This document shows, one piece after another, positions 1 to 64,000 of a stretch of DNA of 64,000 nt; position 1 is the first letter of the stretch, and each line of letters starts with the position of its first letter. This DNA is from Halorientalis sp. (GTDB lineage Archaea > Halobacteriota > Halobacteria > Halobacteriales > Haloarculaceae). The notes under the pieces are model-generated. The model ran no database searches. It was not told the origin of the DNA and saw nothing but the letters and a program-made list of their open reading frames with translations. The translations under genes and the position numbers were made by a program. The stretch lies in assembly GCF_028275115.1 (NCBI RefSeq), contig NZ_JAQCNH010000023.1:1-64000 (forward strand). Direction: 5' to 3'.

Positions 1-948
1 CCCAACGTCGAGTGTCTCCGGGCGCTCCGTTGAATCGCGAAGCGTCACACAGGGGACCTGCAGAATACAGGCCTCCTCTTGAATGCCACCGGAATCCGTC
101 AGGATGAGTCCGGCGTTGGCCTGCAACGTCAGGAAATCGAGATAATCGAGCGGTTCGACGAGCCGAATTTGCTCTGGAACCCCGATATCGAAGTTGTCCA
201 GTCGGTCCTGTGCTCGGGGATGGATCGGATAGATGACCTCGAACTCATACTCCGTTGCAACCCTTTTGACACCAGTTAGCAGGTCTTCGAACCGGCTAGG
301 AGCATCGACGTTCTCTGCCCGGTGGGCTGTCATCACGGCATACGTATCAGGCGAGAGGTCGAATTCATTTAAGATCTCACTCTTGCGGGTCGCGATTTCC
401 CGATTCTGCTGGACGGCATCAACCACCGTATTCCCGGTCACGTAAATCGCCTCGTCGGGCCGTCCCTCAGCCCGTAGGTAGTCGGCGGCCGTCTCCGTGG
501 GTGCGAACAGATAGTCGGCCACGTGATCGGTGACCACCCGATTGGTCTCCTCGGGCATCTCGCGGTCGAAACTCCGCAGGCCTGCCTCAATATGGCCCAG
601 TTCACAATCCAGTTTACTGCTAGCAATCGCACCAGCCAGCACGGAGTTCGTATCGCCTTGGACGAGGACCACATCGGGGTCGATATCCAGCAGTACCTCC
701 TCGATCTCGATGAGCATCGCGCCCGTCTGTGCGCCGTTTGAATCCGAGCCGACGCCATGGTTGTGCTCGGGGGTCGGCAACTCCAACTGCTCGAAAAACA
801 CGGTATCCAGCTCGTCGGAGTAGTGCTGACCGGTGTGGATGATCGTATACGGCACACCACGGCGTTCACACTCCCGGATCACCGGCGAGAGTTTGATGAT
901 CTCCGGGCGGGTCCCGAGGACGATCGCGACGTGTGATGACCCGGTCAT
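1..948 (-). CDS. wecB: UDP-N-acetylglucosamine 2-epimerase, 3' end cut by window edge
   Basis: This gene interconverts UDP-GlcNAc and UDP-ManNAc for surface glycan or N-glycan synthesis in the cytoplasm. 316 codons are visible and the reading frame leaves the window at position 1 without a stop. The N-terminus has the family opening VLGTRPEIIKLSPVI followed by HTGQHYS. Further on come VQGDTNSVLAGA, GHIEAGLRS, the TNRVVTDH segment, TAHRAEN, and near the edge TDSGGIQEEA, all in the order typical of WecB. The ATG at 948 overlaps the stop of the upstream glycosyltransferase (ATGA), so the two are probably translationally coupled. Confidence 0.93.
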   Translation of the reverse strand, partial: MTGSSHVAIVLGTRPEIIKLSPVIRECERRGVPYTIIHTGQHYSDELDTVFFEQLELPTPEHNHGVGSDSNGAQTGAMLIEIEEVLLDIDPDVVLVQGDTNSVLAGAIASSKLDCELGHIEAGLRSFDREMPEETNRVVTDHVADYLFAPTETAADYLRAEGRPDEAIYVTGNTVVDAVQQNREIATRKSEILNEFDLSPDTYAVMTAHRAENVDAPSRFEDLLTGVKRVATEYEFEVIYPIHPRAQDRLDNFDIGVPEQIRLVEPLDYLDFLTLQANAGLILTDSGGIQEEACILQVPCVTLRDSTERPETLDVG

Positions 949-2282
949 GACCCCCCCGGCTTGAGCCCGGCGACGATGTTACTAATCCGGTTCAACACCA
1001 GCCCGATAAAAATCCCGAGCGTCCCCAGTATCGTCGCGAACCCACTCACGAGCACCTTCGCCGGGTAGAACTGCCCGGTACGCTGGTAGACCGTAATCGC
1101 ATCCACACCATACCACGCACCGACCGCGGTCAACGCGAGACCCGGCAGCCCAAAGAACAGCATTGGATGGCGGTCACGCACTAGCTGCAACAGGAACACC
1201 ACCACGGTTAACCCGTGTCGCAGCGGATTCTGCGTTTGCCCGTCGATGCCCTCGTAGCGCACCTCGATGGGTTGTTCCTCGATGTCGAACCCTTTCTCGG
1301 CGGCCTCGCTGATCATCTCCGATTCCACGCCGAAGGAAGTCGCCGACAGCGACAGCTCCTCGACGGCTGTTGATGACAGCGCCCGGAATCCACTCTGTGA
1401 GTCAGTCACGTTCACGCGCGACGAGCCGATGGTCAATGCGTCCAACACGCGCTGGCCGAACCGCCGGAGGCGTGGCGTCTCGTCGTCCCCGTTCTCCAGG
1501 TACCGACTCCCGACGACGAGGTCCGCACCACCGTCGATCACTGGCTCGGTCACGTCGGGGATGTCTTCGGGAACGTGCTGGCCATCCCCATCAAGCAACA
1601 CCAGCGTATCAAACTCCGTTGGCGCAACGTACTGAAACAGAGTCTGGACGGCTGCGCCTTTGCCATCGTTGGTCTCGTGCTCGACGACGGTCGCACCGGC
1701 GTTACGTGCGACTGACACCGTCTCGTCGGAACTTCCGTCGTCGACGACGATCACCTCGTCGGCGTAGTCGTCGGCTCTGAGTACCACGCTTCCGATCCCG
1801 ACTTCCTCGTTGTACGTCGGGATGCCGACGATGACACGCTGATCGGGTGGAAGATCCGTCCGGCGGACCGCATCGACGACGTACGCTTCTGACCGCTGCA
1901 ACTCGTGGACGCTCTCCTGAAAGTCGATCCCTATCTGCGTTCTCGACGTGGGTCCTGTCTCGTCACACGTCGGTTGCGCTACCCAGATGATCCCGGGATA
2001 GCCGATATCGCGAGCGTGTTTCAGGGCTGCGTCACTCGGTCCCTCGCCCTCATTATTTGTGTGGACCATGTGGGCCCCGAGCCGGTCGGCGAACGCGAGG
2101 GCTTCGTGTGGGCGGTCGCAGGAATGCTCAACGCTGACGGCGTTGCCCTGTTCGGTCGCCCGCAGAATCGCACCAGCAACGGCGTCGGGATTCGTCGAGA
2201 CGTCGACCGAGAGTCCAATCAGTGGCTGATCCGTCCGGTGTGCATCCGCTTCGAATCGCGTCCCAGCCTCAGGCTCGCTCAT
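945..2282 (-). CDS. membrane-anchored GT2-family glycosyltransferase with an extra N-terminal domain
   Basis: This 445-aa protein is probably a dolichyl-phosphate-sugar synthase-like or polysaccharide glycosyltransferase at the inner face of the membrane. The first ~145 residues form a domain I do not recognise (it contains ISVDVSTNPDAVA-like and GYPGIIWVAQPT-like stretches). A GT-A fold follows with VIVGIPTYNEE, VVDDGSSDET and the metal-site motif LLDGDGQH. Two hydrophobic helices close the protein near residues 365-395 and 405-435. I chose the ATG at 2282 (MSEPEAG) because the residues read before it are Arg/Cys-rich and non-haloarchaeal. It overlaps wecB by four bases. Haloferax AglJ/AglD-like enzymes are the nearest relatives I can name. 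Confidence 0.85.
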   Translation of the reverse strand: MSEPEAGTRFEADAHRTDQPLIGLSVDVSTNPDAVAGAILRATEQGNAVSVEHSCDRPHEALAFADRLGAHMVHTNNEGEGPSDAALKHARDIGYPGIIWVAQPTCDETGPTSRTQIGIDFQESVHELQRSEAYVVDAVRRTDLPPDQRVIVGIPTYNEEVGIGSVVLRADDYADEVIVVDDGSSDETVSVARNAGATVVEHETNDGKGAAVQTLFQYVAPTEFDTLVLLDGDGQHVPEDIPDVTEPVIDGGADLVVGSRYLENGDDETPRLRRFGQRVLDALTIGSSRVNVTDSQSGFRALSSTAVEELSLSATSFGVESEMISEAAEKGFDIEEQPIEVRYEGIDGQTQNPLRHGLTVVVFLLQLVRDRHPMLFFGLPGLALTAVGAWYGVDAITVYQRTGQFYPAKVLVSGFATILGTLGIFIGLVLNRISNIVAGLKPGGS

Positions 2283-2604
2283 TGTGACTCTGTCTCGACG
2301 ACGCCCTGTCCGTCTGCACAACACGCATCCGGTCTGAGGTCGTGCCAAACACTACGCAGAATGAGTTAGCATACAGTAATCAATGTATCGATTCTCATAA
2401 CTTTTCTTGTAAAAAGACCGTAGAACTACTGCTGGTTCTATATGACCGGTACCGTCCCGTACTCAGGAACTTGGAACGGCCAGCTACAGGCGTATAGATT
2501 CCTAGTTACGGTCACGCTTGTATCTGATTGCGTTCATACGGGGGCTCGGGTGCCGAACGACCGGGAAGTTCGATGCGAGTGTCGGTTCCGCTGCCGTCGG
2601 CCCG
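2283..2604. other. intergenic region, no gene seen
   Basis: 322 bases lie between the 5' end of the glycosyltransferase and the 3' end of the DUF1616 gene. A/T-rich tracts around 2375-2420 probably carry the glycosyltransferase promoter. Short open frames across it have no haloarchaeal composition and no recognisable motif. Confidence 0.5.
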
Positions 2605-3684
2605 CTACTGGTCCGAAGTCACGTTGATCCAGAGGTGTGTCGTCCGATAGGCGCTTTCGACAGACGGTGATTCGGGGGGTGCCCCACGATACAACAGATA
2701 AGCCAGTCGGAGGCGCTGGCCGGTCATCGTCGGCCGGATCGTGTGTCGCTGGTGCCACGTCTCGTTGTCGGCGAGTCGCACCTCGAACTGGCGGAGGCGT
2801 TCGGAGGCGAGCACCCGTGTCGAGTTGTTCGCTGTCCGGACGCGTTGTAACTGAACTAAAACGGAATACTCGGTCGGTTCGTGTTCCTGGTTGGTAACGC
2901 CCACCACCAGCGAACGATTCTCGCCGACGGAGAACTCCGTCGGGTAGTCGTCGGCGACGAGGTCGCTGTCTTCGTCTTCGGTCAGGAGGTAGAACTCGGT
3001 GAACGACTCCCCCTGGTTCGGGACGGCCACAGCGTAGGCGACGCTGCTGACGGCGAGCAGTACACTCAGGACGAGCAGGACGTTCAGCGCGGCGTCGGTC
3101 CGTGACTCCGGTTCGAGCAGTTCGGCGCGACCCACGACGAACCACCGTCGATACGGGACGCGGAATCGTTCGTCCTCCGGCAGTTCCCAGCGCCGGTCTG
3201 CCGCGGCCACAGTCGCGCCGAGAACGAATGCAGTCAGTGCAACCATAATCGGGGTGAGTCGAATCCCCCACGGTGTGAAGTTCAACATCAGCCCGATCAG
3301 CGGGACGACCGCGATGCTCAGCCCGAACGAGAGCGCGACCCGTTCGATGCCGTCGATGCCACCGCCCCGTGTCGGGACGAGCCGGCTCGTGTCCGCATCC
3401 GTGGCTCCGTTTCGCTCGTCGGCCCCTGATGCGTCGCCGCCCTCGTCTCCGTCGTCTCCGGGTTGCGTAGCGGCTTCGGGGAATAGCGCAGCGATGAATG
3501 CGTACCCGGGGACGAACAACACGAACGGCAGTCCGAGGACGATTCGCAGCGGGGTGTCGTTGACGACTGGGGCGAGAACCACGAGATTGGTGAGGACGAC
3601 CGATAGAACGACTGCCGCGAGGTCGGCCGGGAGTGCCCGGAGTTGCCGCGGGAGGAGTAACCAGACACGATGGGCAGTGGCCAT
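2605..3684 (-). CDS. DUF1616 family membrane protein
   Basis: A 359-aa membrane protein of unknown function. Several transmembrane helices occur in the first ~190 residues, interrupted by an acidic loop rich in Asp/Glu/Gly. After a further helix there is a C-terminal extracellular domain of about 150 residues containing NRSLVVGVTNQEHEPTEY, the NQE-H pattern typical of DUF1616. I chose the ATG at 3684 because the protein upstream of it is Arg-rich shadow sequence. It is divergent from the DUF58 operon with about 110 bp between the starts. Haloarchaeal DUF1616 genes often sit near surface-glycan genes, as here. Confidence 0.82.
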   Translation of the reverse strand: MATAHRVWLLLPRQLRALPADLAAVVLSVVLTNLVVLAPVVNDTPLRIVLGLPFVLFVPGYAFIAALFPEAATQPGDDGDEGGDASGADERNGATDADTSRLVPTRGGGIDGIERVALSFGLSIAVVPLIGLMLNFTPWGIRLTPIMVALTAFVLGATVAAADRRWELPEDERFRVPYRRWFVVGRAELLEPESRTDAALNVLLVLSVLLAVSSVAYAVAVPNQGESFTEFYLLTEDEDSDLVADDYPTEFSVGENRSLVVGVTNQEHEPTEYSVLVQLQRVRTANNSTRVLASERLRQFEVRLADNETWHQRHTIRPTMTGQRLRLAYLLYRGAPPESPSVESAYRTTHLWINVTSDQ

Positions 3685-3795
3685 CCGTGCAGGCACTGCC
3701 CGACCAGCGAGTAAAAGCGTCTCGGTCCGCCCTTCGACCCCGACCCCGGAGGGACAACCAACACATTGAATGGGTCGCTCTACCGGTGGTACTCC

Positions 3796-5229
3796 ATGGA
3801 TCCGACGCGCCGGTTCTGGCAGACAGTGCTCTCGGGCGGGGTGCTGGTCTGTGCAGCCCTGTTGTTTCGGCGCCCGCTCCTGCTGCTCGGGGCTGCCGTC
3901 GTCGGTGCGTTCGTCCTGGCGCTCCAGTCCGATTTCGTACGCGCAGTGCGCGAACTGGACCAAGAACTGCGCGTCGAGCAGACTGTCACGCCGCCACGCG
4001 TTCCTGTCGACGAGCCCGCGCAGGTAACGCTGGCTGTCGAGCGATCGGCTCCAGCGGCGACGGATCTGGCCGCGCGAGTCGACCCGCCAGCTGGGGTCAC
4101 GGTCACCGACACCGATCGAACGAGGGTGAGACTCGAACCCGGGGAGACGACGGCAACGACGACGGTAACGGCTGCGTCGCCGGTCGCGGGACGACACACG
4201 TTCCCACAGCCGGCAGTCACGGTGACCGGCGCGCGAGCGTGGTTCACGGAGACGGTCGCCCGCGGGCCGTCGGCGACGCTCACCGTTGATCCGCGGGCCC
4301 CACGAAATATCCACGTGGGGCAGGGTGGTGATGCTGTGGCGGCGCGGTTCGGCAATCACCCGAGTGGGCAACTGGGGACGGGCATCGAACCGGCCGAGTT
4401 GCGCGAGTACGAGGTCGGTGACACGGCAAGCCAGATCGACTGGAAGGCGACGGCGCGGCTCAACGAGCCGCACGTCCGTGAATTCGAAGCTGAAACCGAT
4501 CGCACGGTGTCACTCGTGATGGATCACCGGGGCTCCATGGAGGATGGCGTGCCGGGCGAGACGAAACTCGCGTACGCTCGCGAAGTGGCGTTGATGATAC
4601 TGGACCGATCCAGCGAGGCCGCAGACCCGATCGGGCTCTATGGCGTCGGTGACGGCGGTGTCACGGCGGCCGTTCAGCCCGGGACGACGGACGATCACTA
4701 CGAGCGCGTGCGGCGTCACCTCGTCGATCTACGACCGACTGAGCAAGCCGCGCGCACTACCGCTGGCGGACGCTCGCCACGCGCGGCCAGAGAGGGCGCT
4801 GATCGACTGTCCGACGATGACTCGGCGTTCGCTGCGACGCTGGCACCGTTTTTCGAGACCAGCGAGCAGTACGTCCGGCGTGTGTCGGAGGATCCGTTGT
4901 TCGGAGCCGTCCGGTCCCAGACGGCGCGTCGTACGGAGAACGGGTGGACGATGGTGTTTACCGACGACCGGAACCGGGCGGAAGTGCTGGAGGCTGCCAA
5001 GGTGGCTCGTCGGGAGGCGACGCACGTGGCCGTGTTTCTGACGCCAGCCGTGCTGTTCGAGGCGAATGCCGTGGCGGATCTGGATGGCGCGTATGCGCGC
5101 TATCGCGACTTCGAGTCGTTCCGGCAGCGACTCGCGCGACTGGATCGCGTCAGCGCCTTCGAAGTCGGGCCCGGTGATCGCATCGCGGCGATTCTCGGCA
5201 CGAGAACACCACGGAGGGGATCAACATGA
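3796..5229 (+). CDS. DUF58 domain protein (MoxR-associated vWA-like)
   Basis: A 477-aa protein with two N-terminal transmembrane helices (residues ~10-45), an immunoglobulin-like segment, then the DUF58 core with EYEVGDTASQIDWKATAR and VREFEAE followed by a vWA-like VMDHRGSM (MIDAS-type DxxxS-like). DUF58 proteins work with MoxR AAA+ ATPases, probably as chaperone clients or co-factors at the membrane. The ATG at 3796 (MDPTRRFW) is preferred; an in-frame ATG at 3766 would add ten residues. Its stop overlaps the next start (ATGA). The matching MoxR gene is 6 kb away on the other strand. Confidence 0.85.
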   Translation: MDPTRRFWQTVLSGGVLVCAALLFRRPLLLLGAAVVGAFVLALQSDFVRAVRELDQELRVEQTVTPPRVPVDEPAQVTLAVERSAPAATDLAARVDPPAGVTVTDTDRTRVRLEPGETTATTTVTAASPVAGRHTFPQPAVTVTGARAWFTETVARGPSATLTVDPRAPRNIHVGQGGDAVAARFGNHPSGQLGTGIEPAELREYEVGDTASQIDWKATARLNEPHVREFEAETDRTVSLVMDHRGSMEDGVPGETKLAYAREVALMILDRSSEAADPIGLYGVGDGGVTAAVQPGTTDDHYERVRRHLVDLRPTEQAARTTAGGRSPRAAREGADRLSDDDSAFAATLAPFFETSEQYVRRVSEDPLFGAVRSQTARRTENGWTMVFTDDRNRAEVLEAAKVARREATHVAVFLTPAVLFEANAVADLDGAYARYRDFESFRQRLARLDRVSAFEVGPGDRIAAILGTRTPRRGST

Positions 5230-5786
5230 CCGCCGATCCGAGCGAGACGCGTGACGCTGCAAATGTGGTGACTGACTCGAACACCGATCGGAATGTGGAG
5301 TCGATTCCGGTGCTTCAGGTCGAGACAGTCGAGCGCGTCCGATCAGTGACCGCGCGTGACCTCGGTGTCGCGGTGCTGTGTCCGCTCGCGCTGTTTCTGG
5401 TCGCGGGCGTTCCTGGCGGCGTACTCGGCGTGTTCGGCGTGAGTGTCTGGCTGTTCGCACCCGTGAACGCGTTCGTCATCACGCAACTGGGCGTTCTCGC
5501 GCTCGTGCCTGCGTGGCCAGGCGTCCCGACGGCACTCGGACTGGAAAGTGGAATCGCGGCCCTGCTGCTCGCGGAAGTGCTGCGGGAGCAGGCAGATTGG
5601 CGGGCCGGCGGCGTGTTTGTCCTGCTGGCAGTGGTCCTCGGTGGTGGCACCGTCGTGAGTCTCGAGGCGGGCGTCGAATCGTGGGTCGTCGCACTCGTCG
5701 GAGTCGGCACGATCGGCCTCACGTGTTACGGCCTGCATCGGTACGAGCTGCTGGCGCTCGGGCTGATTTCGGAACCAAAGTCATGA
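5226..5786 (+). CDS. haloarchaeal membrane protein of the DUF58 operon
   Basis: A 186-aa protein with a polar N-terminal tail of ~40 residues followed by about five hydrophobic helices rich in Val, Leu and Gly. I recognise no catalytic motif. ATGA overlaps join it to the DUF58 gene upstream and to the next gene downstream, so it is surely part of that operon. Small multi-helix proteins in this position are usual next to haloarchaeal DUF58 genes. The function is unknown. Confidence 0.75.
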   Translation: MTADPSETRDAANVVTDSNTDRNVESIPVLQVETVERVRSVTARDLGVAVLCPLALFLVAGVPGGVLGVFGVSVWLFAPVNAFVITQLGVLALVPAWPGVPTALGLESGIAALLLAEVLREQADWRAGGVFVLLAVVLGGGTVVSLEAGVESWVVALVGVGTIGLTCYGLHRYELLALGLISEPKS

Positions 5787-6688
5787 GTCGGAACGAATAC
5801 GATATCCACGGCGACGGCGGAGCGGAAGCGGCCGCCGATAGCGACACGGAACCGGAGCAGGATGTGCTTCGAGGCCGGATCGAGTTGCTTCAGGCCGAAA
5901 ACGAGCGGTTGCGCACGGAGTACGCGCGCGCCAAGCAAGCCCGACACCGGCGGACGGCGCTGGGACTGGCCGCGCTGGGCGTCGTTGCACTCGTCAGCGC
6001 CGCGCTGTTTGCGAGTGTCCGGACGGTCCTGATCGCAATCGGGAGTACCGGTCTTTTCGGCGCGGTCTTGCTCTATTACCTGACGCCGGAACGATTCGTC
6101 GCAGCGACAGTCGGTACGCGAGTGTACGAATCGTTCGCCGGGAGTTTCGAGACGCTCGTGGCCGATCTCGGCCTGTCTGACAGGCGTGTCTACGTCCCCG
6201 TCGACGAGGCCGCTGGGACCGTTCGGCTGTTCGTCCCCCAGGCAGCGTCCTACGAACTCCCGGGTCGCGCCGCGCTGGAGGCGTTCGTCGTCACCGACGA
6301 CGACCGTGAACGCGGCCTGGCGATCCAGCCAACCGGCCACGGCCTCTTCGAGGAGTTCGAACAATCACTCTCCGGGTCGCTGGCTACCGAGCCCGCCCAA
6401 CTAGGTAGCCAGCTGATCGACGCGTTGATCGAGCAATTCGAACTCGTCGACGCTGCCGATGTCGAAGTTGGCGACGGGCAGTTGACTGTCGCCCTTGACT
6501 CGTCGGTATACGGTGACCTCTCCCGGTTCGACCACCCAGTCGTCTCACTACTGGCCGTGGGCGTCGCGCGTGGCCTAGGTCAGCCCGTGGTGGTAGACGT
6601 AAACGACGGCGACGACCGGTTCAGCTATCTCGTGACGTTACGCTGGGAAGACAGCCAAGAAGATCCGTCGACTGTCGCCGAGAAATAG
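5783..6688 (+). CDS. haloarchaeal membrane-anchored protein of the DUF58 operon
   Basis: A 301-aa protein with a short coiled-coil (LLQAENERLRTEYARAKQ, residues ~32-50), two transmembrane helices (~60-105), and a ~190-residue soluble domain with a regular alpha/beta pattern but no motif I recognise. The start is fixed by the ATGA overlap with the preceding gene. As the last gene of the DUF58 operon it is probably a partner in the same MoxR-dependent membrane complex (inference from position only). Confidence 0.72.
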   Translation: MSRNEYDIHGDGGAEAAADSDTEPEQDVLRGRIELLQAENERLRTEYARAKQARHRRTALGLAALGVVALVSAALFASVRTVLIAIGSTGLFGAVLLYYLTPERFVAATVGTRVYESFAGSFETLVADLGLSDRRVYVPVDEAAGTVRLFVPQAASYELPGRAALEAFVVTDDDRERGLAIQPTGHGLFEEFEQSLSGSLATEPAQLGSQLIDALIEQFELVDAADVEVGDGQLTVALDSSVYGDLSRFDHPVVSLLAVGVARGLGQPVVVDVNDGDDRFSYLVTLRWEDSQEDPSTVAEK

Positions 6689-6850
6689 CTGTTTGGAACA
6701 CTTGTTACTTTGGTCGAAGTGGTTCGATCATCATCGTTCGTGAAGACGATCTACTGGTTGCGCTCGGCATTAACCGATTCGACGCTCAACCCATCGTAGA
6801 GGTAAAAGGTGGAAATAAAAGCTAAATATTCCCACCGCTTTGTTTCGGAT

Positions 6851-7099
6851 ATGAGTGGAGAAGTACGAACGGACGAACGTGGACGTGTGACGATTCCGAA
6901 GGAGGTACGCGATCGCTACGGCGAGAAGTTCCGCCTCGTCGAGTTGGACAGCGGTATCAAGCTGGTGCCGATTCCCGACGATCCACTGGAGGAGCTGCGA
7001 GCGGCGGCTTCCGGTGAGCTTCGCGAAGCATCTTTCGATGATCTCGGAGAAGCGGCTCAAGAAGAGGCACGTGAACAGGCTGGCGAGCATGTACGCTGA
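6851..7099 (+). CDS. vapB: AbrB/SpoVT-fold antitoxin (VapB-like)
   Basis: An 82-aa swapped-hairpin AbrB-type DNA-binding protein. Residues 5-35 carry RTDERGRVTIPKEVRDRYG, the standard AbrB core, and the Glu/Ala-rich tail would bind the toxin. It should neutralise the PIN toxin encoded downstream and repress the operon. I chose the ATG at 6851 because the core begins directly after it, although the frame is open to 6809. It overlaps the vapC start at 7089 by 11 bases. With its toxin gene destroyed it is an orphan antitoxin here. Confidence 0.85.
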   Translation: MSGEVRTDERGRVTIPKEVRDRYGEKFRLVELDSGIKLVPIPDDPLEELRAAASGELREASFDDLGEAAQEEAREQAGEHVR

Positions 7100-7360
7100 T
7101 CTCGACTTTTGACTAGCGCTACTGAAAGACGACGATTGGCTGGCCGACCGTGCCGAGTCTCTCCTTGACGAACACGAGGGTGAGCTTGAGGTCTCGCTGG
7201 CGACGTTCGTCGAATTGTTCCTCGTCAAAGAGCGGTTCGCCTTCGATCGAGAGCGTGCCGTGACGGCCATTCTCGAATTGGCAACGTACGAGGGCGATCC
7301 AAATGTTGTGTATCAAGCCTCGGCGAACATCGACGAGGGGTAGCGTAACTGTTACGAGAT

Positions 7361-7377
7361 TCAGTAGTATTCGGTAG
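7361..7377. repeat. left subterminal inverted repeat of the TnpB element
   Basis: The 17 bases read TCAGTAGTATTCGGTAG. The reverse complement matches 9321-9337 at 16 of 17 positions. It starts 20 bp inside the left boundary inferred from vapC. Confidence 0.75.
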
Positions 7378-7443
7378 GATTCGGGAGTGATCTCTACTGA
7401 TTCGATGGATTTAATGGTATCTACATTGTAGATACTGCTACTG

Positions 7444-7593
7444 ATGGACAGGCATGAAATCGAAGGGCACGAAGTGATCGAAGGGACTGTGAAACCAACT
7501 GGAAACGGGGCCCACATCTACGTCCCGAAAAAGTGGGTGGGTGCAGACGTGAAAATCGTCCGCACTACCGAACCCGACCCGAATGCTGACTGA
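7444..7593 (+). CDS. DUF2080-type transposase-associated protein
   Basis: A 49-aa protein directly upstream of tnpB. It contains EVIEGTVKPTGNGAHIYVPKKWVG, summarised here as a GTVxxxGNGAHIYVPKxW core, the signature of the short DUF2080 proteins that accompany haloarchaeal IS1341-type tnpB genes. The fold is probably a small AbrB-like beta-hairpin. Its TGA overlaps the tnpB ATG by one base (TGATG), so both are likely co-translated. The role is unknown; regulation of TnpB or of the element's RNA is plausible. Confidence 0.85.
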   Translation: MDRHEIEGHEVIEGTVKPTGNGAHIYVPKKWVGADVKIVRTTEPDPNAD

Positions 7594-9317
7594 TGCAACT
7601 CACCGAGCAGTTCCACGTCCCGGACGAGTACCATGAGGCGTGTGACCGGCTGACCACGCTCGTCCAGCGGCATACACGCCGGCTACTCGCTGAGCACTAC
7701 TGGCGTGACAAGCATCTCACCGCGATCTCCGACCACACCGGTCAGTCCTACACGTATGTCCGAGACGACGATGTCAACGCCTTCGAGGGAGTCGAGGAGT
7801 ATGTGTATAGTCGGTTCAAGCGGTGCGTGTACCACCGCGTCACCCACGTTCTGGATGCCCACGCTGACGAGTACCGTGCCTTCCAGTTCGTGCGTGAGAC
7901 AGTCCAAGAGCGGAAGATCAAGCGGATCGGCTGGCACAGACTCAGAACGCGGTTGTTCGACGAGGACTCTCCCTATATCGAGTGGCGCGTCCTCGAATCG
8001 GTGGTCGATCAACTCAACGACTACTACGACCGGCACGGCCGATTTCCCGACCAGTACACCGAACTCGTCGAGACGCCGGAGCCGAACGGGACACTTCCGT
8101 ATGCCCCAGACGCAGGCGACTATCACATCCACGACCTCTCAGTCGAAGACTCGGAGCTAGTCGTGACACTGAACGCTCCGGACACGATGTCACCGGACAG
8201 CTATCACGACTGGACAGACCACGAAATACGGTTCCCCACCCACGCACGCTTCACCGAGATGGTCGAAGCCGGGGCGGTAAAAGCACCCACACTGCATTCC
8301 TCAGAACACGGGTACACGCTTGACGTGCCTGTTTCCGTACCCGAAGAGGACGCCGAGACGGTTGCTGATCGTGTACTAGCAGTTGACCTTGGCGTGAAGA
8401 AACAGGCCACCGCGGTCGTCCTCGACGACGGTGACGGAACACACGAGCAGGTCGCGCCACCAGAGTTCATCGACCACCCCGGGAAGGACAAACTGTTTCG
8501 CGTCAAAGCGGATGCGGAAGGCATCAACGACCGGCTAGCAGAATTTCGACGGCAAGGAAAGGCTCACACGGAACGGTTCGATCACTTGCTGGCGGAGTAC
8601 CGGCGGACGCGGCGTCGGGAACGACGCCTGCGCGAGCAGATCCAGCACGACGTGGCGAACGAGTTGGCGTGGCTGGCAATAGAATACGGGTGTGACACCA
8701 TCGTGTTCGAGTCGCTCGGGCAGCTTGACGCGGGGGATGCGGGTGGTGCGGTCGCGTGGTCGATCTCCTCGTGGGCACGCGGCGACCTGCTCGACTTCGT
8801 GGCGTACAAGGCCGAACTGGTGGGGATCGACTTCGAGACGGTGAATCCGTGGGGAACGAGTAGGCACTGTCCCCGGTGCGGTGAGAACGGGCGGACAGTA
8901 AAAGCGCCCGATAACCACACTGAACAACGGCACGGCGGACACTTTCACTGCCCCGAATGTTGGTATGAGTGCGACCGCGACGTGGTTGGGGCGGTGAACG
9001 TCGGACGAAAGTACCTTGACGGTTCCAAGATGGAGGGGGCGAACCCTGTCGCCTATATGGAGGCAGGGAAGCACGCCAGGTTTCCATCACCGCGAGGTGC
9101 CCGTTCTACTGGCGTTCAGTCCGCGACCGATCAACAGGATATGGCGAGCGGTCGTCAGACCCGACTGTCTCAGTACTGTTCGTCGTCACTCACCGCGAAA
9201 CGACGGGAGACAGGTGCGGGTGGACTGCATCAAAATCACGGTAGCAACACGACCCGGCAGTGGGTCAGCGGTAGTGTGACACGGTATGTCCTCGCCAGTA
9301 CTACCGAATGTGGTTGA
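7593..9317 (+). CDS. tnpB: TnpB RNA-guided nuclease / OrfB transposase accessory protein, apparently intact
   Basis: A 574-aa RuvC-like nuclease of IS200/IS605 elements. TnpB proteins are guided by an RNA made from the element's right end and cut DNA at sites next to a short target motif. The three RuvC acids are present: D265 (VLAVDLGVKK), E373 (VFESLG) and D463 (CDRDVVGAVNV), with a CPRC...CPEC zinc ribbon between the last two. The ~110 residues after D463 are Arg/Ser/Gly-rich and probably reflect translation through the omega-RNA-encoding right end. The reading frame has no lesion, so an active nuclease is possible. Confidence 0.93.
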   Translation: MQLTEQFHVPDEYHEACDRLTTLVQRHTRRLLAEHYWRDKHLTAISDHTGQSYTYVRDDDVNAFEGVEEYVYSRFKRCVYHRVTHVLDAHADEYRAFQFVRETVQERKIKRIGWHRLRTRLFDEDSPYIEWRVLESVVDQLNDYYDRHGRFPDQYTELVETPEPNGTLPYAPDAGDYHIHDLSVEDSELVVTLNAPDTMSPDSYHDWTDHEIRFPTHARFTEMVEAGAVKAPTLHSSEHGYTLDVPVSVPEEDAETVADRVLAVDLGVKKQATAVVLDDGDGTHEQVAPPEFIDHPGKDKLFRVKADAEGINDRLAEFRRQGKAHTERFDHLLAEYRRTRRRERRLREQIQHDVANELAWLAIEYGCDTIVFESLGQLDAGDAGGAVAWSISSWARGDLLDFVAYKAELVGIDFETVNPWGTSRHCPRCGENGRTVKAPDNHTEQRHGGHFHCPECWYECDRDVVGAVNVGRKYLDGSKMEGANPVAYMEAGKHARFPSPRGARSTGVQSATDQQDMASGRQTRLSQYCSSSLTAKRRETGAGGLHQNHGSNTTRQWVSGSVTRYVLASTTECG

Positions 9318-9349
9318 ACACTACCAAATACTACTGAAAACCAGAACGG
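9200..9349 (+). ncRNA. candidate omega RNA / sense-overlapping transcript at the tnpB 3' end
   Basis: In this family the guide RNA is transcribed from the 3' end of tnpB through the right end of the element, and sense-overlapping transcripts have been reported for Halobacterium tnpB genes. Here the segment covers the low-complexity tail of tnpB and the right inverted repeat and stops at the vapC junction, so the guide would read into vapC. The 5' limit is a guess. Confidence 0.4.
9321..9337. repeat. right subterminal inverted repeat of the TnpB element
   Basis: The bases read CTACCAAATACTACTGA, the partner of 7361-7377 with one mismatch. It lies just after the tnpB stop and ends 12 bp before the vapC sequence resumes. 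Confidence 0.75.
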
Positions 9350-9571
9350 TTGAACACGTTCGATGCGTTCCACGCGGCGCTCTCCGGCGGCAGCATTATC
9401 TCGAGTGACCGGGCGTACGACGAACTCACTGGTGTAAATCGTATCCGACTCGAACCTGACGTGAACGAGGATTCTAGGGGCTAGCATTCTCCCACGTGTG
9501 GGCCGGCTTGAGGCCGAGCTCCGTGGTGATTCACGCGGAGGTGGATGTCAAATCGCTCCCGGAGACCTCGG

Positions 9572-11638
9572 CTAGTCCAGCAATGCTTTCGCAGCCTGGA
9601 TTGCGCGTTCGCTACCCTGTTTATCGGTTGTGTCGGCGTAGACGGTTGCTTCGTACCACTGTGTGAGATCGCGGAGGTGGTCGCGGTCGCCGTCGGAGAG
9701 GTCGGCTTCGAAGGCGCTGTAGAATTCCCAGTGTGTCGCAGCGGTTCCGTGGGCGTCGAATTCGGCGCGGACTGCGGCGTATGCGAGTTCGATCGCTGGG
9801 CGCACGTCGCCCGCGTCGAGATGTGATTGGGCTTGGGTGAGGAGTTCCGTGGCACGGGTATCGGTCGGTTGCTGGTCGCCGGCCGTCTCGTCGCTGGACG
9901 TTGCGGTGGCAGACGCCTGGTCTGTGGAGTCGCGACGTCGGAGCCAGAGTCCGCCACCGATAGCCACGAGTGATCCTGCGAGACCAGCCACGGTGAGAGC
10001 GATGAGGGGATCACTGGACCCCCCGGAAGCGGTGGCCGGCGGGAGTTGTGCTGTGGCGTTTGCAGGTGCGAGGTTCGTTCCGTCGGTGTCGAGTCGTGCG
10101 ACGAGCGGCCCGTCCTCGCCGGTGCTGTCGGCGGAATCGACCGAGGCTGCGTACCGACCGTTGGCGTCAGTACGAACTGTTTCGACGCGTTGTCCGTCGA
10201 CGTAGAGCCCGATCACCTGGTCGGGAATCGGGGTTCCGGTTGTCGTGGTGAGTATGCCTGTCGCGCTGATGATGTCATCGCGGCTGGTTGCGAGCGTCAG
10301 TTCCGTCGGTAGTTCGTCGATGCTAACACGATCCGTCGCCGATGCAGACCCGATCGCACGGCCCTCGACTGCGACGCTTGCCGTGACCGGATGTGGTCCC
10401 GGCGGCACCGTTGCTGGAAGTGTGCCGGTGAGCGAGAACTGCCCGTCGGGCCCGGTTCGAACCACGCCGACTCGTGACGGCCCGAGTTGGACTGCAATGG
10501 GGAGCCGCGACACCGACGTATTCGCCGCCGTCACCCGGCCACGGACGGTGAACTGGTCACGATATCGGAGCCGGTCACGGTCGACGTCGACGGTCACGTT
10601 CGGTGTTGTCGCAGTAACAGCAGCGGCGAGGGTCGTGCGCGAACCGAGATACGGGGCGGTGGTTCGTGGCCGGTATTCGACGACGAGGCTGTCGCGCGAG
10701 GTGGGGAACAGGACTGGCTGGTACGTGACGGTGAACGACCCGTTGCGAGTCGTCTCGACCTGTACTCGGCGTGTCCCGACAGTGAGTGTGATGCTCCGGT
10801 TCGCGACTGCGCTTCCGTTGTCCGTGACCAGGCGCCCACGCGGTCGTATCGGATCGGCGAACGAGAACTGCGGTGAGGTGGCCTGGACGCGCAGTTGCGT
10901 GGCCAGAAACGACGCGTTCCGGACTTCCTGCTGGCGGATCGTGACATTCGTGACGACTCGGGCGACCGACCGATTCGCTCGTGAAAAGTTCGTGTCGGTC
11001 GTCCCGCCGACGCGGCCGTAATTACGGGTCAGATTCTGTGCCGTTGTACTGATGTTTCGCTCGATTCGGCCGAGGTCGCGGGCGATGCGGCGGGCTCGCT
11101 GTTCGTTCCCGCGTTCGCGGGCCTGCGTGTAGTCTCGATAGAGACGGTCGAAGCGCCGTGTTTCGTTCACGAAGTCCCGTTGTGTGTCGGCTGTCTCACG
11201 GACCGTCTCAGCCGATTGTTCGTCGGGTTGTTCGTCCGTCTCGCCGGCGACGTCTACGTATTGGCCGACCAGCGACTGGAACTCCTCTCCGACGAGCCCA
11301 TCGGCCTGTTCGTACTGTCCCTGGCTCAACTGGACACTACTCCCTTCGAGTCGTTGTGTAAGCTGGTCGCCGAGCCAGGACTGCGTCCCGGTCAGGTTCC
11401 CCGATTCGTCGACTGTGTCGGGATTGCGGTGCTGAACTGTGCTGTTGTTTATTTGTCTTCCGGTCTGCAGCAGGCCCACCGAATCACTCCCCGAGTCAGT
11501 AGGCACGACCGACTGTGCTACGGGCGTCGTACCCGCCGCTCCGGCCGCTCCGCCAACGGCGCTGACTGACGCCAGAATGAGGAGGCAGACGACGATGCAC
11601 ATCGCCCGTGGACTCGGGAAGCGAAATTGCACAATCAC
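9572..11638 (-). CDS. secreted/membrane DUF4129-like protein of the MoxR operon
   Basis: A 688-aa protein with an N-terminal signal sequence (residues ~13-38), an extracellular region with an Asp/Glu/Arg-rich helical stretch (~130-230) and several Ig-like repeats rich in NxS/T sequons. One transmembrane helix follows near residue 555, then a cytoplasmic DUF4129-like domain with AQSHLDAGDVRPAIELAY and FYSAFE. DUF4129 proteins accompany MoxR/DUF58 sets and are thought to act at the membrane. The GTG at 11638 overlaps the moxR stop (GTGA); an ATG at 11602 would still keep the signal peptide. Confidence 0.78.
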   Translation of the reverse strand: MIVQFRFPSPRAMCIVVCLLILASVSAVGGAAGAAGTTPVAQSVVPTDSGSDSVGLLQTGRQINNSTVQHRNPDTVDESGNLTGTQSWLGDQLTQRLEGSSVQLSQGQYEQADGLVGEEFQSLVGQYVDVAGETDEQPDEQSAETVRETADTQRDFVNETRRFDRLYRDYTQARERGNEQRARRIARDLGRIERNISTTAQNLTRNYGRVGGTTDTNFSRANRSVARVVTNVTIRQQEVRNASFLATQLRVQATSPQFSFADPIRPRGRLVTDNGSAVANRSITLTVGTRRVQVETTRNGSFTVTYQPVLFPTSRDSLVVEYRPRTTAPYLGSRTTLAAAVTATTPNVTVDVDRDRLRYRDQFTVRGRVTAANTSVSRLPIAVQLGPSRVGVVRTGPDGQFSLTGTLPATVPPGPHPVTASVAVEGRAIGSASATDRVSIDELPTELTLATSRDDIISATGILTTTTGTPIPDQVIGLYVDGQRVETVRTDANGRYAASVDSADSTGEDGPLVARLDTDGTNLAPANATAQLPPATASGGSSDPLIALTVAGLAGSLVAIGGGLWLRRRDSTDQASATATSSDETAGDQQPTDTRATELLTQAQSHLDAGDVRPAIELAYAAVRAEFDAHGTAATHWEFYSAFEADLSDGDRDHLRDLTQWYEATVYADTTDKQGSERAIQAAKALLD

Positions 11639-12657
11639 TGCTCGCTGTCGGGATTGGCATCTCCACCGTCGCTGAGCGCCGCACTGGCGCTCTCGGCGAT
11701 GAGATCACCACTCGGCGCCGTCACTGAGTCTAACACGTTATCAATAACGGCGCCGGCGTTCACATCACTCAGTTCGGCATCAGTTGAGAGCACGAGTCGG
11801 TGCACGAGCAACGGCTTAGCGAGTGCTTTGATATCGTCGGGGATAACGTACGCACGATTGTGGATGGCTGCCCGCGCTTTACTAGCATTTAGTAGCATGA
11901 TGGTCGCCCGGTGAGACGCCCCATGTTCGACCTCGGGTCGCTCCCGTGTTTCGGCGATTACGTCCAGCAGATATGTTTTCACTGCTTCGGCGATGTGCCG
12001 ATCCGTTACTGCCTCGCGAGCCGCGAGCAGTTCGTTAGTGCTGATCACACTCGAGGCGTTCCCCGGGCCGAGTTCCGGGTTCGAATTAAACTGGTCGAGT
12101 AGCTCCGTCTCATCCGCTCGACTCAAGTGGTCGATGTCGATCTTAAACTGAAACCGGTCGCGCTGAGCCTCCGGTAGCTCGTAGGTCCCCTCCATCTCGA
12201 TTGGATTCTGTGTCGCGACCACGAAAAATGGCGTCGGGAGCGGGTGTGTTTCGCCGTCGATCGTGACGGTTTCCTCCTGCATCGCCTCTAACAGCGCGGA
12301 CTGTGTCTTGGGTGTCGCTCGGTTGACCTCGTCGGCCACGACGACGTTCGCGAACACTGGGCCTCGCTTCGTCTCGAATTCGCCCGTTTGCTCGCGGTAC
12401 ACGGTCGTTCCGGTGATATCTGCTGGGAGTGTGTCTGGCGTTAGCTGGATCCGGCTGTAGTCGAGCCCCGAGACACGAGCGAACAGTTTGGCAAGCGTCG
12501 TTTTGGCGACGCCGGGGACACCTTCAATCAGCACATGGCCCTGCGTCAACAGCGCGATTGTCAGGTGCTCCATCGCCTCCTCGTTCCCGATCAGCACCGT
12601 GGCGATCTCGTCTCGGATCGTCTCGTACACCGCGTAGACCGACGCCGGCTCGCTCAT
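11635..12657 (-). CDS. moxR: MoxR-family AAA+ ATPase
   Basis: A 340-aa ATPase that probably remodels membrane or secreted protein complexes together with DUF58 and DUF4129 partners. The Walker A motif is EGVPGVAKTTLAK and Walker B is VVVADEVNR. ATQNPIEMEGTYELPEAQRD is the sensor/insert region typical of MoxR, and the C-terminal lid contains ASHRATIMLLNASKARA. Its length is normal for the family. It lies 38 bp downstream of the DUF4350 gene and overlaps the DUF4129-like gene by four bases. Confidence 0.95.
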   Translation of the reverse strand: MSEPASVYAVYETIRDEIATVLIGNEEAMEHLTIALLTQGHVLIEGVPGVAKTTLAKLFARVSGLDYSRIQLTPDTLPADITGTTVYREQTGEFETKRGPVFANVVVADEVNRATPKTQSALLEAMQEETVTIDGETHPLPTPFFVVATQNPIEMEGTYELPEAQRDRFQFKIDIDHLSRADETELLDQFNSNPELGPGNASSVISTNELLAAREAVTDRHIAEAVKTYLLDVIAETRERPEVEHGASHRATIMLLNASKARAAIHNRAYVIPDDIKALAKPLLVHRLVLSTDAELSDVNAGAVIDNVLDSVTAPSGDLIAESASAALSDGGDANPDSEQ

Positions 12658-12695
12658 TGCCCCCCGATATGCACGACGGTATTAAACACCTTTGC

Positions 12696-13769
12696 TCACT
12701 CGCCCCGGTCGCGAACCGCTGACTCGGCGATCCGCTGCGTACGCTCTTCATCCCACTCGGGATATTCCCGACGGAGGTACGCGGCCACATCAGCGGCGTC
12801 GACGGTGATACCAGCCGCTGTGGAGGCGTCGTCGGTTTTTTTCGGATTCGCGACCAGGCTTCCTACGTCGACGTTTCGACCCCAGACGACGACCAGTGCG
12901 AGCCCCACGACCCCGAGCAGGATCTGGAGCAGCGGAGACTGTCGAACCGTCAACAAGGCAGCCACGAGTGGTGGAACAGCGGCCGTGTGGGAATAATCGA
13001 GTAGCACGCGCTGGTGTGTCCCGGCCAGATTCCGAACGAACTGCTCGTTACCCGGTCGCTCCAGCATCGAATTAATGAACACGCTCGGATCGGACACCGT
13101 CACGACAGTCCCGTTCCCGAACTGTTCTTCGACGATAACTGGACGCCGAGCCAGCGTCTCGTTGCCAGTGATCGACTGACTGCCGTCCCGGTCGAGATAC
13201 GCGAACTCCGACGTGTTCACGAGTACCGTCGCGTTCCCCGGCCGGAGGGCCGTTCCGTAATTCAGCGTCACCGACTCCGTGTCCCGCGTGAGCGTGTGAT
13301 TGCGGACGTTTCTGGCAACCGGCATCGCGGGCGACCGATAGGTGTACTGCTCATCACGCACTGTCGCGTTCACGAATCCAACGGCCGAGCCGAGCGCCCG
13401 TAGCAGTCGCTCACCGGCTGGCGACGACCTGGTATCACTTGCAAGGACGAGCGTGCCACCACGACGAATGAACGTTCTGAGCCGGGCTACCTCCTGAGTC
13501 GTGTAATTCTCGGTCGGCGCGAGTACAAATGCGACGGCATCAGTCTCAACAGTGGTGTATGTCTCTGTCTCTTGAATAAGATTGATTTCGGTATCGGTCT
13601 GATCAGCGATGCCGCGAAGTGAAGCCGATCCGTCCCAGCGAGAGTTGTACGCGCCAAAAACGGTCCCGGACGTGCTTGCTGCATATACGAGCGTCACGAG
13701 GAGTCCGAGTGCCAGCCCGTATGCAAGAATCCGTCCATACTCCTCAGGCACCGAATCCAACACGATCAC
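12696..13769 (-). CDS. DUF4350-like membrane protein of the MoxR operon
   Basis: A 357-aa protein with one N-terminal helix (GRILAYGLALGLLVTLVYA), an extracellular GATase1-like domain containing FIRRGGTLVLAS and GSAVGFVNATV, a second helix near residue 280, and a charged C-terminus ending in a YLRREYPEWDEERTQ-type helix. I set the start at the GTG at 13769, which overlaps the upstream stop (GTGA). The 76 codons open before it are Arg-rich shadow sequence. The protein is a standard partner of MoxR in haloarchaea; its molecular role is not known. Confidence 0.8.
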   Translation of the reverse strand: MIVLDSVPEEYGRILAYGLALGLLVTLVYAASTSGTVFGAYNSRWDGSASLRGIADQTDTEINLIQETETYTTVETDAVAFVLAPTENYTTQEVARLRTFIRRGGTLVLASDTRSSPAGERLLRALGSAVGFVNATVRDEQYTYRSPAMPVARNVRNHTLTRDTESVTLNYGTALRPGNATVLVNTSEFAYLDRDGSQSITGNETLARRPVIVEEQFGNGTVVTVSDPSVFINSMLERPGNEQFVRNLAGTHQRVLLDYSHTAAVPPLVAALLTVRQSPLLQILLGVVGLALVVVWGRNVDVGSLVANPKKTDDASTAAGITVDAADVAAYLRREYPEWDEERTQRIAESAVRDRGE

Positions 13770-14041
13770 AACACCCCCGACGGAAGAATTTCGAGAATAC
13801 GCCGGACCACGATCACAGCGAATACGAGCAGTCCAGCGACGATAATCCACCTGAGACGCCGGCGCCAGACCGGTGTGATTGCGAACGGCGCTGTGAGTTC
13901 GACAATCACGAGAAACCCGATCAGCGACACGACGAAGAACAGTTCGAGCGTGAGCGAATTCAGCAGAGTCAGACACAGAACGGCGGCGAACATCCACGCC
14001 ACCTGTGCGTGGACAAATCGTTGCCGCCGCCTTGTGACCAT
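13766..14041 (-). CDS. small membrane protein, first gene of the MoxR operon
   Basis: A 91-aa protein made of about three hydrophobic helices separated by short Arg-rich turns (MVTRRRQRF start; RRRLRW between helices). I prefer the ATG at 14041 over a TTG at 14053. It overlaps the DUF4350-like gene by four bases and appears to open the operon. There is no functional motif. Confidence 0.72.
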   Translation of the reverse strand: MVTRRRQRFVHAQVAWMFAAVLCLTLLNSLTLELFFVVSLIGFLVIVELTAPFAITPVWRRRLRWIIVAGLLVFAVIVVRRILEILPSGVL

Positions 14042-14130
14042 ACTACCGTCCAATCAGGCGCTACGCGTTAATGTTTCGAGACCCTCGCAACTGAGACATC
14101 GAGACAGCTACCCCGAGAAACGGTACGCTG

Positions 14131-15255
14131 TCACTCATCGCAGCGTCGCCGGCAGAGTAACGCCACAGTCACACCGACAATTATCAAGCCTGTGACGCCG
14201 GCACTGAACCCTGGGCCGGTACCTGTTGTAGTCGTCGGCTGTTGGGTATCTGCTCGCGATTGTGGGGTGATGACACGGTTCTCCGTTGCTTCGGTTGCCG
14301 TTGAGGTCGTATCGGTTTCAGTAGCAGGAACCGACTGTGACGGCGTGCTCGGACTCTCGTCGGCCGGTGGCTGCGTTGACGATGTCTGGTCAGTCGGCGT
14401 GTCGGATTGCGTGTGGACTGTGTCTGTGTTAGTAGGTTCGTCTGTGTCAGCAGGAGTATCGGTGTTGCCCGGGGCAACCGAACCACCACCGCCGGGACGA
14501 TCCCTGACATCAGTGCCATCACTTCCCGTTTTCGAGGACTGTTCGGTGACTGTCAGCGATTGTGGCTGGCTGAGACCAAGTCGCACCGTATTCCCATCGA
14601 CTTCTTTGGTCCCTCTAACGGTTGCGTATACCGAATACTCGCCGGGATCCAGCGAATCCAGATTAACCGTGGCCGCATATGAGCCATCGGTTTGTTCCGC
14701 ATCGGTCCGCACTGTCTGTTGATCATTCATAATGACGAATTCGACGCCGCTCCTCGTGGCTGACCGGAGTTCGGTGAGTGTCGCTGTGAGTTCGACCTGA
14801 CCGCCGCTATTTGCTTCGCTCGGTGCAGTGGTGGACACGTCGTAGGCGCGGACGACCAGCGGGTGGGCGACCTTCGTGTCGCCATCGTACTGGAGGGTGA
14901 ACATATACGACCCCGACGAATACCCCGACAGATCGAACGTTACCGTTGCTGGACGGGACCTATCAGCCTCAATTTCTTTAGAATCAATGATTTGCCTCTC
15001 AGCGTTGTAAATGTATACCTCGACGAAATTTCCAGACGGCGCATCGATTGTTACCGAGACAGAGTCGCCCGGGTCGGCTTGTTTGACTGCCGTCACGTTG
15101 TATGACTGGCCTTCAAACATTACTGTCCGGTCAGGGGTGTCGATACTCCCATTAACTGTCATATCGTATCCCACGGCCTGTACTGGTGCCGTGACGATTA
15201 AAGACGCGAGCAGAATCAAACAGCTCAATATTTTGACGCTACTCCAGGTGTGCAT
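14131..15255 (-). CDS. PGF-CTERM surface protein with Thr-rich stalk
   Basis: A 374-aa secreted protein. It has a signal peptide (residues ~8-30, ending near APVQA), two beta-rich domains, then a Thr/Ser/Asp/Pro-rich stalk of about 100 residues that is probably O-glycosylated. The C-terminus is TGPGFSAG, a hydrophobic helix and CRRR, which is the PGF-CTERM sorting signal processed by archaeosortase A and lipid-anchored. I chose the ATG at 15255; a GTG at 15267 is also in frame. It is divergent from another PGF-CTERM gene 232 bp away. The function of the ectodomain is unknown. Confidence 0.85.
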   Translation of the reverse strand: MHTWSSVKILSCLILLASLIVTAPVQAVGYDMTVNGSIDTPDRTVMFEGQSYNVTAVKQADPGDSVSVTIDAPSGNFVEVYIYNAERQIIDSKEIEADRSRPATVTFDLSGYSSGSYMFTLQYDGDTKVAHPLVVRAYDVSTTAPSEANSGGQVELTATLTELRSATRSGVEFVIMNDQQTVRTDAEQTDGSYAATVNLDSLDPGEYSVYATVRGTKEVDGNTVRLGLSQPQSLTVTEQSSKTGSDGTDVRDRPGGGGSVAPGNTDTPADTDEPTNTDTVHTQSDTPTDQTSSTQPPADESPSTPSQSVPATETDTTSTATEATENRVITPQSRADTQQPTTTTGTGPGFSAGVTGLIIVGVTVALLCRRRCDE

Positions 15256-15453
15256 ATCTTGATACACAGAACTCGCTTATATCTGCCTTGTTGTTTCGAT
15301 ATCCGGATTTTAGAGGGCATTGTCCGTCTATCTCAGAAGATCAAGTAAATAGATACTTCTGGAAATTAATACAGTTCACCTGCCTCCGAATACTACTTTG
15401 CGGTAGCCTCTTGGATATATACTCTTCATCCAAGCCACGAATAATGCACAAGT

Positions 15454-15461
15454 TCTATAAG
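15454..15461 (+). promoter_or_regulatory. TATA-like element for the surface-protein gene
   Basis: The sequence TCTATAAG lies about 30 bp before the ATG at 15488, the spacing of leaderless haloarchaeal promoters. This is the main reason for preferring 15488 over the in-frame ATG at 15470. Confidence 0.45.
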
Positions 15462-15487
15462 TTTTCAATATGTTGGTGTATCCAATC

Positions 15488-17623
15488 ATGTACCCAGTGC
15501 CATCGGCACAGAGGCTCGTCTCAACAGCGTTCGTCCTCGTCGTAGTGGGAATGACCGCATCTGCCCCTACTGTGGGCGCGGTCGGTCTAATCAGTCCGGC
15601 ACCCAGCACAGCGACCCAGGTGGATGGTGTGCAGAATCCATCACAGGTGCCGGACTCACAGGTATTTGAGGGAACAGATGACGGACAGATTGAGGTCTGG
15701 AAACGCACTCCGTATCCGTTCCGGAGTGACGACACAGTCGCAGCAACACAGGTATCGATGCCCGGAGACGTGATCGGGGCAACCGGGTTTGGAGAGAAGG
15801 ACCTCATTGCTACGTTTGGTAGTAAAAACCCGAGTGGGGTGCACGATGTCGGGTCGACGATCACGCTTAATTTCAAAGATAGTCGTGCAAACTCTGGTGA
15901 CCTGAGCAATCAGGACCGGGTTGATGTCGTCGCGGCTCGAATCACGGGCAGTGGAGAAGGCTTCCCGACGACATACACCGATATAATCGATTTGCTCGGT
16001 GATGTCGACAAAGCAAACGAGAATGCGACATTCGAGATGATTAGCAACGGTGGGTCACTGGACGGTGCTGGTGAAAATTCATACACCTTTTCACCGGATC
16101 AGCCCGGGCAGTATGTTGTCTTTGCTGCCGTACACGGTACCGGACAGAACGGATTTGAGGTGAGCAGTGGCGATGTCTCCGTCGATGGGGACGTTGTGAT
16201 GATCGGGACAGACCAGGTCACTATTCAACAGAGTGCCGCGAGTGCCACCGTCACTGAAGGAGGTATTGCGGGAAGTGCGGTCGATTTGTCTGTCGACTCC
16301 TCCAGCGCTGTCTCAGGGTCGCCTGGTATGACCCACGTCGCCGCAGTGTATGACAAAGACAAGTTCGAGGACAGTCGGTTCGAGCTACAGGTAGACGACT
16401 CGCAACTCGGCCCGAATTTTGACATATCGGCGGACAGTGAACTTCAGCATTCCCTAGAGAATGTCAACGGTATCGCCGATGTTGAAGACGGAATCGATGT
16501 TAATGGAGTTGATCTTTCGGACGGTCGCATCACGCGGACAGTTGCCGCCGGACAGATCATCGACTTCATAGCGGATGATTTCGGGACGACGTCGTCCTCA
16601 ACGACAGCAATTCAAGAAGGAGGCGCTGATAACAATGCCTTCGAGGATCTTGATGGGTCTGTCACCGGAGTCAGTGGCGCCTCGCCTCAGACGACGCTCA
16701 GCGTCGAAACGTTCTCGAACTTCTCATCCGGGGAGTACCAGTTTGTCGTTTACTCAATGCGAGATGACGACTCATCGATTATAAGTGCGGACACTGGAAC
16801 AGTGTCACTGAGCCAGCCCTCCGCGTCTGGCTCAGCGACACTATCTGGAACCTCAGCCTCAGTCTCACTCGGCGGTAGTACTATTGACGGTGCTGACTTC
16901 TCTTACCCCAGCACAACAAGCGGAGAGATCGACGTTTTTCAGGCAGACTCACTGCCCTCCTCGACCGGTGGTGTCTCTGCACTGAGCGGCGCAGTCTCTG
17001 GCTTTGACCAGGTTACAACGGTGACAGAGATTAATGCTCCAAATCCGGCGTCAGGAAACGTTGCGGTCACCGTGACGATCCCGCGGTCTGCGATTCCATC
17101 TGGAAGTTCGCCATCTGACCTCACGGCTGCGCGGTATAACAGTGGCAGTGGCTGGAACGATTTGGGTGGCAATATCATCTCTACCACGTCCACGGCAGTT
17201 GAACTCGAATTTGAGACGTCCGGCTTCTCAACGTTCGCTATCGCCACAACGAGTTCCGGCGGTGGTGGCGGTGGCGGCGGTGGCGGCGGCGGCGGTGGTG
17301 GCGGCGGTGGTGGTGGCGGCGGTGGCGGCGGCAGTGTCGCCACTACGACGGCGAGTACACCGACCACGGACACGCCGACGGATAGTACTCCTGCAGGTGA
17401 CACTCCGTCAACTGATACGCCTGCTGGAGAGACGCCAACCGACGGCACACCTACGGACTCCGAAACCACGGCCGATTCGACCGATGTCGACACGCCGTCA
17501 GAGGCCGGAACAACAGCACCGGAACCCGAAGAAACGACGGAGGGTGCCGGCCCTGGATTCGGTGTCGCCGTTGCAATCGCTGCGTTGATTCTCGCTGGTA
17601 TCGCTACCCGCCGATTCCACTGA
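15488..17623 (+). CDS. large PGF-CTERM surface protein with poly-glycine linker
   Basis: A 711-aa secreted protein. After a signal peptide (residues ~10-32) come ~560 residues of Ser/Asp/Gly-rich beta-type sequence with no domain I can name. Then follow 25 consecutive glycines, a Thr/Pro/Asp-rich stalk with repeated DTP, STP and ETPTDG units, and the C-terminal PGF-CTERM signal (GAGPGFGVAV, hydrophobic helix, TRRFH). The protein should be cleaved by archaeosortase A and lipid-anchored on the cell surface. Its architecture resembles haloarchaeal S-layer-associated or adhesin-like proteins, but that is only an analogy. Confidence 0.85.
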   Translation: MYPVPSAQRLVSTAFVLVVVGMTASAPTVGAVGLISPAPSTATQVDGVQNPSQVPDSQVFEGTDDGQIEVWKRTPYPFRSDDTVAATQVSMPGDVIGATGFGEKDLIATFGSKNPSGVHDVGSTITLNFKDSRANSGDLSNQDRVDVVAARITGSGEGFPTTYTDIIDLLGDVDKANENATFEMISNGGSLDGAGENSYTFSPDQPGQYVVFAAVHGTGQNGFEVSSGDVSVDGDVVMIGTDQVTIQQSAASATVTEGGIAGSAVDLSVDSSSAVSGSPGMTHVAAVYDKDKFEDSRFELQVDDSQLGPNFDISADSELQHSLENVNGIADVEDGIDVNGVDLSDGRITRTVAAGQIIDFIADDFGTTSSSTTAIQEGGADNNAFEDLDGSVTGVSGASPQTTLSVETFSNFSSGEYQFVVYSMRDDDSSIISADTGTVSLSQPSASGSATLSGTSASVSLGGSTIDGADFSYPSTTSGEIDVFQADSLPSSTGGVSALSGAVSGFDQVTTVTEINAPNPASGNVAVTVTIPRSAIPSGSSPSDLTAARYNSGSGWNDLGGNIISTTSTAVELEFETSGFSTFAIATTSSGGGGGGGGGGGGGGGGGGGGGGGGGSVATTTASTPTTDTPTDSTPAGDTPSTDTPAGETPTDGTPTDSETTADSTDVDTPSEAGTTAPEPEETTEGAGPGFGVAVAIAALILAGIATRRFH
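17258..17332 (+). repeat. 75-bp GGY codon repeat encoding 25 glycines
   Basis: It is an uninterrupted run of GGC and GGT codons between the ectodomain and the Thr-rich stalk of the surface protein. The mixture of GGC and GGT suggests it is not a freshly expanded simple repeat, but it should still be prone to slippage. Confidence 0.9.
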
Positions 17624-17662
17624 CAGCGGCCCAGGACCGACGCTCTTGATTCTCGCTTCACA

Positions 17663-17680
17663 CCCGTTGTAAACGGCGGG
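17663..17680. repeat. IS-end-like hairpin (relic)
   Basis: The stem CCGTT-gta-AACGG is followed by CGGG. The same stem with a three-base loop and the same CGGG tail occurs at 23188-23207, beside a tnpB. No transposase remains here, so this is probably a relic of a TnpB-element end. Confidence 0.5.
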
Positions 17681-17722
17681 ATAGAGGGCGTCGTCTACAG
17701 CGAGACTGAGAGCGGCCAGTCA

Positions 17723-18292
17723 TTGACAGTCGGATTTATTAGCAGAGGGTCGGCAAACGAAGACTCCATTTCTGCGATCGATCCCGAAGGTTTCAATGGC
17801 GACATCCCGCTTATTAGTACCGGAGAGTACTGGCAGACCTCGGAAGGCGCGTACCCGTCGCTCGAGACAGTGCCCCACCATTCCGGTCAGACTACCTACA
17901 AGTTAGACGGCCTGATGCGAGGGAGTTGCTTCAGCGACGAGACAGAGACGGAACGAGTGCCGGAACTAGCAACGACATCAGAACCGACGCTGGCCGGACG
18001 AGTGTCCGACGGTGTGGTCGAGACGGCTGCCGAGCTTAGCTATATCGCCAACCGGCGCGGTGAGTTCACAGACATCGTGCTGACCGTCGCAGACGTACTC
18101 TATCTTTTAATGATAGAAACGGGTACGAGATCTCCTTTGAGTCCAGACGTGACACGTCCGCTGTTCGTGACGCAGTCCAACAGTAGGTTTCCCGAGTTGC
18201 AGAGTGGCCCAGACGAACCGTCTTACTGTATCGTTGATGAACTAAAACGCGTCGCTGACGGCCCCCTGTACGTAGAATGCGGAGGGAACTGA
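17723..18292 (+). CDS. hypothetical protein, doubtful
   Basis: An open frame of 189 codons starting with TTG at 17723. The composition is acidic and Ser/Thr/Glu-rich, which is compatible with a haloarchaeal protein. There is no signal peptide, helix pair or motif I recognise, and no good promoter or ribosome site. It lies directly behind the IS-end-like hairpin at 17663, so it may be the 3' part of a gene truncated by an insertion. It could also be a chance frame. Confidence 0.3.
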   Translation: MTVGFISRGSANEDSISAIDPEGFNGDIPLISTGEYWQTSEGAYPSLETVPHHSGQTTYKLDGLMRGSCFSDETETERVPELATTSEPTLAGRVSDGVVETAAELSYIANRRGEFTDIVLTVADVLYLLMIETGTRSPLSPDVTRPLFVTQSNSRFPELQSGPDEPSYCIVDELKRVADGPLYVECGGN

Positions 18293-19124
18293 GTCGTGAC
18301 GAAACTGTGTAACAAAAACAAAGATCTGTGGTCCACATCGTCTCGGTCAGGTCTGACTCACATATCGCGAGGGCGAACCGTCCGTGGCCATGCCTGCCAA
18401 CCGCGGCAGTCGTGTCTCCACTGAACGCATCCGCTGTATCCTGCAGTACCCGCTGTGACCATATCTAGCTCAATATGTTCATTTGCAGATGCACTGCAGT
18501 GAACCGGGTATGAACGTTTCTATGACTCGCTACTCGGGATCAGAAACCTCCCGTCTTCATCCAGCCTGTGTTTCAGCTTTGGACGGTAGCGTCAGGGAAG
18601 TTCGTGATGTGTACGAAAGACGTGTCTTCCTCGTGGAGGGGCTCTCCGACCACTGAACTGGACTCATTGTCGGTTGTGTTCCCATCGGTCGGCGTTGGAA
18701 TTGCAGTTGCTCGTTCACCGCCGACTGTTCTGGCACACTGATGAAGCCGAACAAAGCAACGAGTCCACAGAGACTCAGATTTTGCGAGAATGGAGTCCTC
18801 CACTCGTAGTTTCACGAGTGATAGTAACTGTATCGTATCATTTATTTGACTCTGGTCGGACCGGCCCGACCGGCACATCTGACCCAGCCACTGCGCCACA
18901 GTGCTGTGCGTGTTTGAGCTTTTTTTGCGATGCTAAGCGGACGGCAGAGGAGGTGGCTACACCGACAGCGCACTATACATAATTTGACGGCCGGTAATAA
19001 CGATACCCCTCGGCCAGCCTATCGAACAGGAGGACCTCGTTGGGTCCAATATCAACGCACAGATTGTTCTCAATTGTTAGAATCGGTCGGAAACATTTTG
19101 AACTGCCACACCCCCACAGAGCGT
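18293..19124. other. long intergenic region before the FIST operon
   Basis: It is about 830 bases with short frames on both strands that lack haloarchaeal composition or recognisable motifs. The segment just before 19125 presumably holds the promoter of the FIST operon, but I see no convincing TATA box. Lower GC than the flanking genes suggests decayed or inserted DNA. Confidence 0.5.
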
Positions 19125-20228
19125 ATGAGAATCTCGTACGCTGAGACGATGGACGTGGCCAAAGACGAGGGGAAGCGGATTGCCTCGGCGCCCGACATCG
19201 AAGGACTCGCACTCTTTACAGCCTCAGTGGACAGCTTCGATTCGTCGTTTGAAGCCTTCTTACGGAATCTCGACGTTCCCGTCTTCGGAGGGCTCTTTCC
19301 GGAACTCATCTACCGAGGAGAAAAAAAGGAGTCCGGGACTGTCGTCTGTGGGCTGACGACACCGCCGGACGTGACGACCGTGCCCGAACTGAGTGACCCG
19401 ACTCAGGAGTATACGAACTATCTCCATCCGGACCTCCCGGTCGAAGGGTACGAGACGGCCTTCGTGTTCGTGGACGCGTACGCGACGAACGTCGAGCGGT
19501 TCGTCGAATCACTGTTCCGGACGTACAGCGTCGAACTCAATTACATCGGCGGTGGTGCCGGAACACTGGAAACGGAGCAGCAACCGTGCCTGTTTACTGG
19601 CGACGGGGTCATCGAGGATAGTGCTGTCGTGGCAGCAGTCGACTCTCCGTTACAATTGGGGGTCAAACACGGCTGGCAGGAGATCGCTGGCCCGTTCAGG
19701 GTAACCGACGCCGACGGTCCGACGCTGCAGACCCTCGACGGCGCACCCGCCTTCTCTGTCTACAAGGAGACGGTCGATGAGCACGCGTCAGCGGAGCTGA
19801 CCCGGGACGACTTTTTCGAGACCGCCAAGGAGTATCCCTTCGGCATCGCCCGGATCGACAGTGAACAGATCGTCCGTGACCCGTTCGAGGTCACCGACGA
19901 CGACGGGCTCAGTTGCTTTGGCGATGTCCCCAGCGGTGAGTTCGTCAATATCCTCGAAGGGCAGCCGGAATCGTTGATAGACGCGGCAGCAAAAGCCAAA
20001 GAACAGACTGGAGCAGACGAAGCCGACGCCGAGGCACTGTTCTTTTTCGACTGCATCTCGCGGGTGCTCTATTTGAACGACGAGTTCGAGCGGGAACTCG
20101 ATAGCGTCAGGACAGACGGAACGCCGACGGTGGGAGCGTTGACCATCGGTGAAATCGCAAACGATGGGTCTGGGCACCTCGATTACTACAACAAAACGGC
20201 TGTCGTCGGTTCGGTCGACCGCATATGA
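19125..20228 (+). CDS. FIST-domain sensory protein
   Basis: A 367-aa soluble protein of the FIST (F-box and intracellular signal transduction) family, thought to bind small ligands such as amino acids. It has the FIST_N pattern (GLALFTASVDSFD, VFGGLFPELIY, NYIGGGAG, then CLFTGDGVIEDSAVVAAV) and FIST_C (FGIARID, ALFFFDCISR, GALTIGEI) in order. I chose the ATG at 19125 (MRISYAETMD) because the upstream frame is Arg-rich. Its stop overlaps the start of a histidine kinase (ATGA), a classic FIST context, so it probably feeds a ligand signal to that kinase. Confidence 0.85.
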   Translation: MRISYAETMDVAKDEGKRIASAPDIEGLALFTASVDSFDSSFEAFLRNLDVPVFGGLFPELIYRGEKKESGTVVCGLTTPPDVTTVPELSDPTQEYTNYLHPDLPVEGYETAFVFVDAYATNVERFVESLFRTYSVELNYIGGGAGTLETEQQPCLFTGDGVIEDSAVVAAVDSPLQLGVKHGWQEIAGPFRVTDADGPTLQTLDGAPAFSVYKETVDEHASAELTRDDFFETAKEYPFGIARIDSEQIVRDPFEVTDDDGLSCFGDVPSGEFVNILEGQPESLIDAAAKAKEQTGADEADAEALFFFDCISRVLYLNDEFERELDSVRTDGTPTVGALTIGEIANDGSGHLDYYNKTAVVGSVDRI

Positions 20229-22744
20229 GTTCCAGGCAGCAGCGGATACAGACACTGTACGAGATTTCGCTCGCGATCAGATCCCGCGAGACACTCGAAG
20301 AGACGGCGGACCAGGCACTCGCGGCGTATCTGCAAAAGCTGAACTGCTCGGTCGGTGCCGTCTTCCGGATTACCCCCACAGCTGACGCGGGAGAGCTGTC
20401 ACTAGCCGCTTCTATCCCGGCCAACCCGGAGCGGAACGAGCTGTTTTGCAGGGCCAGAGACCGGCTCGGAACTCTCGTCCAGGCAAGCGAAATGCAACCG
20501 GCTTCATCGGACGCTGGAACTCGGGTCCGCCAGCAGAACAGCGCCACAGAGACGACTCAACAGGCCAGCGCCCAGTACACGTTCGAGGAGCCGTTGCCAG
20601 TCGCCGAGCGAGTCGACGACACCGGAGAGTATCACCTCATGGAACTCCCGGGGTTCGGTGTACTCCTGCTTGGAAAGCGTGGCGGGACGATCGATCCCAG
20701 AACTGTGTCGTCGTTGACCCCGCCGAACGAGAAACTGGCGCAGGCCTGCCGCTCGACCCTGACCGAACGCCAGCTTCGCGAGCAGCGAGATCGGTTCGAG
20801 GCAGTGTTCGCTGCGATCCCGGAACCGGTAGTCAACGTCGTTGTCGAGAACGGAACCGAACGCATCGTCCGCGCTAACAAGGCGTTCCAGGAGACGTTCG
20901 TCGGCGACGAACGGTCGATCCGCGGTCAGGATCTCAACGAACTCGTCGTTCCCGACGGTCAGTCGGCCAACACCGAGGGGCTCGTCGAGGCACTCAACCG
21001 GGGCAGACCGCTCGAGAGTGAACTCAAGCGCAATACTATCAGCGGGAACAGACATTTTCTGTTCAGCGGTGTCCCGGTCACAGCAGGCGAGAAAGCAGAG
21101 TACTTCGGCGTGTACGTCGATATCACCGAACAGAAACAGCGTCAGCAGACACTCGAAAAGCTGTACGACGCGGCACAGGAATTGCTCGGGGAACGATCAC
21201 GGCAGGAGGTCTGTACACACGCAGTCGAAGTCATCGAGTCGGTTCTAGAGTATCCGGCGGTCAGCATCCATCTGTACCAGAGAGCGTCCGAGGCGCTCGA
21301 ACCAGTCGCCGTCAGCGAACAGGCCCGAGAGAAATTGGAAAACGAGCCGGCGGGATACACCGACAGAGAGACAATCGTGTGGCGGGCATACGAGAACCGC
21401 GAGCCCGTTCGACTGGACGACACGCGACAGTTCGAGGGAACGTTTCAGAGCGAGGATAGTTCGATAAAAAGTGTGCTCGTCCTGCCGATCGGACGACACG
21501 GCGTCCTGATCACGTCCGCATCTGAGCCGAATGCATTCGACGACCGGGACATGTACTTTCTTCGGCTGCTAAGTCAGTCGGTCGAGATTGCACTCGACCG
21601 GGCGACGAGTGAAGATGGACTGAGAACCATCCAACGGGCAGTTCGGGATGCACTACGCGCCGACACACACGAGGAGATGGCCGAGCGGGTGCTCGAGGAC
21701 CTCCCCGATGTACTGGATCTGCCGGTTGCAGGCATCTGGAAGTACCAGCCAGCGAGTCAGCAGCTCCAGCCAGTCCGTCAAACAGAGCAGGCAGCCGAGC
21801 TGGTTGGCGACCAGCCAGTTCTCTCGAAGGGCAAGAGTCTCGCGTGGGAGGCGTTCGCTGAAGGAACGACGTCTGTCGTCCCCGATGCCTCGGACCTGGA
21901 CGGTGCGCACAACTCAAAAACACCGATCAAGGGGGAGGTTAGCGTTCCGGTCGGTGACTTCGGAGTTCTCACAGCGGGGTCGACGCACAAAGATAGTTTC
22001 ACAGAACTCGACGCAGAGATTCTCCAGGTCCTCGGGACGAATCTCGAAGCAATCGCCGAGGTGATCGATACCCGACAGGATATCGATTTGCTCGACCAGG
22101 TTATTGCGCGCATCCTGCGGCACAACGTACGGAACACGCTCACGCCGATATCGGGGTACGCGAGTAAAATCGTTGAAGAGGCAGCGGAACCCATCTCGGG
22201 GTATGCACGGCGCATCGTCGACGACTGTGAGAAGTTGGAACAGACAGCGGCACACGCCCGCAAAATGCGGAAGGTCGTCCAGAACCGGGATCAGATAACG
22301 ACTGTTTCGCTGGGCACGACAGTTCGGTCGGCGGCCGCATCTATCGACGAGGAGTTCACTGATGGGAAACTGGTCTCACGTATCGCAGAAACGCCCGATG
22401 TAACGGCCCACCCCGAACTCGAAACCGCTATCCGTCATCTGATTCGGAACGGGTTCGAACACAACAACAGCGACACTCCCCGCGTCGAGGTCGTCGTCGA
22501 GCAACTGCCCAACGGTCCGACGGTCAGCGTCATCGATAATGGCCCTGGCATCGATACGTACGAACTCGATACGCTCGACGAACACGGGGAGTCGGCACTG
22601 GAACACGGCAGCGGGGTCGGCCTCTGGATTGTCGATCGGATAGTCAACTACTCCGAAGCGTTGCTGGAGTTCGAGACCGATGCCACTGGCACGACGGCCG
22701 AGATTGCGTTCCCGTCACACGCAGACGTGGCGACTGATGGGTGA
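20225..22744 (+). CDS. GAF/PAS multi-domain histidine kinase, FIST partner
   Basis: An 839-aa cytoplasmic sensor kinase without transmembrane helices. I read a GAF-like domain (~10-180), a PAS domain (~190-300, ending in VDITEQKQRQQTLEKL), two further GAF-like domains (~310-460 and ~470-620) and a kinase core. The core has the H-box RILRHNVRNTLTPISGY, N-box RHLIRNGFEHN, G1 VIDNGPGID and G2 GSGVGLWIVDRI. There is no receiver domain and no response regulator nearby. It overlaps the FIST gene by four bases, so both are probably made together and act as one signalling unit. Confidence 0.88.
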   Translation: MSSRQQRIQTLYEISLAIRSRETLEETADQALAAYLQKLNCSVGAVFRITPTADAGELSLAASIPANPERNELFCRARDRLGTLVQASEMQPASSDAGTRVRQQNSATETTQQASAQYTFEEPLPVAERVDDTGEYHLMELPGFGVLLLGKRGGTIDPRTVSSLTPPNEKLAQACRSTLTERQLREQRDRFEAVFAAIPEPVVNVVVENGTERIVRANKAFQETFVGDERSIRGQDLNELVVPDGQSANTEGLVEALNRGRPLESELKRNTISGNRHFLFSGVPVTAGEKAEYFGVYVDITEQKQRQQTLEKLYDAAQELLGERSRQEVCTHAVEVIESVLEYPAVSIHLYQRASEALEPVAVSEQAREKLENEPAGYTDRETIVWRAYENREPVRLDDTRQFEGTFQSEDSSIKSVLVLPIGRHGVLITSASEPNAFDDRDMYFLRLLSQSVEIALDRATSEDGLRTIQRAVRDALRADTHEEMAERVLEDLPDVLDLPVAGIWKYQPASQQLQPVRQTEQAAELVGDQPVLSKGKSLAWEAFAEGTTSVVPDASDLDGAHNSKTPIKGEVSVPVGDFGVLTAGSTHKDSFTELDAEILQVLGTNLEAIAEVIDTRQDIDLLDQVIARILRHNVRNTLTPISGYASKIVEEAAEPISGYARRIVDDCEKLEQTAAHARKMRKVVQNRDQITTVSLGTTVRSAAASIDEEFTDGKLVSRIAETPDVTAHPELETAIRHLIRNGFEHNNSDTPRVEVVVEQLPNGPTVSVIDNGPGIDTYELDTLDEHGESALEHGSGVGLWIVDRIVNYSEALLEFETDATGTTAEIAFPSHADVATDG

Positions 22745-23187
22745 ACAGACGCGACCGTTTCCTCCGAGCGGTCTCAGATGACCCGGGAGTGCAACAGGTA
22801 CTTCATCTCACCCACGACGACCGACCCGGTCTCCGGTCGGCAGCCAGGGTTCAGACTCGGTGTGGTCGGCGCCGTTCCAACTGTGTTGATTCAGCGAGAG
22901 AATCCCGGCTTTCAGGCCGAGCGTGAATCGATACACCGCTGATTTTGCCGCCAGGGGTTCTCCTCATTGCGCTTGCACTGTGGTGGGCACGTCTCACCGG
23001 ACGCACGGGATCGTCGGTCGACGACGCCTACCGGCGCATCGTCGAAGGTTCTCGACCGCTCTCGGTAGTTGACACTGCAGACGAGTCGGTTCTTCCCGGT
23101 GGCCTGCACCCCCGAATAGAGCCTGTCGCAATTGAATTCGCCGGCCCACGATCTCCCAGTGGTTGCCGTTCCTCAGCGGTGACATCC
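22745..23187. other. intergenic region next to a TnpB element, no gene seen
   Basis: About 440 bases follow the histidine kinase. Short frames exist on both strands, but none has a motif or haloarchaeal composition I trust. The right end begins the TnpB element, marked by the hairpin at 23188. Confidence 0.5.
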
Positions 23188-23207
23188 TCCCCGTTATGAA
23201 CGGCGGG
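23188..23207. repeat. terminal hairpin of a TnpB element
   Basis: The stem CCGTT-atg-AACGG with CGGG tail lies 36 bp beyond the 3' end of the minus-strand tnpB. This is the position expected for the right-end hairpin, which would also be the scaffold of the element's guide RNA. Confidence 0.65.
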
Positions 23208-23242
23208 ACTTCCGCTACGAGGGGAATCCGGTTTGGCAGGTT

Positions 23243-24475
23243 TCAGTCCGAGTACGCCGAGAGCGTCATCTGTCCGGGTTTCGGACTCGTCTCCCGGTGG
23301 ACTGTGGCGGTGTCACGACCGCTCCCGTCCTGTGGCGAGTCATTGCGTCCGGGTTCCCAACGGACGCTCTCTCCCCACGGGTCTACGCGACCGGCGATAT
23401 TCGCCGCCGCGTTAATATCTGCTTGGAACTCCGATACGTGGCAGTCGTCGTGCGGACACACGAACTCCGCCTGCTGACTCCGCCGACCGAACCGACCGCA
23501 AGCGTGGCACGTCTGCGAGGTGTACGCCGCGTTGACGTACTCAACGCGAATCCCTGCCTCGGTCGCCTTGTCTTCGATTCGACCCTGTAACCGGGCAAAC
23601 GCCCATGCGTGAAGGCGGCGGTTCATGAACTTCCCGTAGTCCAACCGCTCGCGGATGTACGACAGGTCTTCGAGAACGATAACGGGGTTCTCGAACTGTT
23701 GGGCATACTTGACGGCCTGCCGAGACGCTTTCTCGACAATATCTGTCAGAGCGTTGTAGTGGTCGAACCGTTCGTCCACGCGACACTCGGCGGCGTCTCT
23801 CGACTGTAGCCGCCGGAGTGCGGTGAACATCTCTTTGCGGAGGTGTCGCGCTCGACTGCCGCTGACGAGCATCGGCTTCCGTGGTACGTCGCGTTTGAGG
23901 GCACAGCCCGTTATTAACGCGCTCTCGCCTACGTCGAAGCCGATATACGTCGGGTTGTCCGGGCCGGTCGGTTCTTCGACCGGGTATTCGACGGTGACGT
24001 GCAACTCTCACGACGTGCGGTGTCGCTGTAGCCGCAACTCACCCGCCTTCGCGTCTTCGGAGAGCAGGTCGAACCACAGCGAGTCCTGCTCGGGGTTAAT
24101 CCGAAGCGGAATCCAAAAGTTCGTCCCGCGTCCGGGCATCGGAACCTGCCACACGAAGCCGTGTTCGCGCTCATCGGAGTAGTCAAACTTCGCGGCCCGA
24201 TTGACGAGTCGAAGCGGATGCTCGTCGTCCAACTCCTCGGCGTTGTACGTCGAACGGAGTTTCGGGACGTAGAACTTAAGCGCGTCTTTGGCTTGGTACG
24301 GCAGGTTGTAGGGCGTCACAACGTCGTTGACGGCAGACATTGTGTCGGCCCTGCTGTCGAAGGCATCGTGGAGTGCTTCGCGGTAGGTGTCCGAGGGACG
24401 CTGAAGGCGTTGCTCTTTGCCCGTAGTGGGCGTGGCGAGCGTGGCCTGTAGCGTCTTCGCCACCGTCTCGGACAC
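23243..24475 (-). pseudogene. tnpB: tnpB interrupted by one in-frame TGA
   Basis: There are 411 codons in one continuous frame with a single stop, TGA at 24010-24008, between ...LQRHRTS and ELHVTVEYPVEEP. A CGA (Arg) to TGA change would explain it. The rest looks sound: FDVGESALIT (first RuvC Asp), VLEDLSYIRER (Glu), CHACGRF...CPHDDC zinc ribbon, and QADINAAANIA (last Asp). The start is ATG 24475 (MSETVAKTLQ). An internal TTG at 24004 could restart translation of the catalytic half, so partial activity cannot be excluded. Confidence 0.85.
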
Positions 24476-24526
24476 ACCCGTAGATGTAACGTAGACAAAA
24501 TCAGGTGTAACGGAGCGTAATAATAA

Positions 24527-24667
24527 GATATATCACATATCAACTTTGAGGTAGACGAGGAACAGTACGAGTCGCTGAAAGAGACAAAGAAGCGTCACGG
24601 TCTGACGTGGAAGGGGATGCTACCCCACGCGCAACGGGAGTTGGATTCCGGCCCGGCCACCGAATAG
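24527..24667 (+). pseudogene. 5'-truncated small protein remnant
   Basis: An open frame follows the TAA at 24524 and reads FEVDEEQYESLKETKKRHG then LTWKGML and a short charged tail to TAG at 24665. It has no start codon, so its first codons were probably removed when the TnpB element arrived. Small haloarchaeal proteins with this E/K-rich 'LKETKKRHGLTWKGM' helix pair occur near IS elements; I cannot assign a function. Confidence 0.55.
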
Positions 24668-24696
24668 TGGTTTGTCAGTACCGTGTCGCATTCCCT

Positions 24697-24714
24697 CCCG
24701 GTCTAAAGGCCGGG
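24697..24714. repeat. second IS-end-like hairpin
   Basis: CCCGG and CCGGG arms are separated by eight bases, embedded in a TCCCTCCCGG...CCGGGATTCCC context like the element ends at 23188 and 17663. It lies behind the small-gene remnant, and may be the end of an older element that carried that gene. Confidence 0.45.
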
Positions 24715-24751
24715 ATTCCCTGCTTGAAATACGATGGAACGGGCATATTGG

Positions 24752-27256
24752 TCACCCACCCTTTTTTACGCCGGTGACCTCAAACCGAGCGCCGCCTTCC
24801 TTGCTCTCGGTCACGCTTACCTCCCAGCCGTGCGCCTTCGCAATCTGCTCAACAATCCGTAGGCCAAACCCGGTTCCATCGGCTGCGGTCGAATATCCGG
24901 CTTCGAAAATCTCGTCTCGGGCGCTCTCAGGGATTCCAGAGCCCGTATCTGCCACGTAGAAGCCGTCATCCATCGCACCGACGCGGACAGTAACGTCGTC
25001 ATCCCCGTGTTCCACGGCATTTCGGTAGAGGTTCTCCAACAGTTGTTGGATCCGGTCTCGGTCGCCCTCAACCACCCCCGGGCCGCCAACGTTGAGTGTC
25101 GCGTGGGCGGTCCCTGTGGTCTGCCAGCTTTTTTTCGCCACTGCTGTAAGGTCAACGGGTTCGTTCTCATCTATCTGATTGCCCTCTCGTGCCAGCGTCA
25201 GGAGGTCGTCTATGAGCGCCTGACTCCGCTCGATCGCATCAGCTGCTTTGAGGAGATGCTCGTTCTCGTCACTCGCCTCTGCCAGTTCAAGATGACCCTC
25301 AGCCACGCCGAGTGGGTTCCGTAAGTCGTGGCTGACGATACTGGTGAACTCCTGTAGTTCTCGTTTGCGCCGCTCGCGCTCGGTGACGTCCTGAAACTTC
25401 GAGAATACTGACTCGACGGTTCCGTTGGCGTCAGTCACTGCGCGGTTGTGCCACTCGCAGATCAGCGTCTCGCCGTCCTTCCGGACGTTGTCGTTGATTA
25501 CTCGGCGCCCGCCGTCGGCATCGAGCAGGCTCTCCACAGCGTTACCGACCCGTTCGCGGTCGTCGTCGGCCACGATCCGTTCCCACGGCTCGCCGTGCAG
25601 CTCCGTCTCACTGTAGCCGAGTATCTCTTCGGCACGGTCGTTCACCCGTTCGAACCGGAACTCCTCGTCCCACTGAATCGCCCCGAGCGGCGACTCCTCG
25701 AAAAACAGTGACAGTTGTTTCTGCCGCTGGCGGGCAGTCTGCTCGCGTTCTCTCCGCTCAGTGATATCTCGACTGTTGACGATGTAACCCTCGACCGCCG
25801 GGGCGTCGAGTTGGTTGTTGCCTCGGGCCTCCAGCCAGCGCCACGAGCCGTCGGCGTGACGGGCGCGGTACTCTATGACCGGATTCGCGTCTGTATTTTC
25901 GACCCCACGCTCGAACGCCTCAGTGAGGTCCGCGCGGTCGTCGGGATGGACGTACTCCCACGCCGTGTCACCGATAGTTTCCTCGGGATCGTACCCGAGA
26001 ATACGTTCGATCGACGGACTCTGGTATTGAAACACGCCGTCAGCATCGACGATCGAGATGATATCGCTGGACTCCTCGACGAGCGCCTGGAACCGCCGTT
26101 CACGCTGGCGTCGTTCGCTCAGATCCCGACCAATTCCGACGAGACCAGTCACGGTTCCGTCCTCGTCGGTCAGTCGCGCACCGGTGAACTCGTAGGGGAG
26201 ACGCTCGCCGTCACCGGTACGCAGGTCGGCTTCGACTGTGGCCTGTCCGTCTGCAAGCGTCTTTTGTATGGCATCGGCGATGGTCTCGCGTTCGCCCTCT
26301 GGGAATAGTTCGATCGCCTGCATATCAGCCAAGTCCTGGTCAATATGGCTCGTTATCTGATAAGCTCGCTCGTTCCACCGTCGGATGGTGCCGTCAGTAT
26401 CGAGTACGTAGAACAACTCATCAAGCGCATCAACTGCCTGTTCGATGAACCGTTGTTCCGCTCTGAGTTCGCGTTCGCGTTGTTTCCGCTCGGTGATGTC
26501 GTGGACAGCACCCCGAAGTGTGCTGACGTCGTCACCCTCGGTGGCTGGCGTCATGGTCACATCCACGAGGCGTTCGTCGGCATCACGCGTCTGGAGCCGC
26601 CACGTACCCCGCGTCTGTTCGCCAGCCTCGAGTGTCTGGTTGAGCGTTTCTCGAACGTCCGCCTGGTCGTCCGGGTGGTAGAGTTCGATCGCTTCCGCTA
26701 AATCAAGGTGAGCGTCCTCGGGCAAGTCGGCGAGTCGGCGAGCACCGTCAGTCAACAGGAGAGTCTCACTCTCCACGTCGAGTTCGAATCCACCGGTATC
26801 ACCGGCGAACTCCGTCAACCGCATCAGTTGCTCCTGTCTGTCGGCACGCTTGGCCTCGCGCCGTGCCTGGACGGCATTGAGAATCCGGTTGGCGAGCAGT
26901 TCGTACCGGTCGGTGCCGGACCCCTTCTGGAGGTAGTCGGTGACGTCGGCGGCGATAGCCTCGCTGGCGACCTCTTCGCTTCCCTTCCCGGTAAAAAGAA
27001 TGAACGGAAGGTCAGGGTAGTCCTCCCGGACGGTCTGCAGGAACTCCAGCCCGTCCATACCAGGCATATTGTAATCCGAGACGACGCAATCGGGTGGGGA
27101 ATCACTGACGACTTCTAATCCCTCGTCGGCGCTGGTGGCCGTTTCGACGCTGAGTTGGTCGTCTTCGCGTTCGAGAAAGGTTGCCGTCAGGTCTGTAATC
27201 GAGGGTTCGTCGTCGACGTGGAGGATCCGAATCTCCTGTTGAGAGGTAAATCGCAT
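24752..27256 (-). CDS. hybrid receiver-multi-PAS histidine kinase
   Basis: An 834-aa soluble signalling protein. The receiver domain (residues ~10-125) has ILHVDDEP, the phospho-acceptor Asp in VVSDYNMPGMDG and the FTGKG/K switch. About four PAS domains follow (two end in DITERKQRERELR-like and VGIGRDLSERRQRERR-like linkers). The kinase core has the H-box FTSIVSHDLRNPLGVAEGHLE, N-box LLENLYRNAVEHG, G1 VADTGSGIP and G2 GTGFGLRIVEQI. This receiver-first layout is common in haloarchaea. I chose the ATG at 27256 over a TTG at 27265. It is probably not linked to the FIST operon, since a TnpB element separates them. Confidence 0.9.
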   Translation of the reverse strand: MRFTSQQEIRILHVDDEPSITDLTATFLEREDDQLSVETATSADEGLEVVSDSPPDCVVSDYNMPGMDGLEFLQTVREDYPDLPFILFTGKGSEEVASEAIAADVTDYLQKGSGTDRYELLANRILNAVQARREAKRADRQEQLMRLTEFAGDTGGFELDVESETLLLTDGARRLADLPEDAHLDLAEAIELYHPDDQADVRETLNQTLEAGEQTRGTWRLQTRDADERLVDVTMTPATEGDDVSTLRGAVHDITERKQRERELRAEQRFIEQAVDALDELFYVLDTDGTIRRWNERAYQITSHIDQDLADMQAIELFPEGERETIADAIQKTLADGQATVEADLRTGDGERLPYEFTGARLTDEDGTVTGLVGIGRDLSERRQRERRFQALVEESSDIISIVDADGVFQYQSPSIERILGYDPEETIGDTAWEYVHPDDRADLTEAFERGVENTDANPVIEYRARHADGSWRWLEARGNNQLDAPAVEGYIVNSRDITERREREQTARQRQKQLSLFFEESPLGAIQWDEEFRFERVNDRAEEILGYSETELHGEPWERIVADDDRERVGNAVESLLDADGGRRVINDNVRKDGETLICEWHNRAVTDANGTVESVFSKFQDVTERERRKRELQEFTSIVSHDLRNPLGVAEGHLELAEASDENEHLLKAADAIERSQALIDDLLTLAREGNQIDENEPVDLTAVAKKSWQTTGTAHATLNVGGPGVVEGDRDRIQQLLENLYRNAVEHGDDDVTVRVGAMDDGFYVADTGSGIPESARDEIFEAGYSTAADGTGFGLRIVEQIAKAHGWEVSVTESKEGGARFEVTGVKKGG

Positions 27257-27399
27257 GCCGTGCAAAGTGTGTCTCTAGATAAAGTACGTTGCGGCAGAGT
27301 TAAACACGCAATTTTGTACCGGAGTTGAGCGGGTGGCCGGGAGTTCACTGGTGAGTGAAGTACCCCGCGCACGGTGGCGCGAGGCGTCCGTGTTTACTC

Positions 27400-28135
27400 C
27401 GGCACCGCAGAGGCAACGGAGTTTAATTCCTCTCGCGCTTGACTTTGAGAGTCTTGCGCCGGCATACCGTCGTCGGTGACACCCGAATGCAAATTGCATC
27501 CGTGAGAGTCGGGGCCTCCACCAGCCCCCGATGCCGCCCGTCTCACCTTCCACACGCGTAAGGGTTTCGAGAGACGGCACGTTCCCATACTGCTCGTCCA
27601 ACCACTCCTGCACCACGCACACTGCCGCCTTCCTATCCGCACGGTCTTGGAACCCACATTCACGGCACTTGAACCGCTTCTTCGTCCGGTTCGCACGCTC
27701 TGTGTGGTGACACTCAGTCCGAGGACACCGCTGACTCGTATACTCCGGGTCAACATCATCCGAAGGAATACCTCGCCATGCGGTCTTGTACGTGATGACG
27801 TCTTGTTCTTCGCGGCGCTGTAGTCTGCGTGGTTCTGGTAGCCGCATCTCAGACACTCGAAGTCCTCGCCGTCGCGGTTATCGGGTGGGTGAACCAACAC
27901 GTCGAACACCGCCGCGACGTGTTTTCGGGGGCTACCGGCTCCACGTCGATACCGCGTAGCTCGGCTCTGTACTCGACGTACTGGCACAGGCGCTCGAACG
28001 CCCACTGTGGCCTCACGATGTACCGGGAAGCCGGTTACCGGTCAGCTGCTCGAACGCGATCACCGTACAGCCGTTCTCGTCGGCTTCTGCGAGGATTTCG
28101 GTAGCGATACGATGGAGCGCTGTGTGAACCGCCCT
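27400..28135 (-). pseudogene. tnpB: two overlapping decayed tnpB copies
   Basis: Reading on the minus strand, 28135-28013 gives [24 protein letters not shown] (the RuvC Glu region). Next come [21 protein letters not shown] and a CSTC half-ribbon, a frameshift, then [19 protein letters not shown] (ribbon around 27846-27922). After another shift a second, different zinc ribbon appears at 27653-27727 (CPRTEC...[15 protein letters not shown]) with its own tail. One TnpB has only one such ribbon, so parts of two tnpB genes are fused here. At least three frame breaks make it non-functional. Confidence 0.75.
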
Positions 28136-28207
28136 GTCTCTCTGCGACCGACAGACTGGCTGTTCCCGTGTGCCCACCGCGTATCGCACTGCCCGGTTCG
28201 GCAGACG

Positions 28208-28464
28208 ATGGCCACTGGTCTGACGTCTCTCTCGCGGACTTGCCACCGAACGGTGTCACCGGTACCGATGCGTCCGGGTTTGAGCGAGCGCGTGTTTTAA
28301 CTCACTACACGAAGCGAACGAATCTCACTATCCAGCAGTTGAAGACGACACTGTTGGTCGATGCAGCGACCACCGCTATTCTTGCTGTTCACGTGACGAC
28401 AGCGCGGAAGCACGATACGCAGATTGCGCCACAGGTACTGAGACGGAACGTAGATGGAATCTAA
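28208..28464 (+). pseudogene. IS5-type DDE transposase fragment
   Basis: An internal fragment of about 85 codons of a haloarchaeal IS5-like transposase. It contains GVTGTDASGFERARV (the first catalytic Asp in the usual DGSGF context), HYTKRTNLTIQQLK, LLVDAATTAILAVHVT and ARKHDTQIAP. It stops at TAA 28462 right after RRNVDGI, where the family normally continues through the second Asp and Glu, so two thirds of the enzyme are missing. It partly overlaps the tnpB relic on the other strand, showing successive insertions. Confidence 0.75.
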
Positions 28465-28474
28465 GGTGACTGTG

Positions 28475-30097
28475 CTAGTCGTCGGTCGCAGCGGTCGGCG
28501 AAGCGGATCCAGCATTTTCCGCGGCGGTATCGGCTTGGAACTTCTCGAGGTCCTCCCGGAGCGTCCCAATCTGCTCACTGAATTGGTGTGTTTCAGTCGT
28601 CATCTCATCCAACATCGCCTCCTGTTGTGATGCCGTCGCCGCCAGTTCGTCCGTGTTGGACGCCGTTTCCGAAACCGAATCCGAGAGGTCGTCCACAATC
28701 GCGACGACTTCCTGTGTCGATTCAGCCTGCTCATTGGCGGCTTGATCGACCTCTTGAACGGCCGTGTTTACCTCGACGACATCGCCCACGATATTCTCCA
28801 GTTGCGTTATCGTCTCGCCGACCGTCTCGCTCCCGTCGGACACTCGTTGCTGAACACCCGTGATTTCCTGCCGTGTCGTTTCGACCTCGGTTTGGATGTC
28901 GTCGATGAGGGCTTCGACGTCTGCTGTTGCCGCTCGGGTTTCCTCCGCCAGTTGTTTCACCTCACCGGCGACGACGCTGAACCCCTCGCCTGCAGTGCCC
29001 GCTCGTGCCGCTTCGATAGACGCGTTCAGCGCCAGGATGTTCGTCTCCTCAGCAATCCCGTCGATCAACTCCACAATGTCGGCCACTTCGTCCGTGATCT
29101 GTTCCAGGCTCTCGACTGCCGACACAGCTTTCTGGGTCTGGTGATTGATTTCATCCAGAGCGCTCTGTGCATCCGAGGAATTGCGCTGTGCCTCACGACC
29201 AGTTTCCGTGACAGTCTCAGTCTGGTTCGCAATCTGGGTGACTGACGACGAGAGTTCCTCCACGGTCGCGGACACTGTCGACAGTTCCTGAGCCGCGTTG
29301 GTCAACTGTTCCTGCTGAGTTGCACTCCGGTCGGCAATCGTATCGGCAGTGGCCGAAACCAGCGCGGACTGGTCGGCAACCTCGGTGCCGGATGCTTCGA
29401 CGATCTCACTTTTGTCGTCGACTGTCTGGGCGACTGACTGCGTCTGGGCGATCAGTGCTTCGAGCGTCTCCAACGTCTCGTTCAACTGGTCCCCCACTTC
29501 GGACATAGAATCGCTCAGACTGTCCGAATCGACACGTGCCGTGAGGTCACCGTCCGCGACCGCTGATAGCGTCTCGTTGTACTCGGTCGCCTTCAATTCG
29601 AGATGTGAGGCGAGTGCGTCGGCTTCGTCCCGGTTCGCCTCAGCCTCGTCGCGAGCAGCCTCAGCCGTCTCTCTCGCTTCCTCGGCATCCTCACGGGCCT
29701 CTCGAGCCTCACTGAGTGCGCTCTCGATCGAGTCGGCGGTCCGGTCGAGTGAATCGAATATCTCACCAATTTCGTCAACCCGGCCCGTCTCGGCTTTGTC
29801 CCCGTATTCTCCGTCATCGATTCGGTTGACCTGTGCGTTGATCTGCTGAAGCGCCCGATACATTTCCGCGTAGCCGAGAAAACCGGTTGCCGCTACGACG
29901 GCCGCGATGAATATAGCCGCGAGCAAGACGCTATCGAACAGAAACACAGCGAGCGCAGGGCCAATCGTGACCGACAGGAGAGGGCCGAGAATGAACAATC
30001 GCAAACCCAGGCCACGCCGCAGTACTGCTGGGAGGTACGGTTCGATGCCCATCGGAATCCGGCCAATCGCAGAGATGATTTGTCCAGTGACGCTCAT
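28475..30097 (-). CDS. methyl-accepting chemotaxis transducer (Htr) without extracellular domain
   Basis: A 540-aa transducer. Two transmembrane helices (residues ~30-55 and ~58-80) are joined by only a few residues. A HAMP-like region follows ([28 protein letters not shown]), then a long Ala/Glu coiled coil, a second HAMP-like stretch ([13 protein letters not shown]), methylation helices and the signalling tip [39 protein letters not shown]. With no ligand domain outside, it probably senses through a membrane partner or from the cytoplasm. No rhodopsin gene lies beside it. The neighbour at 30203 is divergent. Confidence 0.92.
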
Positions 30098-30202
30098 TTA
30101 GTATCGAATGTACAGGAGTGCACATTCAAAACCTCTCGGAGCAACTCACGAGCCGATATCTGGGGTAGAGCCAACTGCTGACGTAGCAATATTACAGTTC
30201 GT

Positions 30203-30583
30203 ATGACAGCTGACCTGCCCGCCGGTCTGGGCTACGAGGAACGCGACGGGATCGGCATCTGGAAAATCGACTCGCTAGCAGAAGCTCTCGAATCCGGCGC
30301 GCTCGAAGAAGGTGAACAACACTTCCGAGAGCGCGCTGGCCAGCCCGATATGGATGGCTGTGTCGTCCAAATCGGTGACGCAGAGACGGGCGGTTCGGAG
30401 ACGCTCGAACACGTTGCCGAAGAGTGGACTGCACTGGGCGAACAAACAGGCATCGATAGGACTGCGTACGTGACCGAAGGCCTCGCCCGAATGGCGATTG
30501 CTCAAAAAAATGATGCGGCAGGCCTTACTGCGAAGGGATTCACCGACCTCGAAGAAGGACTTGCGTGGGCCAAAGAAGCCTGA
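30203..30583 (+). CDS. STAS/SpoIIAA-like small protein (tentative)
   Basis: A 126-aa acidic soluble protein with an alternating beta/alpha pattern (VVQIGDAETGGSETLEHV, VTEGLARMAIAQKND, FTDLEEGLAWAKEA) like the SpoIIAA-like/STAS proteins common in haloarchaea. The final FxDLEEGLAWAKE helix is typical of that group. It lies divergently 105 bp from the chemoreceptor gene, so a shared promoter region and a signalling role are possible. The assignment rests on overall pattern only. Confidence 0.6.
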   Translation: MTADLPAGLGYEERDGIGIWKIDSLAEALESGALEEGEQHFRERAGQPDMDGCVVQIGDAETGGSETLEHVAEEWTALGEQTGIDRTAYVTEGLARMAIAQKNDAAGLTAKGFTDLEEGLAWAKEA

Positions 30584-30682
30584 GGAAAACCGATTGCGGG
30601 CATCCGTCGCTCGTTCTCAGCCCACGGCTTGAGGACCAGCGGTGGAAGTGCGATGCACAGCAACAGCCATGATACAATCCGG

Positions 30683-31205
30683 TCATTGCTCGCCAACCGA
30701 CAGCAGTGTGTCAGAAGCCGTCGTTGACATTTCCGTTCGCGACCAGCAGATGTCCAACAACGGTACTGACTCGCTGTAGGTCAAAAGGGCCTGCGCCCTC
30801 CGCCCACTCGGACACGGGATCGAAAGCGAAACTGTCGACGGAGAGACAATCGAAAGCATCGCGATCAACGCCGATACACTCGCAACGCTCGGCCAGTGCC
30901 AGCGAGACCCGACTGACGTTCCGGACCACGGCGTCAGCGGACCCGTCAACCGCTTCTCGGACGTTTTTGACGTCGTAGCCGAGGACGACCACGGTAGCAT
31001 CAACGCTAAATCGTTGTATCGTCGCAGTCGCGTGTCGGACAATCGGCGCGCCCGCCCACTCGGTGCGGAGTTTGTTCTCGGCCTCGTACCTGGAGCCGAT
31101 ACCCGCCACAAGAACGACCCCGACGGCGGTCTCTCGATTACGTTCTGTCGGGCGATCGTCGGCCCCGAACGGCGGGTCGACGACCCGAAGATCACCACGG
31201 GGCAT
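30683..31205 (-). pseudogene. decayed MocA-like molybdenum-cofactor cytidylyltransferase
   Basis: From 31205 the minus strand reads a nucleotidyltransferase opening VGVVLVAGIGSRYEAENKL, matching the LAAGxSxRxGxxNKL loop of MocA/MobA proteins, then VVRHATATIQ-like and VVVLGYDVKNVREAVDG-like strands. After about residue 105 the frame loses family features. The C-terminal part that looks MocA-like continues in another frame to 30683. MocA puts CMP on the molybdopterin cofactor of xanthine dehydrogenases, so its place just upstream of a molybdenum hydroxylase operon fits. It may be dead, or a very divergent paralogue. Confidence 0.55.
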
Positions 31206-31363
31206 CGATCGTCATCCGTGAGCATGACAGGACCGTTCGTCGCGCTACCGAAGCTGTCGGTATCACGGAAACGGCAGTCTGACGACACGGATACAGATAC
31301 TACGGACCACAGACATACCGAGTCGGTTCCCCCGTCGTGAGACACGAGTTGACACGAGCAGCC

Positions 31364-31382
31364 ACACACGACAAACGTGTGT
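31364..31382. promoter_or_regulatory. inverted repeat upstream of the molybdenum hydroxylase FAD gene
   Basis: ACACACG and CGTGTGT arms are separated by five bases, 112 bp before the ATG at 31495. The arms are those of the CACACGTGTG sites elsewhere in the island, with a wider spacer. Confidence 0.5.
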
Positions 31383-31494
31383 TCCACCGTTGTAATGGTG
31401 TGTTCGACGAAGGTTTGATGATAACCGACGGCAACCGAACGGATATGTCGAACAGACGTCGCCTGGGCATGACCAAACCGAGAGGTGATGTGTA

Positions 31495-32379
31495 ATGCAC
31501 CCCGGTACGTTCGAGTACCTGAGCGCCGGGAGCGTCGGCCACGCGCTGGAACTTCTGACGGACCATCCGGACGCCGAAGTGCTGGCAGGGGGCCACAGTC
31601 TCCTGCCAGCGATCACGAATGAGGAAGTTGATCCGGACGTCGTCGTCGACGTCAGCGAAATCGACGCCATCCAAGGTGTCGAACTGCGAAATAACGTCGT
31701 CGAGATCGGTGCGGGGACCACGTACGCAGAGCTGCAAAACGTGGAGCGACTCCAGGACGATGCCACGGCAGTCGCCGAGGCGGTCAGCGTGATCGGCGAC
31801 GAGCAGGTCCGCAACTGCGGCACGATCGGCGGCAACCTCGCACACCCGGTTCGGGTGTCCGACCTGTCGGCAGCCCTTATTGCCAGTGACGCGACGATCG
31901 TCACCGTGGGGCCCCAAAGTGAGCGACGGATCGATGCCGCGGAGTTTTTTGCGCCGGCCGCGGCGACCGATCTGGCCGCCGACGAACTCCTCACGACGGT
32001 CGAACTCCCGGTTTCGGCCGGGAACACGAGCAGCGCGTACGCGAAACAGCAGAGCGCGACCATGCGGTACAGTCTGCTCGGCGTCGCGGCACATTTGACC
32101 GTGGACGGAGGACAGGTCTCGGACGTCCGTGTCGCGGCCAACGGTGTGACCGAGCGCGGTGTCGGCCTCGAACCCGTCGAGGACGCCCTACGTGGCGAGC
32201 CACTCGACGAGGACACTATCGAGACCGCGGCGAGCCGGGCCGGTGACGACATCGACAGTGCGGCGATGATAGACGACGACCAGGCGTCGGCGGCGTATCG
32301 CGCGGACCTCTTACCGATATACACGGAGCAGGCCCTCGAACGCGCCGCCGAGCGTGCCGGCGTTGACCTGGCCGCATGA
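31495..32379 (+). CDS. molybdenum hydroxylase FAD-binding subunit (CoxM/XdhB-like)
   Basis: A 294-aa FAD_binding_5/CO-dehydrogenase-flavoprotein family subunit. It passes electrons from the 2Fe-2S subunit to an acceptor. It has FEYLSAGSVGHALELL, the FAD motifs LAGGHSLLP (residues ~31-39) and CGTIGGNLAHPV (~107-118), and the C-terminal CO_deh_flav_C pattern SLLGVAAHLTVDGGQVSDVRV. Its Fe-S and Mo partner subunits are not adjacent; the best candidates are at 57.2-60.2 kb. XdhC follows 106 bp downstream on the same strand. Confidence 0.92.
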   Translation: MHPGTFEYLSAGSVGHALELLTDHPDAEVLAGGHSLLPAITNEEVDPDVVVDVSEIDAIQGVELRNNVVEIGAGTTYAELQNVERLQDDATAVAEAVSVIGDEQVRNCGTIGGNLAHPVRVSDLSAALIASDATIVTVGPQSERRIDAAEFFAPAAATDLAADELLTTVELPVSAGNTSSAYAKQQSATMRYSLLGVAAHLTVDGGQVSDVRVAANGVTERGVGLEPVEDALRGEPLDEDTIETAASRAGDDIDSAAMIDDDQASAAYRADLLPIYTEQALERAAERAGVDLAA

Positions 32380-32485
32380 GACGGGACGACTACACTATTG
32401 TGGGACCGACGACCATCGGAACCGAATTGCGTCCGGCCAGTCGTCGTGTGTCGCGAACGACGGCCTTAGGACAGCCGACCGGGAG

Positions 32486-33661
32486 ATGGTTGTCGTGACC
32501 AGCGGTGGCTGGAGTACCCCCGAGACCGACGTGATGGGGACTGTCGGCGAGGCGGTCGATGGAGCGAGGGGCGTCCTCGCGACGGTCATCGCCGTTGAGG
32601 GCAGCGCCTACCGCCGACCCGGAGCGAAGATGGTCATCGGCGACGGCAACGGCGTGGGTGCAGTCACCGCTGGCTGTCTGGAAGCCGAAATCGTCGCACT
32701 GGCCAAGCAGGTCCGCGACCGTGGACACCTACAGATAGAACAGTTCGACCTGACTGGCGGGGACGACGTCTGGGGCCTCGGCGTCGGCTGTAACGGCGTA
32801 ATCGACGTGATGCTCGAACCCCTCACGGGGGGTTACCGTCCGGTGGTCGAGGCCTACGAGCGCGGCGAGAAGACCGTCGTCCTGACCGTCGTCGACGGCG
32901 ACGGCACGACGGTTGAGCGCGGTGATCGGACTGTTCTGTTCCCGGCCGAGTCGGGGGCGGATGGCTTCGCTCTCGGCGCCCCCGACTGGCCTGACGGGCT
33001 ACTGGCCGCGCTTGAAGAACCCACCCGCAGACTCCGTGCAACGGATGCGTCCGACACCCTCACCCTGCGGTACGAGGGCAGCGTGGTCGACGTGTTCGTC
33101 GACAGCGTGACCCCACCGCCCGAACTGGTCGTCCTCGGCAGTGGCCGCGACGTCGCACCGGTAGCGCGTGCGGCGGCGCAGGTCGGTTTCGATGTGACCG
33201 TCGTCACCTTCCGTGGTGGGGCCACATCGGACGATCGGTTCCCGGCCGCCGGCCGTGTGGTGTCCACGTCCCCAGCCGACCTCCGGGACGTCGTCTCGTT
33301 CGACGCCGACACGTACGCGGTCCTGATGACGCACAATTTCGCTGACGATCGCATCGCGCTCACCGAGGTGCTGGACACACCGACCGAGTACGTCGGACTG
33401 CTCGGTCCCCGAAAGCGGTTCGAGGAGTTACGGTCCGTCCTGGCTGCGGACGGCCACCACCTCACCGACGACGAACTCAACCGTGTGTACACCCCGGTCG
33501 GACTCGATCTCGGGGGTGACACGCCGTCGCACGTCGCACAAAGCATCGTCGCCGAAGTGACGGCAGTTCACCACGACCGGTCGCCTCGACACCTGGCCGA
33601 GCGTGCCGGGCCGATCCACGCCCGGTCACCGGTCGGCGCCGAGTCAGGCGAGACAGAGTGA
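32486..33661 (+). CDS. xdhC: XdhC/CoxI family maturation factor
   Basis: A 391-aa protein of the XdhC/CoxI family, which binds the molybdenum cofactor, helps sulfurate it and inserts it into xanthine dehydrogenase-type enzymes. The N-terminal XdhC_CoxI domain has VEGSAYRRPGAKMVI and TAGCLEAEI. The C-terminal Rossmann domain has ELVVLGSGRDVAPVARAA, MTHNFADD and YVGLLGPRKRFEEL, then VYTPVGLDLGGDTPSHVA. I took the ATG at 32486 because the frame upstream is not protein-like. It lies in a likely operon with the FAD subunit. Confidence 0.92.
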   Translation: MVVVTSGGWSTPETDVMGTVGEAVDGARGVLATVIAVEGSAYRRPGAKMVIGDGNGVGAVTAGCLEAEIVALAKQVRDRGHLQIEQFDLTGGDDVWGLGVGCNGVIDVMLEPLTGGYRPVVEAYERGEKTVVLTVVDGDGTTVERGDRTVLFPAESGADGFALGAPDWPDGLLAALEEPTRRLRATDASDTLTLRYEGSVVDVFVDSVTPPPELVVLGSGRDVAPVARAAAQVGFDVTVVTFRGGATSDDRFPAAGRVVSTSPADLRDVVSFDADTYAVLMTHNFADDRIALTEVLDTPTEYVGLLGPRKRFEELRSVLAADGHHLTDDELNRVYTPVGLDLGGDTPSHVAQSIVAEVTAVHHDRSPRHLAERAGPIHARSPVGAESGETE

Positions 33662-33674
33662 CCCCGGGGCTGGC

Positions 33675-34529
33675 CTAAGTGGGCTGTCCGGACCCGTTAT
33701 CATGGCGCTCGATCGACGGTGCAGACCGGACTTCCACCACCAGGCTCCGGGTCACAATGAGATCGACGATCGTACTACTGTCCATGATTTCGGGTTCGAC
33801 CGCAGCGGGGTCGGTGTCGGAATCGTATCGCTTGACCTCGAAGGAGTTGAGCGCGTTCCGGTTCCCGGTGACCGGTTCGACCACGTCGATGTACTCGTCG
33901 GTCATCGTGTTCCGGTACGTGCTCCCCGCTTCGAACCCGACCGCCGGGACGTCGGTCGGCCACTCCCAGGCGAACTCCCGCGTGTACTGCCCGAACTGCC
34001 AGACGAGCTGTTCGATCCCGCCCCCCTCGTCCGTGGCATCTTCCGCACGGTTTCGGAGCGTCCGGTCCCAGTAGTCGACGACACAGGCCTTCATATCCGC
34101 CTGGAGTCCGTCCTCAACGAGCTTCCGTTCAAGTGGGTAGCCGATGTCGATGGAGACGATGGCGTGTTGGTCAAGATTGCTGAGGCAGTGGGGGCAGTCC
34201 ATCTCCAGCACGGAGACGTTCATCTCACCGTCCACGTTCATATGTGCGATCTCCATCGCGCAGTTCGGACACCAGAGGAACAACACGCCGTTGTCCGGCA
34301 CCGACAGCTCGTCCACGACCGCCATCTCGTCGATTGCCCGGTCCGCCGGCCGGTCCCGATCGGTCGACGTGACCGACGCCGTCGGCTCGGCACTGTCGCC
34401 CGCGAACTTCGCGAGTTCCCGGTCCTTGAGGAGGGACTTGATAACGGAATCGTGTGAGGAGTGCGACTCCGCGTCGCGAATCTCATTTATTTTCTTTTTC
34501 GTCCAGTCTCGGACGCGAATTGTGGCCAT
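33675..34529 (-). CDS. RHH-like/zinc-ribbon protein, candidate regulator of the island
   Basis: A 284-aa protein. Residues 1-42 (MATIRVRDWTKKKINEIRD and a following helix ending in VIKSLL) have the short strand plus two helices of a ribbon-helix-helix DNA-binding fold. A zinc ribbon follows (LWCPNCAMEIAH ... LEMDCPHCLSNLD, residues ~85-118), then a ~150-residue alpha/beta region with a Trp-rich segment I do not recognise. It is divergent from the amidohydrolase at 34796, and two CACACGTGTG-type sites lie between them. This makes it my first candidate for the local regulator; direct evidence is lacking. Confidence 0.6.
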   Translation of the reverse strand: MATIRVRDWTKKKINEIRDAESHSSHDSVIKSLLKDRELAKFAGDSAEPTASVTSTDRDRPADRAIDEMAVVDELSVPDNGVLFLWCPNCAMEIAHMNVDGEMNVSVLEMDCPHCLSNLDQHAIVSIDIGYPLERKLVEDGLQADMKACVVDYWDRTLRNRAEDATDEGGGIEQLVWQFGQYTREFAWEWPTDVPAVGFEAGSTYRNTMTDEYIDVVEPVTGNRNALNSFEVKRYDSDTDPAAVEPEIMDSSTIVDLIVTRSLVVEVRSAPSIERHDNGSGQPT

Positions 34530-34589
34530 TTAGTTAATCTAGCGCGGCTACTCTCATACATCTTTTCCACAATGCTGCCACAAAGAGAG

Positions 34590-34599
34590 CACATGTGTG
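34590..34599. promoter_or_regulatory. CACATGTGTG operator-like site
   Basis: It differs by one base from the perfect palindrome at 34657 and lies 61 bp upstream of the RHH-like/zinc-ribbon gene start at 34529. It may mediate autoregulation. Confidence 0.45.
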
Positions 34600-34656
34600 G
34601 TACTTCCCTGTCATCAGGGGCAGGCGGCGACGGCGTTCGCCATCGGACGACGTCCA

Positions 34657-34666
34657 CACACGTGTG
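34657..34666. promoter_or_regulatory. perfect CACACGTGTG palindrome, amidohydrolase promoter
   Basis: The extended context CCACACACGTGTGCCAC is shared with the sites at 38341 and 63695. A TATA-like TTTTTATT follows at 34685-34692, and the amidohydrolase ATG is at 34796. Confidence 0.65.
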
Positions 34667-34795
34667 CCACCTCTCTTGCCACAGAGTTTTTATTCGGTGG
34701 CCGGGGCAATCAGCGACCCGGAGAGCGCCTGTCGCCACGGGATAGCGGTGTTCACGCCGGCGGTCCCCACGAGCGGCAGTCGGACCCCGCAGATC

Positions 34796-36214
34796 ATGAC
34801 TGACCTACTGATAACGAACGGAACCGTCGTCACACAGAACGCTGACAGACAGCTCGTCTCTGGCGGCGCGGTCGCCGTCACGGGAGACCGAATCTCGGCC
34901 ATCGGTCCGGCGGAGCGCCTCGAAAACGAGACCACGCCCGACCGCGTAATCGACGCCGATGGCGGTGCGATCGTCCCGGGCCTTATTAACGCGCACACGC
35001 ACGTCTCGGATATCCTCCTCCGCGGCTCTTTCGACCAAGATCGGGGACTGTACGACTGGCTGTTCAACGTGAAGCAGGCTGCGCTGTTCGAAATGGGCCC
35101 CGAAGAGTACGAGACGGCCGCTCGCCTCTACTGCATCGAGGCAATCCGCTCAGGCACGACGACCTTCGTCGAAAACGACACCGCACTGGACTGGAACGAC
35201 CTCGAACCGACGCGGCGGAAACTCGACGTCTACGACCGGATGGGGGTCAGGAACATCTACGGTGCGGGGATCAGAGATCTTCCCGTCGACGCGGGGTTCC
35301 AGCGCATGTTCGACGAGATTACCGCTCGCGACGCCGAATCGACACATCCGGGCCCGGACACCCTCGTCGTTGACACCGAGCGGGCGCTGAACGACGTCGA
35401 ATCGCTGATCGAAGCCCATCACGCGCCCGAGGAGGGACAGTCGGTCTGGCCGGCACCTGCCACGTTGGCCACGACGACTTCGGACGCGCTCAGTGGCTCG
35501 TACCGGCTCGCCGAGGAGTACGACGTGATGACGACTGCACACGTCGCGGAAGCGGAGGCCGAAGTGAGCGAGCGGGGTGCCCTCTCCAGCATCGAGTACC
35601 TGCGCAACGTCGGCTACCTCGGCGACCGAGCGCTGCTGGGCCACTGCGTCCAGACGAACGAGCGCGACGTCCGACTGCTGGCACAGACGAACACGCCGGT
35701 CGTTCACAACTTCCGCGCGAACATGCGGATCGCGACCGGGTTCGCGCCGGTCACATCGATGCTGGCGCGGGACGTGACCGTCGGTATCGGGACGGACAAC
35801 TCGATTCTGAACGACACGATCAACCCCCTGTCGGACGCGGGCGCGGTCGCAACTGCGCACAAGGGATACCGCCGGGACTCCGGGGTCGTATCGGCACAAC
35901 AGGCGTTCGACATGGTGACCTGCGACGCCGCGGAGGCGATCGGTCGGGCCGGTGACCTCGGTTCTATCGAACCGGGCAAGCAGGCGGACATCGCCATCGT
36001 GGACCTCGACCGGCCACACCTCACGCCCTCCCCGGAACCCGTACACGCGCTCGTCTACGGCGCCAGCGGCTCCGAGGTCCGGACGGTCCTCTGTGCCGGG
36101 ACCGTCCTGCTCGAAGACCGGGAGCTGCTGGCGCTCGACGGCTCGCTCAACTCGTTCCTCGCGGAAGCCACAGCGACCGCGGACCATCTCGTCGACAGAG
36201 CGAACATCACCTGA
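34796..36214 (+). CDS. amidohydrolase, AtzA/TrzN/MtaD-type aminohydrolase
   Basis: A 472-aa metal-dependent deaminase or hydrolase of the amidohydrolase superfamily, acting on N-heterocycles or nucleoside-like substrates. Metal ligands are visible in order: NAHTHVSD (residues ~66-73), TTAHVAEAEAEV, GHCVQTNERD and VGIGTDNSILND. The C-terminal composite domain has GSIEPGKQADIAIVDL. I chose the ATG at 34796 (MTDLLITNGTVV); the frame upstream is shadow sequence. It has a CACACGTGTG site in its promoter. The substrate cannot be read from the sequence; guanine/8-oxoguanine-like, adenosine-like or s-triazine-like compounds are all possible. Confidence 0.88.
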   Translation: MTDLLITNGTVVTQNADRQLVSGGAVAVTGDRISAIGPAERLENETTPDRVIDADGGAIVPGLINAHTHVSDILLRGSFDQDRGLYDWLFNVKQAALFEMGPEEYETAARLYCIEAIRSGTTTFVENDTALDWNDLEPTRRKLDVYDRMGVRNIYGAGIRDLPVDAGFQRMFDEITARDAESTHPGPDTLVVDTERALNDVESLIEAHHAPEEGQSVWPAPATLATTTSDALSGSYRLAEEYDVMTTAHVAEAEAEVSERGALSSIEYLRNVGYLGDRALLGHCVQTNERDVRLLAQTNTPVVHNFRANMRIATGFAPVTSMLARDVTVGIGTDNSILNDTINPLSDAGAVATAHKGYRRDSGVVSAQQAFDMVTCDAAEAIGRAGDLGSIEPGKQADIAIVDLDRPHLTPSPEPVHALVYGASGSEVRTVLCAGTVLLEDRELLALDGSLNSFLAEATATADHLVDRANIT

Positions 36215-36250
36215 GTCGCGTGCGAACAGGGCTGTGAACGGGAGCGTGCC

Positions 36251-36649
36251 TCAGTCGTCGGCGACGGCACTGCGAATCAGGTCGCGAAACGCGTCGGGGT
36301 CGGTTTCGTACACCGTGTACCCGTCCTGACTCCGATGGCGTCCGACTGTCCCGGCCGGGTCCCCGTCGACGAGGACCGTCCAGTCGTCCCCGACCTCGCC
36401 GTTCTTACACCGGAGGGTAATGGCCACGCCGAGGTCCGCCTCCAGTTCGGCCTCGACGATGTGTTTGTACGTCCCGTCCTCGAACCGCGGGGGCTGATAC
36501 GGTGCGAGGTCCTGTGCCTCGAAGTGCTCGGCGGCACGCAGCCACCACGTGGGGACCGACGCCTCGTCCGCGTCTGCCGGCAGTCCTCTCACGTCTGGCT
36601 TCGCCCGCGCAGGGCGGTGGCCGGAGTCTTGCCGGTCGTCGTCGGGCAT
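36251..36649 (-). CDS. small hypothetical protein of the Rieske-amidohydrolase operon
   Basis: A 132-aa acidic protein. It has a polar N-terminus, a WWLRAAEHFEAQDLAPYQPP segment and a C-terminal alpha/beta part (VAITLRCKNGEVGDDW, GYTVYETDPDAFRDLI). I recognise no family. It starts 7 bp after the Rieske gene stop and is the last gene of the three-gene operon, so it is likely an accessory factor of that system. I used the ATG at 36649 because earlier codons read through the Rieske 3' end. Confidence 0.65.
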   Translation of the reverse strand: MPDDDRQDSGHRPARAKPDVRGLPADADEASVPTWWLRAAEHFEAQDLAPYQPPRFEDGTYKHIVEAELEADLGVAITLRCKNGEVGDDWTVLVDGDPAGTVGRHRSQDGYTVYETDPDAFRDLIRSAVADD

Positions 36650-36656
36650 CCGTCTC

Positions 36657-37043
36657 TCACCAGCAGACGTACACTTCGCCGTCCCGAACGAGGACGTCGT
36701 AGGTAGGCTGGCTGTACTCCGGACGAGAGAGGTGATCACCGGTCTCGATATCGAACTCCCAACCGTGCCAGGGACATCGGACGACCTGCGTGTCGTCGTC
36801 GAAACAGAGAGTCCCGTCCTCGTTCTGGGAAACTGTGCCGGTAACCGGTCCTTCGCACAGCGGCCCGCCCTGGTGGAGACAGAAGTTGCTGATCGCGAAG
36901 TATCCGTCCTCTGTGCAGTAGACCGCGACCTCGATGCCGTCTACCTCGACGAGGAGATAGTCGCCCGACTCGAAGTCGCCCGCGGAACCGACGTGATGTG
37001 CGTCCGGGGGAAGCTCGTTCTTTCCGGAGTCGGACCGTGACAT
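36657..37043 (-). CDS. Rieske [2Fe-2S] ferredoxin with long inter-motif loop
   Basis: A 128-aa soluble Rieske protein. The cluster ligands are C55-x-H57 (NFCLHQGGPLCEG) and C90-x2-H93 (RCPWHGWEFD). The 32 residues between the motifs exceed the usual 15-17 of dioxygenase ferredoxins. They match a subgroup in which the loop carries GPVTGTV and an acidic insertion. Such proteins often sit next to ACMSD-like amidohydrolases, as here (2-bp gap). It could serve that enzyme, or supply electrons to the dioxygenase at 46.7 kb, for which no other ferredoxin is present in the window. Confidence 0.9.
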   Translation of the reverse strand: MSRSDSGKNELPPDAHHVGSAGDFESGDYLLVEVDGIEVAVYCTEDGYFAISNFCLHQGGPLCEGPVTGTVSQNEDGTLCFDDDTQVVRCPWHGWEFDIETGDHLSRPEYSQPTYDVLVRDGEVYVCW

Positions 37044-37045
37044 GG

Positions 37046-38131
37046 TTAGTAGTCGAGTACCTCCATCGCGGTGCCGCCGTAGATGTTCTCTATCCGGTCC
37101 ACGCCGAACCCGCTTCGGAGTGTCTTATAAAGCGCATCGGAGTTGTCGAAATCTGAGTGTGGGTAATCCGAGGCGAACATGACGTTGTCAGGGCCGATCC
37201 AATCGATCACCTGCTGAACGTACGATGGGTCGTCGGCCCCCTCGATCGGCTGGGTCGTGAAATAGAAATTGTCGTCGACGTACTCACTCGGGGGTTGGCG
37301 AAGGTGTGGTGCGTCCTCGCGGCGAGCGGAGTAGTAGTAATCCAGCCTGCGCATCATGTAGGGAACCCAGCCCAGTCCGGACTCCTGAATCACGAAGTCG
37401 AGGTCGGGATACCGTTCCGGGACACCGTTGATAATCAACCGCGTCAGGTGTAGCATCTGGCCCATCGGATGACCGACGCCCCGCGCTTCTAGGAACGTGT
37501 CGATCCCCTCGAACTGGCCGGGGAATACGTGCTGGAGCGACAGGACGGAGTTGTGAATCAACAGCGGAAGGCCCGCCGCCTCCAGTGCCTCGTAGACCGG
37601 TTCGAAACGCGGGTGTCCGAGCGGATTCCGGAAGCCAGGTGGCCCGAGCATAACGCCGACGACCTCGTCGGTGTCCGCCCACTGCTCTATCTCGGCGACC
37701 GCACGCTGCGGGTCGCGCAGACAGATTCGGATCGTCCCGTACATCCCCTCCGAACTGTCGAGGAAGGTTTCGGTTACCCACTCGTTGTAGGCACTCGCCA
37801 GCGCGACGGCGTAGCGGTCGTTCTGGACTGTCACCAGATTGAGGTTGAGCCCCGGATTCAGCGTCGCGCGGTCGATGCCGAGTTCCTCCATGACCGCCTT
37901 GATCTCCGCCGATGTGGCCGCGGCGTCCGGACCGATATCGCCGCCGACCCCGTCGAGGAAGAACTTGGTCATGTTGTAGTTGTTCGGCTCCTGCACGTCC
38001 GGACGGGTCATCAGCCCTTGAAATGGTTCCTCCAGATACGGCACCACGTCGGCCTCGTTTTCTACCAGGTGAAAATCCAGGTCGACGACAGTCTCGATAT
38101 CGTCGAACGTCTGGACGGTTTGTGAACTCAT
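37046..38131 (-). CDS. amidohydrolase_2 family enzyme (ACMSD-like decarboxylase or hydrolase)
   Basis: A 361-aa TIM-barrel metal enzyme of the family that contains aminocarboxymuconate semialdehyde decarboxylase, resorcylate decarboxylases and related ring-cleavage-product enzymes. Visible motifs are VVDLDFHLVE at the N-terminus, LLIHNSVLSL, MLHLTRLIINGVPERYP, FVIQESGLGWVPYMMRRLD and FASDYPHSD near the C-terminus. It is the first gene of the operon with the Rieske ferredoxin and the 132-aa protein. It is divergent from the BMP lipoprotein across a region with CACACGTGTG-type sites. Its position suggests a step after ring opening. Confidence 0.87.
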   Translation of the reverse strand: MSSQTVQTFDDIETVVDLDFHLVENEADVVPYLEEPFQGLMTRPDVQEPNNYNMTKFFLDGVGGDIGPDAAATSAEIKAVMEELGIDRATLNPGLNLNLVTVQNDRYAVALASAYNEWVTETFLDSSEGMYGTIRICLRDPQRAVAEIEQWADTDEVVGVMLGPPGFRNPLGHPRFEPVYEALEAAGLPLLIHNSVLSLQHVFPGQFEGIDTFLEARGVGHPMGQMLHLTRLIINGVPERYPDLDFVIQESGLGWVPYMMRRLDYYYSARREDAPHLRQPPSEYVDDNFYFTTQPIEGADDPSYVQQVIDWIGPDNVMFASDYPHSDFDNSDALYKTLRSGFGVDRIENIYGGTAMEVLDY

Positions 38132-38506
38132 CGTGTACGCTTCGGTTCGACGATGCTATACAAAAACGTGCCGACTAGCGTCACAACCAAACGAACAATA
38201 GAAAAAAAGAGAAAAAATGGGATTTCGTTTCGTTATTTTCCCGACCGACCCTCGCCTCGTCGGACTGGAACGGTCCCGGTCTGTGGCGAGTGTGCACACA
38301 CCGTGGAACTCCTCTCTGTGTCCGGCCGTCCACGCTGTCACACACGTGTGCCCCGTGTGCGCCAGAACGAGGCCGCCACGATGTGTCACACCGGAAAACG
38401 CCACACACGCAGGCATTTTTATATATCTCCGAATATCGTTGCAAATGTGGAGGAGTTAGAGAGATGAACGACGAAACACAGACTAATATCCAACGTTGCA
38501 CAACGA
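38132..38506. promoter_or_regulatory. bidirectional control region between the Rieske operon and the nucleoside transporter lipoprotein
   Basis: 375 bases without a gene. The region holds TGTGCACACA at 38291-38300, the perfect palindrome CACACGTGTG at 38341-38350, a TGTGTCACAC-like element near 38392 and a strong TATA box TTTTTATATAT at 38416-38426. The last is placed for a start near 38450, giving a leader of about 55 bases before the lipoprotein ATG. A/G-rich runs near 38195-38225 flank the amidohydrolase start. Confidence 0.6.
38341..38350. promoter_or_regulatory. perfect CACACGTGTG palindrome, BMP lipoprotein promoter
   Basis: It lies in the context GTCACACACGTGTGCCCC, about 70 bp before the TATA box at 38416. 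It matches the sites at 34657 and 63695. Confidence 0.65.
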
Positions 38507-39586
38507 ATGAGTAGTAAGAAGCTAACCAGACGGGACGCAATCGCGTCGGCTGGCGCGCTGGGTGCGCTCGGACTGGCCGGGTGCTCACAGCTGTCCGGCG
38601 GCGGCGGCGGTGGCAGCGAGCAGTTGCAGGCGGCCTTCGTCTACCAGACGAACCTCGGCGACGTGGGCTGGACTCGTGCTCACGAGAACGGTCGCCAAGC
38701 CGTGGACGACTCGTTCGACTGGATCACGACCGAGTACTCGGACGGTGTCCCCGGAAACGAGGTCCGGTCGGTGTTCGAGCAGTACGCGAACTCGGGCTAC
38801 GACATCATCTACGGCTGTACGACGGAGTATCAGGACCCCATGCTTCAGGTGGCCGAGGAGTACCCGGACATTACCTTCGAACACTGCAACGGGTTCGAGA
38901 CCGCGGAGAACATGGGGCGCTACATGGGCAAATTCTACCAGGGCTGGTATCTTTGCGGCGTCGCGGCCGGCCACCTCACCGAGTCAGACACGCTCGGCAT
39001 GGTGGTCCCGATTCCGATCCCCCAGATTATTCGCCAGATCAACGCGTTCACAATCGGGGCGAGGACGGTCAACGAGGACGCGACGACGAAGGTCCGATTC
39101 CTGAACGGCTGGGCCGACCCGTCGGGGTCCAGACAGGCGGTGAACGCGCTCGCCGACGAGGGTGCCGACGCTATCGGCAGCAACATGGTCACACCAGCCG
39201 CGCTCCAGGCCGCGACCGAGCGCGAGGTGTACGGTTTCGGCGTGAATACCTCGATGGCGGAACAAGCCGGCGAGTACTACGCGACGGCCCAGATCAACAA
39301 CTGGGAGCCGTTCTACAAGGAATCGGCAAAAGCCGTCCGCAACGACGAGTGGACGCCCGACTTCCAGTGGGGGGGCCTCGAAACTGGCATCGTTGACGTC
39401 GACAGTTTCGGGCCGAACGTCCCCGCGGATGTCGCGAGCGACGTCGAAGCGAAACGCACCGAAATAGAGAACGGTGAGCGGAGTGTCTGGGCGGACACGA
39501 AGTTCGAGGGCTGGAGCGACTCGGAACTGTTCTCGGACGTGAGCAGCTACGTCGAAGGCGTGGAGGGGTCAGTTCCGAGCAGCTAA
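38507..39586 (+). CDS. BMP-family (PnrA-like) substrate-binding lipoprotein, nucleoside ABC transporter
   Basis: A 359-aa Tat-exported lipoprotein: TRRDAIASAGALGALGLAGC gives the twin-arginine signal and the lipobox Cys at residue ~27, followed by a poly-Gly linker. The mature part has the basic-membrane-protein pattern AAFVYQTNLGDVGWTRAHENG, YDIIYGCTTEYQDPM, GMVVPIPIPQIIRQINAF and GADAIGSNMVTPAAL. BMP proteins bind purine nucleosides or related compounds. The ATPase and permeases of the same transporter type lie at 41.3-45.0 kb, separated by a minus-strand deaminase. Confidence 0.9.
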   Translation: MSSKKLTRRDAIASAGALGALGLAGCSQLSGGGGGGSEQLQAAFVYQTNLGDVGWTRAHENGRQAVDDSFDWITTEYSDGVPGNEVRSVFEQYANSGYDIIYGCTTEYQDPMLQVAEEYPDITFEHCNGFETAENMGRYMGKFYQGWYLCGVAAGHLTESDTLGMVVPIPIPQIIRQINAFTIGARTVNEDATTKVRFLNGWADPSGSRQAVNALADEGADAIGSNMVTPAALQAATEREVYGFGVNTSMAEQAGEYYATAQINNWEPFYKESAKAVRNDEWTPDFQWGGLETGIVDVDSFGPNVPADVASDVEAKRTEIENGERSVWADTKFEGWSDSELFSDVSSYVEGVEGSVPSS

Positions 39587-39708
39587 CCGGCGTTCGAGAC
39601 GCGTTCAGACCCAGAAAGGCTTCCATCACTTTTGTCAAGCATCGAACTTCCGGGCACGCTCGTGTTCACCGCACACTCGACAGCGAACGGCCTGTCACTG
39701 GCTTCCGG

Positions 39709-40950
39709 TCAGACGCCGTGATCGCCTTCGAGTCCGACAGTCGTCGACGCCGACGACGAGGCGACAACTTCGCCGCTCTTGATGACTGCTGGCCGTGGAC
39801 GGCGAGTCCGAAGCAGTTCCATCGGGTCCGATTCGGCACAGACGGTAAGATCCGCCCTGCATCCGGGCGCGAGCCCGTACTCCTCGAGTCCGATGGCGTT
39901 CGCCGGGCTGTGGGTGATGCTGTCGAGAAGGTCCGCAACGTCGGTGGGGCTTCGCAGTCCGGCGACGTGGGCCAGTAACCAGGCGGGTTCGAGCATATCG
40001 AGGCTTCCGAAGGGGCTAATAGTCCCGGCGATGTTGTTGTGACCGACCGAGAGGGTGACACCCGCGTCGAGGAGTTCCGAGACCGCCGTCGTGTCGTGGT
40101 CCGCGACGATCTGGTCCTCCTTGGGCGTGGTGACCACGTTGAGTTCGGCTCTGTCGAACAGGTCGATCACGTCACGTCGGTGCCACTCGTCGTAGTATGA
40201 GAGCGCACTGACGTGTCCGACCTGCACTCGCCCCTCCATCCCCTCGTCGATCGTCTTTCGTGCGACGTACTCGGCGGTGCGGGCCGTGGCCGAATTGAGA
40301 CCGTCCGCGTGGAGGTCGATTTCGGCGTCGTACGCCGCGGCCAGTCGAAAGTACTCGTCGATGGTCGCCCGTTCGAGTTCGTCCGTGTCCTCCTTGTTCG
40401 GTTCACCACCGACCGCGTCAACGCCCATCTCGAGCGCCGTTTCGAGCCGGTCGATGTCCGCCTCGGTCAAGCCCTCTGGCTCGCCGCTCCGGACCTGTGG
40501 CATCGCGACCGTCTGGATATCGGCGAGGTCCGAGAGTTCCGCTTTGGCGTCGAGTGACGCTTCCACGCTCGTGTGCTCCCAGACGGCTCCGACGTCGAGG
40601 TGCGTGCGGATCTTCGTGGTCCCGTTTGCGACGGCTTCGCGCGTGGCCCGCTCGATCCGATTCCGAACATCCGCGACCGTGAGGTCCTGCTTGATCTGCC
40701 CGGTCAACTCGATCAGCTCCGGGAGCGTCCCCGTTGTCGGTGGTTCGGCGAGGTCGGCGAAGTAAGCCTTGTCCAGATGTGTGTGAGCGTCGACGAACGA
40801 AGGGAGAACGAGCCCACCGGCCGCGTCGACCTCGACGGCGCCCGTGTCGTCTATTTCCGGCCGGACGGACTCGACGTAGTCGCCGTCGATGCCGATGTCG
40901 ACTGAATCGGTCTCACCCCGGACGGTTGCATTTTTGATGAGGAGGTCCAT
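39709..40950 (-). CDS. cytosine-deaminase-like amidohydrolase with altered metal site
   Basis: A 413-aa CodA/AtzC-type amidohydrolase. It has DAHTHLDKAYF (HxH pair, residues ~57-67), IRTHLDVG, LHADGLN (His), VGHVSALS (His) and, at the position of the catalytic metal-binding Asp, SVGHNNIAGTISPFG. E. coli CodA reads GHDD there, so both acids are Asn here. The length is normal and the frame is sound. I chose the ATG at 40950 (MDLLIKNATV). It sits between the transporter lipoprotein and ATPase, on the opposite strand. It may deaminate another ring compound, or have lost activity. Confidence 0.85.
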   Translation of the reverse strand: MDLLIKNATVRGETDSVDIGIDGDYVESVRPEIDDTGAVEVDAAGGLVLPSFVDAHTHLDKAYFADLAEPPTTGTLPELIELTGQIKQDLTVADVRNRIERATREAVANGTTKIRTHLDVGAVWEHTSVEASLDAKAELSDLADIQTVAMPQVRSGEPEGLTEADIDRLETALEMGVDAVGGEPNKEDTDELERATIDEYFRLAAAYDAEIDLHADGLNSATARTAEYVARKTIDEGMEGRVQVGHVSALSYYDEWHRRDVIDLFDRAELNVVTTPKEDQIVADHDTTAVSELLDAGVTLSVGHNNIAGTISPFGSLDMLEPAWLLAHVAGLRSPTDVADLLDSITHSPANAIGLEEYGLAPGCRADLTVCAESDPMELLRTRRPRPAVIKSGEVVASSSASTTVGLEGDHGV

Positions 40951-41276
40951 GCGACGAGTGCCGCCCAGTCGGCAAAAAACGTACTCGTGCACACGGTCCG
41001 TTTGTCCGGCATGTGGCGCTCTGTGCCGGATATGTGGCTCGTGCAGGCTGTCGGGACGCGACACACAGCAGACGTGACCCCCGTCGCGTCGAAACGACCC
41101 CACGCCGGCGATTCGGCCGCCGGAGCGTCGTCCGGTCCGGCGAGGGACTTTTTACAATTACGCGTGTCTCATATCTACTCCAAACGTACGACATACGTCA
41201 ATTTGTCTGCCACGGCAGCACCAGGACCAGAAGAAAGTTTATGAGAATGTTGGATAAAGAGTTACCACATACCGTC
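40951..41276. promoter_or_regulatory. divergent control region of the deaminase and ABC ATPase genes
   Basis: 326 bases without a gene. It has GTGCACACGG near 40987 and two ATGTGGC elements around 41009 and 41031 that echo the CACACGTGTG half-sites but are not palindromic. There are A/T-rich tracts at 41148-41160 and 41233-41243; the latter lies about 35 bp before the chosen ATPase start. Confidence 0.4.
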
Positions 41277-42950
41277 ATGACCGACGACCTTCTTCGGATG
41301 GAGTCGATAGTAAAGACGTTCCCGGGTGTCATCGCCAACGACCACGTAGACCTCACTGTCCGCCGTGGCGAGATCCACGGACTTCTCGGCGAGAACGGCG
41401 CCGGCAAGAGTACTCTGATGAAAGTGCTGTACGGGCTCTACACTCCCGACGAGGGGACGATCCGACTCGACGGAACGCCGCTACGTCTCGACAAACCGCA
41501 GGACGCGATGGACGCGGGCATCGGCATGGTCCACCAGCATTTCAAGCTCATCCCACGACTGACGGTCACGGAGAACGTTGTCTTGGGGAGCCGCGAGCCG
41601 GCGGCCTCGTTCCGGAAAGAGAACGTCGGCGACGGTCTCCTGGCGGGACTCCGGACATCCGCCCCCGTCCAGGCGGTCGCGTCACGGTTCTCGCTCGGTC
41701 TGGACCGGCCCAAACGACGGATCCGGACACTGGCGGATCAGTACGGCTTCAATATCGATGTCTCCGCGCCCGTGCGAGAACTCGACGTGGGACAGCGCCA
41801 GCGAGTCGAGATTCTGAAAGCCCTCTACCGCGATGTCGACCTGCTCATACTGGACGAACCGACGGCCGTCCTGACCCCTGTCGAGGCAGAGCGGTTGTTC
41901 GAGACGCTGGAACGGCTGGTCGACGACGGTCTCTCGGTTATTCTCATCACGCACAAACTCAAAGAAGTCGAGTCGGTCACCGACCGAGTGACCGTCCTCC
42001 GCGAGGGGGCGGATATCGGGACCGTCGATACCGCCGACGTCGGCCGGGCGGAACTCGCACGGATGATGGTCGGTCGTGACGTTCTCTTCGAGATCGAGAA
42101 GCCGAACACGACCGTGGGTGACCCGGTTCTGGAGGCGTCCAGTATCAGTGCCGCCGACGACCGGGGCATCGAGAAACTCTCGGGCGTGAACCTGGAGGTT
42201 TCCGCGGGCGAGGTCGTTGGGGTCGCGGGCGTGAGCGGCAACGGTCAGACGCAACTCGCGGAGACCGTTGCGGGGGTCCGTGACCCGACCGCAGGGACCA
42301 TCGAAATCCGTGGCCGAGAGATGTCCGAGGCGTCGCCCGACGAGTTCATCGAACAAGGCGTCTCGTTCGTTCCCGAAGACCGTCACGAGAACGGGTGCGC
42401 CGGGGGGTTGTCGGTAATGCACAATGCCGCGATGAAGGATTTCCGCGACGACCAGTTCGGTGATTCCGTACTGTTCGACTACGGTAGCGTCGGCGAGTAC
42501 GCGTCGCGTCTCGTCGACGATTTCGACGTTCGCGGCGTCAGCGACGTGACCGACAACTGTGCGGATGACCTCTCCGGCGGAAACCTCCAGAAACTCATCC
42601 TCGCGCGGGAACTGGCCCGGGACCCGGATCTGCTCGTGGCTAACCAGCCCACCCGCGGTATCGACGTGGGGGCAATCGAGTTCGTCAGGGAGCGCCTACT
42701 CGAGCGGCGCGACCAGGGGACCGGTGTCCTCCTGTTTTCGGAGAATCTCGACGAGTTGTTCGACCTCAGCGACCGGCTACTGGTGATGTACGAGGGTGAA
42801 ATCGTGTTGCGAACGACGCCCGAAGAGACGAATAAAAAGCGGCTGAGCGTCGAAATGAACGGCGGCGGAAGCAAGCGAGTGTCGGTGCCAGACGACCCGC
42901 CGGAAGCGGCGACCCGACGCGCGGCCGACGGTGGCCGGAGTGATCGGTGA
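41277..42950 (+). CDS. ABC transporter ATPase, double-cassette (nucleoside/BMP type)
   Basis: A 557-aa protein with two ABC cassettes, as in RbsA/NupA-type importers. The first has Walker A LGENGAGKSTLMK, Q-loop MVHQHFKLIP, signature LDVGQRQRVEILKAL and Walker B LLILDEPTAVLTP. The second has a degenerate Walker A GVSGNGQTQL, signature LSGGNLQKLILAREL and LLVANQPTRGIDVGA. It powers the transporter formed with the two permeases that follow and the BMP lipoprotein. I took the ATG at 41277 (MTDDLLRMES); one at 41241 is possible. Its stop overlaps the first permease start. Confidence 0.92.
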   Translation: MTDDLLRMESIVKTFPGVIANDHVDLTVRRGEIHGLLGENGAGKSTLMKVLYGLYTPDEGTIRLDGTPLRLDKPQDAMDAGIGMVHQHFKLIPRLTVTENVVLGSREPAASFRKENVGDGLLAGLRTSAPVQAVASRFSLGLDRPKRRIRTLADQYGFNIDVSAPVRELDVGQRQRVEILKALYRDVDLLILDEPTAVLTPVEAERLFETLERLVDDGLSVILITHKLKEVESVTDRVTVLREGADIGTVDTADVGRAELARMMVGRDVLFEIEKPNTTVGDPVLEASSISAADDRGIEKLSGVNLEVSAGEVVGVAGVSGNGQTQLAETVAGVRDPTAGTIEIRGREMSEASPDEFIEQGVSFVPEDRHENGCAGGLSVMHNAAMKDFRDDQFGDSVLFDYGSVGEYASRLVDDFDVRGVSDVTDNCADDLSGGNLQKLILARELARDPDLLVANQPTRGIDVGAIEFVRERLLERRDQGTGVLLFSENLDELFDLSDRLLVMYEGEIVLRTTPEETNKKRLSVEMNGGGSKRVSVPDDPPEAATRRAADGGRSDR

Positions 42951-44059
42951 TGCTGGTCGACATCGACGTCAGCGCGCGAGAGGAGACCCCATCGTGGGTC
43001 GCGTACGGGACACCGCTGTTCGCCATCGCAGCGGCACTCGCCGTCAGCGTGGTCGCCCTGATCGCCATCGACGTGAACCCGGTCGCGGCGTACGTCCAGA
43101 TGTTCGTTCGGCCGTTCGGCACCGTGTCGACTCTCTCGAACGTCCTCGTCCGAGCGACACCGCTCATACTCGTCGGCCTGGGCGTCTACCTGCCGATGAA
43201 GGCGGGGCTCTGGAACATCGGTGCGGAGGGGCAACTGCTCACCGGCGCCATCGTCGGTACCTGGATCGCTATCAACGTCTCGCTGCCACAGGCCGTCCTG
43301 ATTCCAGTAATGCTCGCTGGAGCCGCGGTGGCGGGCGGACTCTGGGCGTTCGTCCCAGCCCTGCTCCGTGCGAAGTGGGGCATCAGCGAGATTATTACCA
43401 CCCTCCTGTTTACGTTCATCGCGGCGGACATCCAACTGTATCTCGTCCGGGGGCCGATGCAGGGCGGGTCGGGTGGATTTCCACAGACAGATCTGCTTCC
43501 CGGAGTAGCCGAGTTTCCGGCGATTCCAGGAACGCGTGCACACGTCGGACTCCTCGTCGCACTACTGTTCGTCGCGTTGCTCTACGCTGTTATGCGCAGG
43601 ACCCGATTCGGATTTCGGGTGAACTTCGTCGGGTCGAACGCGGAGGCCGCCGAACAGGCCGGAATGAGTCGGTACAGAGTGTACCTGCTCACCCTCGTCG
43701 CTGGCGGGGCACTCGCAGGACTGGCAGGAATCAGCGAGATTGCTGGCAACCAGAGCCGACTGCACGCCTCGTTCGCACCGGGATACGGGTACACGGCAGT
43801 TCCGATCGCGCTGCTCGGACGGAACGGCGTCTCCCGGATGCTGCTCGCGGCGCTTTTCTTTGCGCTTCTGTTCGTCGGTGGCAACAGAGTCACGGTGGCA
43901 ATGGACGTCCCGGCGGCGATCATCGACATCGTCCAGGCACTGGTCATCCTCTTTCTGATTACGGCGGAGTTTTTCCAGCGGTACAGCCTCAGCGTCTCCG
44001 TCGACCGCGGGGACGACGGCCAGACGATCCAGGGAACCGAGGTATCCGCGGATGACTGA
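42950..44059 (+). CDS. ABC transporter permease (BMP/nucleoside type), first subunit
   Basis: A 369-aa BPD_transp_2-family permease with about eight helices. The characteristic GLGVYLPMKAGLWNIGAEGQLLTGAI segment (here split at GLWNIGAEGQ) and the late GYGYTAVPIALLGRN loop are present; these identify nucleoside/simple-sugar permeases that accompany BMP lipoproteins. The start ATG at 42950 overlaps the ATPase stop (TGATG); a GTG at 42947 is an alternative. It overlaps the second permease by eight bases. Confidence 0.9.
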   Translation: MLVDIDVSAREETPSWVAYGTPLFAIAAALAVSVVALIAIDVNPVAAYVQMFVRPFGTVSTLSNVLVRATPLILVGLGVYLPMKAGLWNIGAEGQLLTGAIVGTWIAINVSLPQAVLIPVMLAGAAVAGGLWAFVPALLRAKWGISEIITTLLFTFIAADIQLYLVRGPMQGGSGGFPQTDLLPGVAEFPAIPGTRAHVGLLVALLFVALLYAVMRRTRFGFRVNFVGSNAEAAEQAGMSRYRVYLLTLVAGGALAGLAGISEIAGNQSRLHASFAPGYGYTAVPIALLGRNGVSRMLLAALFFALLFVGGNRVTVAMDVPAAIIDIVQALVILFLITAEFFQRYSLSVSVDRGDDGQTIQGTEVSADD

Positions 44060-45050
44060 CACATCGTTCCTCCTCGGCCTCGCGGATGCGATGGTCAGCG
44101 CGAGCACCGTCCTCGTCCTCGCCGGCCTCGGTGAACTCATCAGTGAACGGGCCGGCGTCCTCAATCTCGGCGTCGAGGGGATGATCCTCGTGGGTGCACT
44201 CTCCGGTGTCATCGCTACCGTCGTGACCGGCAGCTACTGGATCGGGTTCGCCGTCGGGTCGGTGTGTGGCCTCCTGATGTCGGCCGTTCACGCGTTCCTC
44301 TGTATCTCGCTGAAAGCCGATCAGGCGATCAGCGGGATCATGTTGACGCTGCTCGGGACCGGCATTACGACCTACTTCGGACAGCAGTGGGCCAGTGCAC
44401 AGTTCGCCGGATTCCCGGACCGCACGCTGCCGGTAATCGGTGGGCTGCTTGTCGAGATTCCGATCGTCGGGCCGACGGTGTTCGAGGGGCCAGCGACCGA
44501 CTTCGTCGCGCTGGGTCTCGTCGTCGTGGTCTGGTGGCTGTTGACGCGGACGAACCTGGGTCTAGAGATAATCTCCGTCGGCGAGGACCCCGAAACGGCC
44601 GACACTATGGGCATCGACGTATTCAAAATGCGGTATCTGGCGGTGTTGATCGGCGGCCTCCTCGCCGGTGCCGCCGGTGCCCACCTATCGCTGGCGTTCA
44701 CCGGGATTTGGACGAACAACATCGCCGCGGGGCAGGGGTGGATCGCAGTCGCACTCGTTATTTTCGCTCGGTGGCGGCCGGGACGACTGCTCGTCGGTGC
44801 GTACCTGTTCGGGCTATTCAACTCGCTCCGTCTCCGGTCACAGGGACTCGACCTGACGCTTGCCCCGGAGTCGCCGCTGGCGGCACTGCTCAATCCCGTG
44901 GTCGAGTTCCTCCTAAATCCGGCGATTATGTCGATGTATCCCTACATCGTCACGCTCGTCGTTCTCGTCGCCACGGTCGTCTGGAGTCGCGACGACGACA
45001 GCGCACAACCTGCGGCACTCGTCCAGGCCTACAGTCGCGAGGCGGACTAG
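44052..45050 (+). CDS. ABC transporter permease (BMP/nucleoside type), second subunit
   Basis: A 332-aa BPD_transp_2-family permease with about eight helices. It has ERAGVLNLGVEGMILVGA, the family hallmark, plus QAISGIMLTLLGTGIT and GQGWIAVALVIFARWRPG. It forms the membrane channel with the preceding permease and completes the ATPase-permease-permease operon. No further gene follows on this strand, since the next gene is convergent 16 bp away. Confidence 0.9.
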   Translation: MTDTSFLLGLADAMVSASTVLVLAGLGELISERAGVLNLGVEGMILVGALSGVIATVVTGSYWIGFAVGSVCGLLMSAVHAFLCISLKADQAISGIMLTLLGTGITTYFGQQWASAQFAGFPDRTLPVIGGLLVEIPIVGPTVFEGPATDFVALGLVVVVWWLLTRTNLGLEIISVGEDPETADTMGIDVFKMRYLAVLIGGLLAGAAGAHLSLAFTGIWTNNIAAGQGWIAVALVIFARWRPGRLLVGAYLFGLFNSLRLRSQGLDLTLAPESPLAALLNPVVEFLLNPAIMSMYPYIVTLVVLVATVVWSRDDDSAQPAALVQAYSREAD

Positions 45051-45066
45051 TCGACAGGACGAGAGC

Positions 45067-46395
45067 TCAGGCCCACTCCTCGTTATCTCGGCGTTCGACC
45101 AGCGCCCTCGCCGTCTCCTCGTAGTTCTCGATGATGGCGTCCTGGTCCCTGGGGAGGAACTCGCCGTCGTCGACGACCCGGTCCCCAGCAACCAGCACCG
45201 TCTCCACGTCCGACGGCATCGCGGCGTGGACGAGGTTGGGAACGACGTTCTCTGCGCCGAAGTTCGGGCGCAGGTGTGGCTGCTGGAAATTCAGTACGAC
45301 GAGGTCGGCCTGTTTGCCCACTTCGATGGACCCGACCTCGTCGGCGAGGCCGAGCGCCTCTGCCCCGCCCATCGTCGCCATCCGGAGCGCCTGCTCGCCC
45401 GGGATGGCGCGCGCGTCGAGTCTGTGCACCTTCTGGAGAAGTGCCGCGTTTTTCATCTCCTGTATCACGTCGAGTCGATTGTTCTCCTTGATCCCGTCCG
45501 TCCCGAGACCAACTGAGACCGCATGGTTCAGTAGTTTCGGGACCGGTGCGACACCGGATGCGAGTTTCTCGTTGCTCGTCGGACAGTGTGCGACGCTCGT
45601 CCCGGTTTCGGACAGCACCTCGACCTCTCGGTTCGTGAGCCACACACAGTGGGCGACGACCGTTTTGGGCCCCAGAATACCCCACTCATCGAAAACTTCG
45701 ATGGGTCGCATCCCGTACCTGTCTGTCAACTCCTGTGCTTTCTTCGCCGACTCCTCGCCGTGCGTGTGGATCCCCACGTCGTACTCCGCTGCCAGGTCCG
45801 CGACGCGACGGTACGCCTCCTCGGTGCAGTACTCGATGTGTTCCAGTCCGAACCAGACCTTTACGCGGCCGTCGGCGGTATCGTGGTACCGTTCGAGGAG
45901 TTCGACGTTGTCCTCGACAGACGGGAAGAACTCGTACCCCTCCCGGTCTGCGACGTACGGCGAGAGGACCGCTCTGAGACCGTACTCGTCGACGACCTCG
46001 GCGGCCTCGTCCATGTACCGGTACATATCCAGCGCGCAGGTGATGCCTGCCTTCGCCATTTCCGCGTAGCACAGTTCGTAAGCCGCCCGGGCGTCCGCTC
46101 TGCGCAACGCGCGGTGTGTCGGGTCGACGTGCTCGGCGAGCCACTCCCAGACCGGGAGGTCTTCGGCGAGCCCTCGAATGAAGCCGGAGTGGACGTGCAG
46201 GTTGATCAGCCCCGGGATCACTACCTTTCCACTAGCGTCAATGGTCTCGTCCGCGTCGTACCTGGATTCGAGGTCCGAGGTCGGCCCTACGTCCTGTATC
46301 TCGTCGTCCGCGACGAGGACGGCGCCGTCCTCATGGATCGCATTCTCGTCGTCGACAGTTACCACTGTGCCGCCTGCCACGAGTGTATCAGTCAT
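45067..46395 (-). CDS. amidohydrolase, TrzA/AtzA/MtaD-type deaminase
   Basis: A 442-aa metal-dependent aminohydrolase. Ligand motifs in order: NLHVHSGFIRG (HxH, residues ~66-68), IHTHGEESAKK, VVAHCVWLTNRE and GLGTDGIKENNRLDV. The end of the fold has GSIEVGKQADLVVLNFQQPHLRP, as in 5'-deoxyadenosine/S-adenosylhomocysteine and chlorotriazine deaminases. I set the start at the ATG at 46395; codons before it are not protein-like. It is divergent from the ring-hydroxylating dioxygenase operon, so both may answer to the same inducer. Confidence 0.88.
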   Translation of the reverse strand: MTDTLVAGGTVVTVDDENAIHEDGAVLVADDEIQDVGPTSDLESRYDADETIDASGKVVIPGLINLHVHSGFIRGLAEDLPVWEWLAEHVDPTHRALRRADARAAYELCYAEMAKAGITCALDMYRYMDEAAEVVDEYGLRAVLSPYVADREGYEFFPSVEDNVELLERYHDTADGRVKVWFGLEHIEYCTEEAYRRVADLAAEYDVGIHTHGEESAKKAQELTDRYGMRPIEVFDEWGILGPKTVVAHCVWLTNREVEVLSETGTSVAHCPTSNEKLASGVAPVPKLLNHAVSVGLGTDGIKENNRLDVIQEMKNAALLQKVHRLDARAIPGEQALRMATMGGAEALGLADEVGSIEVGKQADLVVLNFQQPHLRPNFGAENVVPNLVHAAMPSDVETVLVAGDRVVDDGEFLPRDQDAIIENYEETARALVERRDNEEWA

Positions 46396-46733
46396 CGTCT
46401 GACTAGATGTGACTTCTTGCCGCCGTAATATAAACGTACCCTCGCCGAATCGCGTGAGAGTTGTGAATACGACTAATGCAGACCGGTAGCGGCAAACGAA
46501 CGTATTCCGCCGAGTGATCACCGCACCAGCGGGAGCGTGCCGCCACAGCACAATCGGCACACAGCGGCTCACGACGACTGTGGGTGGACCAACGCGCCGA
46601 CCGACTCGTGGCCGGGCGTTCGACGGTGTTCTGATATTTACTCCACATAGGGTGATTAGCGTCTGTTTGTTTTTTCTTTTGCGAGAATGTGCGACGAGAA
46701 GCAATAAGTAACCAGTAAAACTGTACCATCGTG
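46396..46733. promoter_or_regulatory. divergent control region of the deaminase and dioxygenase genes
   Basis: 338 bases without a gene. An ATAAGTAA element at 46704-46711 lies about 25-30 bp before the dioxygenase ATG, fitting a leaderless promoter. A/T-rich stretches at 46629-46690 precede it. I see no perfect CACACGTGTG site, only scattered CACA/TGTG half-sites. Confidence 0.45.
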
Positions 46734-48101
46734 ATGGCAACTGAACGTTCTGACCCCAGTCGAACGGACCGGCTCGTCGAGCGGACGGAGTCGGGTCTCG
46801 AGGACGGACGATTCCCGATAGAGATCATCAACGACGAGGACGTGTACCAAGCGGAGTTGCGGCGAGTGTTCGCCCGCGCCTGGGTGTATCTCGGGCACAT
46901 CTCGGAGTTCGAGGAGCCCGGAGACTACGCCCGCCGGTACATCGGTGAAGACCCCTTCATCGTCACCCGCGACGAGAACGGTGAGATGCACGCGTTTCTC
47001 GACAGTTGTATGCACCGCGGGGCGCAGTTCTGCACCGCCGAGACAGGAAACACCTCACACTTTCGATGTCCGTACCACGGGTGGACGTACAAAAACGACG
47101 GCACACTTCAGGGAATGCCACATATGAACGAGGCGTATCAGGACCTGGATGAGGAAGAGATCCAGTTACAGGAGGCCAATCTGGCGACGTATCACGGCCT
47201 CATCTTCGGCCGTATCGCGGACGAGGGCCCGTCACTGTCGGACTACCTCGGGGACTTCACGTGGTATCTAGACGTGCTGTTCAACGCGACGGAGGGTGGG
47301 CTGACGGTCGTAGGCGAGCCCCATCGTTGGGAAGCCGACTACGACTGGAAAACCGCGGCCGACAACTTCTCCGGGGATTCGTATCATGTCCTCACGACTC
47401 ATCAGGCGTCGCTGGAGACAAAAGAGCTCGAGTTGGGACCATGGGAGGAACTCGACGACTACCTTGAGGCGGCGTATCTCAGCTGTACCGACTCCCACTG
47501 TGCCGCTTACTACCTCTCCGAAGACCCGGAGACGTACATGGGCTACCCCGAAGAGATCGAGGACCACATACACGAGGATCTGACCCCGGAACAGCGGGAC
47601 CTGTTCGCCCGGTCGGTGTTTCATTTCGGGACGATTTTTCCGAACACTTCCTACATCCACGGCATCCAGTCGGGCGGGTGGGGCGGGCCGTGGGTCTGTC
47701 TCCGGAAGTGGCAGCCACGCGGCTGTGGCAAGACAGAGACGATCAGCTGGTGGCTGGTCCCTGAGGAGTTCGCCGACGACGACTCGTTCCTCGAGGACTC
47801 CCACAGTGGCTGGAACAGTCTCAGCCCCGCGGGTGCGTTCGAGTCGGACGACCTCACGGTCTGGGAGGGAATCTCTGAGAGCAGCGGCGCGCTGACACAC
47901 GAGATACTCGAGTCTGAGGGGAACATGCAGCAGGGGATGGGAGACATGACGGACCTAACGGAGACGGTCGACGACCCGGTGTACGGGCCGGCCGAGACGA
48001 CCTGGCAGGGCAGCTACTTCGACGAGCGGAACTCGCGGATGTTCTACCAGGCGTGGTGTGAGATGATGTCCGGGGCCGCGAACCCGGAGGGTGAGCGATG
48101 A
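46734..48101 (+). CDS. Rieske ring-hydroxylating dioxygenase, large (alpha) subunit
   Basis: A 455-aa oxygenase component. The Rieske centre is C92-x-H94 (SCMHRGAQFC) and C112-x2-H115 (RCPYHGWTY). The mononuclear iron site is D215-x2-H218-x4-H223 (GDSYHVLTTH), with the bridging Asp in the normal position. The enzyme adds O2 to aromatic or heteroaromatic rings using electrons from a ferredoxin. The ATG at 46734 is preferred over GTG 46731. The beta subunit follows with an ATGA overlap. No reductase gene is visible; the Rieske ferredoxin at 36657 could be the donor. Confidence 0.94.
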   Translation: MATERSDPSRTDRLVERTESGLEDGRFPIEIINDEDVYQAELRRVFARAWVYLGHISEFEEPGDYARRYIGEDPFIVTRDENGEMHAFLDSCMHRGAQFCTAETGNTSHFRCPYHGWTYKNDGTLQGMPHMNEAYQDLDEEEIQLQEANLATYHGLIFGRIADEGPSLSDYLGDFTWYLDVLFNATEGGLTVVGEPHRWEADYDWKTAADNFSGDSYHVLTTHQASLETKELELGPWEELDDYLEAAYLSCTDSHCAAYYLSEDPETYMGYPEEIEDHIHEDLTPEQRDLFARSVFHFGTIFPNTSYIHGIQSGGWGGPWVCLRKWQPRGCGKTETISWWLVPEEFADDDSFLEDSHSGWNSLSPAGAFESDDLTVWEGISESSGALTHEILESEGNMQQGMGDMTDLTETVDDPVYGPAETTWQGSYFDERNSRMFYQAWCEMMSGAANPEGER

Positions 48102-48628
48102 GCACCCAGCACTCGCGACCGGCGGTGGACCCCGAAACCCGCCACCGCGCGGAGTCGTTCATTTACAGGGAGACAGACCTGCTGGATGCGTTTGAATTGG
48201 AGGCGTGGCTCGAACTCCTGGCGGACGACTTTACTATCTCGGTGCCGGTCCGGGCCTCACGAGACCCTGGGTCCGAACAGGACGAGTTCAGTTCGCGCTC
48301 GTACTATCTCCGGGAAGGGGTTGAGCGGATTCGAGAACGTGTCGGTCGGCTCCAGAAGGAGTACGCCTGGTCCGAGAACCCACGGTCCCGGGTGCGACAC
48401 GTCACCGGGAACCTGCGGATTCTCGACGCCGAGGGCGACGAGCTGACCGTCTCGAACAACCAGCACGTGTTCCGGAGTTACGGTGACAAGCCCGACCACG
48501 ACCTGCTGTCCGCACAGCGACACACCGTCCTCAGGGAGACCGCCGACGGCTTCCGGATTGCCGACCGGACCGTGTACCTCGACCACACTGTATTGAACAC
48601 AAAGAACATTACGCTCCCACTACTCTGA
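48098..48628 (+). CDS. ring-hydroxylating dioxygenase, small (beta) subunit
   Basis: A 176-aa SnoaL-fold subunit, the structural partner of the alpha subunit. The pattern is typical: FIYRETDLLDAFELEAWLELLADDFTISVPV near the N-terminus (helix then strand), YYLREGVERIRERVGRL, RVRHVTGNLRILD, and a final RETADGFRIADRTVYLDHTVL. The start is fixed by the ATGA overlap with the alpha gene. Its presence makes an alpha3beta3-type oxygenase likely. Confidence 0.9.
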   Translation: MSTQHSRPAVDPETRHRAESFIYRETDLLDAFELEAWLELLADDFTISVPVRASRDPGSEQDEFSSRSYYLREGVERIRERVGRLQKEYAWSENPRSRVRHVTGNLRILDAEGDELTVSNNQHVFRSYGDKPDHDLLSAQRHTVLRETADGFRIADRTVYLDHTVLNTKNITLPLL

Positions 48629-48630
48629 TT

Positions 48631-49122
48631 ATGTCGAGACAGTTCAGCAGCGTCCACCGGCCGGAGGACGCCAACTTAACGGTCGCCGACGAGCACGGAA
48701 CGGTACAGATACAGAAGCTGGTCTCCCAGGGCGAGCGACTCGAAATCACCAACGGACACGACGAAATCAAACTCGACTCGCTGTTGCTGGAGGGGCTCTC
48801 CTGGCAGCGCGAACGGGGCGTTCTCGCGGAGGTGGTCGCCGACTTAGACGAGTCCGATCCAGTCCCACTCACTGGCGGAGCCCCCGACGGATCGGTCCCC
48901 GAGATATCGATCTCGAACGAGTACTCCCACACGACGGTCCGGAAGATCCACACGGAGGCCGGCGAGGCGATCCAGATCGAGACGCCGGCGCGGGGGACGC
49001 GAATCAACCTCGGCGTGCGGAGCCTCCGGGCGCTGACCACTGTCGCCGACACGTACGTGTTCTCAGAGTGGTTCCAGACGCCTTTCGGTCCCGAGGACGA
49101 CCCAGTCGAGGGACCGCTCTAG
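48631..49122 (+). CDS. conserved third protein of the dioxygenase operon, internally duplicated
   Basis: A 163-aa beta-rich protein 2 bp behind the beta subunit. It consists of two related ~60-residue halves: VADEHGTVQIQKLVSQGERLEITN then IKLDSLLLEGLSWQ, and ISNEYSHTTVRKIHTEAGEAIQIET then RINLGVRSLRALT (each given here in pieces). Short proteins of this sort are found beside dioxygenase genes in actinobacteria and are often labelled dihydrodiol dehydrogenase, but I see no nucleotide-binding or catalytic motif to support that. A structural or substrate-binding role in the dioxygenase system is more likely. Confidence 0.7.
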   Translation: MSRQFSSVHRPEDANLTVADEHGTVQIQKLVSQGERLEITNGHDEIKLDSLLLEGLSWQRERGVLAEVVADLDESDPVPLTGGAPDGSVPEISISNEYSHTTVRKIHTEAGEAIQIETPARGTRINLGVRSLRALTTVADTYVFSEWFQTPFGPEDDPVEGPL

Positions 49123-49165
49123 CTGCGGCACACTCTTTCGACACCGACGCCGCCGATCTCGACGG

Positions 49166-50719
49166 TTAGACGGTCAGGAACTCGATTGCCCGTTCCGCCA
49201 GCGCGACCGTCGTGAGGTTGGTGTGCGCACGGACCGTCGTCGGCATGATCGACGCATCGACGACGAACAGGTCCTCGACGCCGACGACCTGACACTGCGG
49301 CGTGACGACGGCCGCTGGGTCGTCGACGGCACCCATCCGACAGGTGCCGACGGGGTGGTAGTACTGGGCGACGTGGCGTTTGATCTGTGCTTCGAGAGTG
49401 GCGTCCACCGAGACTGCGATCGGTTCGGTGCCCCCGTCGTGGGTCTCCAAGACCGGTGGGCCAGCCCTGATTGACTGCATCGGCTCCGTCTCCAGCAGCT
49501 CAACGGCGTGTTTGACGCCCTCGCGGAGCCGGACGAGGTCGCGGCGGTCCGAGAGCATCCCCACGTCGACCGCTGGGTCCGCCCGTGGATCGGCTGACGT
49601 AACCTCGACCCGTCCCTGCGAGTGGGTATCGAACATCCCGATCACCAGTCCCCCACGCTCGGCGCCGGCCGCATCCGTCTCGGTGAAATTCCGGGCAAGG
49701 GCGTGGAGTTCCCGTGGTTGGGAGTACGGCAGATCGGTCTGCCAGAAGAGGAGCGTCGACGCAAAGAATCCCGACGGGTCGTCGACACGAGCCGCAGGCT
49801 CCAGTGGGAACGACAGCGCCAGCAGCGGGTGGTCGATTACCCGTCCGAGTCCGGGCCGAGCCGAGCGCAGAGGGGTGTCGACCGCTTCGATCTGTGCCCG
49901 CGGCCCGATTCCCGAGCGGACCAGAATCGTGGGCGTGTAGATCGCGCCAGCCGAGAGGACAACGGCGTCGGCCTCGTAGGACTGTCGGGTGCCGTCGACG
50001 ATGGCCTCAACGCCGGTCGCGACCCGTCCGTCGAACCGGACGCAGTCGACCAGCGCACCGGTCCGGACAGTCAGGCTGTCTCGCTCCCGGGTCGGGTCGA
50101 GATACGCCTGCTTGGTCGACACCCGCACCCCGCCCTCCACGTTCCGTGGTGTCGCTCCCAGTCCGGTCGTGTCGGGCGCGTTCAGGTCGAGGTCGGGCGC
50201 GACGGGGTGGCCCAGTTCTACCGCAGCGTCCCGGAACGCGTGATCGACCGGCCCCCACTCGTCGCGCTCCGGTCGCGGCCGCCAGACTGGCGTTGGCCCG
50301 TCGTGCCCGTGGTGGGCCCGATCACCGAGGGCGTCGGCCTCGCACTGTCGGAGGCGTTCGACCATCTCCTCGGCCGACCAGCCGGCACAGCCGGCCTCGG
50401 CCCAGCGGTCGAAATCCGCGAGGGGCGGCCAGAGCCACAACTGCCCGTTGACCGCCGATCCGCCGCCGAGGCCCTGCCCAACGTAGTACCGTTCGGACGG
50501 CTTCGCGCTACTCAGTGTCGCCTCCAGCTCCGGCCAGACCATACAGTCGGCCGCCAGCAGGTCCATGAAATTCCCGGTCAGCACCGTGTCCTCAACCGTG
50601 TCGGCTTGCCAGTCCTGCCCGGCCTCCAGTAGCAAGACATCGCTGTTGGTCGAGAGCCGGTTCGCTAGCACACACCCCGCCGATCCGCCGCCGACGACGA
50701 TGTAGTCGTAGCGACTCAT
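49166..50719 (-). CDS. GMC-family FAD oxidoreductase (choline/alcohol dehydrogenase-like)
   Basis: A 517-aa flavoprotein that oxidises an alcohol, probably to an aldehyde. The N-terminal FAD motif is YIVVGGGSAGCVLANRL. GMC signatures follow: GLGGGSAVNGQLW and AVVLSAGAIYTPTILVRSGIG. The C-terminal catalytic region has QYYHPVGTCRMGAVDD and VVDASIMPTTVRAHTNLTT with the expected His. I took the ATG at 50719 (MSRYDYIVV). It is convergent with the dioxygenase operon, with an aldehyde dehydrogenase nearby on the other strand, suggesting consecutive alcohol-aldehyde-acid steps. Confidence 0.92.
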   Translation of the reverse strand: MSRYDYIVVGGGSAGCVLANRLSTNSDVLLLEAGQDWQADTVEDTVLTGNFMDLLAADCMVWPELEATLSSAKPSERYYVGQGLGGGSAVNGQLWLWPPLADFDRWAEAGCAGWSAEEMVERLRQCEADALGDRAHHGHDGPTPVWRPRPERDEWGPVDHAFRDAAVELGHPVAPDLDLNAPDTTGLGATPRNVEGGVRVSTKQAYLDPTRERDSLTVRTGALVDCVRFDGRVATGVEAIVDGTRQSYEADAVVLSAGAIYTPTILVRSGIGPRAQIEAVDTPLRSARPGLGRVIDHPLLALSFPLEPAARVDDPSGFFASTLLFWQTDLPYSQPRELHALARNFTETDAAGAERGGLVIGMFDTHSQGRVEVTSADPRADPAVDVGMLSDRRDLVRLREGVKHAVELLETEPMQSIRAGPPVLETHDGGTEPIAVSVDATLEAQIKRHVAQYYHPVGTCRMGAVDDPAAVVTPQCQVVGVEDLFVVDASIMPTTVRAHTNLTTVALAERAIEFLTV

Positions 50720-50936
50720 GCTCACCACCCGGTCGCTCTCTTCGACCGTGGCGGTGGCGAAGACGACGCGGTCGGCCAGTAGTCACAACGCTTCACCCGG
50801 ACAGTGAGACGCGTATCCATACCGGGGCTGGGGCGGGCCGGGACTAAACGGTACGGGGGGCACGGGACGTGTGCGGCGTGGACCGAGGTCGACACCGGAC
50901 ACGGCGGCCGTGGACCCGCTCCAACGCGTGTGTCCG

Positions 50937-50958
50937 GTGTGTCACCATTGTCACACAC
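50937..50958. promoter_or_regulatory. inverted repeat before the cupin gene
   Basis: GTGTG and CACAC arms are separated by 12 bases, 44 bp upstream of the cupin ATG. The element is related in sequence to the CACACGTGTG sites but with a long spacer, so it may be a different operator or a coincidence. Confidence 0.35.
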
Positions 50959-51002
50959 GGTGGCACCCGAACGTCTAACAGTCGAGCCACGAACTGTGGA
51001 AC

Positions 51003-51416
51003 ATGAACTCGCTACGGCTCGACTCGCTCGCACTCGAAGCGGTCGAACAGGAGGGGATCGAGGGTGCCCGATGGTTGGGGTCGTTCCCGTTCAGTGCAGA
51101 CAGACCGGGGGAGACGGTGACCGACACGACGGACTACACCGTCGTCTACAACGAACTCGACCCGGGGACCAAAATCGGGACACACCGGGATAGCGTCGAC
51201 GAACTCGTGTACGTTATCGCGGGCACCGTCGAAGCGACAGTCGAGGGCGAAACGACGGCGACGGCCACCGGAGAACTAGTCGTCGCCCCGGCCGACGTTC
51301 CACACTCGGTCCGGAACACGGGGGGCGAGACGGCCCGCCTGCTGGGGTTTTTTCCGAGTGGCGATGTGGAATCGACGTTCGAGACGGAGCCGGCACCATA
51401 TGACGAGCCGGACTGA
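51003..51416 (+). CDS. cupin-domain protein
   Basis: A 137-aa single-domain cupin. Cupin motif 1 is GTKIGTHRDSVDELVYVIAG, spanning the metal-binding His and Glu; motif 2 is PADVPHSVRNTG. Small cupins in catabolic clusters can be dioxygenases, isomerases or sensors, and the sequence does not discriminate. It is encoded 110 bp before the aldehyde dehydrogenase on the same strand, so the two may be co-transcribed. Confidence 0.85.
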   Translation: MNSLRLDSLALEAVEQEGIEGARWLGSFPFSADRPGETVTDTTDYTVVYNELDPGTKIGTHRDSVDELVYVIAGTVEATVEGETTATATGELVVAPADVPHSVRNTGGETARLLGFFPSGDVESTFETEPAPYDEPD

Positions 51417-51526
51417 CCCCACGTGCCACAGGTCGGCGTCTGAGTTCGATTTTGGGCTCGCATTCGAAGTGTGTCGTGCCTGCCCCCCGGTACCACTATG
51501 AGAGCGACAGGCGAATCGGCTATCGA

Positions 51527-52969
51527 ATGACGAACCTGCAGTTCGGTACCGTCGGGAGCCAAATCGACGGTGTGGAGCGAACAACCGGGGAGACGTTCGA
51601 GGTCCGGGACCCGTCCACTGAGACGGTGATTGCCGATGTCGCAGTGGCTACGGTGGACGACGTCGAGGCGGCCATCGCGGCAGCCGACGAGGCGGCCGAC
51701 GCCTGGGCCGAGTTCGACCCGGTCGAGCGTAGTCAGCTCCTCGGTCGCTTCGCCGGCCGGATCCGGGACGACGTGGATCGGCTGGCGCGGACCGAAACAC
51801 GGGAGATGGGACGGTCGCTGGGTGCCTCGGAAGCACAGGCGCGAAAAACCGCCCAGTACTTCGATTACTACGGCGGCCTCGCCGACAAGATCGAGGGCGA
51901 GACGATTCCGATCCACGGGGACAGCGACGTACTGGATTACACTATCCGAGAACCCTACGGCGTGACGGCACACGTCGTTCCTTGGAACGCCGCGCTGGTC
52001 CTGACCGCGCGCAGTGTCGCACCGGCGCTGGCCGCCGGCAACACGGTCGTCGCAAAAGCGCCCGAAGCGGCTCCGCTATCGATGCTCCGGCTCGCCGAGA
52101 TCGCCACGGATGCGGGGGTACCGGACGGTGTGTTCAACGTCGTCACCGGTGGCGAAGCGAGAACCGGTCGCCAACTCACCGACGACGACCGTGTCGCGCA
52201 CATCGAATTCACGGGATCGACGGAGACCGGCACCGAAGTTATGAAGACGGCGGCGGATCACATCACGCCGGTCCATTTGGAACTGGGCGGTAAGAGCCCG
52301 AACGTCGTCTTCCCGGACGCCGATCTGGACCGTGCGGCGGAGGACTCGGCGAAGGCCTTCTGGAACACCGGACAGACCTGTTTCGCGCCGACCCGGATCT
52401 TCGTACACGAGGACGTCTCCGAACCGTTCACCGACCGACTCGTCGAGGTCGTCGAGAGCATGGACATCGGACCGGGAATCGACGGGAACACCATCGGCCC
52501 GCTCGTCGACGCGGCCGCGATTGACCGCGTCGAGTCGTTCGTCGAATCGGCAGTGGCAGACGGCGCGACGCGCTTGACTGGCGGCGCCCGCCTCGACCGC
52601 GCAGGTCACTTCTACGAACCGACCCTGCTCGCGGACGTGGCCGACGACGCGCCCGTTTCCTGTACCGAGGTCTTCGGGCCGGTGGTTACTCTCTCCGAGT
52701 TCGGCTCGGAGTCGGCGGTCGTCCGCCGCGCGAACGACACCGAGTACGGACTGTACGCGCTTGTCTGGACAGCGGACGTGAGCCGCGCCCACCGGATGGC
52801 GCGGAAACTCGAGGCCGGGACCGTCCTGGTCAACGAGTACCTCTTTGCCTCCCAGCAGGCACCGTCGGGCGGCTACAAAAAGAGTGGAATCGGCCGCGCG
52901 AAGGGCCAGCAGGCCCTGGAGAGCTACACACAGACAAAAAACGTCGTCGTCTCGATCGCCGACGAGTGA
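51527..52969 (+). CDS. NAD(P)-dependent aldehyde dehydrogenase
   Basis: A 480-aa enzyme that oxidises an aldehyde to the acid. Motifs in order: VVPWNAALVLTARSVAPALAAG, IEFTGSTETG (cofactor site), LELGGKSPNVVF with the general-base Glu, NTGQTCFAPTRIF with the nucleophile C285, and EVFGPVVTL. The closing GYKKSGIGRAKGQQALESYTQTKNV resembles betaine- or vanillin-aldehyde dehydrogenases. I used the ATG at 51527 (MTNLQFG). It is the likely partner of the GMC oxidoreductase. Confidence 0.93.
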   Translation: MTNLQFGTVGSQIDGVERTTGETFEVRDPSTETVIADVAVATVDDVEAAIAAADEAADAWAEFDPVERSQLLGRFAGRIRDDVDRLARTETREMGRSLGASEAQARKTAQYFDYYGGLADKIEGETIPIHGDSDVLDYTIREPYGVTAHVVPWNAALVLTARSVAPALAAGNTVVAKAPEAAPLSMLRLAEIATDAGVPDGVFNVVTGGEARTGRQLTDDDRVAHIEFTGSTETGTEVMKTAADHITPVHLELGGKSPNVVFPDADLDRAAEDSAKAFWNTGQTCFAPTRIFVHEDVSEPFTDRLVEVVESMDIGPGIDGNTIGPLVDAAAIDRVESFVESAVADGATRLTGGARLDRAGHFYEPTLLADVADDAPVSCTEVFGPVVTLSEFGSESAVVRRANDTEYGLYALVWTADVSRAHRMARKLEAGTVLVNEYLFASQQAPSGGYKKSGIGRAKGQQALESYTQTKNVVVSIADE

Positions 52970-53062
52970 GAGGCTGTAACGGCCCCAGAGTGTGAATGTA
53001 TCTGTTCGAGTGCCGGCGTTACCACCGCTCGTTTTGACCGGGGCAGGTCGTCGTGAACGGTC

Positions 53063-54088
53063 TCAGGCTCGCTCGGGGTCGATACGGCGAACGACTTCCT
53101 CGGGCGTGACTTCGATCTGATCGGTCGCCAGTGGGTGGGAGACGAACTCTCTGAGGTCGAGTCGCTGTAACAACTGGTGTGCGTTGTTCCGGCTCATATC
53201 GAGGTGTTGTTTCGCCTCGTGAACCGTGCGCGACCGGTTGATCGCCGTCGTGAGTTTGCCGACGGTCAGGTCCGACGAGATGCCCAGACCATCGGCGACG
53301 ACGGTGTTCTGGTTGTCCTCCTCGCTCGTTTTCGAGAGAAACTCCGCGATGGGGCGATCCGCGAGCGGCGAGTCCGCCACCGCCTCCGCGTCCCGGGACG
53401 GCGACGTCGCGGGCCCGCCGTCGGTCCGACCGGTCGACTCGTCCGCCCCCGGACTCGCGTCCTCGCCGTGAGGCGCTTGGTCAGTACCGGTATCGCTCGC
53501 ACTCGGAGCGGTGGTTTCGGCTACAGTGTTCGGGCCCGTCTCCGCGACACCGTCGTCCGTCTCGGTTTCGTGTCCGCTGCCGAGAATACTATTTTGTCCC
53601 GTTCGCGGCGTGCTGTCGTCGGGGTCGTGGATATCGTACTTGATCGCGTGTCGGCGGACGGTCTCGGACGTCACGTCTACACCCAGTGCGGCGGTCATCT
53701 CCGGGAACGTGTCACACTCCGCGTACGCGGTCGCCAGTGCGTCGGGGTCTTTGTACGCCGGCGTGCTGTCGGATCGGTCCCTCGGGTTCGGTCCATCGAC
53801 CACGCCAGTCAACGCGTTCACCGGGTCGTTGTCGGTCACTGCGACGCTCACCGTGAGATCAAGGGCCACGCGTTGGTCCTGTACGTCCGCGTTTTCTGCT
53901 TCGATCGTGACACCGTCGCCGAGCGCCGATGCGGCGAAAAGGGGGACCGCCACCGTGAGTTCAGCGGTCACGTCGCCATCGGGACTGATCTCTGGTTCAC
54001 GGACTGCGACCGCGCGGACATCCGCGTCCGCCGCTTCGAGCCGCGCGAGCACAGCCGACAGTTCTTCGAAGGCGTTACTAACAACCAT
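53063..54088 (-). CDS. HTH protein downstream of rdfA-sph
   Basis: A 341-aa acidic protein. Residues ~1-90 form a beta-rich domain (ELTVAVPLFA, VALDLTVSVAV). Residues ~118-155 look like a helix-turn-helix (TFPEMTAALGVDVTSETVRRHAIKYD). A ~100-residue Ser/Thr/Asp-rich linker follows, then a C-terminal second HTH-like part (SRTVHEAKQHLDMSRNNAHQLLQRL). The gene is co-oriented with sph, 126 bp behind it. I infer a DNA-binding partner of the RdfA-Sph system, because such proteins are encoded next to it here; no family assignment is possible. Confidence 0.6.
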   Translation of the reverse strand: MVVSNAFEELSAVLARLEAADADVRAVAVREPEISPDGDVTAELTVAVPLFAASALGDGVTIEAENADVQDQRVALDLTVSVAVTDNDPVNALTGVVDGPNPRDRSDSTPAYKDPDALATAYAECDTFPEMTAALGVDVTSETVRRHAIKYDIHDPDDSTPRTGQNSILGSGHETETDDGVAETGPNTVAETTAPSASDTGTDQAPHGEDASPGADESTGRTDGGPATSPSRDAEAVADSPLADRPIAEFLSKTSEEDNQNTVVADGLGISSDLTVGKLTTAINRSRTVHEAKQHLDMSRNNAHQLLQRLDLREFVSHPLATDQIEVTPEEVVRRIDPERA

Positions 54089-54214
54089 GTCCTCTGTCTA
54101 CACCCGACACTACTATTATTTCCTGTCTTCGGCCATATTTTCCTCAACTTCGTCTAAGGGTTCGCGAGGTGAAGCAATAATACTGCATTTATTTGGGACA
54201 GAATGAAACGCGCG

Positions 54215-56008
54215 TTACGTTCGTTCGACGCCGACCCGGTCAACGTTCGCGACGGTCCACCTGCTTGGGTCGATATCGCGGCCGTCAAACGCCTCGTACT
54301 CGGGGTACGCAGTAAACACGAGGTACTCCGCGCGGTCCCGCAGATACTCGACGAGTGTATGGAGGTTAGCGTCGTCGAGGCCGCCGACCCCGTCGACGAG
54401 CAACAGTGGCACCGACTCCGCCACGTCGAAGGACTCCCGGCCCGCGAGGGCGGCCACGAGCCCGATCAGTTCGAGTTCGCCCTCGCTCAGCGCGTCGAGA
54501 CTCGCCTCCCGTCCGTCGCGTGCAACGACGACTTCGAAGTCAGCCGTGAGTCGGGCCGTCTCGAAGCCGGTTTCGAACCGCGTAATGATCTCCTGCATCG
54601 TCTCGTCGAACGCCTCACGCGCGTTACGTCTGAGCCGATTTTTCCGGTTCCGGAGCGTTTCGACCTCCGAGGTGAGGTCCTCGCGCTCGGACCGGAGCGT
54701 CTCGAGCCTGTCGGCCCGAGCCTGAAGTTGTTCCAGTTCCGCCTGCGAATCGTCGAGTTCGGCCTCGCGGAATTTGATCTCGCTCTCGACGTCCGAGAGT
54801 TCCGCCATCGTCTCGTCGACGTCTGTCGAGAGTTCCTCGACGCGCGTCGTCGCGTCCTGCAGTCGCTCGCGGGCCGACTCCAGACTCGCCTCCCGGTCGG
54901 CGAGCGTGTCTTCGAGTTCGACGATCTCGGTCTCTAGATCCGCCTGCCGGCGTTTCCGCTGTTTGATCTCCTCGCGCCGGTTCTCGAGTTTCTCGACCTC
55001 GGACCGGAGCGATTCGGTCGCCGCTCTCCGCTCCGTGAGTTCGTCCCCGAGCGCGTCGAGTTGAGATTCGACATCAGTTCGGGTCGTGTCCTGCCCGCAG
55101 ATCCAGCAGGTGAGGCCGTCGGCCACGAGCTCCCGTTGGACCTCGGTGACGAGATCGACTCGGTTCTCGTCGAGGACCATCTCCGTCGCCGAGTACAGCG
55201 ACTGGAGGATCTCCAGGTCGCGTTCGTGCCCGGACAGTCGGTCCCGGGCCGACACCAGTCGTGATTCGACATCGTCGGTGGGGACCGCTAGTTCAGCCAG
55301 TTCCTCCCGATGCTCTTCGAGTCGCTCTTCGGTTCGCTCGATGCTCGCCCGGAGTCGCTCGACGCGTTGCTCGGCTTCACTGTGCTCGGTCTGGGCGCGA
55401 CTGAGCGCTTCCTGAGTCGAGCCGTCGTCGCTTTGATTGCCGTCAGCGTTCGCGATCCGCTCGCGTTTCTCGTGCAACTCCTCGATTTCTCCTTCGAGGC
55501 CCCGGACTTTCCGCTGGACCGTCGGAAGCCGTTTGCTGGCTTCTTCGGCCTGGGAGATTTCTGCATCGACCTGCTCACGCTCGCGTTTCAGCTCGGCGAT
55601 TTGCTCGTCGATGTCCTGGAAGTCGAGCGGGCGCATGAGCACGTCTTCGAGGTTCTCGCCGCGTCTGACGGTCCGTCGAATCTCGTTCCGTTCATCAAGA
55701 CAGGCGAACAGGTCCGCACGGATTGCATCGTATTCTGCGTCGAGGTACGGCGTCCCGTGGCGGACGACGGTCCCGTTCTCCCGGACCAGGTCGACCGTGA
55801 GTGCACGGTCAGGGGTCTGCAGTTCGACGCGCCCGCTCTCGGCGCCTTCCATCAGCTCCGTCGAGGTCCCCAGTCCCGTTTTGATCGCCTCGATGAAGCT
55901 CGATTTCCCCTGCCAGTTCGAGCCCCGAACGGCGTTGACACCGGGGTCGATCGTCGCACTGCCGTCGAGGATGCCCGCGATCCGTTCGATATCGATCGTC
56001 CAAGTCAT
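54215..56008 (-). CDS. sph: archaea-specific SMC-related protein (Sph)
   Basis: A 597-aa SMC/Rad50-like ATPase. Walker A is RGSNWQGKSSFIEA (residues ~29-42). A long Glu/Arg/Leu-rich coiled coil is broken in the middle by a Rad50-type zinc hook, LTCWICGQD. The C-terminal lobe has the signature ALSEGELELIGLV and Walker B LLLVDGVGGLDD. It overlaps rdfA by four bases, the arrangement known for the rod-determining factor RdfA and Sph3 in Haloferax, where RdfA controls cell shape. It acts in the cytoplasm, probably on DNA. Confidence 0.88.
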   Translation of the reverse strand: MTWTIDIERIAGILDGSATIDPGVNAVRGSNWQGKSSFIEAIKTGLGTSTELMEGAESGRVELQTPDRALTVDLVRENGTVVRHGTPYLDAEYDAIRADLFACLDERNEIRRTVRRGENLEDVLMRPLDFQDIDEQIAELKREREQVDAEISQAEEASKRLPTVQRKVRGLEGEIEELHEKRERIANADGNQSDDGSTQEALSRAQTEHSEAEQRVERLRASIERTEERLEEHREELAELAVPTDDVESRLVSARDRLSGHERDLEILQSLYSATEMVLDENRVDLVTEVQRELVADGLTCWICGQDTTRTDVESQLDALGDELTERRAATESLRSEVEKLENRREEIKQRKRRQADLETEIVELEDTLADREASLESARERLQDATTRVEELSTDVDETMAELSDVESEIKFREAELDDSQAELEQLQARADRLETLRSEREDLTSEVETLRNRKNRLRRNAREAFDETMQEIITRFETGFETARLTADFEVVVARDGREASLDALSEGELELIGLVAALAGRESFDVAESVPLLLVDGVGGLDDANLHTLVEYLRDRAEYLVFTAYPEYEAFDGRDIDPSRWTVANVDRVGVERT

Positions 56009-56652
56009 CGTGCGTCCTGTGAGGGGGGCTGCGTGTGATGTGTTTCACAGACATACCCGCGTTCGAGCGCGACATCGAACGGAACCCGGGTCGGACAGGA
56101 GTCACAACCTACCTTGACCTGTACCCCGACGTCTGCGCTGTCGCCACCGGCGAGTCGGTCTTTCCGTGCGAGTGCGGAGAGTGCCGATTCGACCTTGGAT
56201 TCGGTCACCCCCTTCGCTTTCCGAACGCTCTCCACCTCCCAGTCGGTGGTTGCTGTCTGTGGCTCTTTCTGCCCGCCGAGGCAGTCCTGCAGATGCGTTC
56301 GCATGGTTCCCCAAGACACCAGGGCGTCCCGTAGCTCGTCAGCGTCGATGCCGTCGGCGCGTAGACTCTCCGCCAACTCCGCAGCGACCAGTTCGTCGTC
56401 ACCCTGGAGGATATCGTAGTCGCTATCGACGGTGGCACCGAGTGTGTCGCGCCCATGGTCGTCGTAGACCGACTTCAACAGTCGCTTGTTGAACCACTCG
56501 GTGAGCGATCGGTAGCCGACCGCGGACCGCTCGCCGACACCTGTCCAACGAGCCAGTAGCCCCTCGTCGAGAGAGTCGAAAACTGGATCGGCCGACGCGA
56601 GTCCGTGGATCTCGGTCACTCGGTCAACCTTGCAAACAGCGTCTGTAGCCAT
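56005..56652 (-). CDS. rdfA: rod-determining factor RdfA-like protein
   Basis: A 215-aa protein of the haloarchaeal RdfA family. The family layout is present: KVDRVTEIHGL, EGLLARWTGVGERSAVGYRSLTEWFNKRLLK (given in part), DYDILQGDDELVAAELAESL and ELRDALVSWGTMRTHLQDCLG. The C-terminus has a CDSCPTRVP and CETHH pair that could bind zinc. The start is ATG at 56652 and the stop overlaps sph. This copy lies in a catabolic region away from any other shape gene, so it may be an accessory paralogue. Confidence 0.85.
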   Translation of the reverse strand: MATDAVCKVDRVTEIHGLASADPVFDSLDEGLLARWTGVGERSAVGYRSLTEWFNKRLLKSVYDDHGRDTLGATVDSDYDILQGDDELVAAELAESLRADGIDADELRDALVSWGTMRTHLQDCLGGQKEPQTATTDWEVESVRKAKGVTESKVESALSALARKDRLAGGDSADVGVQVKVGCDSCPTRVPFDVALERGYVCETHHTQPPSQDAR

Positions 56653-57242
56653 CGTATCCTGTAACTGAACGCCTGTTAATATAGTTTGTTACGGTCCGTG
56701 TACGGTCTGTCCCCAACTCGTCGCTCCTGCGGGGCAAAACCGTCGGTAGATTAACACCCTTAGGGTGTAAATTCATGCGGCGTGCGCGTACCCAGTCCCG
56801 GGTGACTGCCGGGTACTCCGCGGGTAGCGTTCTAATAATTTATTCCACGGTCGCACTGGCATCGACGAGCAACTGCCACGGTGTTGCCACACCGTCCCAC
56901 AGATGTGTCTCCCCTGTGGCGCCAGTACCCCCAGGATTCCGTGTCCCTCCACGGCGTCGTGGAAGCTCTTTAGACGAGAAGTGCCTCCGAGAGGCCTGCA
57001 CCGACAGGCCCCCACAGGTATCCCAGCCAGCACAAAACTGCACATACAGGTAGTAATTGACTCAAAAACAAGTTGTGTGTCTTACTTTTCCATGCTAAGA
57101 TTAAAAACGCTCTCAAGCATACGTTTGGGCATGAGAGGCGTAGGAATGCCGAGTTCGGAAACCGCGTCGACGGGAGCACCCGACACGATTGAGGAGCGAA
57201 ATCGCCACAGCGTATCTGAAGGGGGTCGCTGACGGGGCTACC
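56653..57242. other. long control region between rdfA and the molybdenum hydroxylase genes
   Basis: 590 bases. A reverse TATA-like element near 56678-56688 serves rdfA. Palindromes at 56754-56768 and 56879-56894 (CGGTGT-tgcc-ACACCG) occupy the middle. Minus-strand frames between 56773 and 57045 look vaguely protein-like but have no start context or motif I trust; they may be the relic of an IS end. A/T-rich DNA at 57055-57110 probably carries the hydroxylase promoter. Confidence 0.5.
56754..56768. promoter_or_regulatory. perfect 7+1+7 palindrome upstream of rdfA
   Basis: ACACCCT and AGGGTGT arms are separated by one base, 102 bp before the rdfA start and about 475 bp before the Fe-S subunit gene. 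A binding site for a dimeric regulator is plausible. Confidence 0.45.
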
Positions 57243-57794
57243 ATGGAGGTCAATCTCACGCTGAACGGCGAGGACACGACGCTCACGGTAGACCAGTCGG
57301 ACACGTTACTCGACGCACTCAGGAACGCCGGGTACACCGGTGCGAAACGCGGGTGTGGAACCGGCGACTGCGGGTTCTGTACCGTCGTCGTCGACGGTGC
57401 GTCGGTGAAGTCGTGTCTCCAGCCTGTGGCCCGTGTCGAGGGTGCAACCGTCGAGACGATCGAGAGTCTGGGAACCCAGGACGAACTCCACCCCGTGCAG
57501 GCCGCCTTCGTCGACAACGCGGCGCTCCAGTGCGGGTTCTGTATTCCCGGCATGATCATGCGCGTGACACAGTTCCTCGAATCGAATCCCGACCCCAATG
57601 AGGAGGAGATTCGGGAGGCGCTGTCGGGTAACATCTGCCGCTGTACCGGGTATGAGAAGATTATCGACGCGGTGCAGGACGCCGCAAGTCGGTTGTCGAA
57701 CGAGAGGGCCATGGTCTCCGATGGCGGCCGACCGGTCCCGTCGGGCCAATCGTGTGTGGACTGCAGTACCTGCTCCGGTGGTGAGCGCGAATGA
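57243..57794 (+). CDS. molybdenum hydroxylase [2Fe-2S] subunit (XdhA/CoxS-like) with Cys-rich tail
   Basis: A 183-aa iron-sulfur subunit of a xanthine dehydrogenase-family enzyme. The plant-type cluster is at GCGTGDCGFCTVVVDG (residues ~38-53) with its fourth Cys at SVKSCLQP. The second cluster is at LQCGFCIPGM and ICRCTGYEKI. After the usual end near residue 160 there is an extra tail with CVDCSTC, not normal for the family. I used the ATG at 57243 (MEVNLTLNG). Its stop overlaps the large-subunit start (ATGA). The FAD subunit is 26 kb upstream. Confidence 0.93.
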   Translation: MEVNLTLNGEDTTLTVDQSDTLLDALRNAGYTGAKRGCGTGDCGFCTVVVDGASVKSCLQPVARVEGATVETIESLGTQDELHPVQAAFVDNAALQCGFCIPGMIMRVTQFLESNPDPNEEEIREALSGNICRCTGYEKIIDAVQDAASRLSNERAMVSDGGRPVPSGQSCVDCSTCSGGERE

Positions 57795-60247
57795 GTCGGA
57801 CCGAAGACGGCGACGAAAAGACGACGCCGGACGGGGCTACCCAGGCCGACGCAGCTCCGCCCGTGGAGTTCGAAGAGGAGGCCAACAATCGAAAAAAGCC
57901 GGACGAGCGAACCGCGGTTTCGAGCCGCGAAGAGAAGGCCGACGCTCGCAAAATCGTCACCGGGGAGGCGAAGTACACCGCTGACTACTCGCGGGAGTTT
58001 CCGGACCTCGCGTCGGGAAAGGTACTCCGGTCGGAGATCGCACACGGCGTCGTCAGGGAGATCGATACGAGCGCCGCCGAGGAGATGGACGGTGTCTACG
58101 CCGTCATCACCCCCGGCTCGCCCGAGGTGCCGAACGATCCATACACGTCGGCGGGGCAATCGTATCCCGAACCCTCGCCATACGACCTGCGCGTCCTGCG
58201 GGAACGGGTCCGGTACGTCGGTGATCCGATCGCGGCCGTCGCCGCCGAGGACGTCGTGACGGCCAGTGCCGCCGTGCAGGCTATCGACGTCACTTACGAT
58301 GAGCGCGACGCCGTGTTCGACGCACACACCGCGATCGAGGCTGATGCGCCGCGCATCCACGACCCCGAGAGCGTCGAGAACCACCAGCCAGGTGCCGACT
58401 ACGAGCGGAACATCGAAGCCCACGCCGAGGGAGAGATCGGCGACGTCGACGGGGCCTTCGCGGCAGCAGCGGACCGGTCGGACCTGACGGTGGTCGAGAC
58501 GGAGTGGGAGACGCCACACCAGTCCCACTGTGTCGGCGAACCGCACACGACCATCGCTCGACGCGATCAGGACGACCGCTATCAGTTCATCACCAGCACG
58601 CAGGTCCCGTATCACGCGCGCCGACAGTTGGCCCAACTGTTCGACGTGCCGATCCGAGACATTCGCGTGAGTAAACCCCGAATCGGCGGCGGGTTCGGCG
58701 GCAAGCAGTCTATCGTCCTCGAACCGATCGCCCTGGCGCTCACGATGGCCACCGACCGTCCGGTCAAGTTGGAGGCGACCCGGAAAGAGGAGTTCCACGC
58801 GATGCGGGTTCGACGTCCCGCCTCGGTGCAGGTCCGGAGCGTCGTGACCGACGAAGGTGATCTCGAAGCCATCGATATGTCCGTGCTCACCAACTCCGGC
58901 GCGTACGGGTCCCACGGACTGACGGCGTCCGGTGCCGTTGGAAAAAAGCAGCTGGCGATGTACACTCACACGCCCAACATCCGTCTCGAAATGACCGCTG
59001 CCCACACGAACCTCCCCGTGGCGGGCGCGATGCGGGGCTATGGCGCACCGCAGGGCCACTTCGCACTGGAGGGGCACATGGACACGGTCGCCCGCGAACT
59101 GGGGATGGACCCGCTTGCGTTTCGCTCTCGGAACCTCATCAGCGAGGGCGACGTCGACGTCGCGTCGAGTATCCTCAAAGAGGGCGACGGGGAGATCAAA
59201 GCCGGAGGCCGCCGGATCCGGTCGTGTGGCCTCGAGGAGTGCATCGAACGAGGGAAACGGGCGATTGGCTGGGGCGATGTCGAACAGCCGGACGCGGACT
59301 ATCTTCATCGGGGCCTCGGCGTCGCGGTAACCATCCAGAGCAGCGGCGTCCCGAACGACGAACTCGGTTCCGCACACATCAAGATGAACGAGGATGGATC
59401 GTTCATCCTCCAGACAGGTGCCGTGGACATCGGTACCGGCGCCGACACTGCGATGTCACAGATCGCGGCCGAAGTCCTCGGTGCCCGCCCCGAGGACATC
59501 CTCGTCCAGCCGTCGGACACCGACATCTCCCCCTTCGATTACGGGGCCTACGCCTCCTCGACGACGTACGTGACGGGCACAGCGGTCAAGAAGGCGGCAC
59601 AGGACGCCCGCGAGCAGCTGTTCGAGTTCGCCGCACGAATGCTCGACGAACCCCGGGAGACGCTCACTGCCCACGACGGCGCGGTGTACGCCGAGCGGAC
59701 CGGCGAGTCGGTCTCGCTCGAAGCGATCGGATACGAGTCCATCTACGGTGACGAGAAACGCGCCCAGGTGATGGGCGAAGCGAGCCACAGCACGCCCGAA
59801 TCTCCGCCGCCGTTCGGCGCGCAGTTCGCCGACGTGACCGTCGACGAACGAACCGGAGAGTTTGAGATCCACGAACTCGTCTACGCCGTCGACTGCGGCA
59901 CCGTTATCAATCCCGACCTTGCCGAGGGACAGGTCACCGGCGCGATGCACATGAGCTACGAGTTGGCGGTCGGGAGTGGCTTCTCGTTCGACAGCGACGG
60001 TCAGCCCGACGTCGTCGGGTTCGGTGACTACGGGATCCCGAAAGCAGACACCCAGCCGCCACTGACGCCCATCTTCGTGGAAACGCACGAGCCGAGCGGG
60101 CCGTTCGGCGCGAAGGCGGTCGCCGAGATTCCGACGAACGGCGTCCCACCAGCGTTGACCAACGCGATTCGTGACGCTGTCGGTGTTCGCGTCGACAACC
60201 TGCCGATCACCGCGGAGAAGATCAGGGCCGCACTCGACGCCACGTGA
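57791..60247 (+). CDS. molybdenum hydroxylase molybdopterin subunit (xanthine dehydrogenase family)
   Basis: An 818-aa catalytic subunit that hydroxylates a purine or other N-heterocycle or aldehyde at the molybdenum site. After an acidic ~45-residue extension it has AKYTADYSREF, GEPHTTIARR, the cofactor motif RIGGGFGGKQS, GAMRGYGAPQG, GTGADTAMSQIAAE, and PFGAKAVAEIPTNG with the catalytic Glu. The substrate-selecting loops do not match enough of the known enzymes for me to name the substrate. It overlaps the 2Fe-2S gene by four bases. Its FAD subunit is presumably the gene at 31495. Confidence 0.93.
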   Translation: MSRTEDGDEKTTPDGATQADAAPPVEFEEEANNRKKPDERTAVSSREEKADARKIVTGEAKYTADYSREFPDLASGKVLRSEIAHGVVREIDTSAAEEMDGVYAVITPGSPEVPNDPYTSAGQSYPEPSPYDLRVLRERVRYVGDPIAAVAAEDVVTASAAVQAIDVTYDERDAVFDAHTAIEADAPRIHDPESVENHQPGADYERNIEAHAEGEIGDVDGAFAAAADRSDLTVVETEWETPHQSHCVGEPHTTIARRDQDDRYQFITSTQVPYHARRQLAQLFDVPIRDIRVSKPRIGGGFGGKQSIVLEPIALALTMATDRPVKLEATRKEEFHAMRVRRPASVQVRSVVTDEGDLEAIDMSVLTNSGAYGSHGLTASGAVGKKQLAMYTHTPNIRLEMTAAHTNLPVAGAMRGYGAPQGHFALEGHMDTVARELGMDPLAFRSRNLISEGDVDVASSILKEGDGEIKAGGRRIRSCGLEECIERGKRAIGWGDVEQPDADYLHRGLGVAVTIQSSGVPNDELGSAHIKMNEDGSFILQTGAVDIGTGADTAMSQIAAEVLGARPEDILVQPSDTDISPFDYGAYASSTTYVTGTAVKKAAQDAREQLFEFAARMLDEPRETLTAHDGAVYAERTGESVSLEAIGYESIYGDEKRAQVMGEASHSTPESPPPFGAQFADVTVDERTGEFEIHELVYAVDCGTVINPDLAEGQVTGAMHMSYELAVGSGFSFDSDGQPDVVGFGDYGIPKADTQPPLTPIFVETHEPSGPFGAKAVAEIPTNGVPPALTNAIRDAVGVRVDNLPITAEKIRAALDAT

Positions 60248-60291
60248 GTGGCCTGTGCGTCTCCGGACGTACTCTGACTACACCAAAGAGC

Positions 60292-60298
60292 TATAATT
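60292..60298 (+). promoter_or_regulatory. TATA box of the S17e-like gene
   Basis: TATAATT is centred about 25 bp before the GTG at 60320, ideal for a leaderless haloarchaeal transcript. It supports that start. Confidence 0.6.
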
Positions 60299-60319
60299 GA
60301 GGATGTTCAATCGGCTGAC

Positions 60320-60499
60320 GTGACGCTGGATTCCAAAGAGATAATCGACATCGGAGAGACGCTCGTACAGCGCCACCCGGATCGGTTCACCGACGACTTC
60401 GAGGAGAACAAACACCGCGTGGCGAACCTGACCGACGTCGAGTCCAGGCGGGTCCGGAACCGTATTTCCGGGTACATCACCAGACAGATGAAAGACTAA
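60320..60499 (+). CDS. ribosomal protein S17e-like small protein (paralogue)
   Basis: A 59-aa protein starting at GTG. It reads as S17e: KEIIDIGETLVQRHPDRFTDD, FEENKHRVANLTDVESRRVR, NRISGYITRQMKD (pieces in order), closely matching the archaeal S17e pattern with FEENKxxV-LT-ESKxVRNRIAGYxTR. A housekeeping S17e would be expected in a ribosomal context, not in a catabolic cluster, so this is probably a second copy. It may be a functional paralogue under special conditions or a nucleic-acid-binding protein with a new role. It lies between the Mo subunit and a convergent dihydropyrimidinase. Confidence 0.8.
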   Translation: MTLDSKEIIDIGETLVQRHPDRFTDDFEENKHRVANLTDVESRRVRNRISGYITRQMKD

Positions 60500-60527
60500 T
60501 CGCCCGGTGGGTACCCACGCGAACCCG

Positions 60528-61901
60528 TCAGCCCCAACTGGGAACCACACGGTGTCGGAACTGCCCGTGCCCCGGTTGAGCGACGATTTCGCCATCGTCG
60601 GCGACGAGGGTTCCGCGGACGAACGTCTTTTTAACCCGTCCCGTGACCTCACGCCCGTCGTATATGGAGTAATCGGCGTTCGAGTGGTTCCGGTCCGCGG
60701 AGATCGTGTCTGTCTCGCCGGGATCGAAGACCACGAGATCGGCGTCGGCGCCGGGTTCGATCCGCCCCTTTCTCGGGAGACCGAACGTGCGTGCAGGGTT
60801 GGTACAGACGAGTTCGACGAGCTTCGGATACGAGAGGCCCCGTCGGTTGACTGCCTCGTCGTGGAACACCGAGAGACTGTGCTGGAGGCCGTTCACGCCG
60901 AAGGCGCTCTCCCACCAGGGGCCGTCGTCCTTGCGACTGCGCGGCAGTGGGACGTGGTCGGTCGAGACGACCGAGAGCGTTCCGTCATCGAGGTAGTCGA
61001 ACAGGGCGTCAACGTCGCGCTCGGTACGGAGCGGCGGCGACATAATTGCGCGGTTCCCCAGGCGCTCGTAGAGTGACGCGTCGAACACGGTGTAGTGAGT
61101 ACAGGTTTCAGCTCTGACGTTGGAGCCGTCGGTCTGCACTGCCGCGATTGCCTCGGCTGCGGCTTCCGAAGTCGTGTGGACGCCGTAGTATTTGGCGTCC
61201 GCCGCCGCGGCCAGCCGCGCGACCGACCCGGCGGCCATCGCCTCGGCGTAGTCCGGCCGTGATCGTGGATAGCTGGCAGGAGATTTGCCCGGCTGCGTCG
61301 ACTTCAGCGCCTCCGTCCGCCGTTCACAGACCGAGTAGTCCTCGGTGTGGACCATTCCAACCGCCCCCACGTCGGCGAGACGCCGGAACACCTCGCCGAT
61401 GAATCCGTTCGACAGCCGGATGTCGTCCGTCGTAAACATCTTGAACGAGGTCACCCCATCTTCGACGAGTTGGGGGAGTTCGTCCAACACTGCAGCCGTC
61501 TCACGCGTTATTACCGGGTGGAGTCCATAATCGATGATCGGAGCCGCCTGGGAGCGATGTCGTTCGACGGCATCGGAGAGGGACGCCGAAGTGTCCCAGT
61601 CGCCGTCTTTCCAGCCCTGCCACGCGAAGTTCAGGAATGTCGTGACACCACCCGCGGCCGCGGCTCTGGAGCCGGTTTCGTACGAGTCGATAGAATTGTA
61701 GCCGGCGATGTGGACGTGCGGGTCGACGACACCAGGGAGGACGAGGCTCCCGTCGACATCGATCCGGTCGTCCGCCTCGGGAAAGACGTGCTCCTCGGCC
61801 ACGCCGACGATCACCCCGTCGTCGATCCCGATGGCAGCGTCGACGGTCACATCTGCCGTTACAACGGTCCCACCGGTCACCAGTGTATCGATGTCGGCCA
61901 T
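60528..61901 (-). CDS. dihydropyrimidinase/hydantoinase/allantoinase-like cyclic amidohydrolase
   Basis: A 457-aa cyclic amidohydrolase that opens a ring such as hydantoin, dihydropyrimidine or allantoin. Metal motifs are DPHVHIAGYN (HxH), the carboxylated Lys in SFKMFTTDD, GMVHTED (His), YGVHTTSE (His) and VVSTDHVPL (Asp). The binuclear zinc ligand set appears complete. The C-terminus has GRIEPGADADLVVFDPGET. In a region with a nucleobase permease and uraD, allantoin or a related ureide is an attractive substrate. It is convergent with the S17e-like gene. Confidence 0.9.
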   Translation of the reverse strand: MADIDTLVTGGTVVTADVTVDAAIGIDDGVIVGVAEEHVFPEADDRIDVDGSLVLPGVVDPHVHIAGYNSIDSYETGSRAAAAGGVTTFLNFAWQGWKDGDWDTSASLSDAVERHRSQAAPIIDYGLHPVITRETAAVLDELPQLVEDGVTSFKMFTTDDIRLSNGFIGEVFRRLADVGAVGMVHTEDYSVCERRTEALKSTQPGKSPASYPRSRPDYAEAMAAGSVARLAAAADAKYYGVHTTSEAAAEAIAAVQTDGSNVRAETCTHYTVFDASLYERLGNRAIMSPPLRTERDVDALFDYLDDGTLSVVSTDHVPLPRSRKDDGPWWESAFGVNGLQHSLSVFHDEAVNRRGLSYPKLVELVCTNPARTFGLPRKGRIEPGADADLVVFDPGETDTISADRNHSNADYSIYDGREVTGRVKKTFVRGTLVADDGEIVAQPGHGQFRHRVVPSWG

Positions 61902-62076
61902 CAGTCAGGAGTGTCGCCCCTGGCCAATAGGTACGACGGGTACAGTGGCGTTCGAGAGCGACGCGCTGCCGATTTCATGAGGTCTCATCGTGAGAAGCGA
62001 CAGGCTACGAGTACTTATAATCTCGAACGACACAGACAGTGTGGGCATATGTATTGTGCTGAGCGGGCCCGTCCGA

Positions 62077-63495
62077 TCAGTCGTCGTCGGTCGCCGAGCT
62101 CGGGTCAGGTAGGTCTTCACCCGCGTTGGCCGGGGTCTCGGGGGCGAGTCCGGTGGTGTGCTCCGTGGGGCCGGCGCCGACGCCACCACCGGGGATCACG
62201 ATATTGAGCAACAGCGCAGCGAAGCCGCCGGTAACGAGCGCGGAACCGAACAGCGTCTGTACTTCGCTGGGGAACTGCTGTAGAATCTCCGGCCGGAACG
62301 CGACGCCGAGTCCCAGTGCCATCGACAGCGCGAGGATCGTCGAGTTCCGATGGTCCAGCGTGACGTTCTGGGTAATGAGCCGAGCCCCGGAAGAAAAGAT
62401 CATCGCGAACAGTATCAGCGCACCGCCACCGAGCACCGCATCGGGCATCGCCGAAACGATGGCTCCGACTTTCGGGACGAACCCGAGGACCAGAAGCACG
62501 CCGCCGCCGATTCCCACGACGTACCTGCTCGCGACGCCCGTGAAGTTGACGAGGCCGACGTTCTGTGAGAACGAGGTGTTCGGGAGCGCGTTGAACACCG
62601 CGCCGAACGCGCTCATAACGCCGTCGGCGAGGAGGCCGCCGCGCATCTCTTTTTCCGTTGCGTCCCGACCCGTTGCGGAGACGGTCCCCGAGATGTCACC
62701 GATGGTCTCCATGCCCGTAATCAGGTAGATGAACGCCACAGTGACGATCGCGCTCGGTTCGAACGCGAGTCCGTACTTCAGCGGCACGGGAACGGTAATC
62801 CAACCGGCAGCGGAGACGGCTGATAAGTCCACGACACCGAGCGCGAATGCGGCGACGTATCCGACAGCGATGCCGACGAAGACGCTGATGACCCGGAGGA
62901 ACCCCTCAAAGAACTGATTCAGCACGACAGTCACGACGAGAACCAGTCCCGCGAGTCCGAGGTTCGTGAACGACCCGTAACCCGCCGCCGAGGGCCCGGC
63001 CGACGCGCCCGCGGCATAGTTCATACCGGTCGGAATCAACGTCAGCCCAATTAGCATGACGACGATGCCGGTCACGAGCGGTGGGAAGTACTCACGGAAC
63101 CGGTCGAGTGAGACGCCCATGACCATCTCCACGGGTGCGGCAATCAGTGCGGCACCGAACACCGCTGCGATCCCGAACTGGTTCCCGACGGCGATGAGGG
63201 GCCCGAGAAACGCGAAACTCGTTCCCATGACGACGGGAAGTTTCGCCCCGACCGGCCCGATGGGGAACGCCTGAACGAGGGTCGAGACACCGGCGACGAT
63301 CAGTGCCATCTGGACGAGGAACGTCGTCTCGCCCGTGACCGATCCGACCGCACCAGCGAGAATCAGCGGCGGCGCGACGTTCCCCAAAAACATCGCCAGT
63401 ACGTGCTGGATGCCGAGCGGAACCGCTTCCCCGAGCGGTGGTTTGTCTTCGATGTCGTACAGTACGACCGAACTGCCGTCGTTCGAACTCGCCAT
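62077..63495 (-). CDS. NCS2-family xanthine/uracil permease
   Basis: A 472-aa membrane protein with about twelve to fourteen helices of the nucleobase:cation symporter-2 family. It has QHVLAMFLGNVAPPLIL, GTSFAFLGPL, ETIGDISG in the middle, and the substrate-site loop ALPNTSFSQNVGLVNFTGVASRYV. These fit purine (xanthine or urate) transporters better than uracil ones. The ATG at 63495 opens on a control region with a CACACGTGTG site that it shares with uraD. This is the second uptake route in the island beside the BMP transporter. Confidence 0.93.
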   Translation of the reverse strand: MASSNDGSSVVLYDIEDKPPLGEAVPLGIQHVLAMFLGNVAPPLILAGAVGSVTGETTFLVQMALIVAGVSTLVQAFPIGPVGAKLPVVMGTSFAFLGPLIAVGNQFGIAAVFGAALIAAPVEMVMGVSLDRFREYFPPLVTGIVVMLIGLTLIPTGMNYAAGASAGPSAAGYGSFTNLGLAGLVLVVTVVLNQFFEGFLRVISVFVGIAVGYVAAFALGVVDLSAVSAAGWITVPVPLKYGLAFEPSAIVTVAFIYLITGMETIGDISGTVSATGRDATEKEMRGGLLADGVMSAFGAVFNALPNTSFSQNVGLVNFTGVASRYVVGIGGGVLLVLGFVPKVGAIVSAMPDAVLGGGALILFAMIFSSGARLITQNVTLDHRNSTILALSMALGLGVAFRPEILQQFPSEVQTLFGSALVTGGFAALLLNIVIPGGGVGAGPTEHTTGLAPETPANAGEDLPDPSSATDDD

Positions 63496-63694
63496 GCGCC
63501 ATACTGCTAAATCACATTACTTCAAATCTCTGTTTATTCACATAATATACGGATGTGTGCCTCGGAAAGTAGGTCAAAATAACTTTTTCGTTTGAATTTA
63601 TCGGCTGAAATCCAACAAACCAGGTGAGCGGCGAGACGAAGCTCACCGCAGGCCAGACGTCTGCCGGGTCGTCCCGTTTCCTGGCACACTGTCA

Positions 63695-63704
63695 CACACG
63701 TGTG
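63695..63704. promoter_or_regulatory. perfect CACACGTGTG palindrome between permease and uraD
   Basis: Its context GTCACACACGTGTGCCACAG, followed by a T-rich run, nearly repeats the one at 34657. It is 97 bp before uraD and 200 bp before the permease start, so it could control both. Confidence 0.65.
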
Positions 63705-63791
63705 CCACAGTTTTTGTGTCGGTGATGTGGCCGGTTCAATCGGGACCCGATGCGAGCGATTAAGTGGTGGATGGGTAGAAACCGCTGATGG

Positions 63792-64000
63792 ATGAGTGAA
63801 TACACGATCGAGGACCTGAACGAACTCGACGAGGCGTCCTTCGTAGAACTCTTGGGCGGAATCTACGAGAACTCGCCGTGGGTCGCGGAACAGACCTGGC
63901 CGGACCGGCCTTTCGATTCCCTCGACGATCTCCACGAGCGTATGCGGAGCGCTGTCCGGGAGGCTCCACGGACGAAACAGCTCGCCCTCCTGCGTGCCCA
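63792..64000 (+). CDS. uraD: OHCU decarboxylase, 3' end beyond window
   Basis: 69 codons of 2-oxo-4-hydroxy-4-carboxy-5-ureidoimidazoline decarboxylase, which converts the urate oxidation product to (S)-allantoin. The start reads MSEYTIEDLNELDEASFVELLGGIYENSPWV in pieces: FVELLGGIYENSPWVAEQTW is the family hallmark, then a helix and QLALLRA, leading to the HPDLG motif that should come next. I used the ATG at 63792; one at 63788 meets a stop after three codons. It implies a urate-to-allantoin pathway; a uricase gene is not seen before the edge. Confidence 0.88.
   Translation, partial: MSEYTIEDLNELDEASFVELLGGIYENSPWVAEQTWPDRPFDSLDDLHERMRSAVREAPRTKQLALLRA

Follow-up and report, generated by a model that had tools for sequence, protein, structure and literature searches.

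A recurrent haloarchaeal purine island carrying a separable Rieske dioxygenase unit in Halorientalis

The window analysed here is a 64-kb stretch of DNA from Halorientalis sp. It carries an island that joins two units, a predicted purine-to-glyoxylate pathway and an oxygenase unit made of the alpha and beta subunits of a Rieske dioxygenase, the protein u48631 and a cupin; the latter unit adjoins a BMP-type importer and deaminases. Every gene family named in the initial annotation was recovered by Pfam or NCBIfam profile searches, in open frames with high GC3. The segment 30683-31387 has no Pfam match, and the start of the island is therefore put at about 31.5 kb. Downstream, the island extends past the window as far as contig position 67,862 (G000:C76, 87,671 nt in length). 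One inner segment, 54215-56652, encodes an SMC-like ATPase and RdfA and is not metabolic.

The xanthine-dehydrogenase-type molybdenum hydroxylase is encoded in two places. Its FAD subunit (31495..32379, +; PF00941 and PF03450) lies 25 kb apart from its partners, the 2Fe-2S subunit (57189..57794, +; PF01799 and PF00111) and the XdhA-like Mo-binding subunit (57791..60247, +). Family-level domains are present, and the scores of the xanthine dehydrogenase equivalogs are not reached: the FAD subunit gives 144 bits against NCBIfam XdhB (cut-off 310) and the Mo subunit 652 bits against NF043082 (cut-off 780). Beside the FAD gene are found an XdhC-type maturation factor (32354..33661, +; PF13478 and PF02625) and u33675 (33675..34529, -), which has no Pfam or NCBIfam match and is kept by synteny in the islands of genomes G168 and G068. 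The transport genes comprise a BMP/PnrA-type substrate-binding protein (38507..39586, +; PF02608), the ABC ATPase of this importer (41013..42950, +; PF00005 twice), whose true start is probably further in, two ABC permeases (42947..44059 and 44052..45050, both + and PF02653) and an NCS2 xanthine-type permease (62077..63495, -) that exceeds the TIGR03173 (pbuX) cut-off with 439 bits against 414.

Three deaminase-type amidohydrolases, all with inferred starts, accompany these genes. AH1 (34796..36214, +; Amidohydro_1; within the open reading frame 34595-36214) is an AtzA-related COG0402 protein whose top solved match is AtzA (286 bits, all others at most 145). Its score against the guanine deaminase equivalog TIGR02967 is 113 bits (cut-off 375), and it would be a guanine-type deaminase from the need of the pathway only. 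The second (39709..40950, -) is of the cytosine-deaminase/AtzC type, with 255 bits against PRK07572, below the cut-off, and AtzC and CodA as solved matches. The third (45067..46395, -) is a COG0402 deaminase resembling 5'-deoxyadenosine/SAH deaminases, both by NF005557 (384 bits, cut-off 522) and by its solved matches. A further amidohydrolase (60528..61901, -), allantoinase/dihydropyrimidinase-like, scores 331 bits with TIGR02033 and 282 bits with TIGR03178, both under the cut-off, and is putatively an allantoinase. The uraD gene, encoding OHCU decarboxylase (PF09349), starts at 63792 (+) and continues to 64292, beyond the window. The full urate-to-allantoate gene set lies immediately downstream, with, in contig coordinates, uricase (64663-65631; PF01014), HIU hydrolase (65628-65978; PF00576), an M20 allantoate amidohydrolase-like gene (66075-67352; PF01546) and DUF3830 (67383-67862; PF12903). 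With uricase, HIU hydrolase, OHCU decarboxylase, an allantoinase-like enzyme, M20 and NCS2, the locus has the content of a haloarchaeal urate island, even if nearly all enzyme assignments score under the NCBIfam equivalog cut-offs. The orthologues on the Salinigranum plasmid are annotated pucL/uraH/uraD and are adjoined by malate synthase.

Uricase is present in 36 of the 391 genomes of the class. The base set was found in 31 further uricase islands as follows: uraD in 31, HIU hydrolase in 30, the 60528-type enzyme in 30, M20 in 29, DUF3830 in 28, NCS2 in 27 and the Mo subunit in 20 (some at 26-42% identity); these counts use preset identity floors and are lower bounds, because several stretches are one-sided or stop at contig ends. 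Relatives of AH1 at ≥45% identity occur in 17 of the 31. In the available text of the two reports concerned, a purine degradation cluster of Haloferax volcanii (HVO_B0299-B0310) was already proposed, as speculative (PMC8305020), and urate-to-allantoin genes (puc clusters) were reported in four genomes (PMC3623002). As described there, these clusters have in common with the window island uricase, HIU hydrolase, a uraD-type gene (pucL2), an allantoinase-like enzyme and M20, together with Cox/XDH-type subunits and an NCS2 permease (PMC8305020, PMC3623002). The initial annotation had presented the whole island as new; its purine genes form an island that recurs among haloarchaea and had been predicted in print. 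What the window island adds is the oxygenase unit and the BMP importer, the same portions of text naming no Rieske dioxygenase for either the Haloferax volcanii or the puc clusters (PMC8305020, PMC3623002).

Homology and recurrence support the predicted base pathway, and the island probably degrades purines to ammonia and glyoxylate by the usual route. The BMP-type importer and the NCS2 permease would take up purine nucleosides and bases, from which the COG0402 deaminases (AH1 as the guanine-type enzyme, the 45067 protein as a deoxyadenosine-type one) would yield hypoxanthine and xanthine. The molybdenum hydroxylase would then form urate, to be converted to allantoin by uricase, HIU hydrolase and OHCU decarboxylase, and the 60528 and M20 enzymes would lead from allantoin through allantoate towards glyoxylate and ammonia.

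The oxygenase unit is built on the dioxygenase alpha gene (46731..48101, +; PF00355 and PF00848) and the adjoining beta gene (48098..48628, +; PF00866). The CxH...CxxH motif, the 2-His-1-Asp set, the bridging aspartate and the neighbouring beta gene identify an alpha/beta Rieske ring-hydroxylating dioxygenase. Residues C93, H95, C113, H116, H219, H224, D374 and D216 of alpha do not vary in any of the 30 relatives aligned; by family, we take the first four to belong to the Rieske centre, the next three to bind Fe and D216 to be the bridging Asp. Alpha falls outside the known substrate subfamily of HcaE (NF042946: 240 bits, cut-off 830), and the solved structures nearest to it are those of naphthalene, phthalate and phenylpropionate dioxygenases, whose substrates are hydrocarbons and aromatic acids. 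The next gene encodes u48631 (48631..49122, +), the third protein of the unit, which has no Pfam or NCBIfam match and is predicted (pLDDT 81) to form two strand-rich repeats, each closed by helices. Of 46 such dioxygenases in haloarchaea, 43 have it within 3 kb of the alpha gene. Half-size relatives, seen in Thermus and Geobacillus operons, come after the beta gene of a dioxygenase on three plasmids of bacteria. The cupin (51003..51416, +; PF07883), with H61, D63, E67 and H101 invariant in 6/6 sequences, and u53063 (53063..54088, -) are specific to dioxygenase islands, both being present in 7/7 islands with the dioxygenase and in 0/31 without it. The latter protein, devoid of Pfam matches, has two helix-turn-helix-like stretches visible by eye in the alignment and is probably a regulator.

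A probable second oxygenase is encoded between AH1 and the importer. The pairing of a Rieske ferredoxin with an ACMSD-like enzyme, as first annotated, stands as a gene pair: the ferredoxin (36657..37043, -; PF00355; motif C55-x-H and C90-x2-H) is adjacent to a PF04909 (Amidohydro_2) protein (37046..38131, -). The ACMSD-like label probably does not, as the closest solved relatives of this protein are amidohydrolase-related dinuclear oxygenases (AROs). Its best solved matches are 8sm7, 8sm9, 8sm6 and 6m1w; the named AROs 8sm7, 8sm9, 8sm6 and 8sm8 (PMC10811679) score 121-159 bits and the best decarboxylase 77, PtmU3, likewise an oxygenase, giving only 58 bits. The criterion used to recognize an ARO is a PF04909 gene that has a gene for a small Rieske protein no more than three coding regions away (PMC10811679), an arrangement found here. 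Residues D19, H21, H193, E250, D322 and H325 are kept in 5/5 alignments and are, by the assignment made here, candidate ARO ligands (three His and three carboxylates). The gene thus probably encodes an ARO-type oxygenase and not a decarboxylase. The unit resembles AibH1H2/SfbO (PMC10811679, PMC10401708) in its PF04909 protein next to a small Rieske ferredoxin and in the six candidate ligands; it differs by a third small gene, u36251. The latter (36251..36649, -; start inferred), with no Pfam match and no significant match in a fold search, keeps these two neighbours in both G168 and G199.

The accessory genes of the dioxygenase vary between islands. The GMC oxidoreductase (49166..50728, -; PF00732/PF05199) is restricted to Halorientalis islands, 3 of the 7 with the dioxygenase, and the aldehyde dehydrogenase (51452..52969, +; PF00171) to Halorientalis islands, with a 54% relative in G199. 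Neither these two genes nor the ARO and its Rieske ferredoxin were found in the islands of G068, G276, G126 and Salinigranum marinum. In these four, RidA is immediately upstream of alpha (4/4), and it also lies beside one G199 alpha. The Halorientalis islands yielded no RidA, and the 31 uricase islands without dioxygenase a single partial match. Because of this split, no single full route is conserved. The same split bears on the idea that the unit dealkylates methylated purines at N or C, comparable to NdmA/NdmB, with the aldehyde dehydrogenase and GMC enzymes oxidising the released fragments. Methylpurines would then enter as xanthine, and one characterised ARO begins an O2-dependent dealkylation (PMC10811679), in keeping with the ARO-type oxygenase and aldehyde dehydrogenase of the island. 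NdmA and NdmB, however, match alpha over the Rieske domain only (≤25 bits), and with three of the genes not found in four islands this idea is distinctly improbable.

The order from the FAD subunit to DUF3830 is the same in G168 (H. regularis). The 21 kb of H. pallida compared show the same succession between the ABC ATPase and the Mo gene, and G068, G276, G126 and S. marinum keep most of the gene set in a changed order; such conservation is not due to chance. The close alpha clade occupies eight places in 6 of the 391 genomes, 5 of which have uricase 13-17 kb from alpha; on the S. marinum plasmid the distance is 9 kb. This association (hypergeometric 2.8e-5, kinship ignored) persists despite the rearrangements. 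In the tree, the uricase-island alphas form one clade (92/87). A split at 100/100 separates this clade and the four alphas closest to it from 20 further ones of haloarchaea. The dioxygenase unit always comes with a BMP-type importer, and with an AH1-type gene wherever sequence sufficed. The three also occur without urate genes, in G199 (two alphas) and at 68.7-85 kb of the same contig as the window, where deaminases and the importer are present and no molybdenum hydroxylase is in view. Since, moreover, no close dioxygenase was found in 31 of the 36 uricase genomes, the two units are separable yet repeatedly joined. The annotated island of importers, deaminases, molybdenum hydroxylase and alpha/beta dioxygenase is a set conserved in two families. 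The single order of deamination, hydroxylation, ring dioxygenation and opening finds no direct support, given those 31 genomes. Independence of the genes in related genomes, which would speak against that annotation, applies in part, to units that occur apart.

This separability would also suit a distinct pathway for a carbocyclic aromatic compound that merely rides along with the purine genes on DNA of a plasmid-like, rearranging kind, as would the aromatic substrates of the solved relatives and the 321-kb plasmid on which the S. marinum island sits. Such a passenger is unlikely: the joining is kept in two families although the order has changed, the deaminase and importer remain even where urate genes are absent, the alpha clade stands apart, and no extradiol or intradiol ring-cleavage family or dihydrodiol dehydrogenase was found among the scanned island genes, only cupin, GMC and aldehyde dehydrogenase. 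A direct hydroxylation of hypoxanthine or xanthine by the dioxygenase, which would use O2 to bypass xanthine dehydrogenase, has a precedent in the Klebsiella hpx cluster, where HpxDE is described as a Rieske-type oxygenase among purine genes (PMC7373994), and could explain the 68.7-85 kb unit. As far as that description extends, the window differs by its naphthalene/phenylpropionate-type alpha/beta enzyme and its full XDH-type subunits (PMC7373994). All seven dioxygenase islands (7/7) carry the Mo and 2Fe-2S genes, so no bypass is needed there, which makes this role quite unlikely.

The explanation put forward is a composite purine-catabolic island, in which the base pathway is combined with a separable oxygenase unit for a purine-like or amino-substituted N-heterocycle, a proposition we regard as evenly balanced. 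To the dioxygenase, u48631 and cupin, the Haloferacaceae islands add RidA and a second deaminase, and Halorientalis the ARO-type oxygenase with its Rieske ferredoxin, GMC and aldehyde dehydrogenase. The substrate of the dioxygenase and its place in the pathway are inferred: the likeliest substrate is a purine-like heterocycle, modified or amino-substituted, that is channelled into the urate route. The enzyme would oxidise an N-heterocycle unusable by the plain pathway, such as a purine with alkyl or other modifications. Its product would be an unstable imine or enamine (RidA) or an aldehyde (aldehyde dehydrogenase), and the remainder would join the xanthine/urate route. In a narrower and more doubtful version, alpha/beta, u48631 and the cupin, with RidA in some islands, would dihydroxylate a purine-type or amino-substituted N-heterocycle as an O2-dependent, dearomatising entry to the urate pathway, RidA hydrolysing the imine or enamine; no earlier alpha/beta Rieske dioxygenase would then be known to act on a purine-like nucleus, and u48631 would be a hitherto unrecognised third component of such dioxygenases. 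Lumichrome (riboflavin) catabolism by LumJ and LumABCD offers a parallel, in which a xanthine-oxidase-like enzyme and then an alpha/beta Rieske dioxygenase act on an N-heterocycle and a cupin participates; unlike that system, the scanned window genes include no P450 or extradiol dioxygenase, and urate genes take their place (PMC12746152).

The ARO reading amends a decarboxylase-like label, and the u48631-type protein is a candidate for a missing dioxygenase component whatever the substrate. Should the dioxygenase act on a purine-like ring, it would represent a new type of reaction in purine catabolism and would widen the range of substrates on which alpha/beta Rieske dioxygenases act. The islands provide defined gene sets in culturable strains.

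A profile search of the contig (G000:C76, 87,671 nt, of which the window covers the first 64 kb) retrieved all of the gene families named by the initial annotation. The island extends from the FAD subunit gene at 31,495 to the end of the DUF3830 gene at 67,862, and the G+C content falls from 0.61-0.66 to 0.51-0.54 from about 68 kb onward. The association between an alpha/beta Rieske dioxygenase (alpha 46731-48101, beta 48098-48628) and a purine island, already noticed in this annotation, is confirmed and extended here: it is genuine, and at least three genera, from two families, have conserved it. The interpretation then proposed, a new haloarchaeal pathway combining purine-type ring opening with ring dioxygenation, is right in part only. 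No report of this combination was found in the open-access literature searched. A bacterial precedent is described in PMC7373994, in which the Rieske-type oxygenase HpxDE belongs to a purine cluster, and lumichrome breakdown (PMC12746152) offers a known case of an N-heterocycle attacked by the chemistry of a xanthine-oxidase-like enzyme and a Rieske dioxygenase.

The purine half of the island (contig 57,189-67,862) encodes the 2Fe-2S and Mo subunits, an allantoinase/dihydropyrimidinase-like enzyme (60528-61901), an NCS2 permease, uraD, uricase, HIU hydrolase, an M20 allantoate amidohydrolase-like protein and DUF3830. It belongs to a known and predicted kind, since a haloarchaeal puc cluster (PMC3623002) and a full purine route, "highly speculative" in the words of its own authors (PMC8305020), are already in print. 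Uricase is present in 36 of the 391 genomes of the class search. For the 31 that lack a close dioxygenase, up to 20 kb on each side of the uricase gene were compared with all island genes. Two of these stretches cover one side only and several stop at contig ends, so that the resulting counts are lower bounds; identity floors were applied (e.g. 45% for the amidohydrolase AH1, 40% for ALDH and ABC), which left ALDH relatives of 36-37% uncounted. Under these terms all 31 islands contain uraD, and at least 30 contain HIU hydrolase, 30 the allantoinase-like enzyme, 29 the M20 protein, 28 DUF3830 and 27 the NCS2 permease. The Mo subunit occurs in at least 20 of them, in some cases at 26-42% identity, the adenine deaminase in at least 11 and the BMP protein in at least 6. 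Some of these contigs are plasmids, from Halomarina, Natrinema versiforme, Halalkalicoccus jeotgali and Halocatena salina.

The closest solved protein to AH1 (34796-36214) is the atrazine chlorohydrolase AtzA, which scores 286 bits along almost the entire length, the others reaching at most 145 bits; AH1 itself scores below the guanine deaminase cut-off. The presence of AtzA- and AtzC-like hydrolases brought an s-triazine pathway into consideration. It was not adopted, relatives of AH1 being common in plain haloarchaeal uricase islands (at least 17/31) and no cyanurate hydrolase being found among the genes scanned. On the basis of its recurrence in purine islands, AH1 is predicted to be a guanine-type deaminase.

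The dioxygenase has intact cofactor residues. Its alpha subunit is 95% identical to one from Halorientalis regularis TNN28 and 94% identical to one from H. pallida F13-25. Alphas with at least 54% identity were detected at eight places in 6 of the 391 genomes: two on the window contig, one each in G168 (probably H. regularis TNN28), G068, G276 and G126, and two in G199; four other genomes of the same genus (G058, G086, G110, G230) gave no match. Of the six with an alpha, five encode uricase, each time 13-17 kb from an alpha, an overlap with a hypergeometric probability of 2.8e-5 in a statistic that ignores kinship. On a plasmid of Salinigranum marinum the distance is 9 kb, and the island also carries malate synthase, RidA, adenine deaminase and two genes labelled 5'-deoxyadenosine deaminase. 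G068, G276 and G126 (family f4) are taken here as probable Haloferacaceae, like Salinigranum, since another f4 genome, G323, has the same match coordinates as the plasmid record of S. rubrum.

In a tree of 30 alphas, the six from uricase islands constitute one clade (92/87). Its sister comprises the second alpha of the window contig and the two G199 alphas (group support 99/98), followed by G299. The 20 other haloarchaeal alphas split off at 100/100, and no uricase was found near them in stretches of 7-20 kb. Clade-specific alpha residues, including a GGWGG stretch at 315-319, could be listed; they give no pointer to the substrate. A quick uricase tree groups the Halorientalis sequences with those of G276 and G126 (SH-aLRT 97) and places G068 and S. 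marinum without resolution. This grouping suggests a transfer of the island between families.

Comparison of gene order across the islands indicates that the gene set is kept while the order changes. In Halorientalis, relative to G068, the block at 34.6-53 kb sits between two genes without Pfam match, u33675 (33675-34529) and u53063 (53063-54088), and this accounts for the 25 kb that separate the FAD gene from its partners; the FAD, u53063, 2Fe-2S and Mo genes of G276 and G126 adjoin. The cupin gene (51003-51416) and u53063 are present in all seven dioxygenase islands (those of the window, H. regularis, H. pallida, G068, G276, G126 and S. marinum) and in none of the 31 uricase islands without dioxygenase. 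The GMC and ALDH genes occur in 3/7, and the PF04909 gene at 37046-38131 with its ferredoxin in 2/7, the H. pallida island being covered over 21 kb only. RidA is found directly upstream of alpha in the four islands of G068, G276, G126 and S. marinum, and one G199 alpha also has it alongside; none was detected in the Halorientalis islands, and the 31 islands without dioxygenase gave one partial match. The dioxygenase-island-specific u53063 contains two helix-turn-helix-like stretches, seen by eye, and is a candidate regulator. S. marinum carries both a relative of u53063 and an IclR regulator, relatives of which occur in 26 of the 31 other uricase stretches. Control of the island by a riboswitch was rejected, as no Rfam match reached the gathering threshold across 28000-64000. 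A pair encoding an SMC-like coiled-coil ATPase and RdfA (PF21811) lies within the island (54215-56652) and also in that of G068; weaker relatives are located near uricase in G080, G281 and G279 and near the G199 dioxygenase genes. Elsewhere in the window, a short ORF (23243-24004) has a Cas12f/TnpB-type nuclease domain (PF07282).

The gene next downstream of beta, u48631 (48631-49122), has no Pfam or NCBIfam match. A profile of 17 relatives, all from dioxygenase loci and therefore leaning to such copies, was searched against whole genomes and detected 46 places in 36 of the 391 genomes, 43 of them within 3 kb of an alpha. Reciprocally, u48631 accompanies 43 of the 46 naphthalene/phenylpropionate-type alphas scoring above 200 bits in the class search, down to 34% identity. 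Its C-terminal half matches proteins of 75-84 residues, the size of a single repeat, encoded after dioxygenase beta genes in Thermus thermophilus, T. oshimai and Geobacillus plasmids and annotated as hypothetical or 'dihydrodiol dehydrogenase'. The model (pLDDT 81) displays two repeats, each of four strands followed by helices. Foldseek retrieved Pur-alpha repeats (best probability 1.00, E 4.2e-5); with a TM of about 0.27-0.32 and an rmsd of 13.5-16 A, the modelled resemblance would hold at most at the level of the repeat. The window protein contains no cysteine and is therefore not a cysteine-bound iron-sulphur carrier. The simplest guess is that it serves these dioxygenases as a dedicated protein for assembly or coupling.

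A second oxygenase may be encoded at 37046-38131, next to the small Rieske ferredoxin (36657-37043). The best solved matches of this PF04909 protein are 8sm7 (159 bits), 8sm9 (142), 8sm6 (134), 6m1w_B (124) and 8sm8 (121); the chains of 6m1w, 6m2i and 8ful, which we take to be AibH1H2, give 104-124 bits. Reading the ACMSD-like enzyme of the initial annotation as a decarboxylase was rejected on this ground: four amidohydrolase-related dinuclear oxygenases (AROs) named in PMC10811679 reach 121-159 bits, against 77 for the best decarboxylase and 25-28 for ACMSD entries. The oxygenase PtmU3, however, scores 58 bits, below the best decarboxylase. That paper recognises the ARO class by the proximity of a PF04909 gene to a small Rieske gene and describes its site as having three His and three carboxylate residues. 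In the 37046 protein, D19, H21, H193, E250, D322 and H325 are kept in 5/5 alignments and are assigned here, from this ligand count, as the putative metal ligands. AROs are not new in haloarchaea, since a figure legend of PMC10401708 shows haloarchaeal members. Relatives of the protein (E 1e-20 or better) were found in 96/391 genomes, those other than in G168 having at most 45% identity among the matches listed. A PF04909 gene at contig 71755-72879 was rejected as a second ARO, as it has neither the DYPH motif nor the Glu. A fold search with the small third gene of the unit, u36251 (model pLDDT 76, from 3 sequences), returned nothing significant.

The dioxygenase genes are also found apart from those of urate. 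G199, in which uricase gave no match, has its two alphas (unit on G199:C1) surrounded by two amidases, HyuA/HyuB-type hydantoinases, an arginase-family protein, a distant molybdenum hydroxylase, AH1, the BMP importer, ALDH, the ARO unit and glycine cleavage genes; this unit is possibly a route to glycine. A second set of low G+C (G000:C76:68703-84989) directly follows the purine island and includes its own alpha/beta, relatives of u48631 and AH1, deaminases, an ordinary PF04909 protein, ALDH and a BMP importer, with no urate genes at 68.7-85 kb. A search of 80 kb of G168 gave no counterpart of its alpha, the island's own alpha aside. The oxygenase unit is therefore linked to AH1 and the BMP importer no less closely than to uricase, and urate breakdown does not require the dioxygenase.
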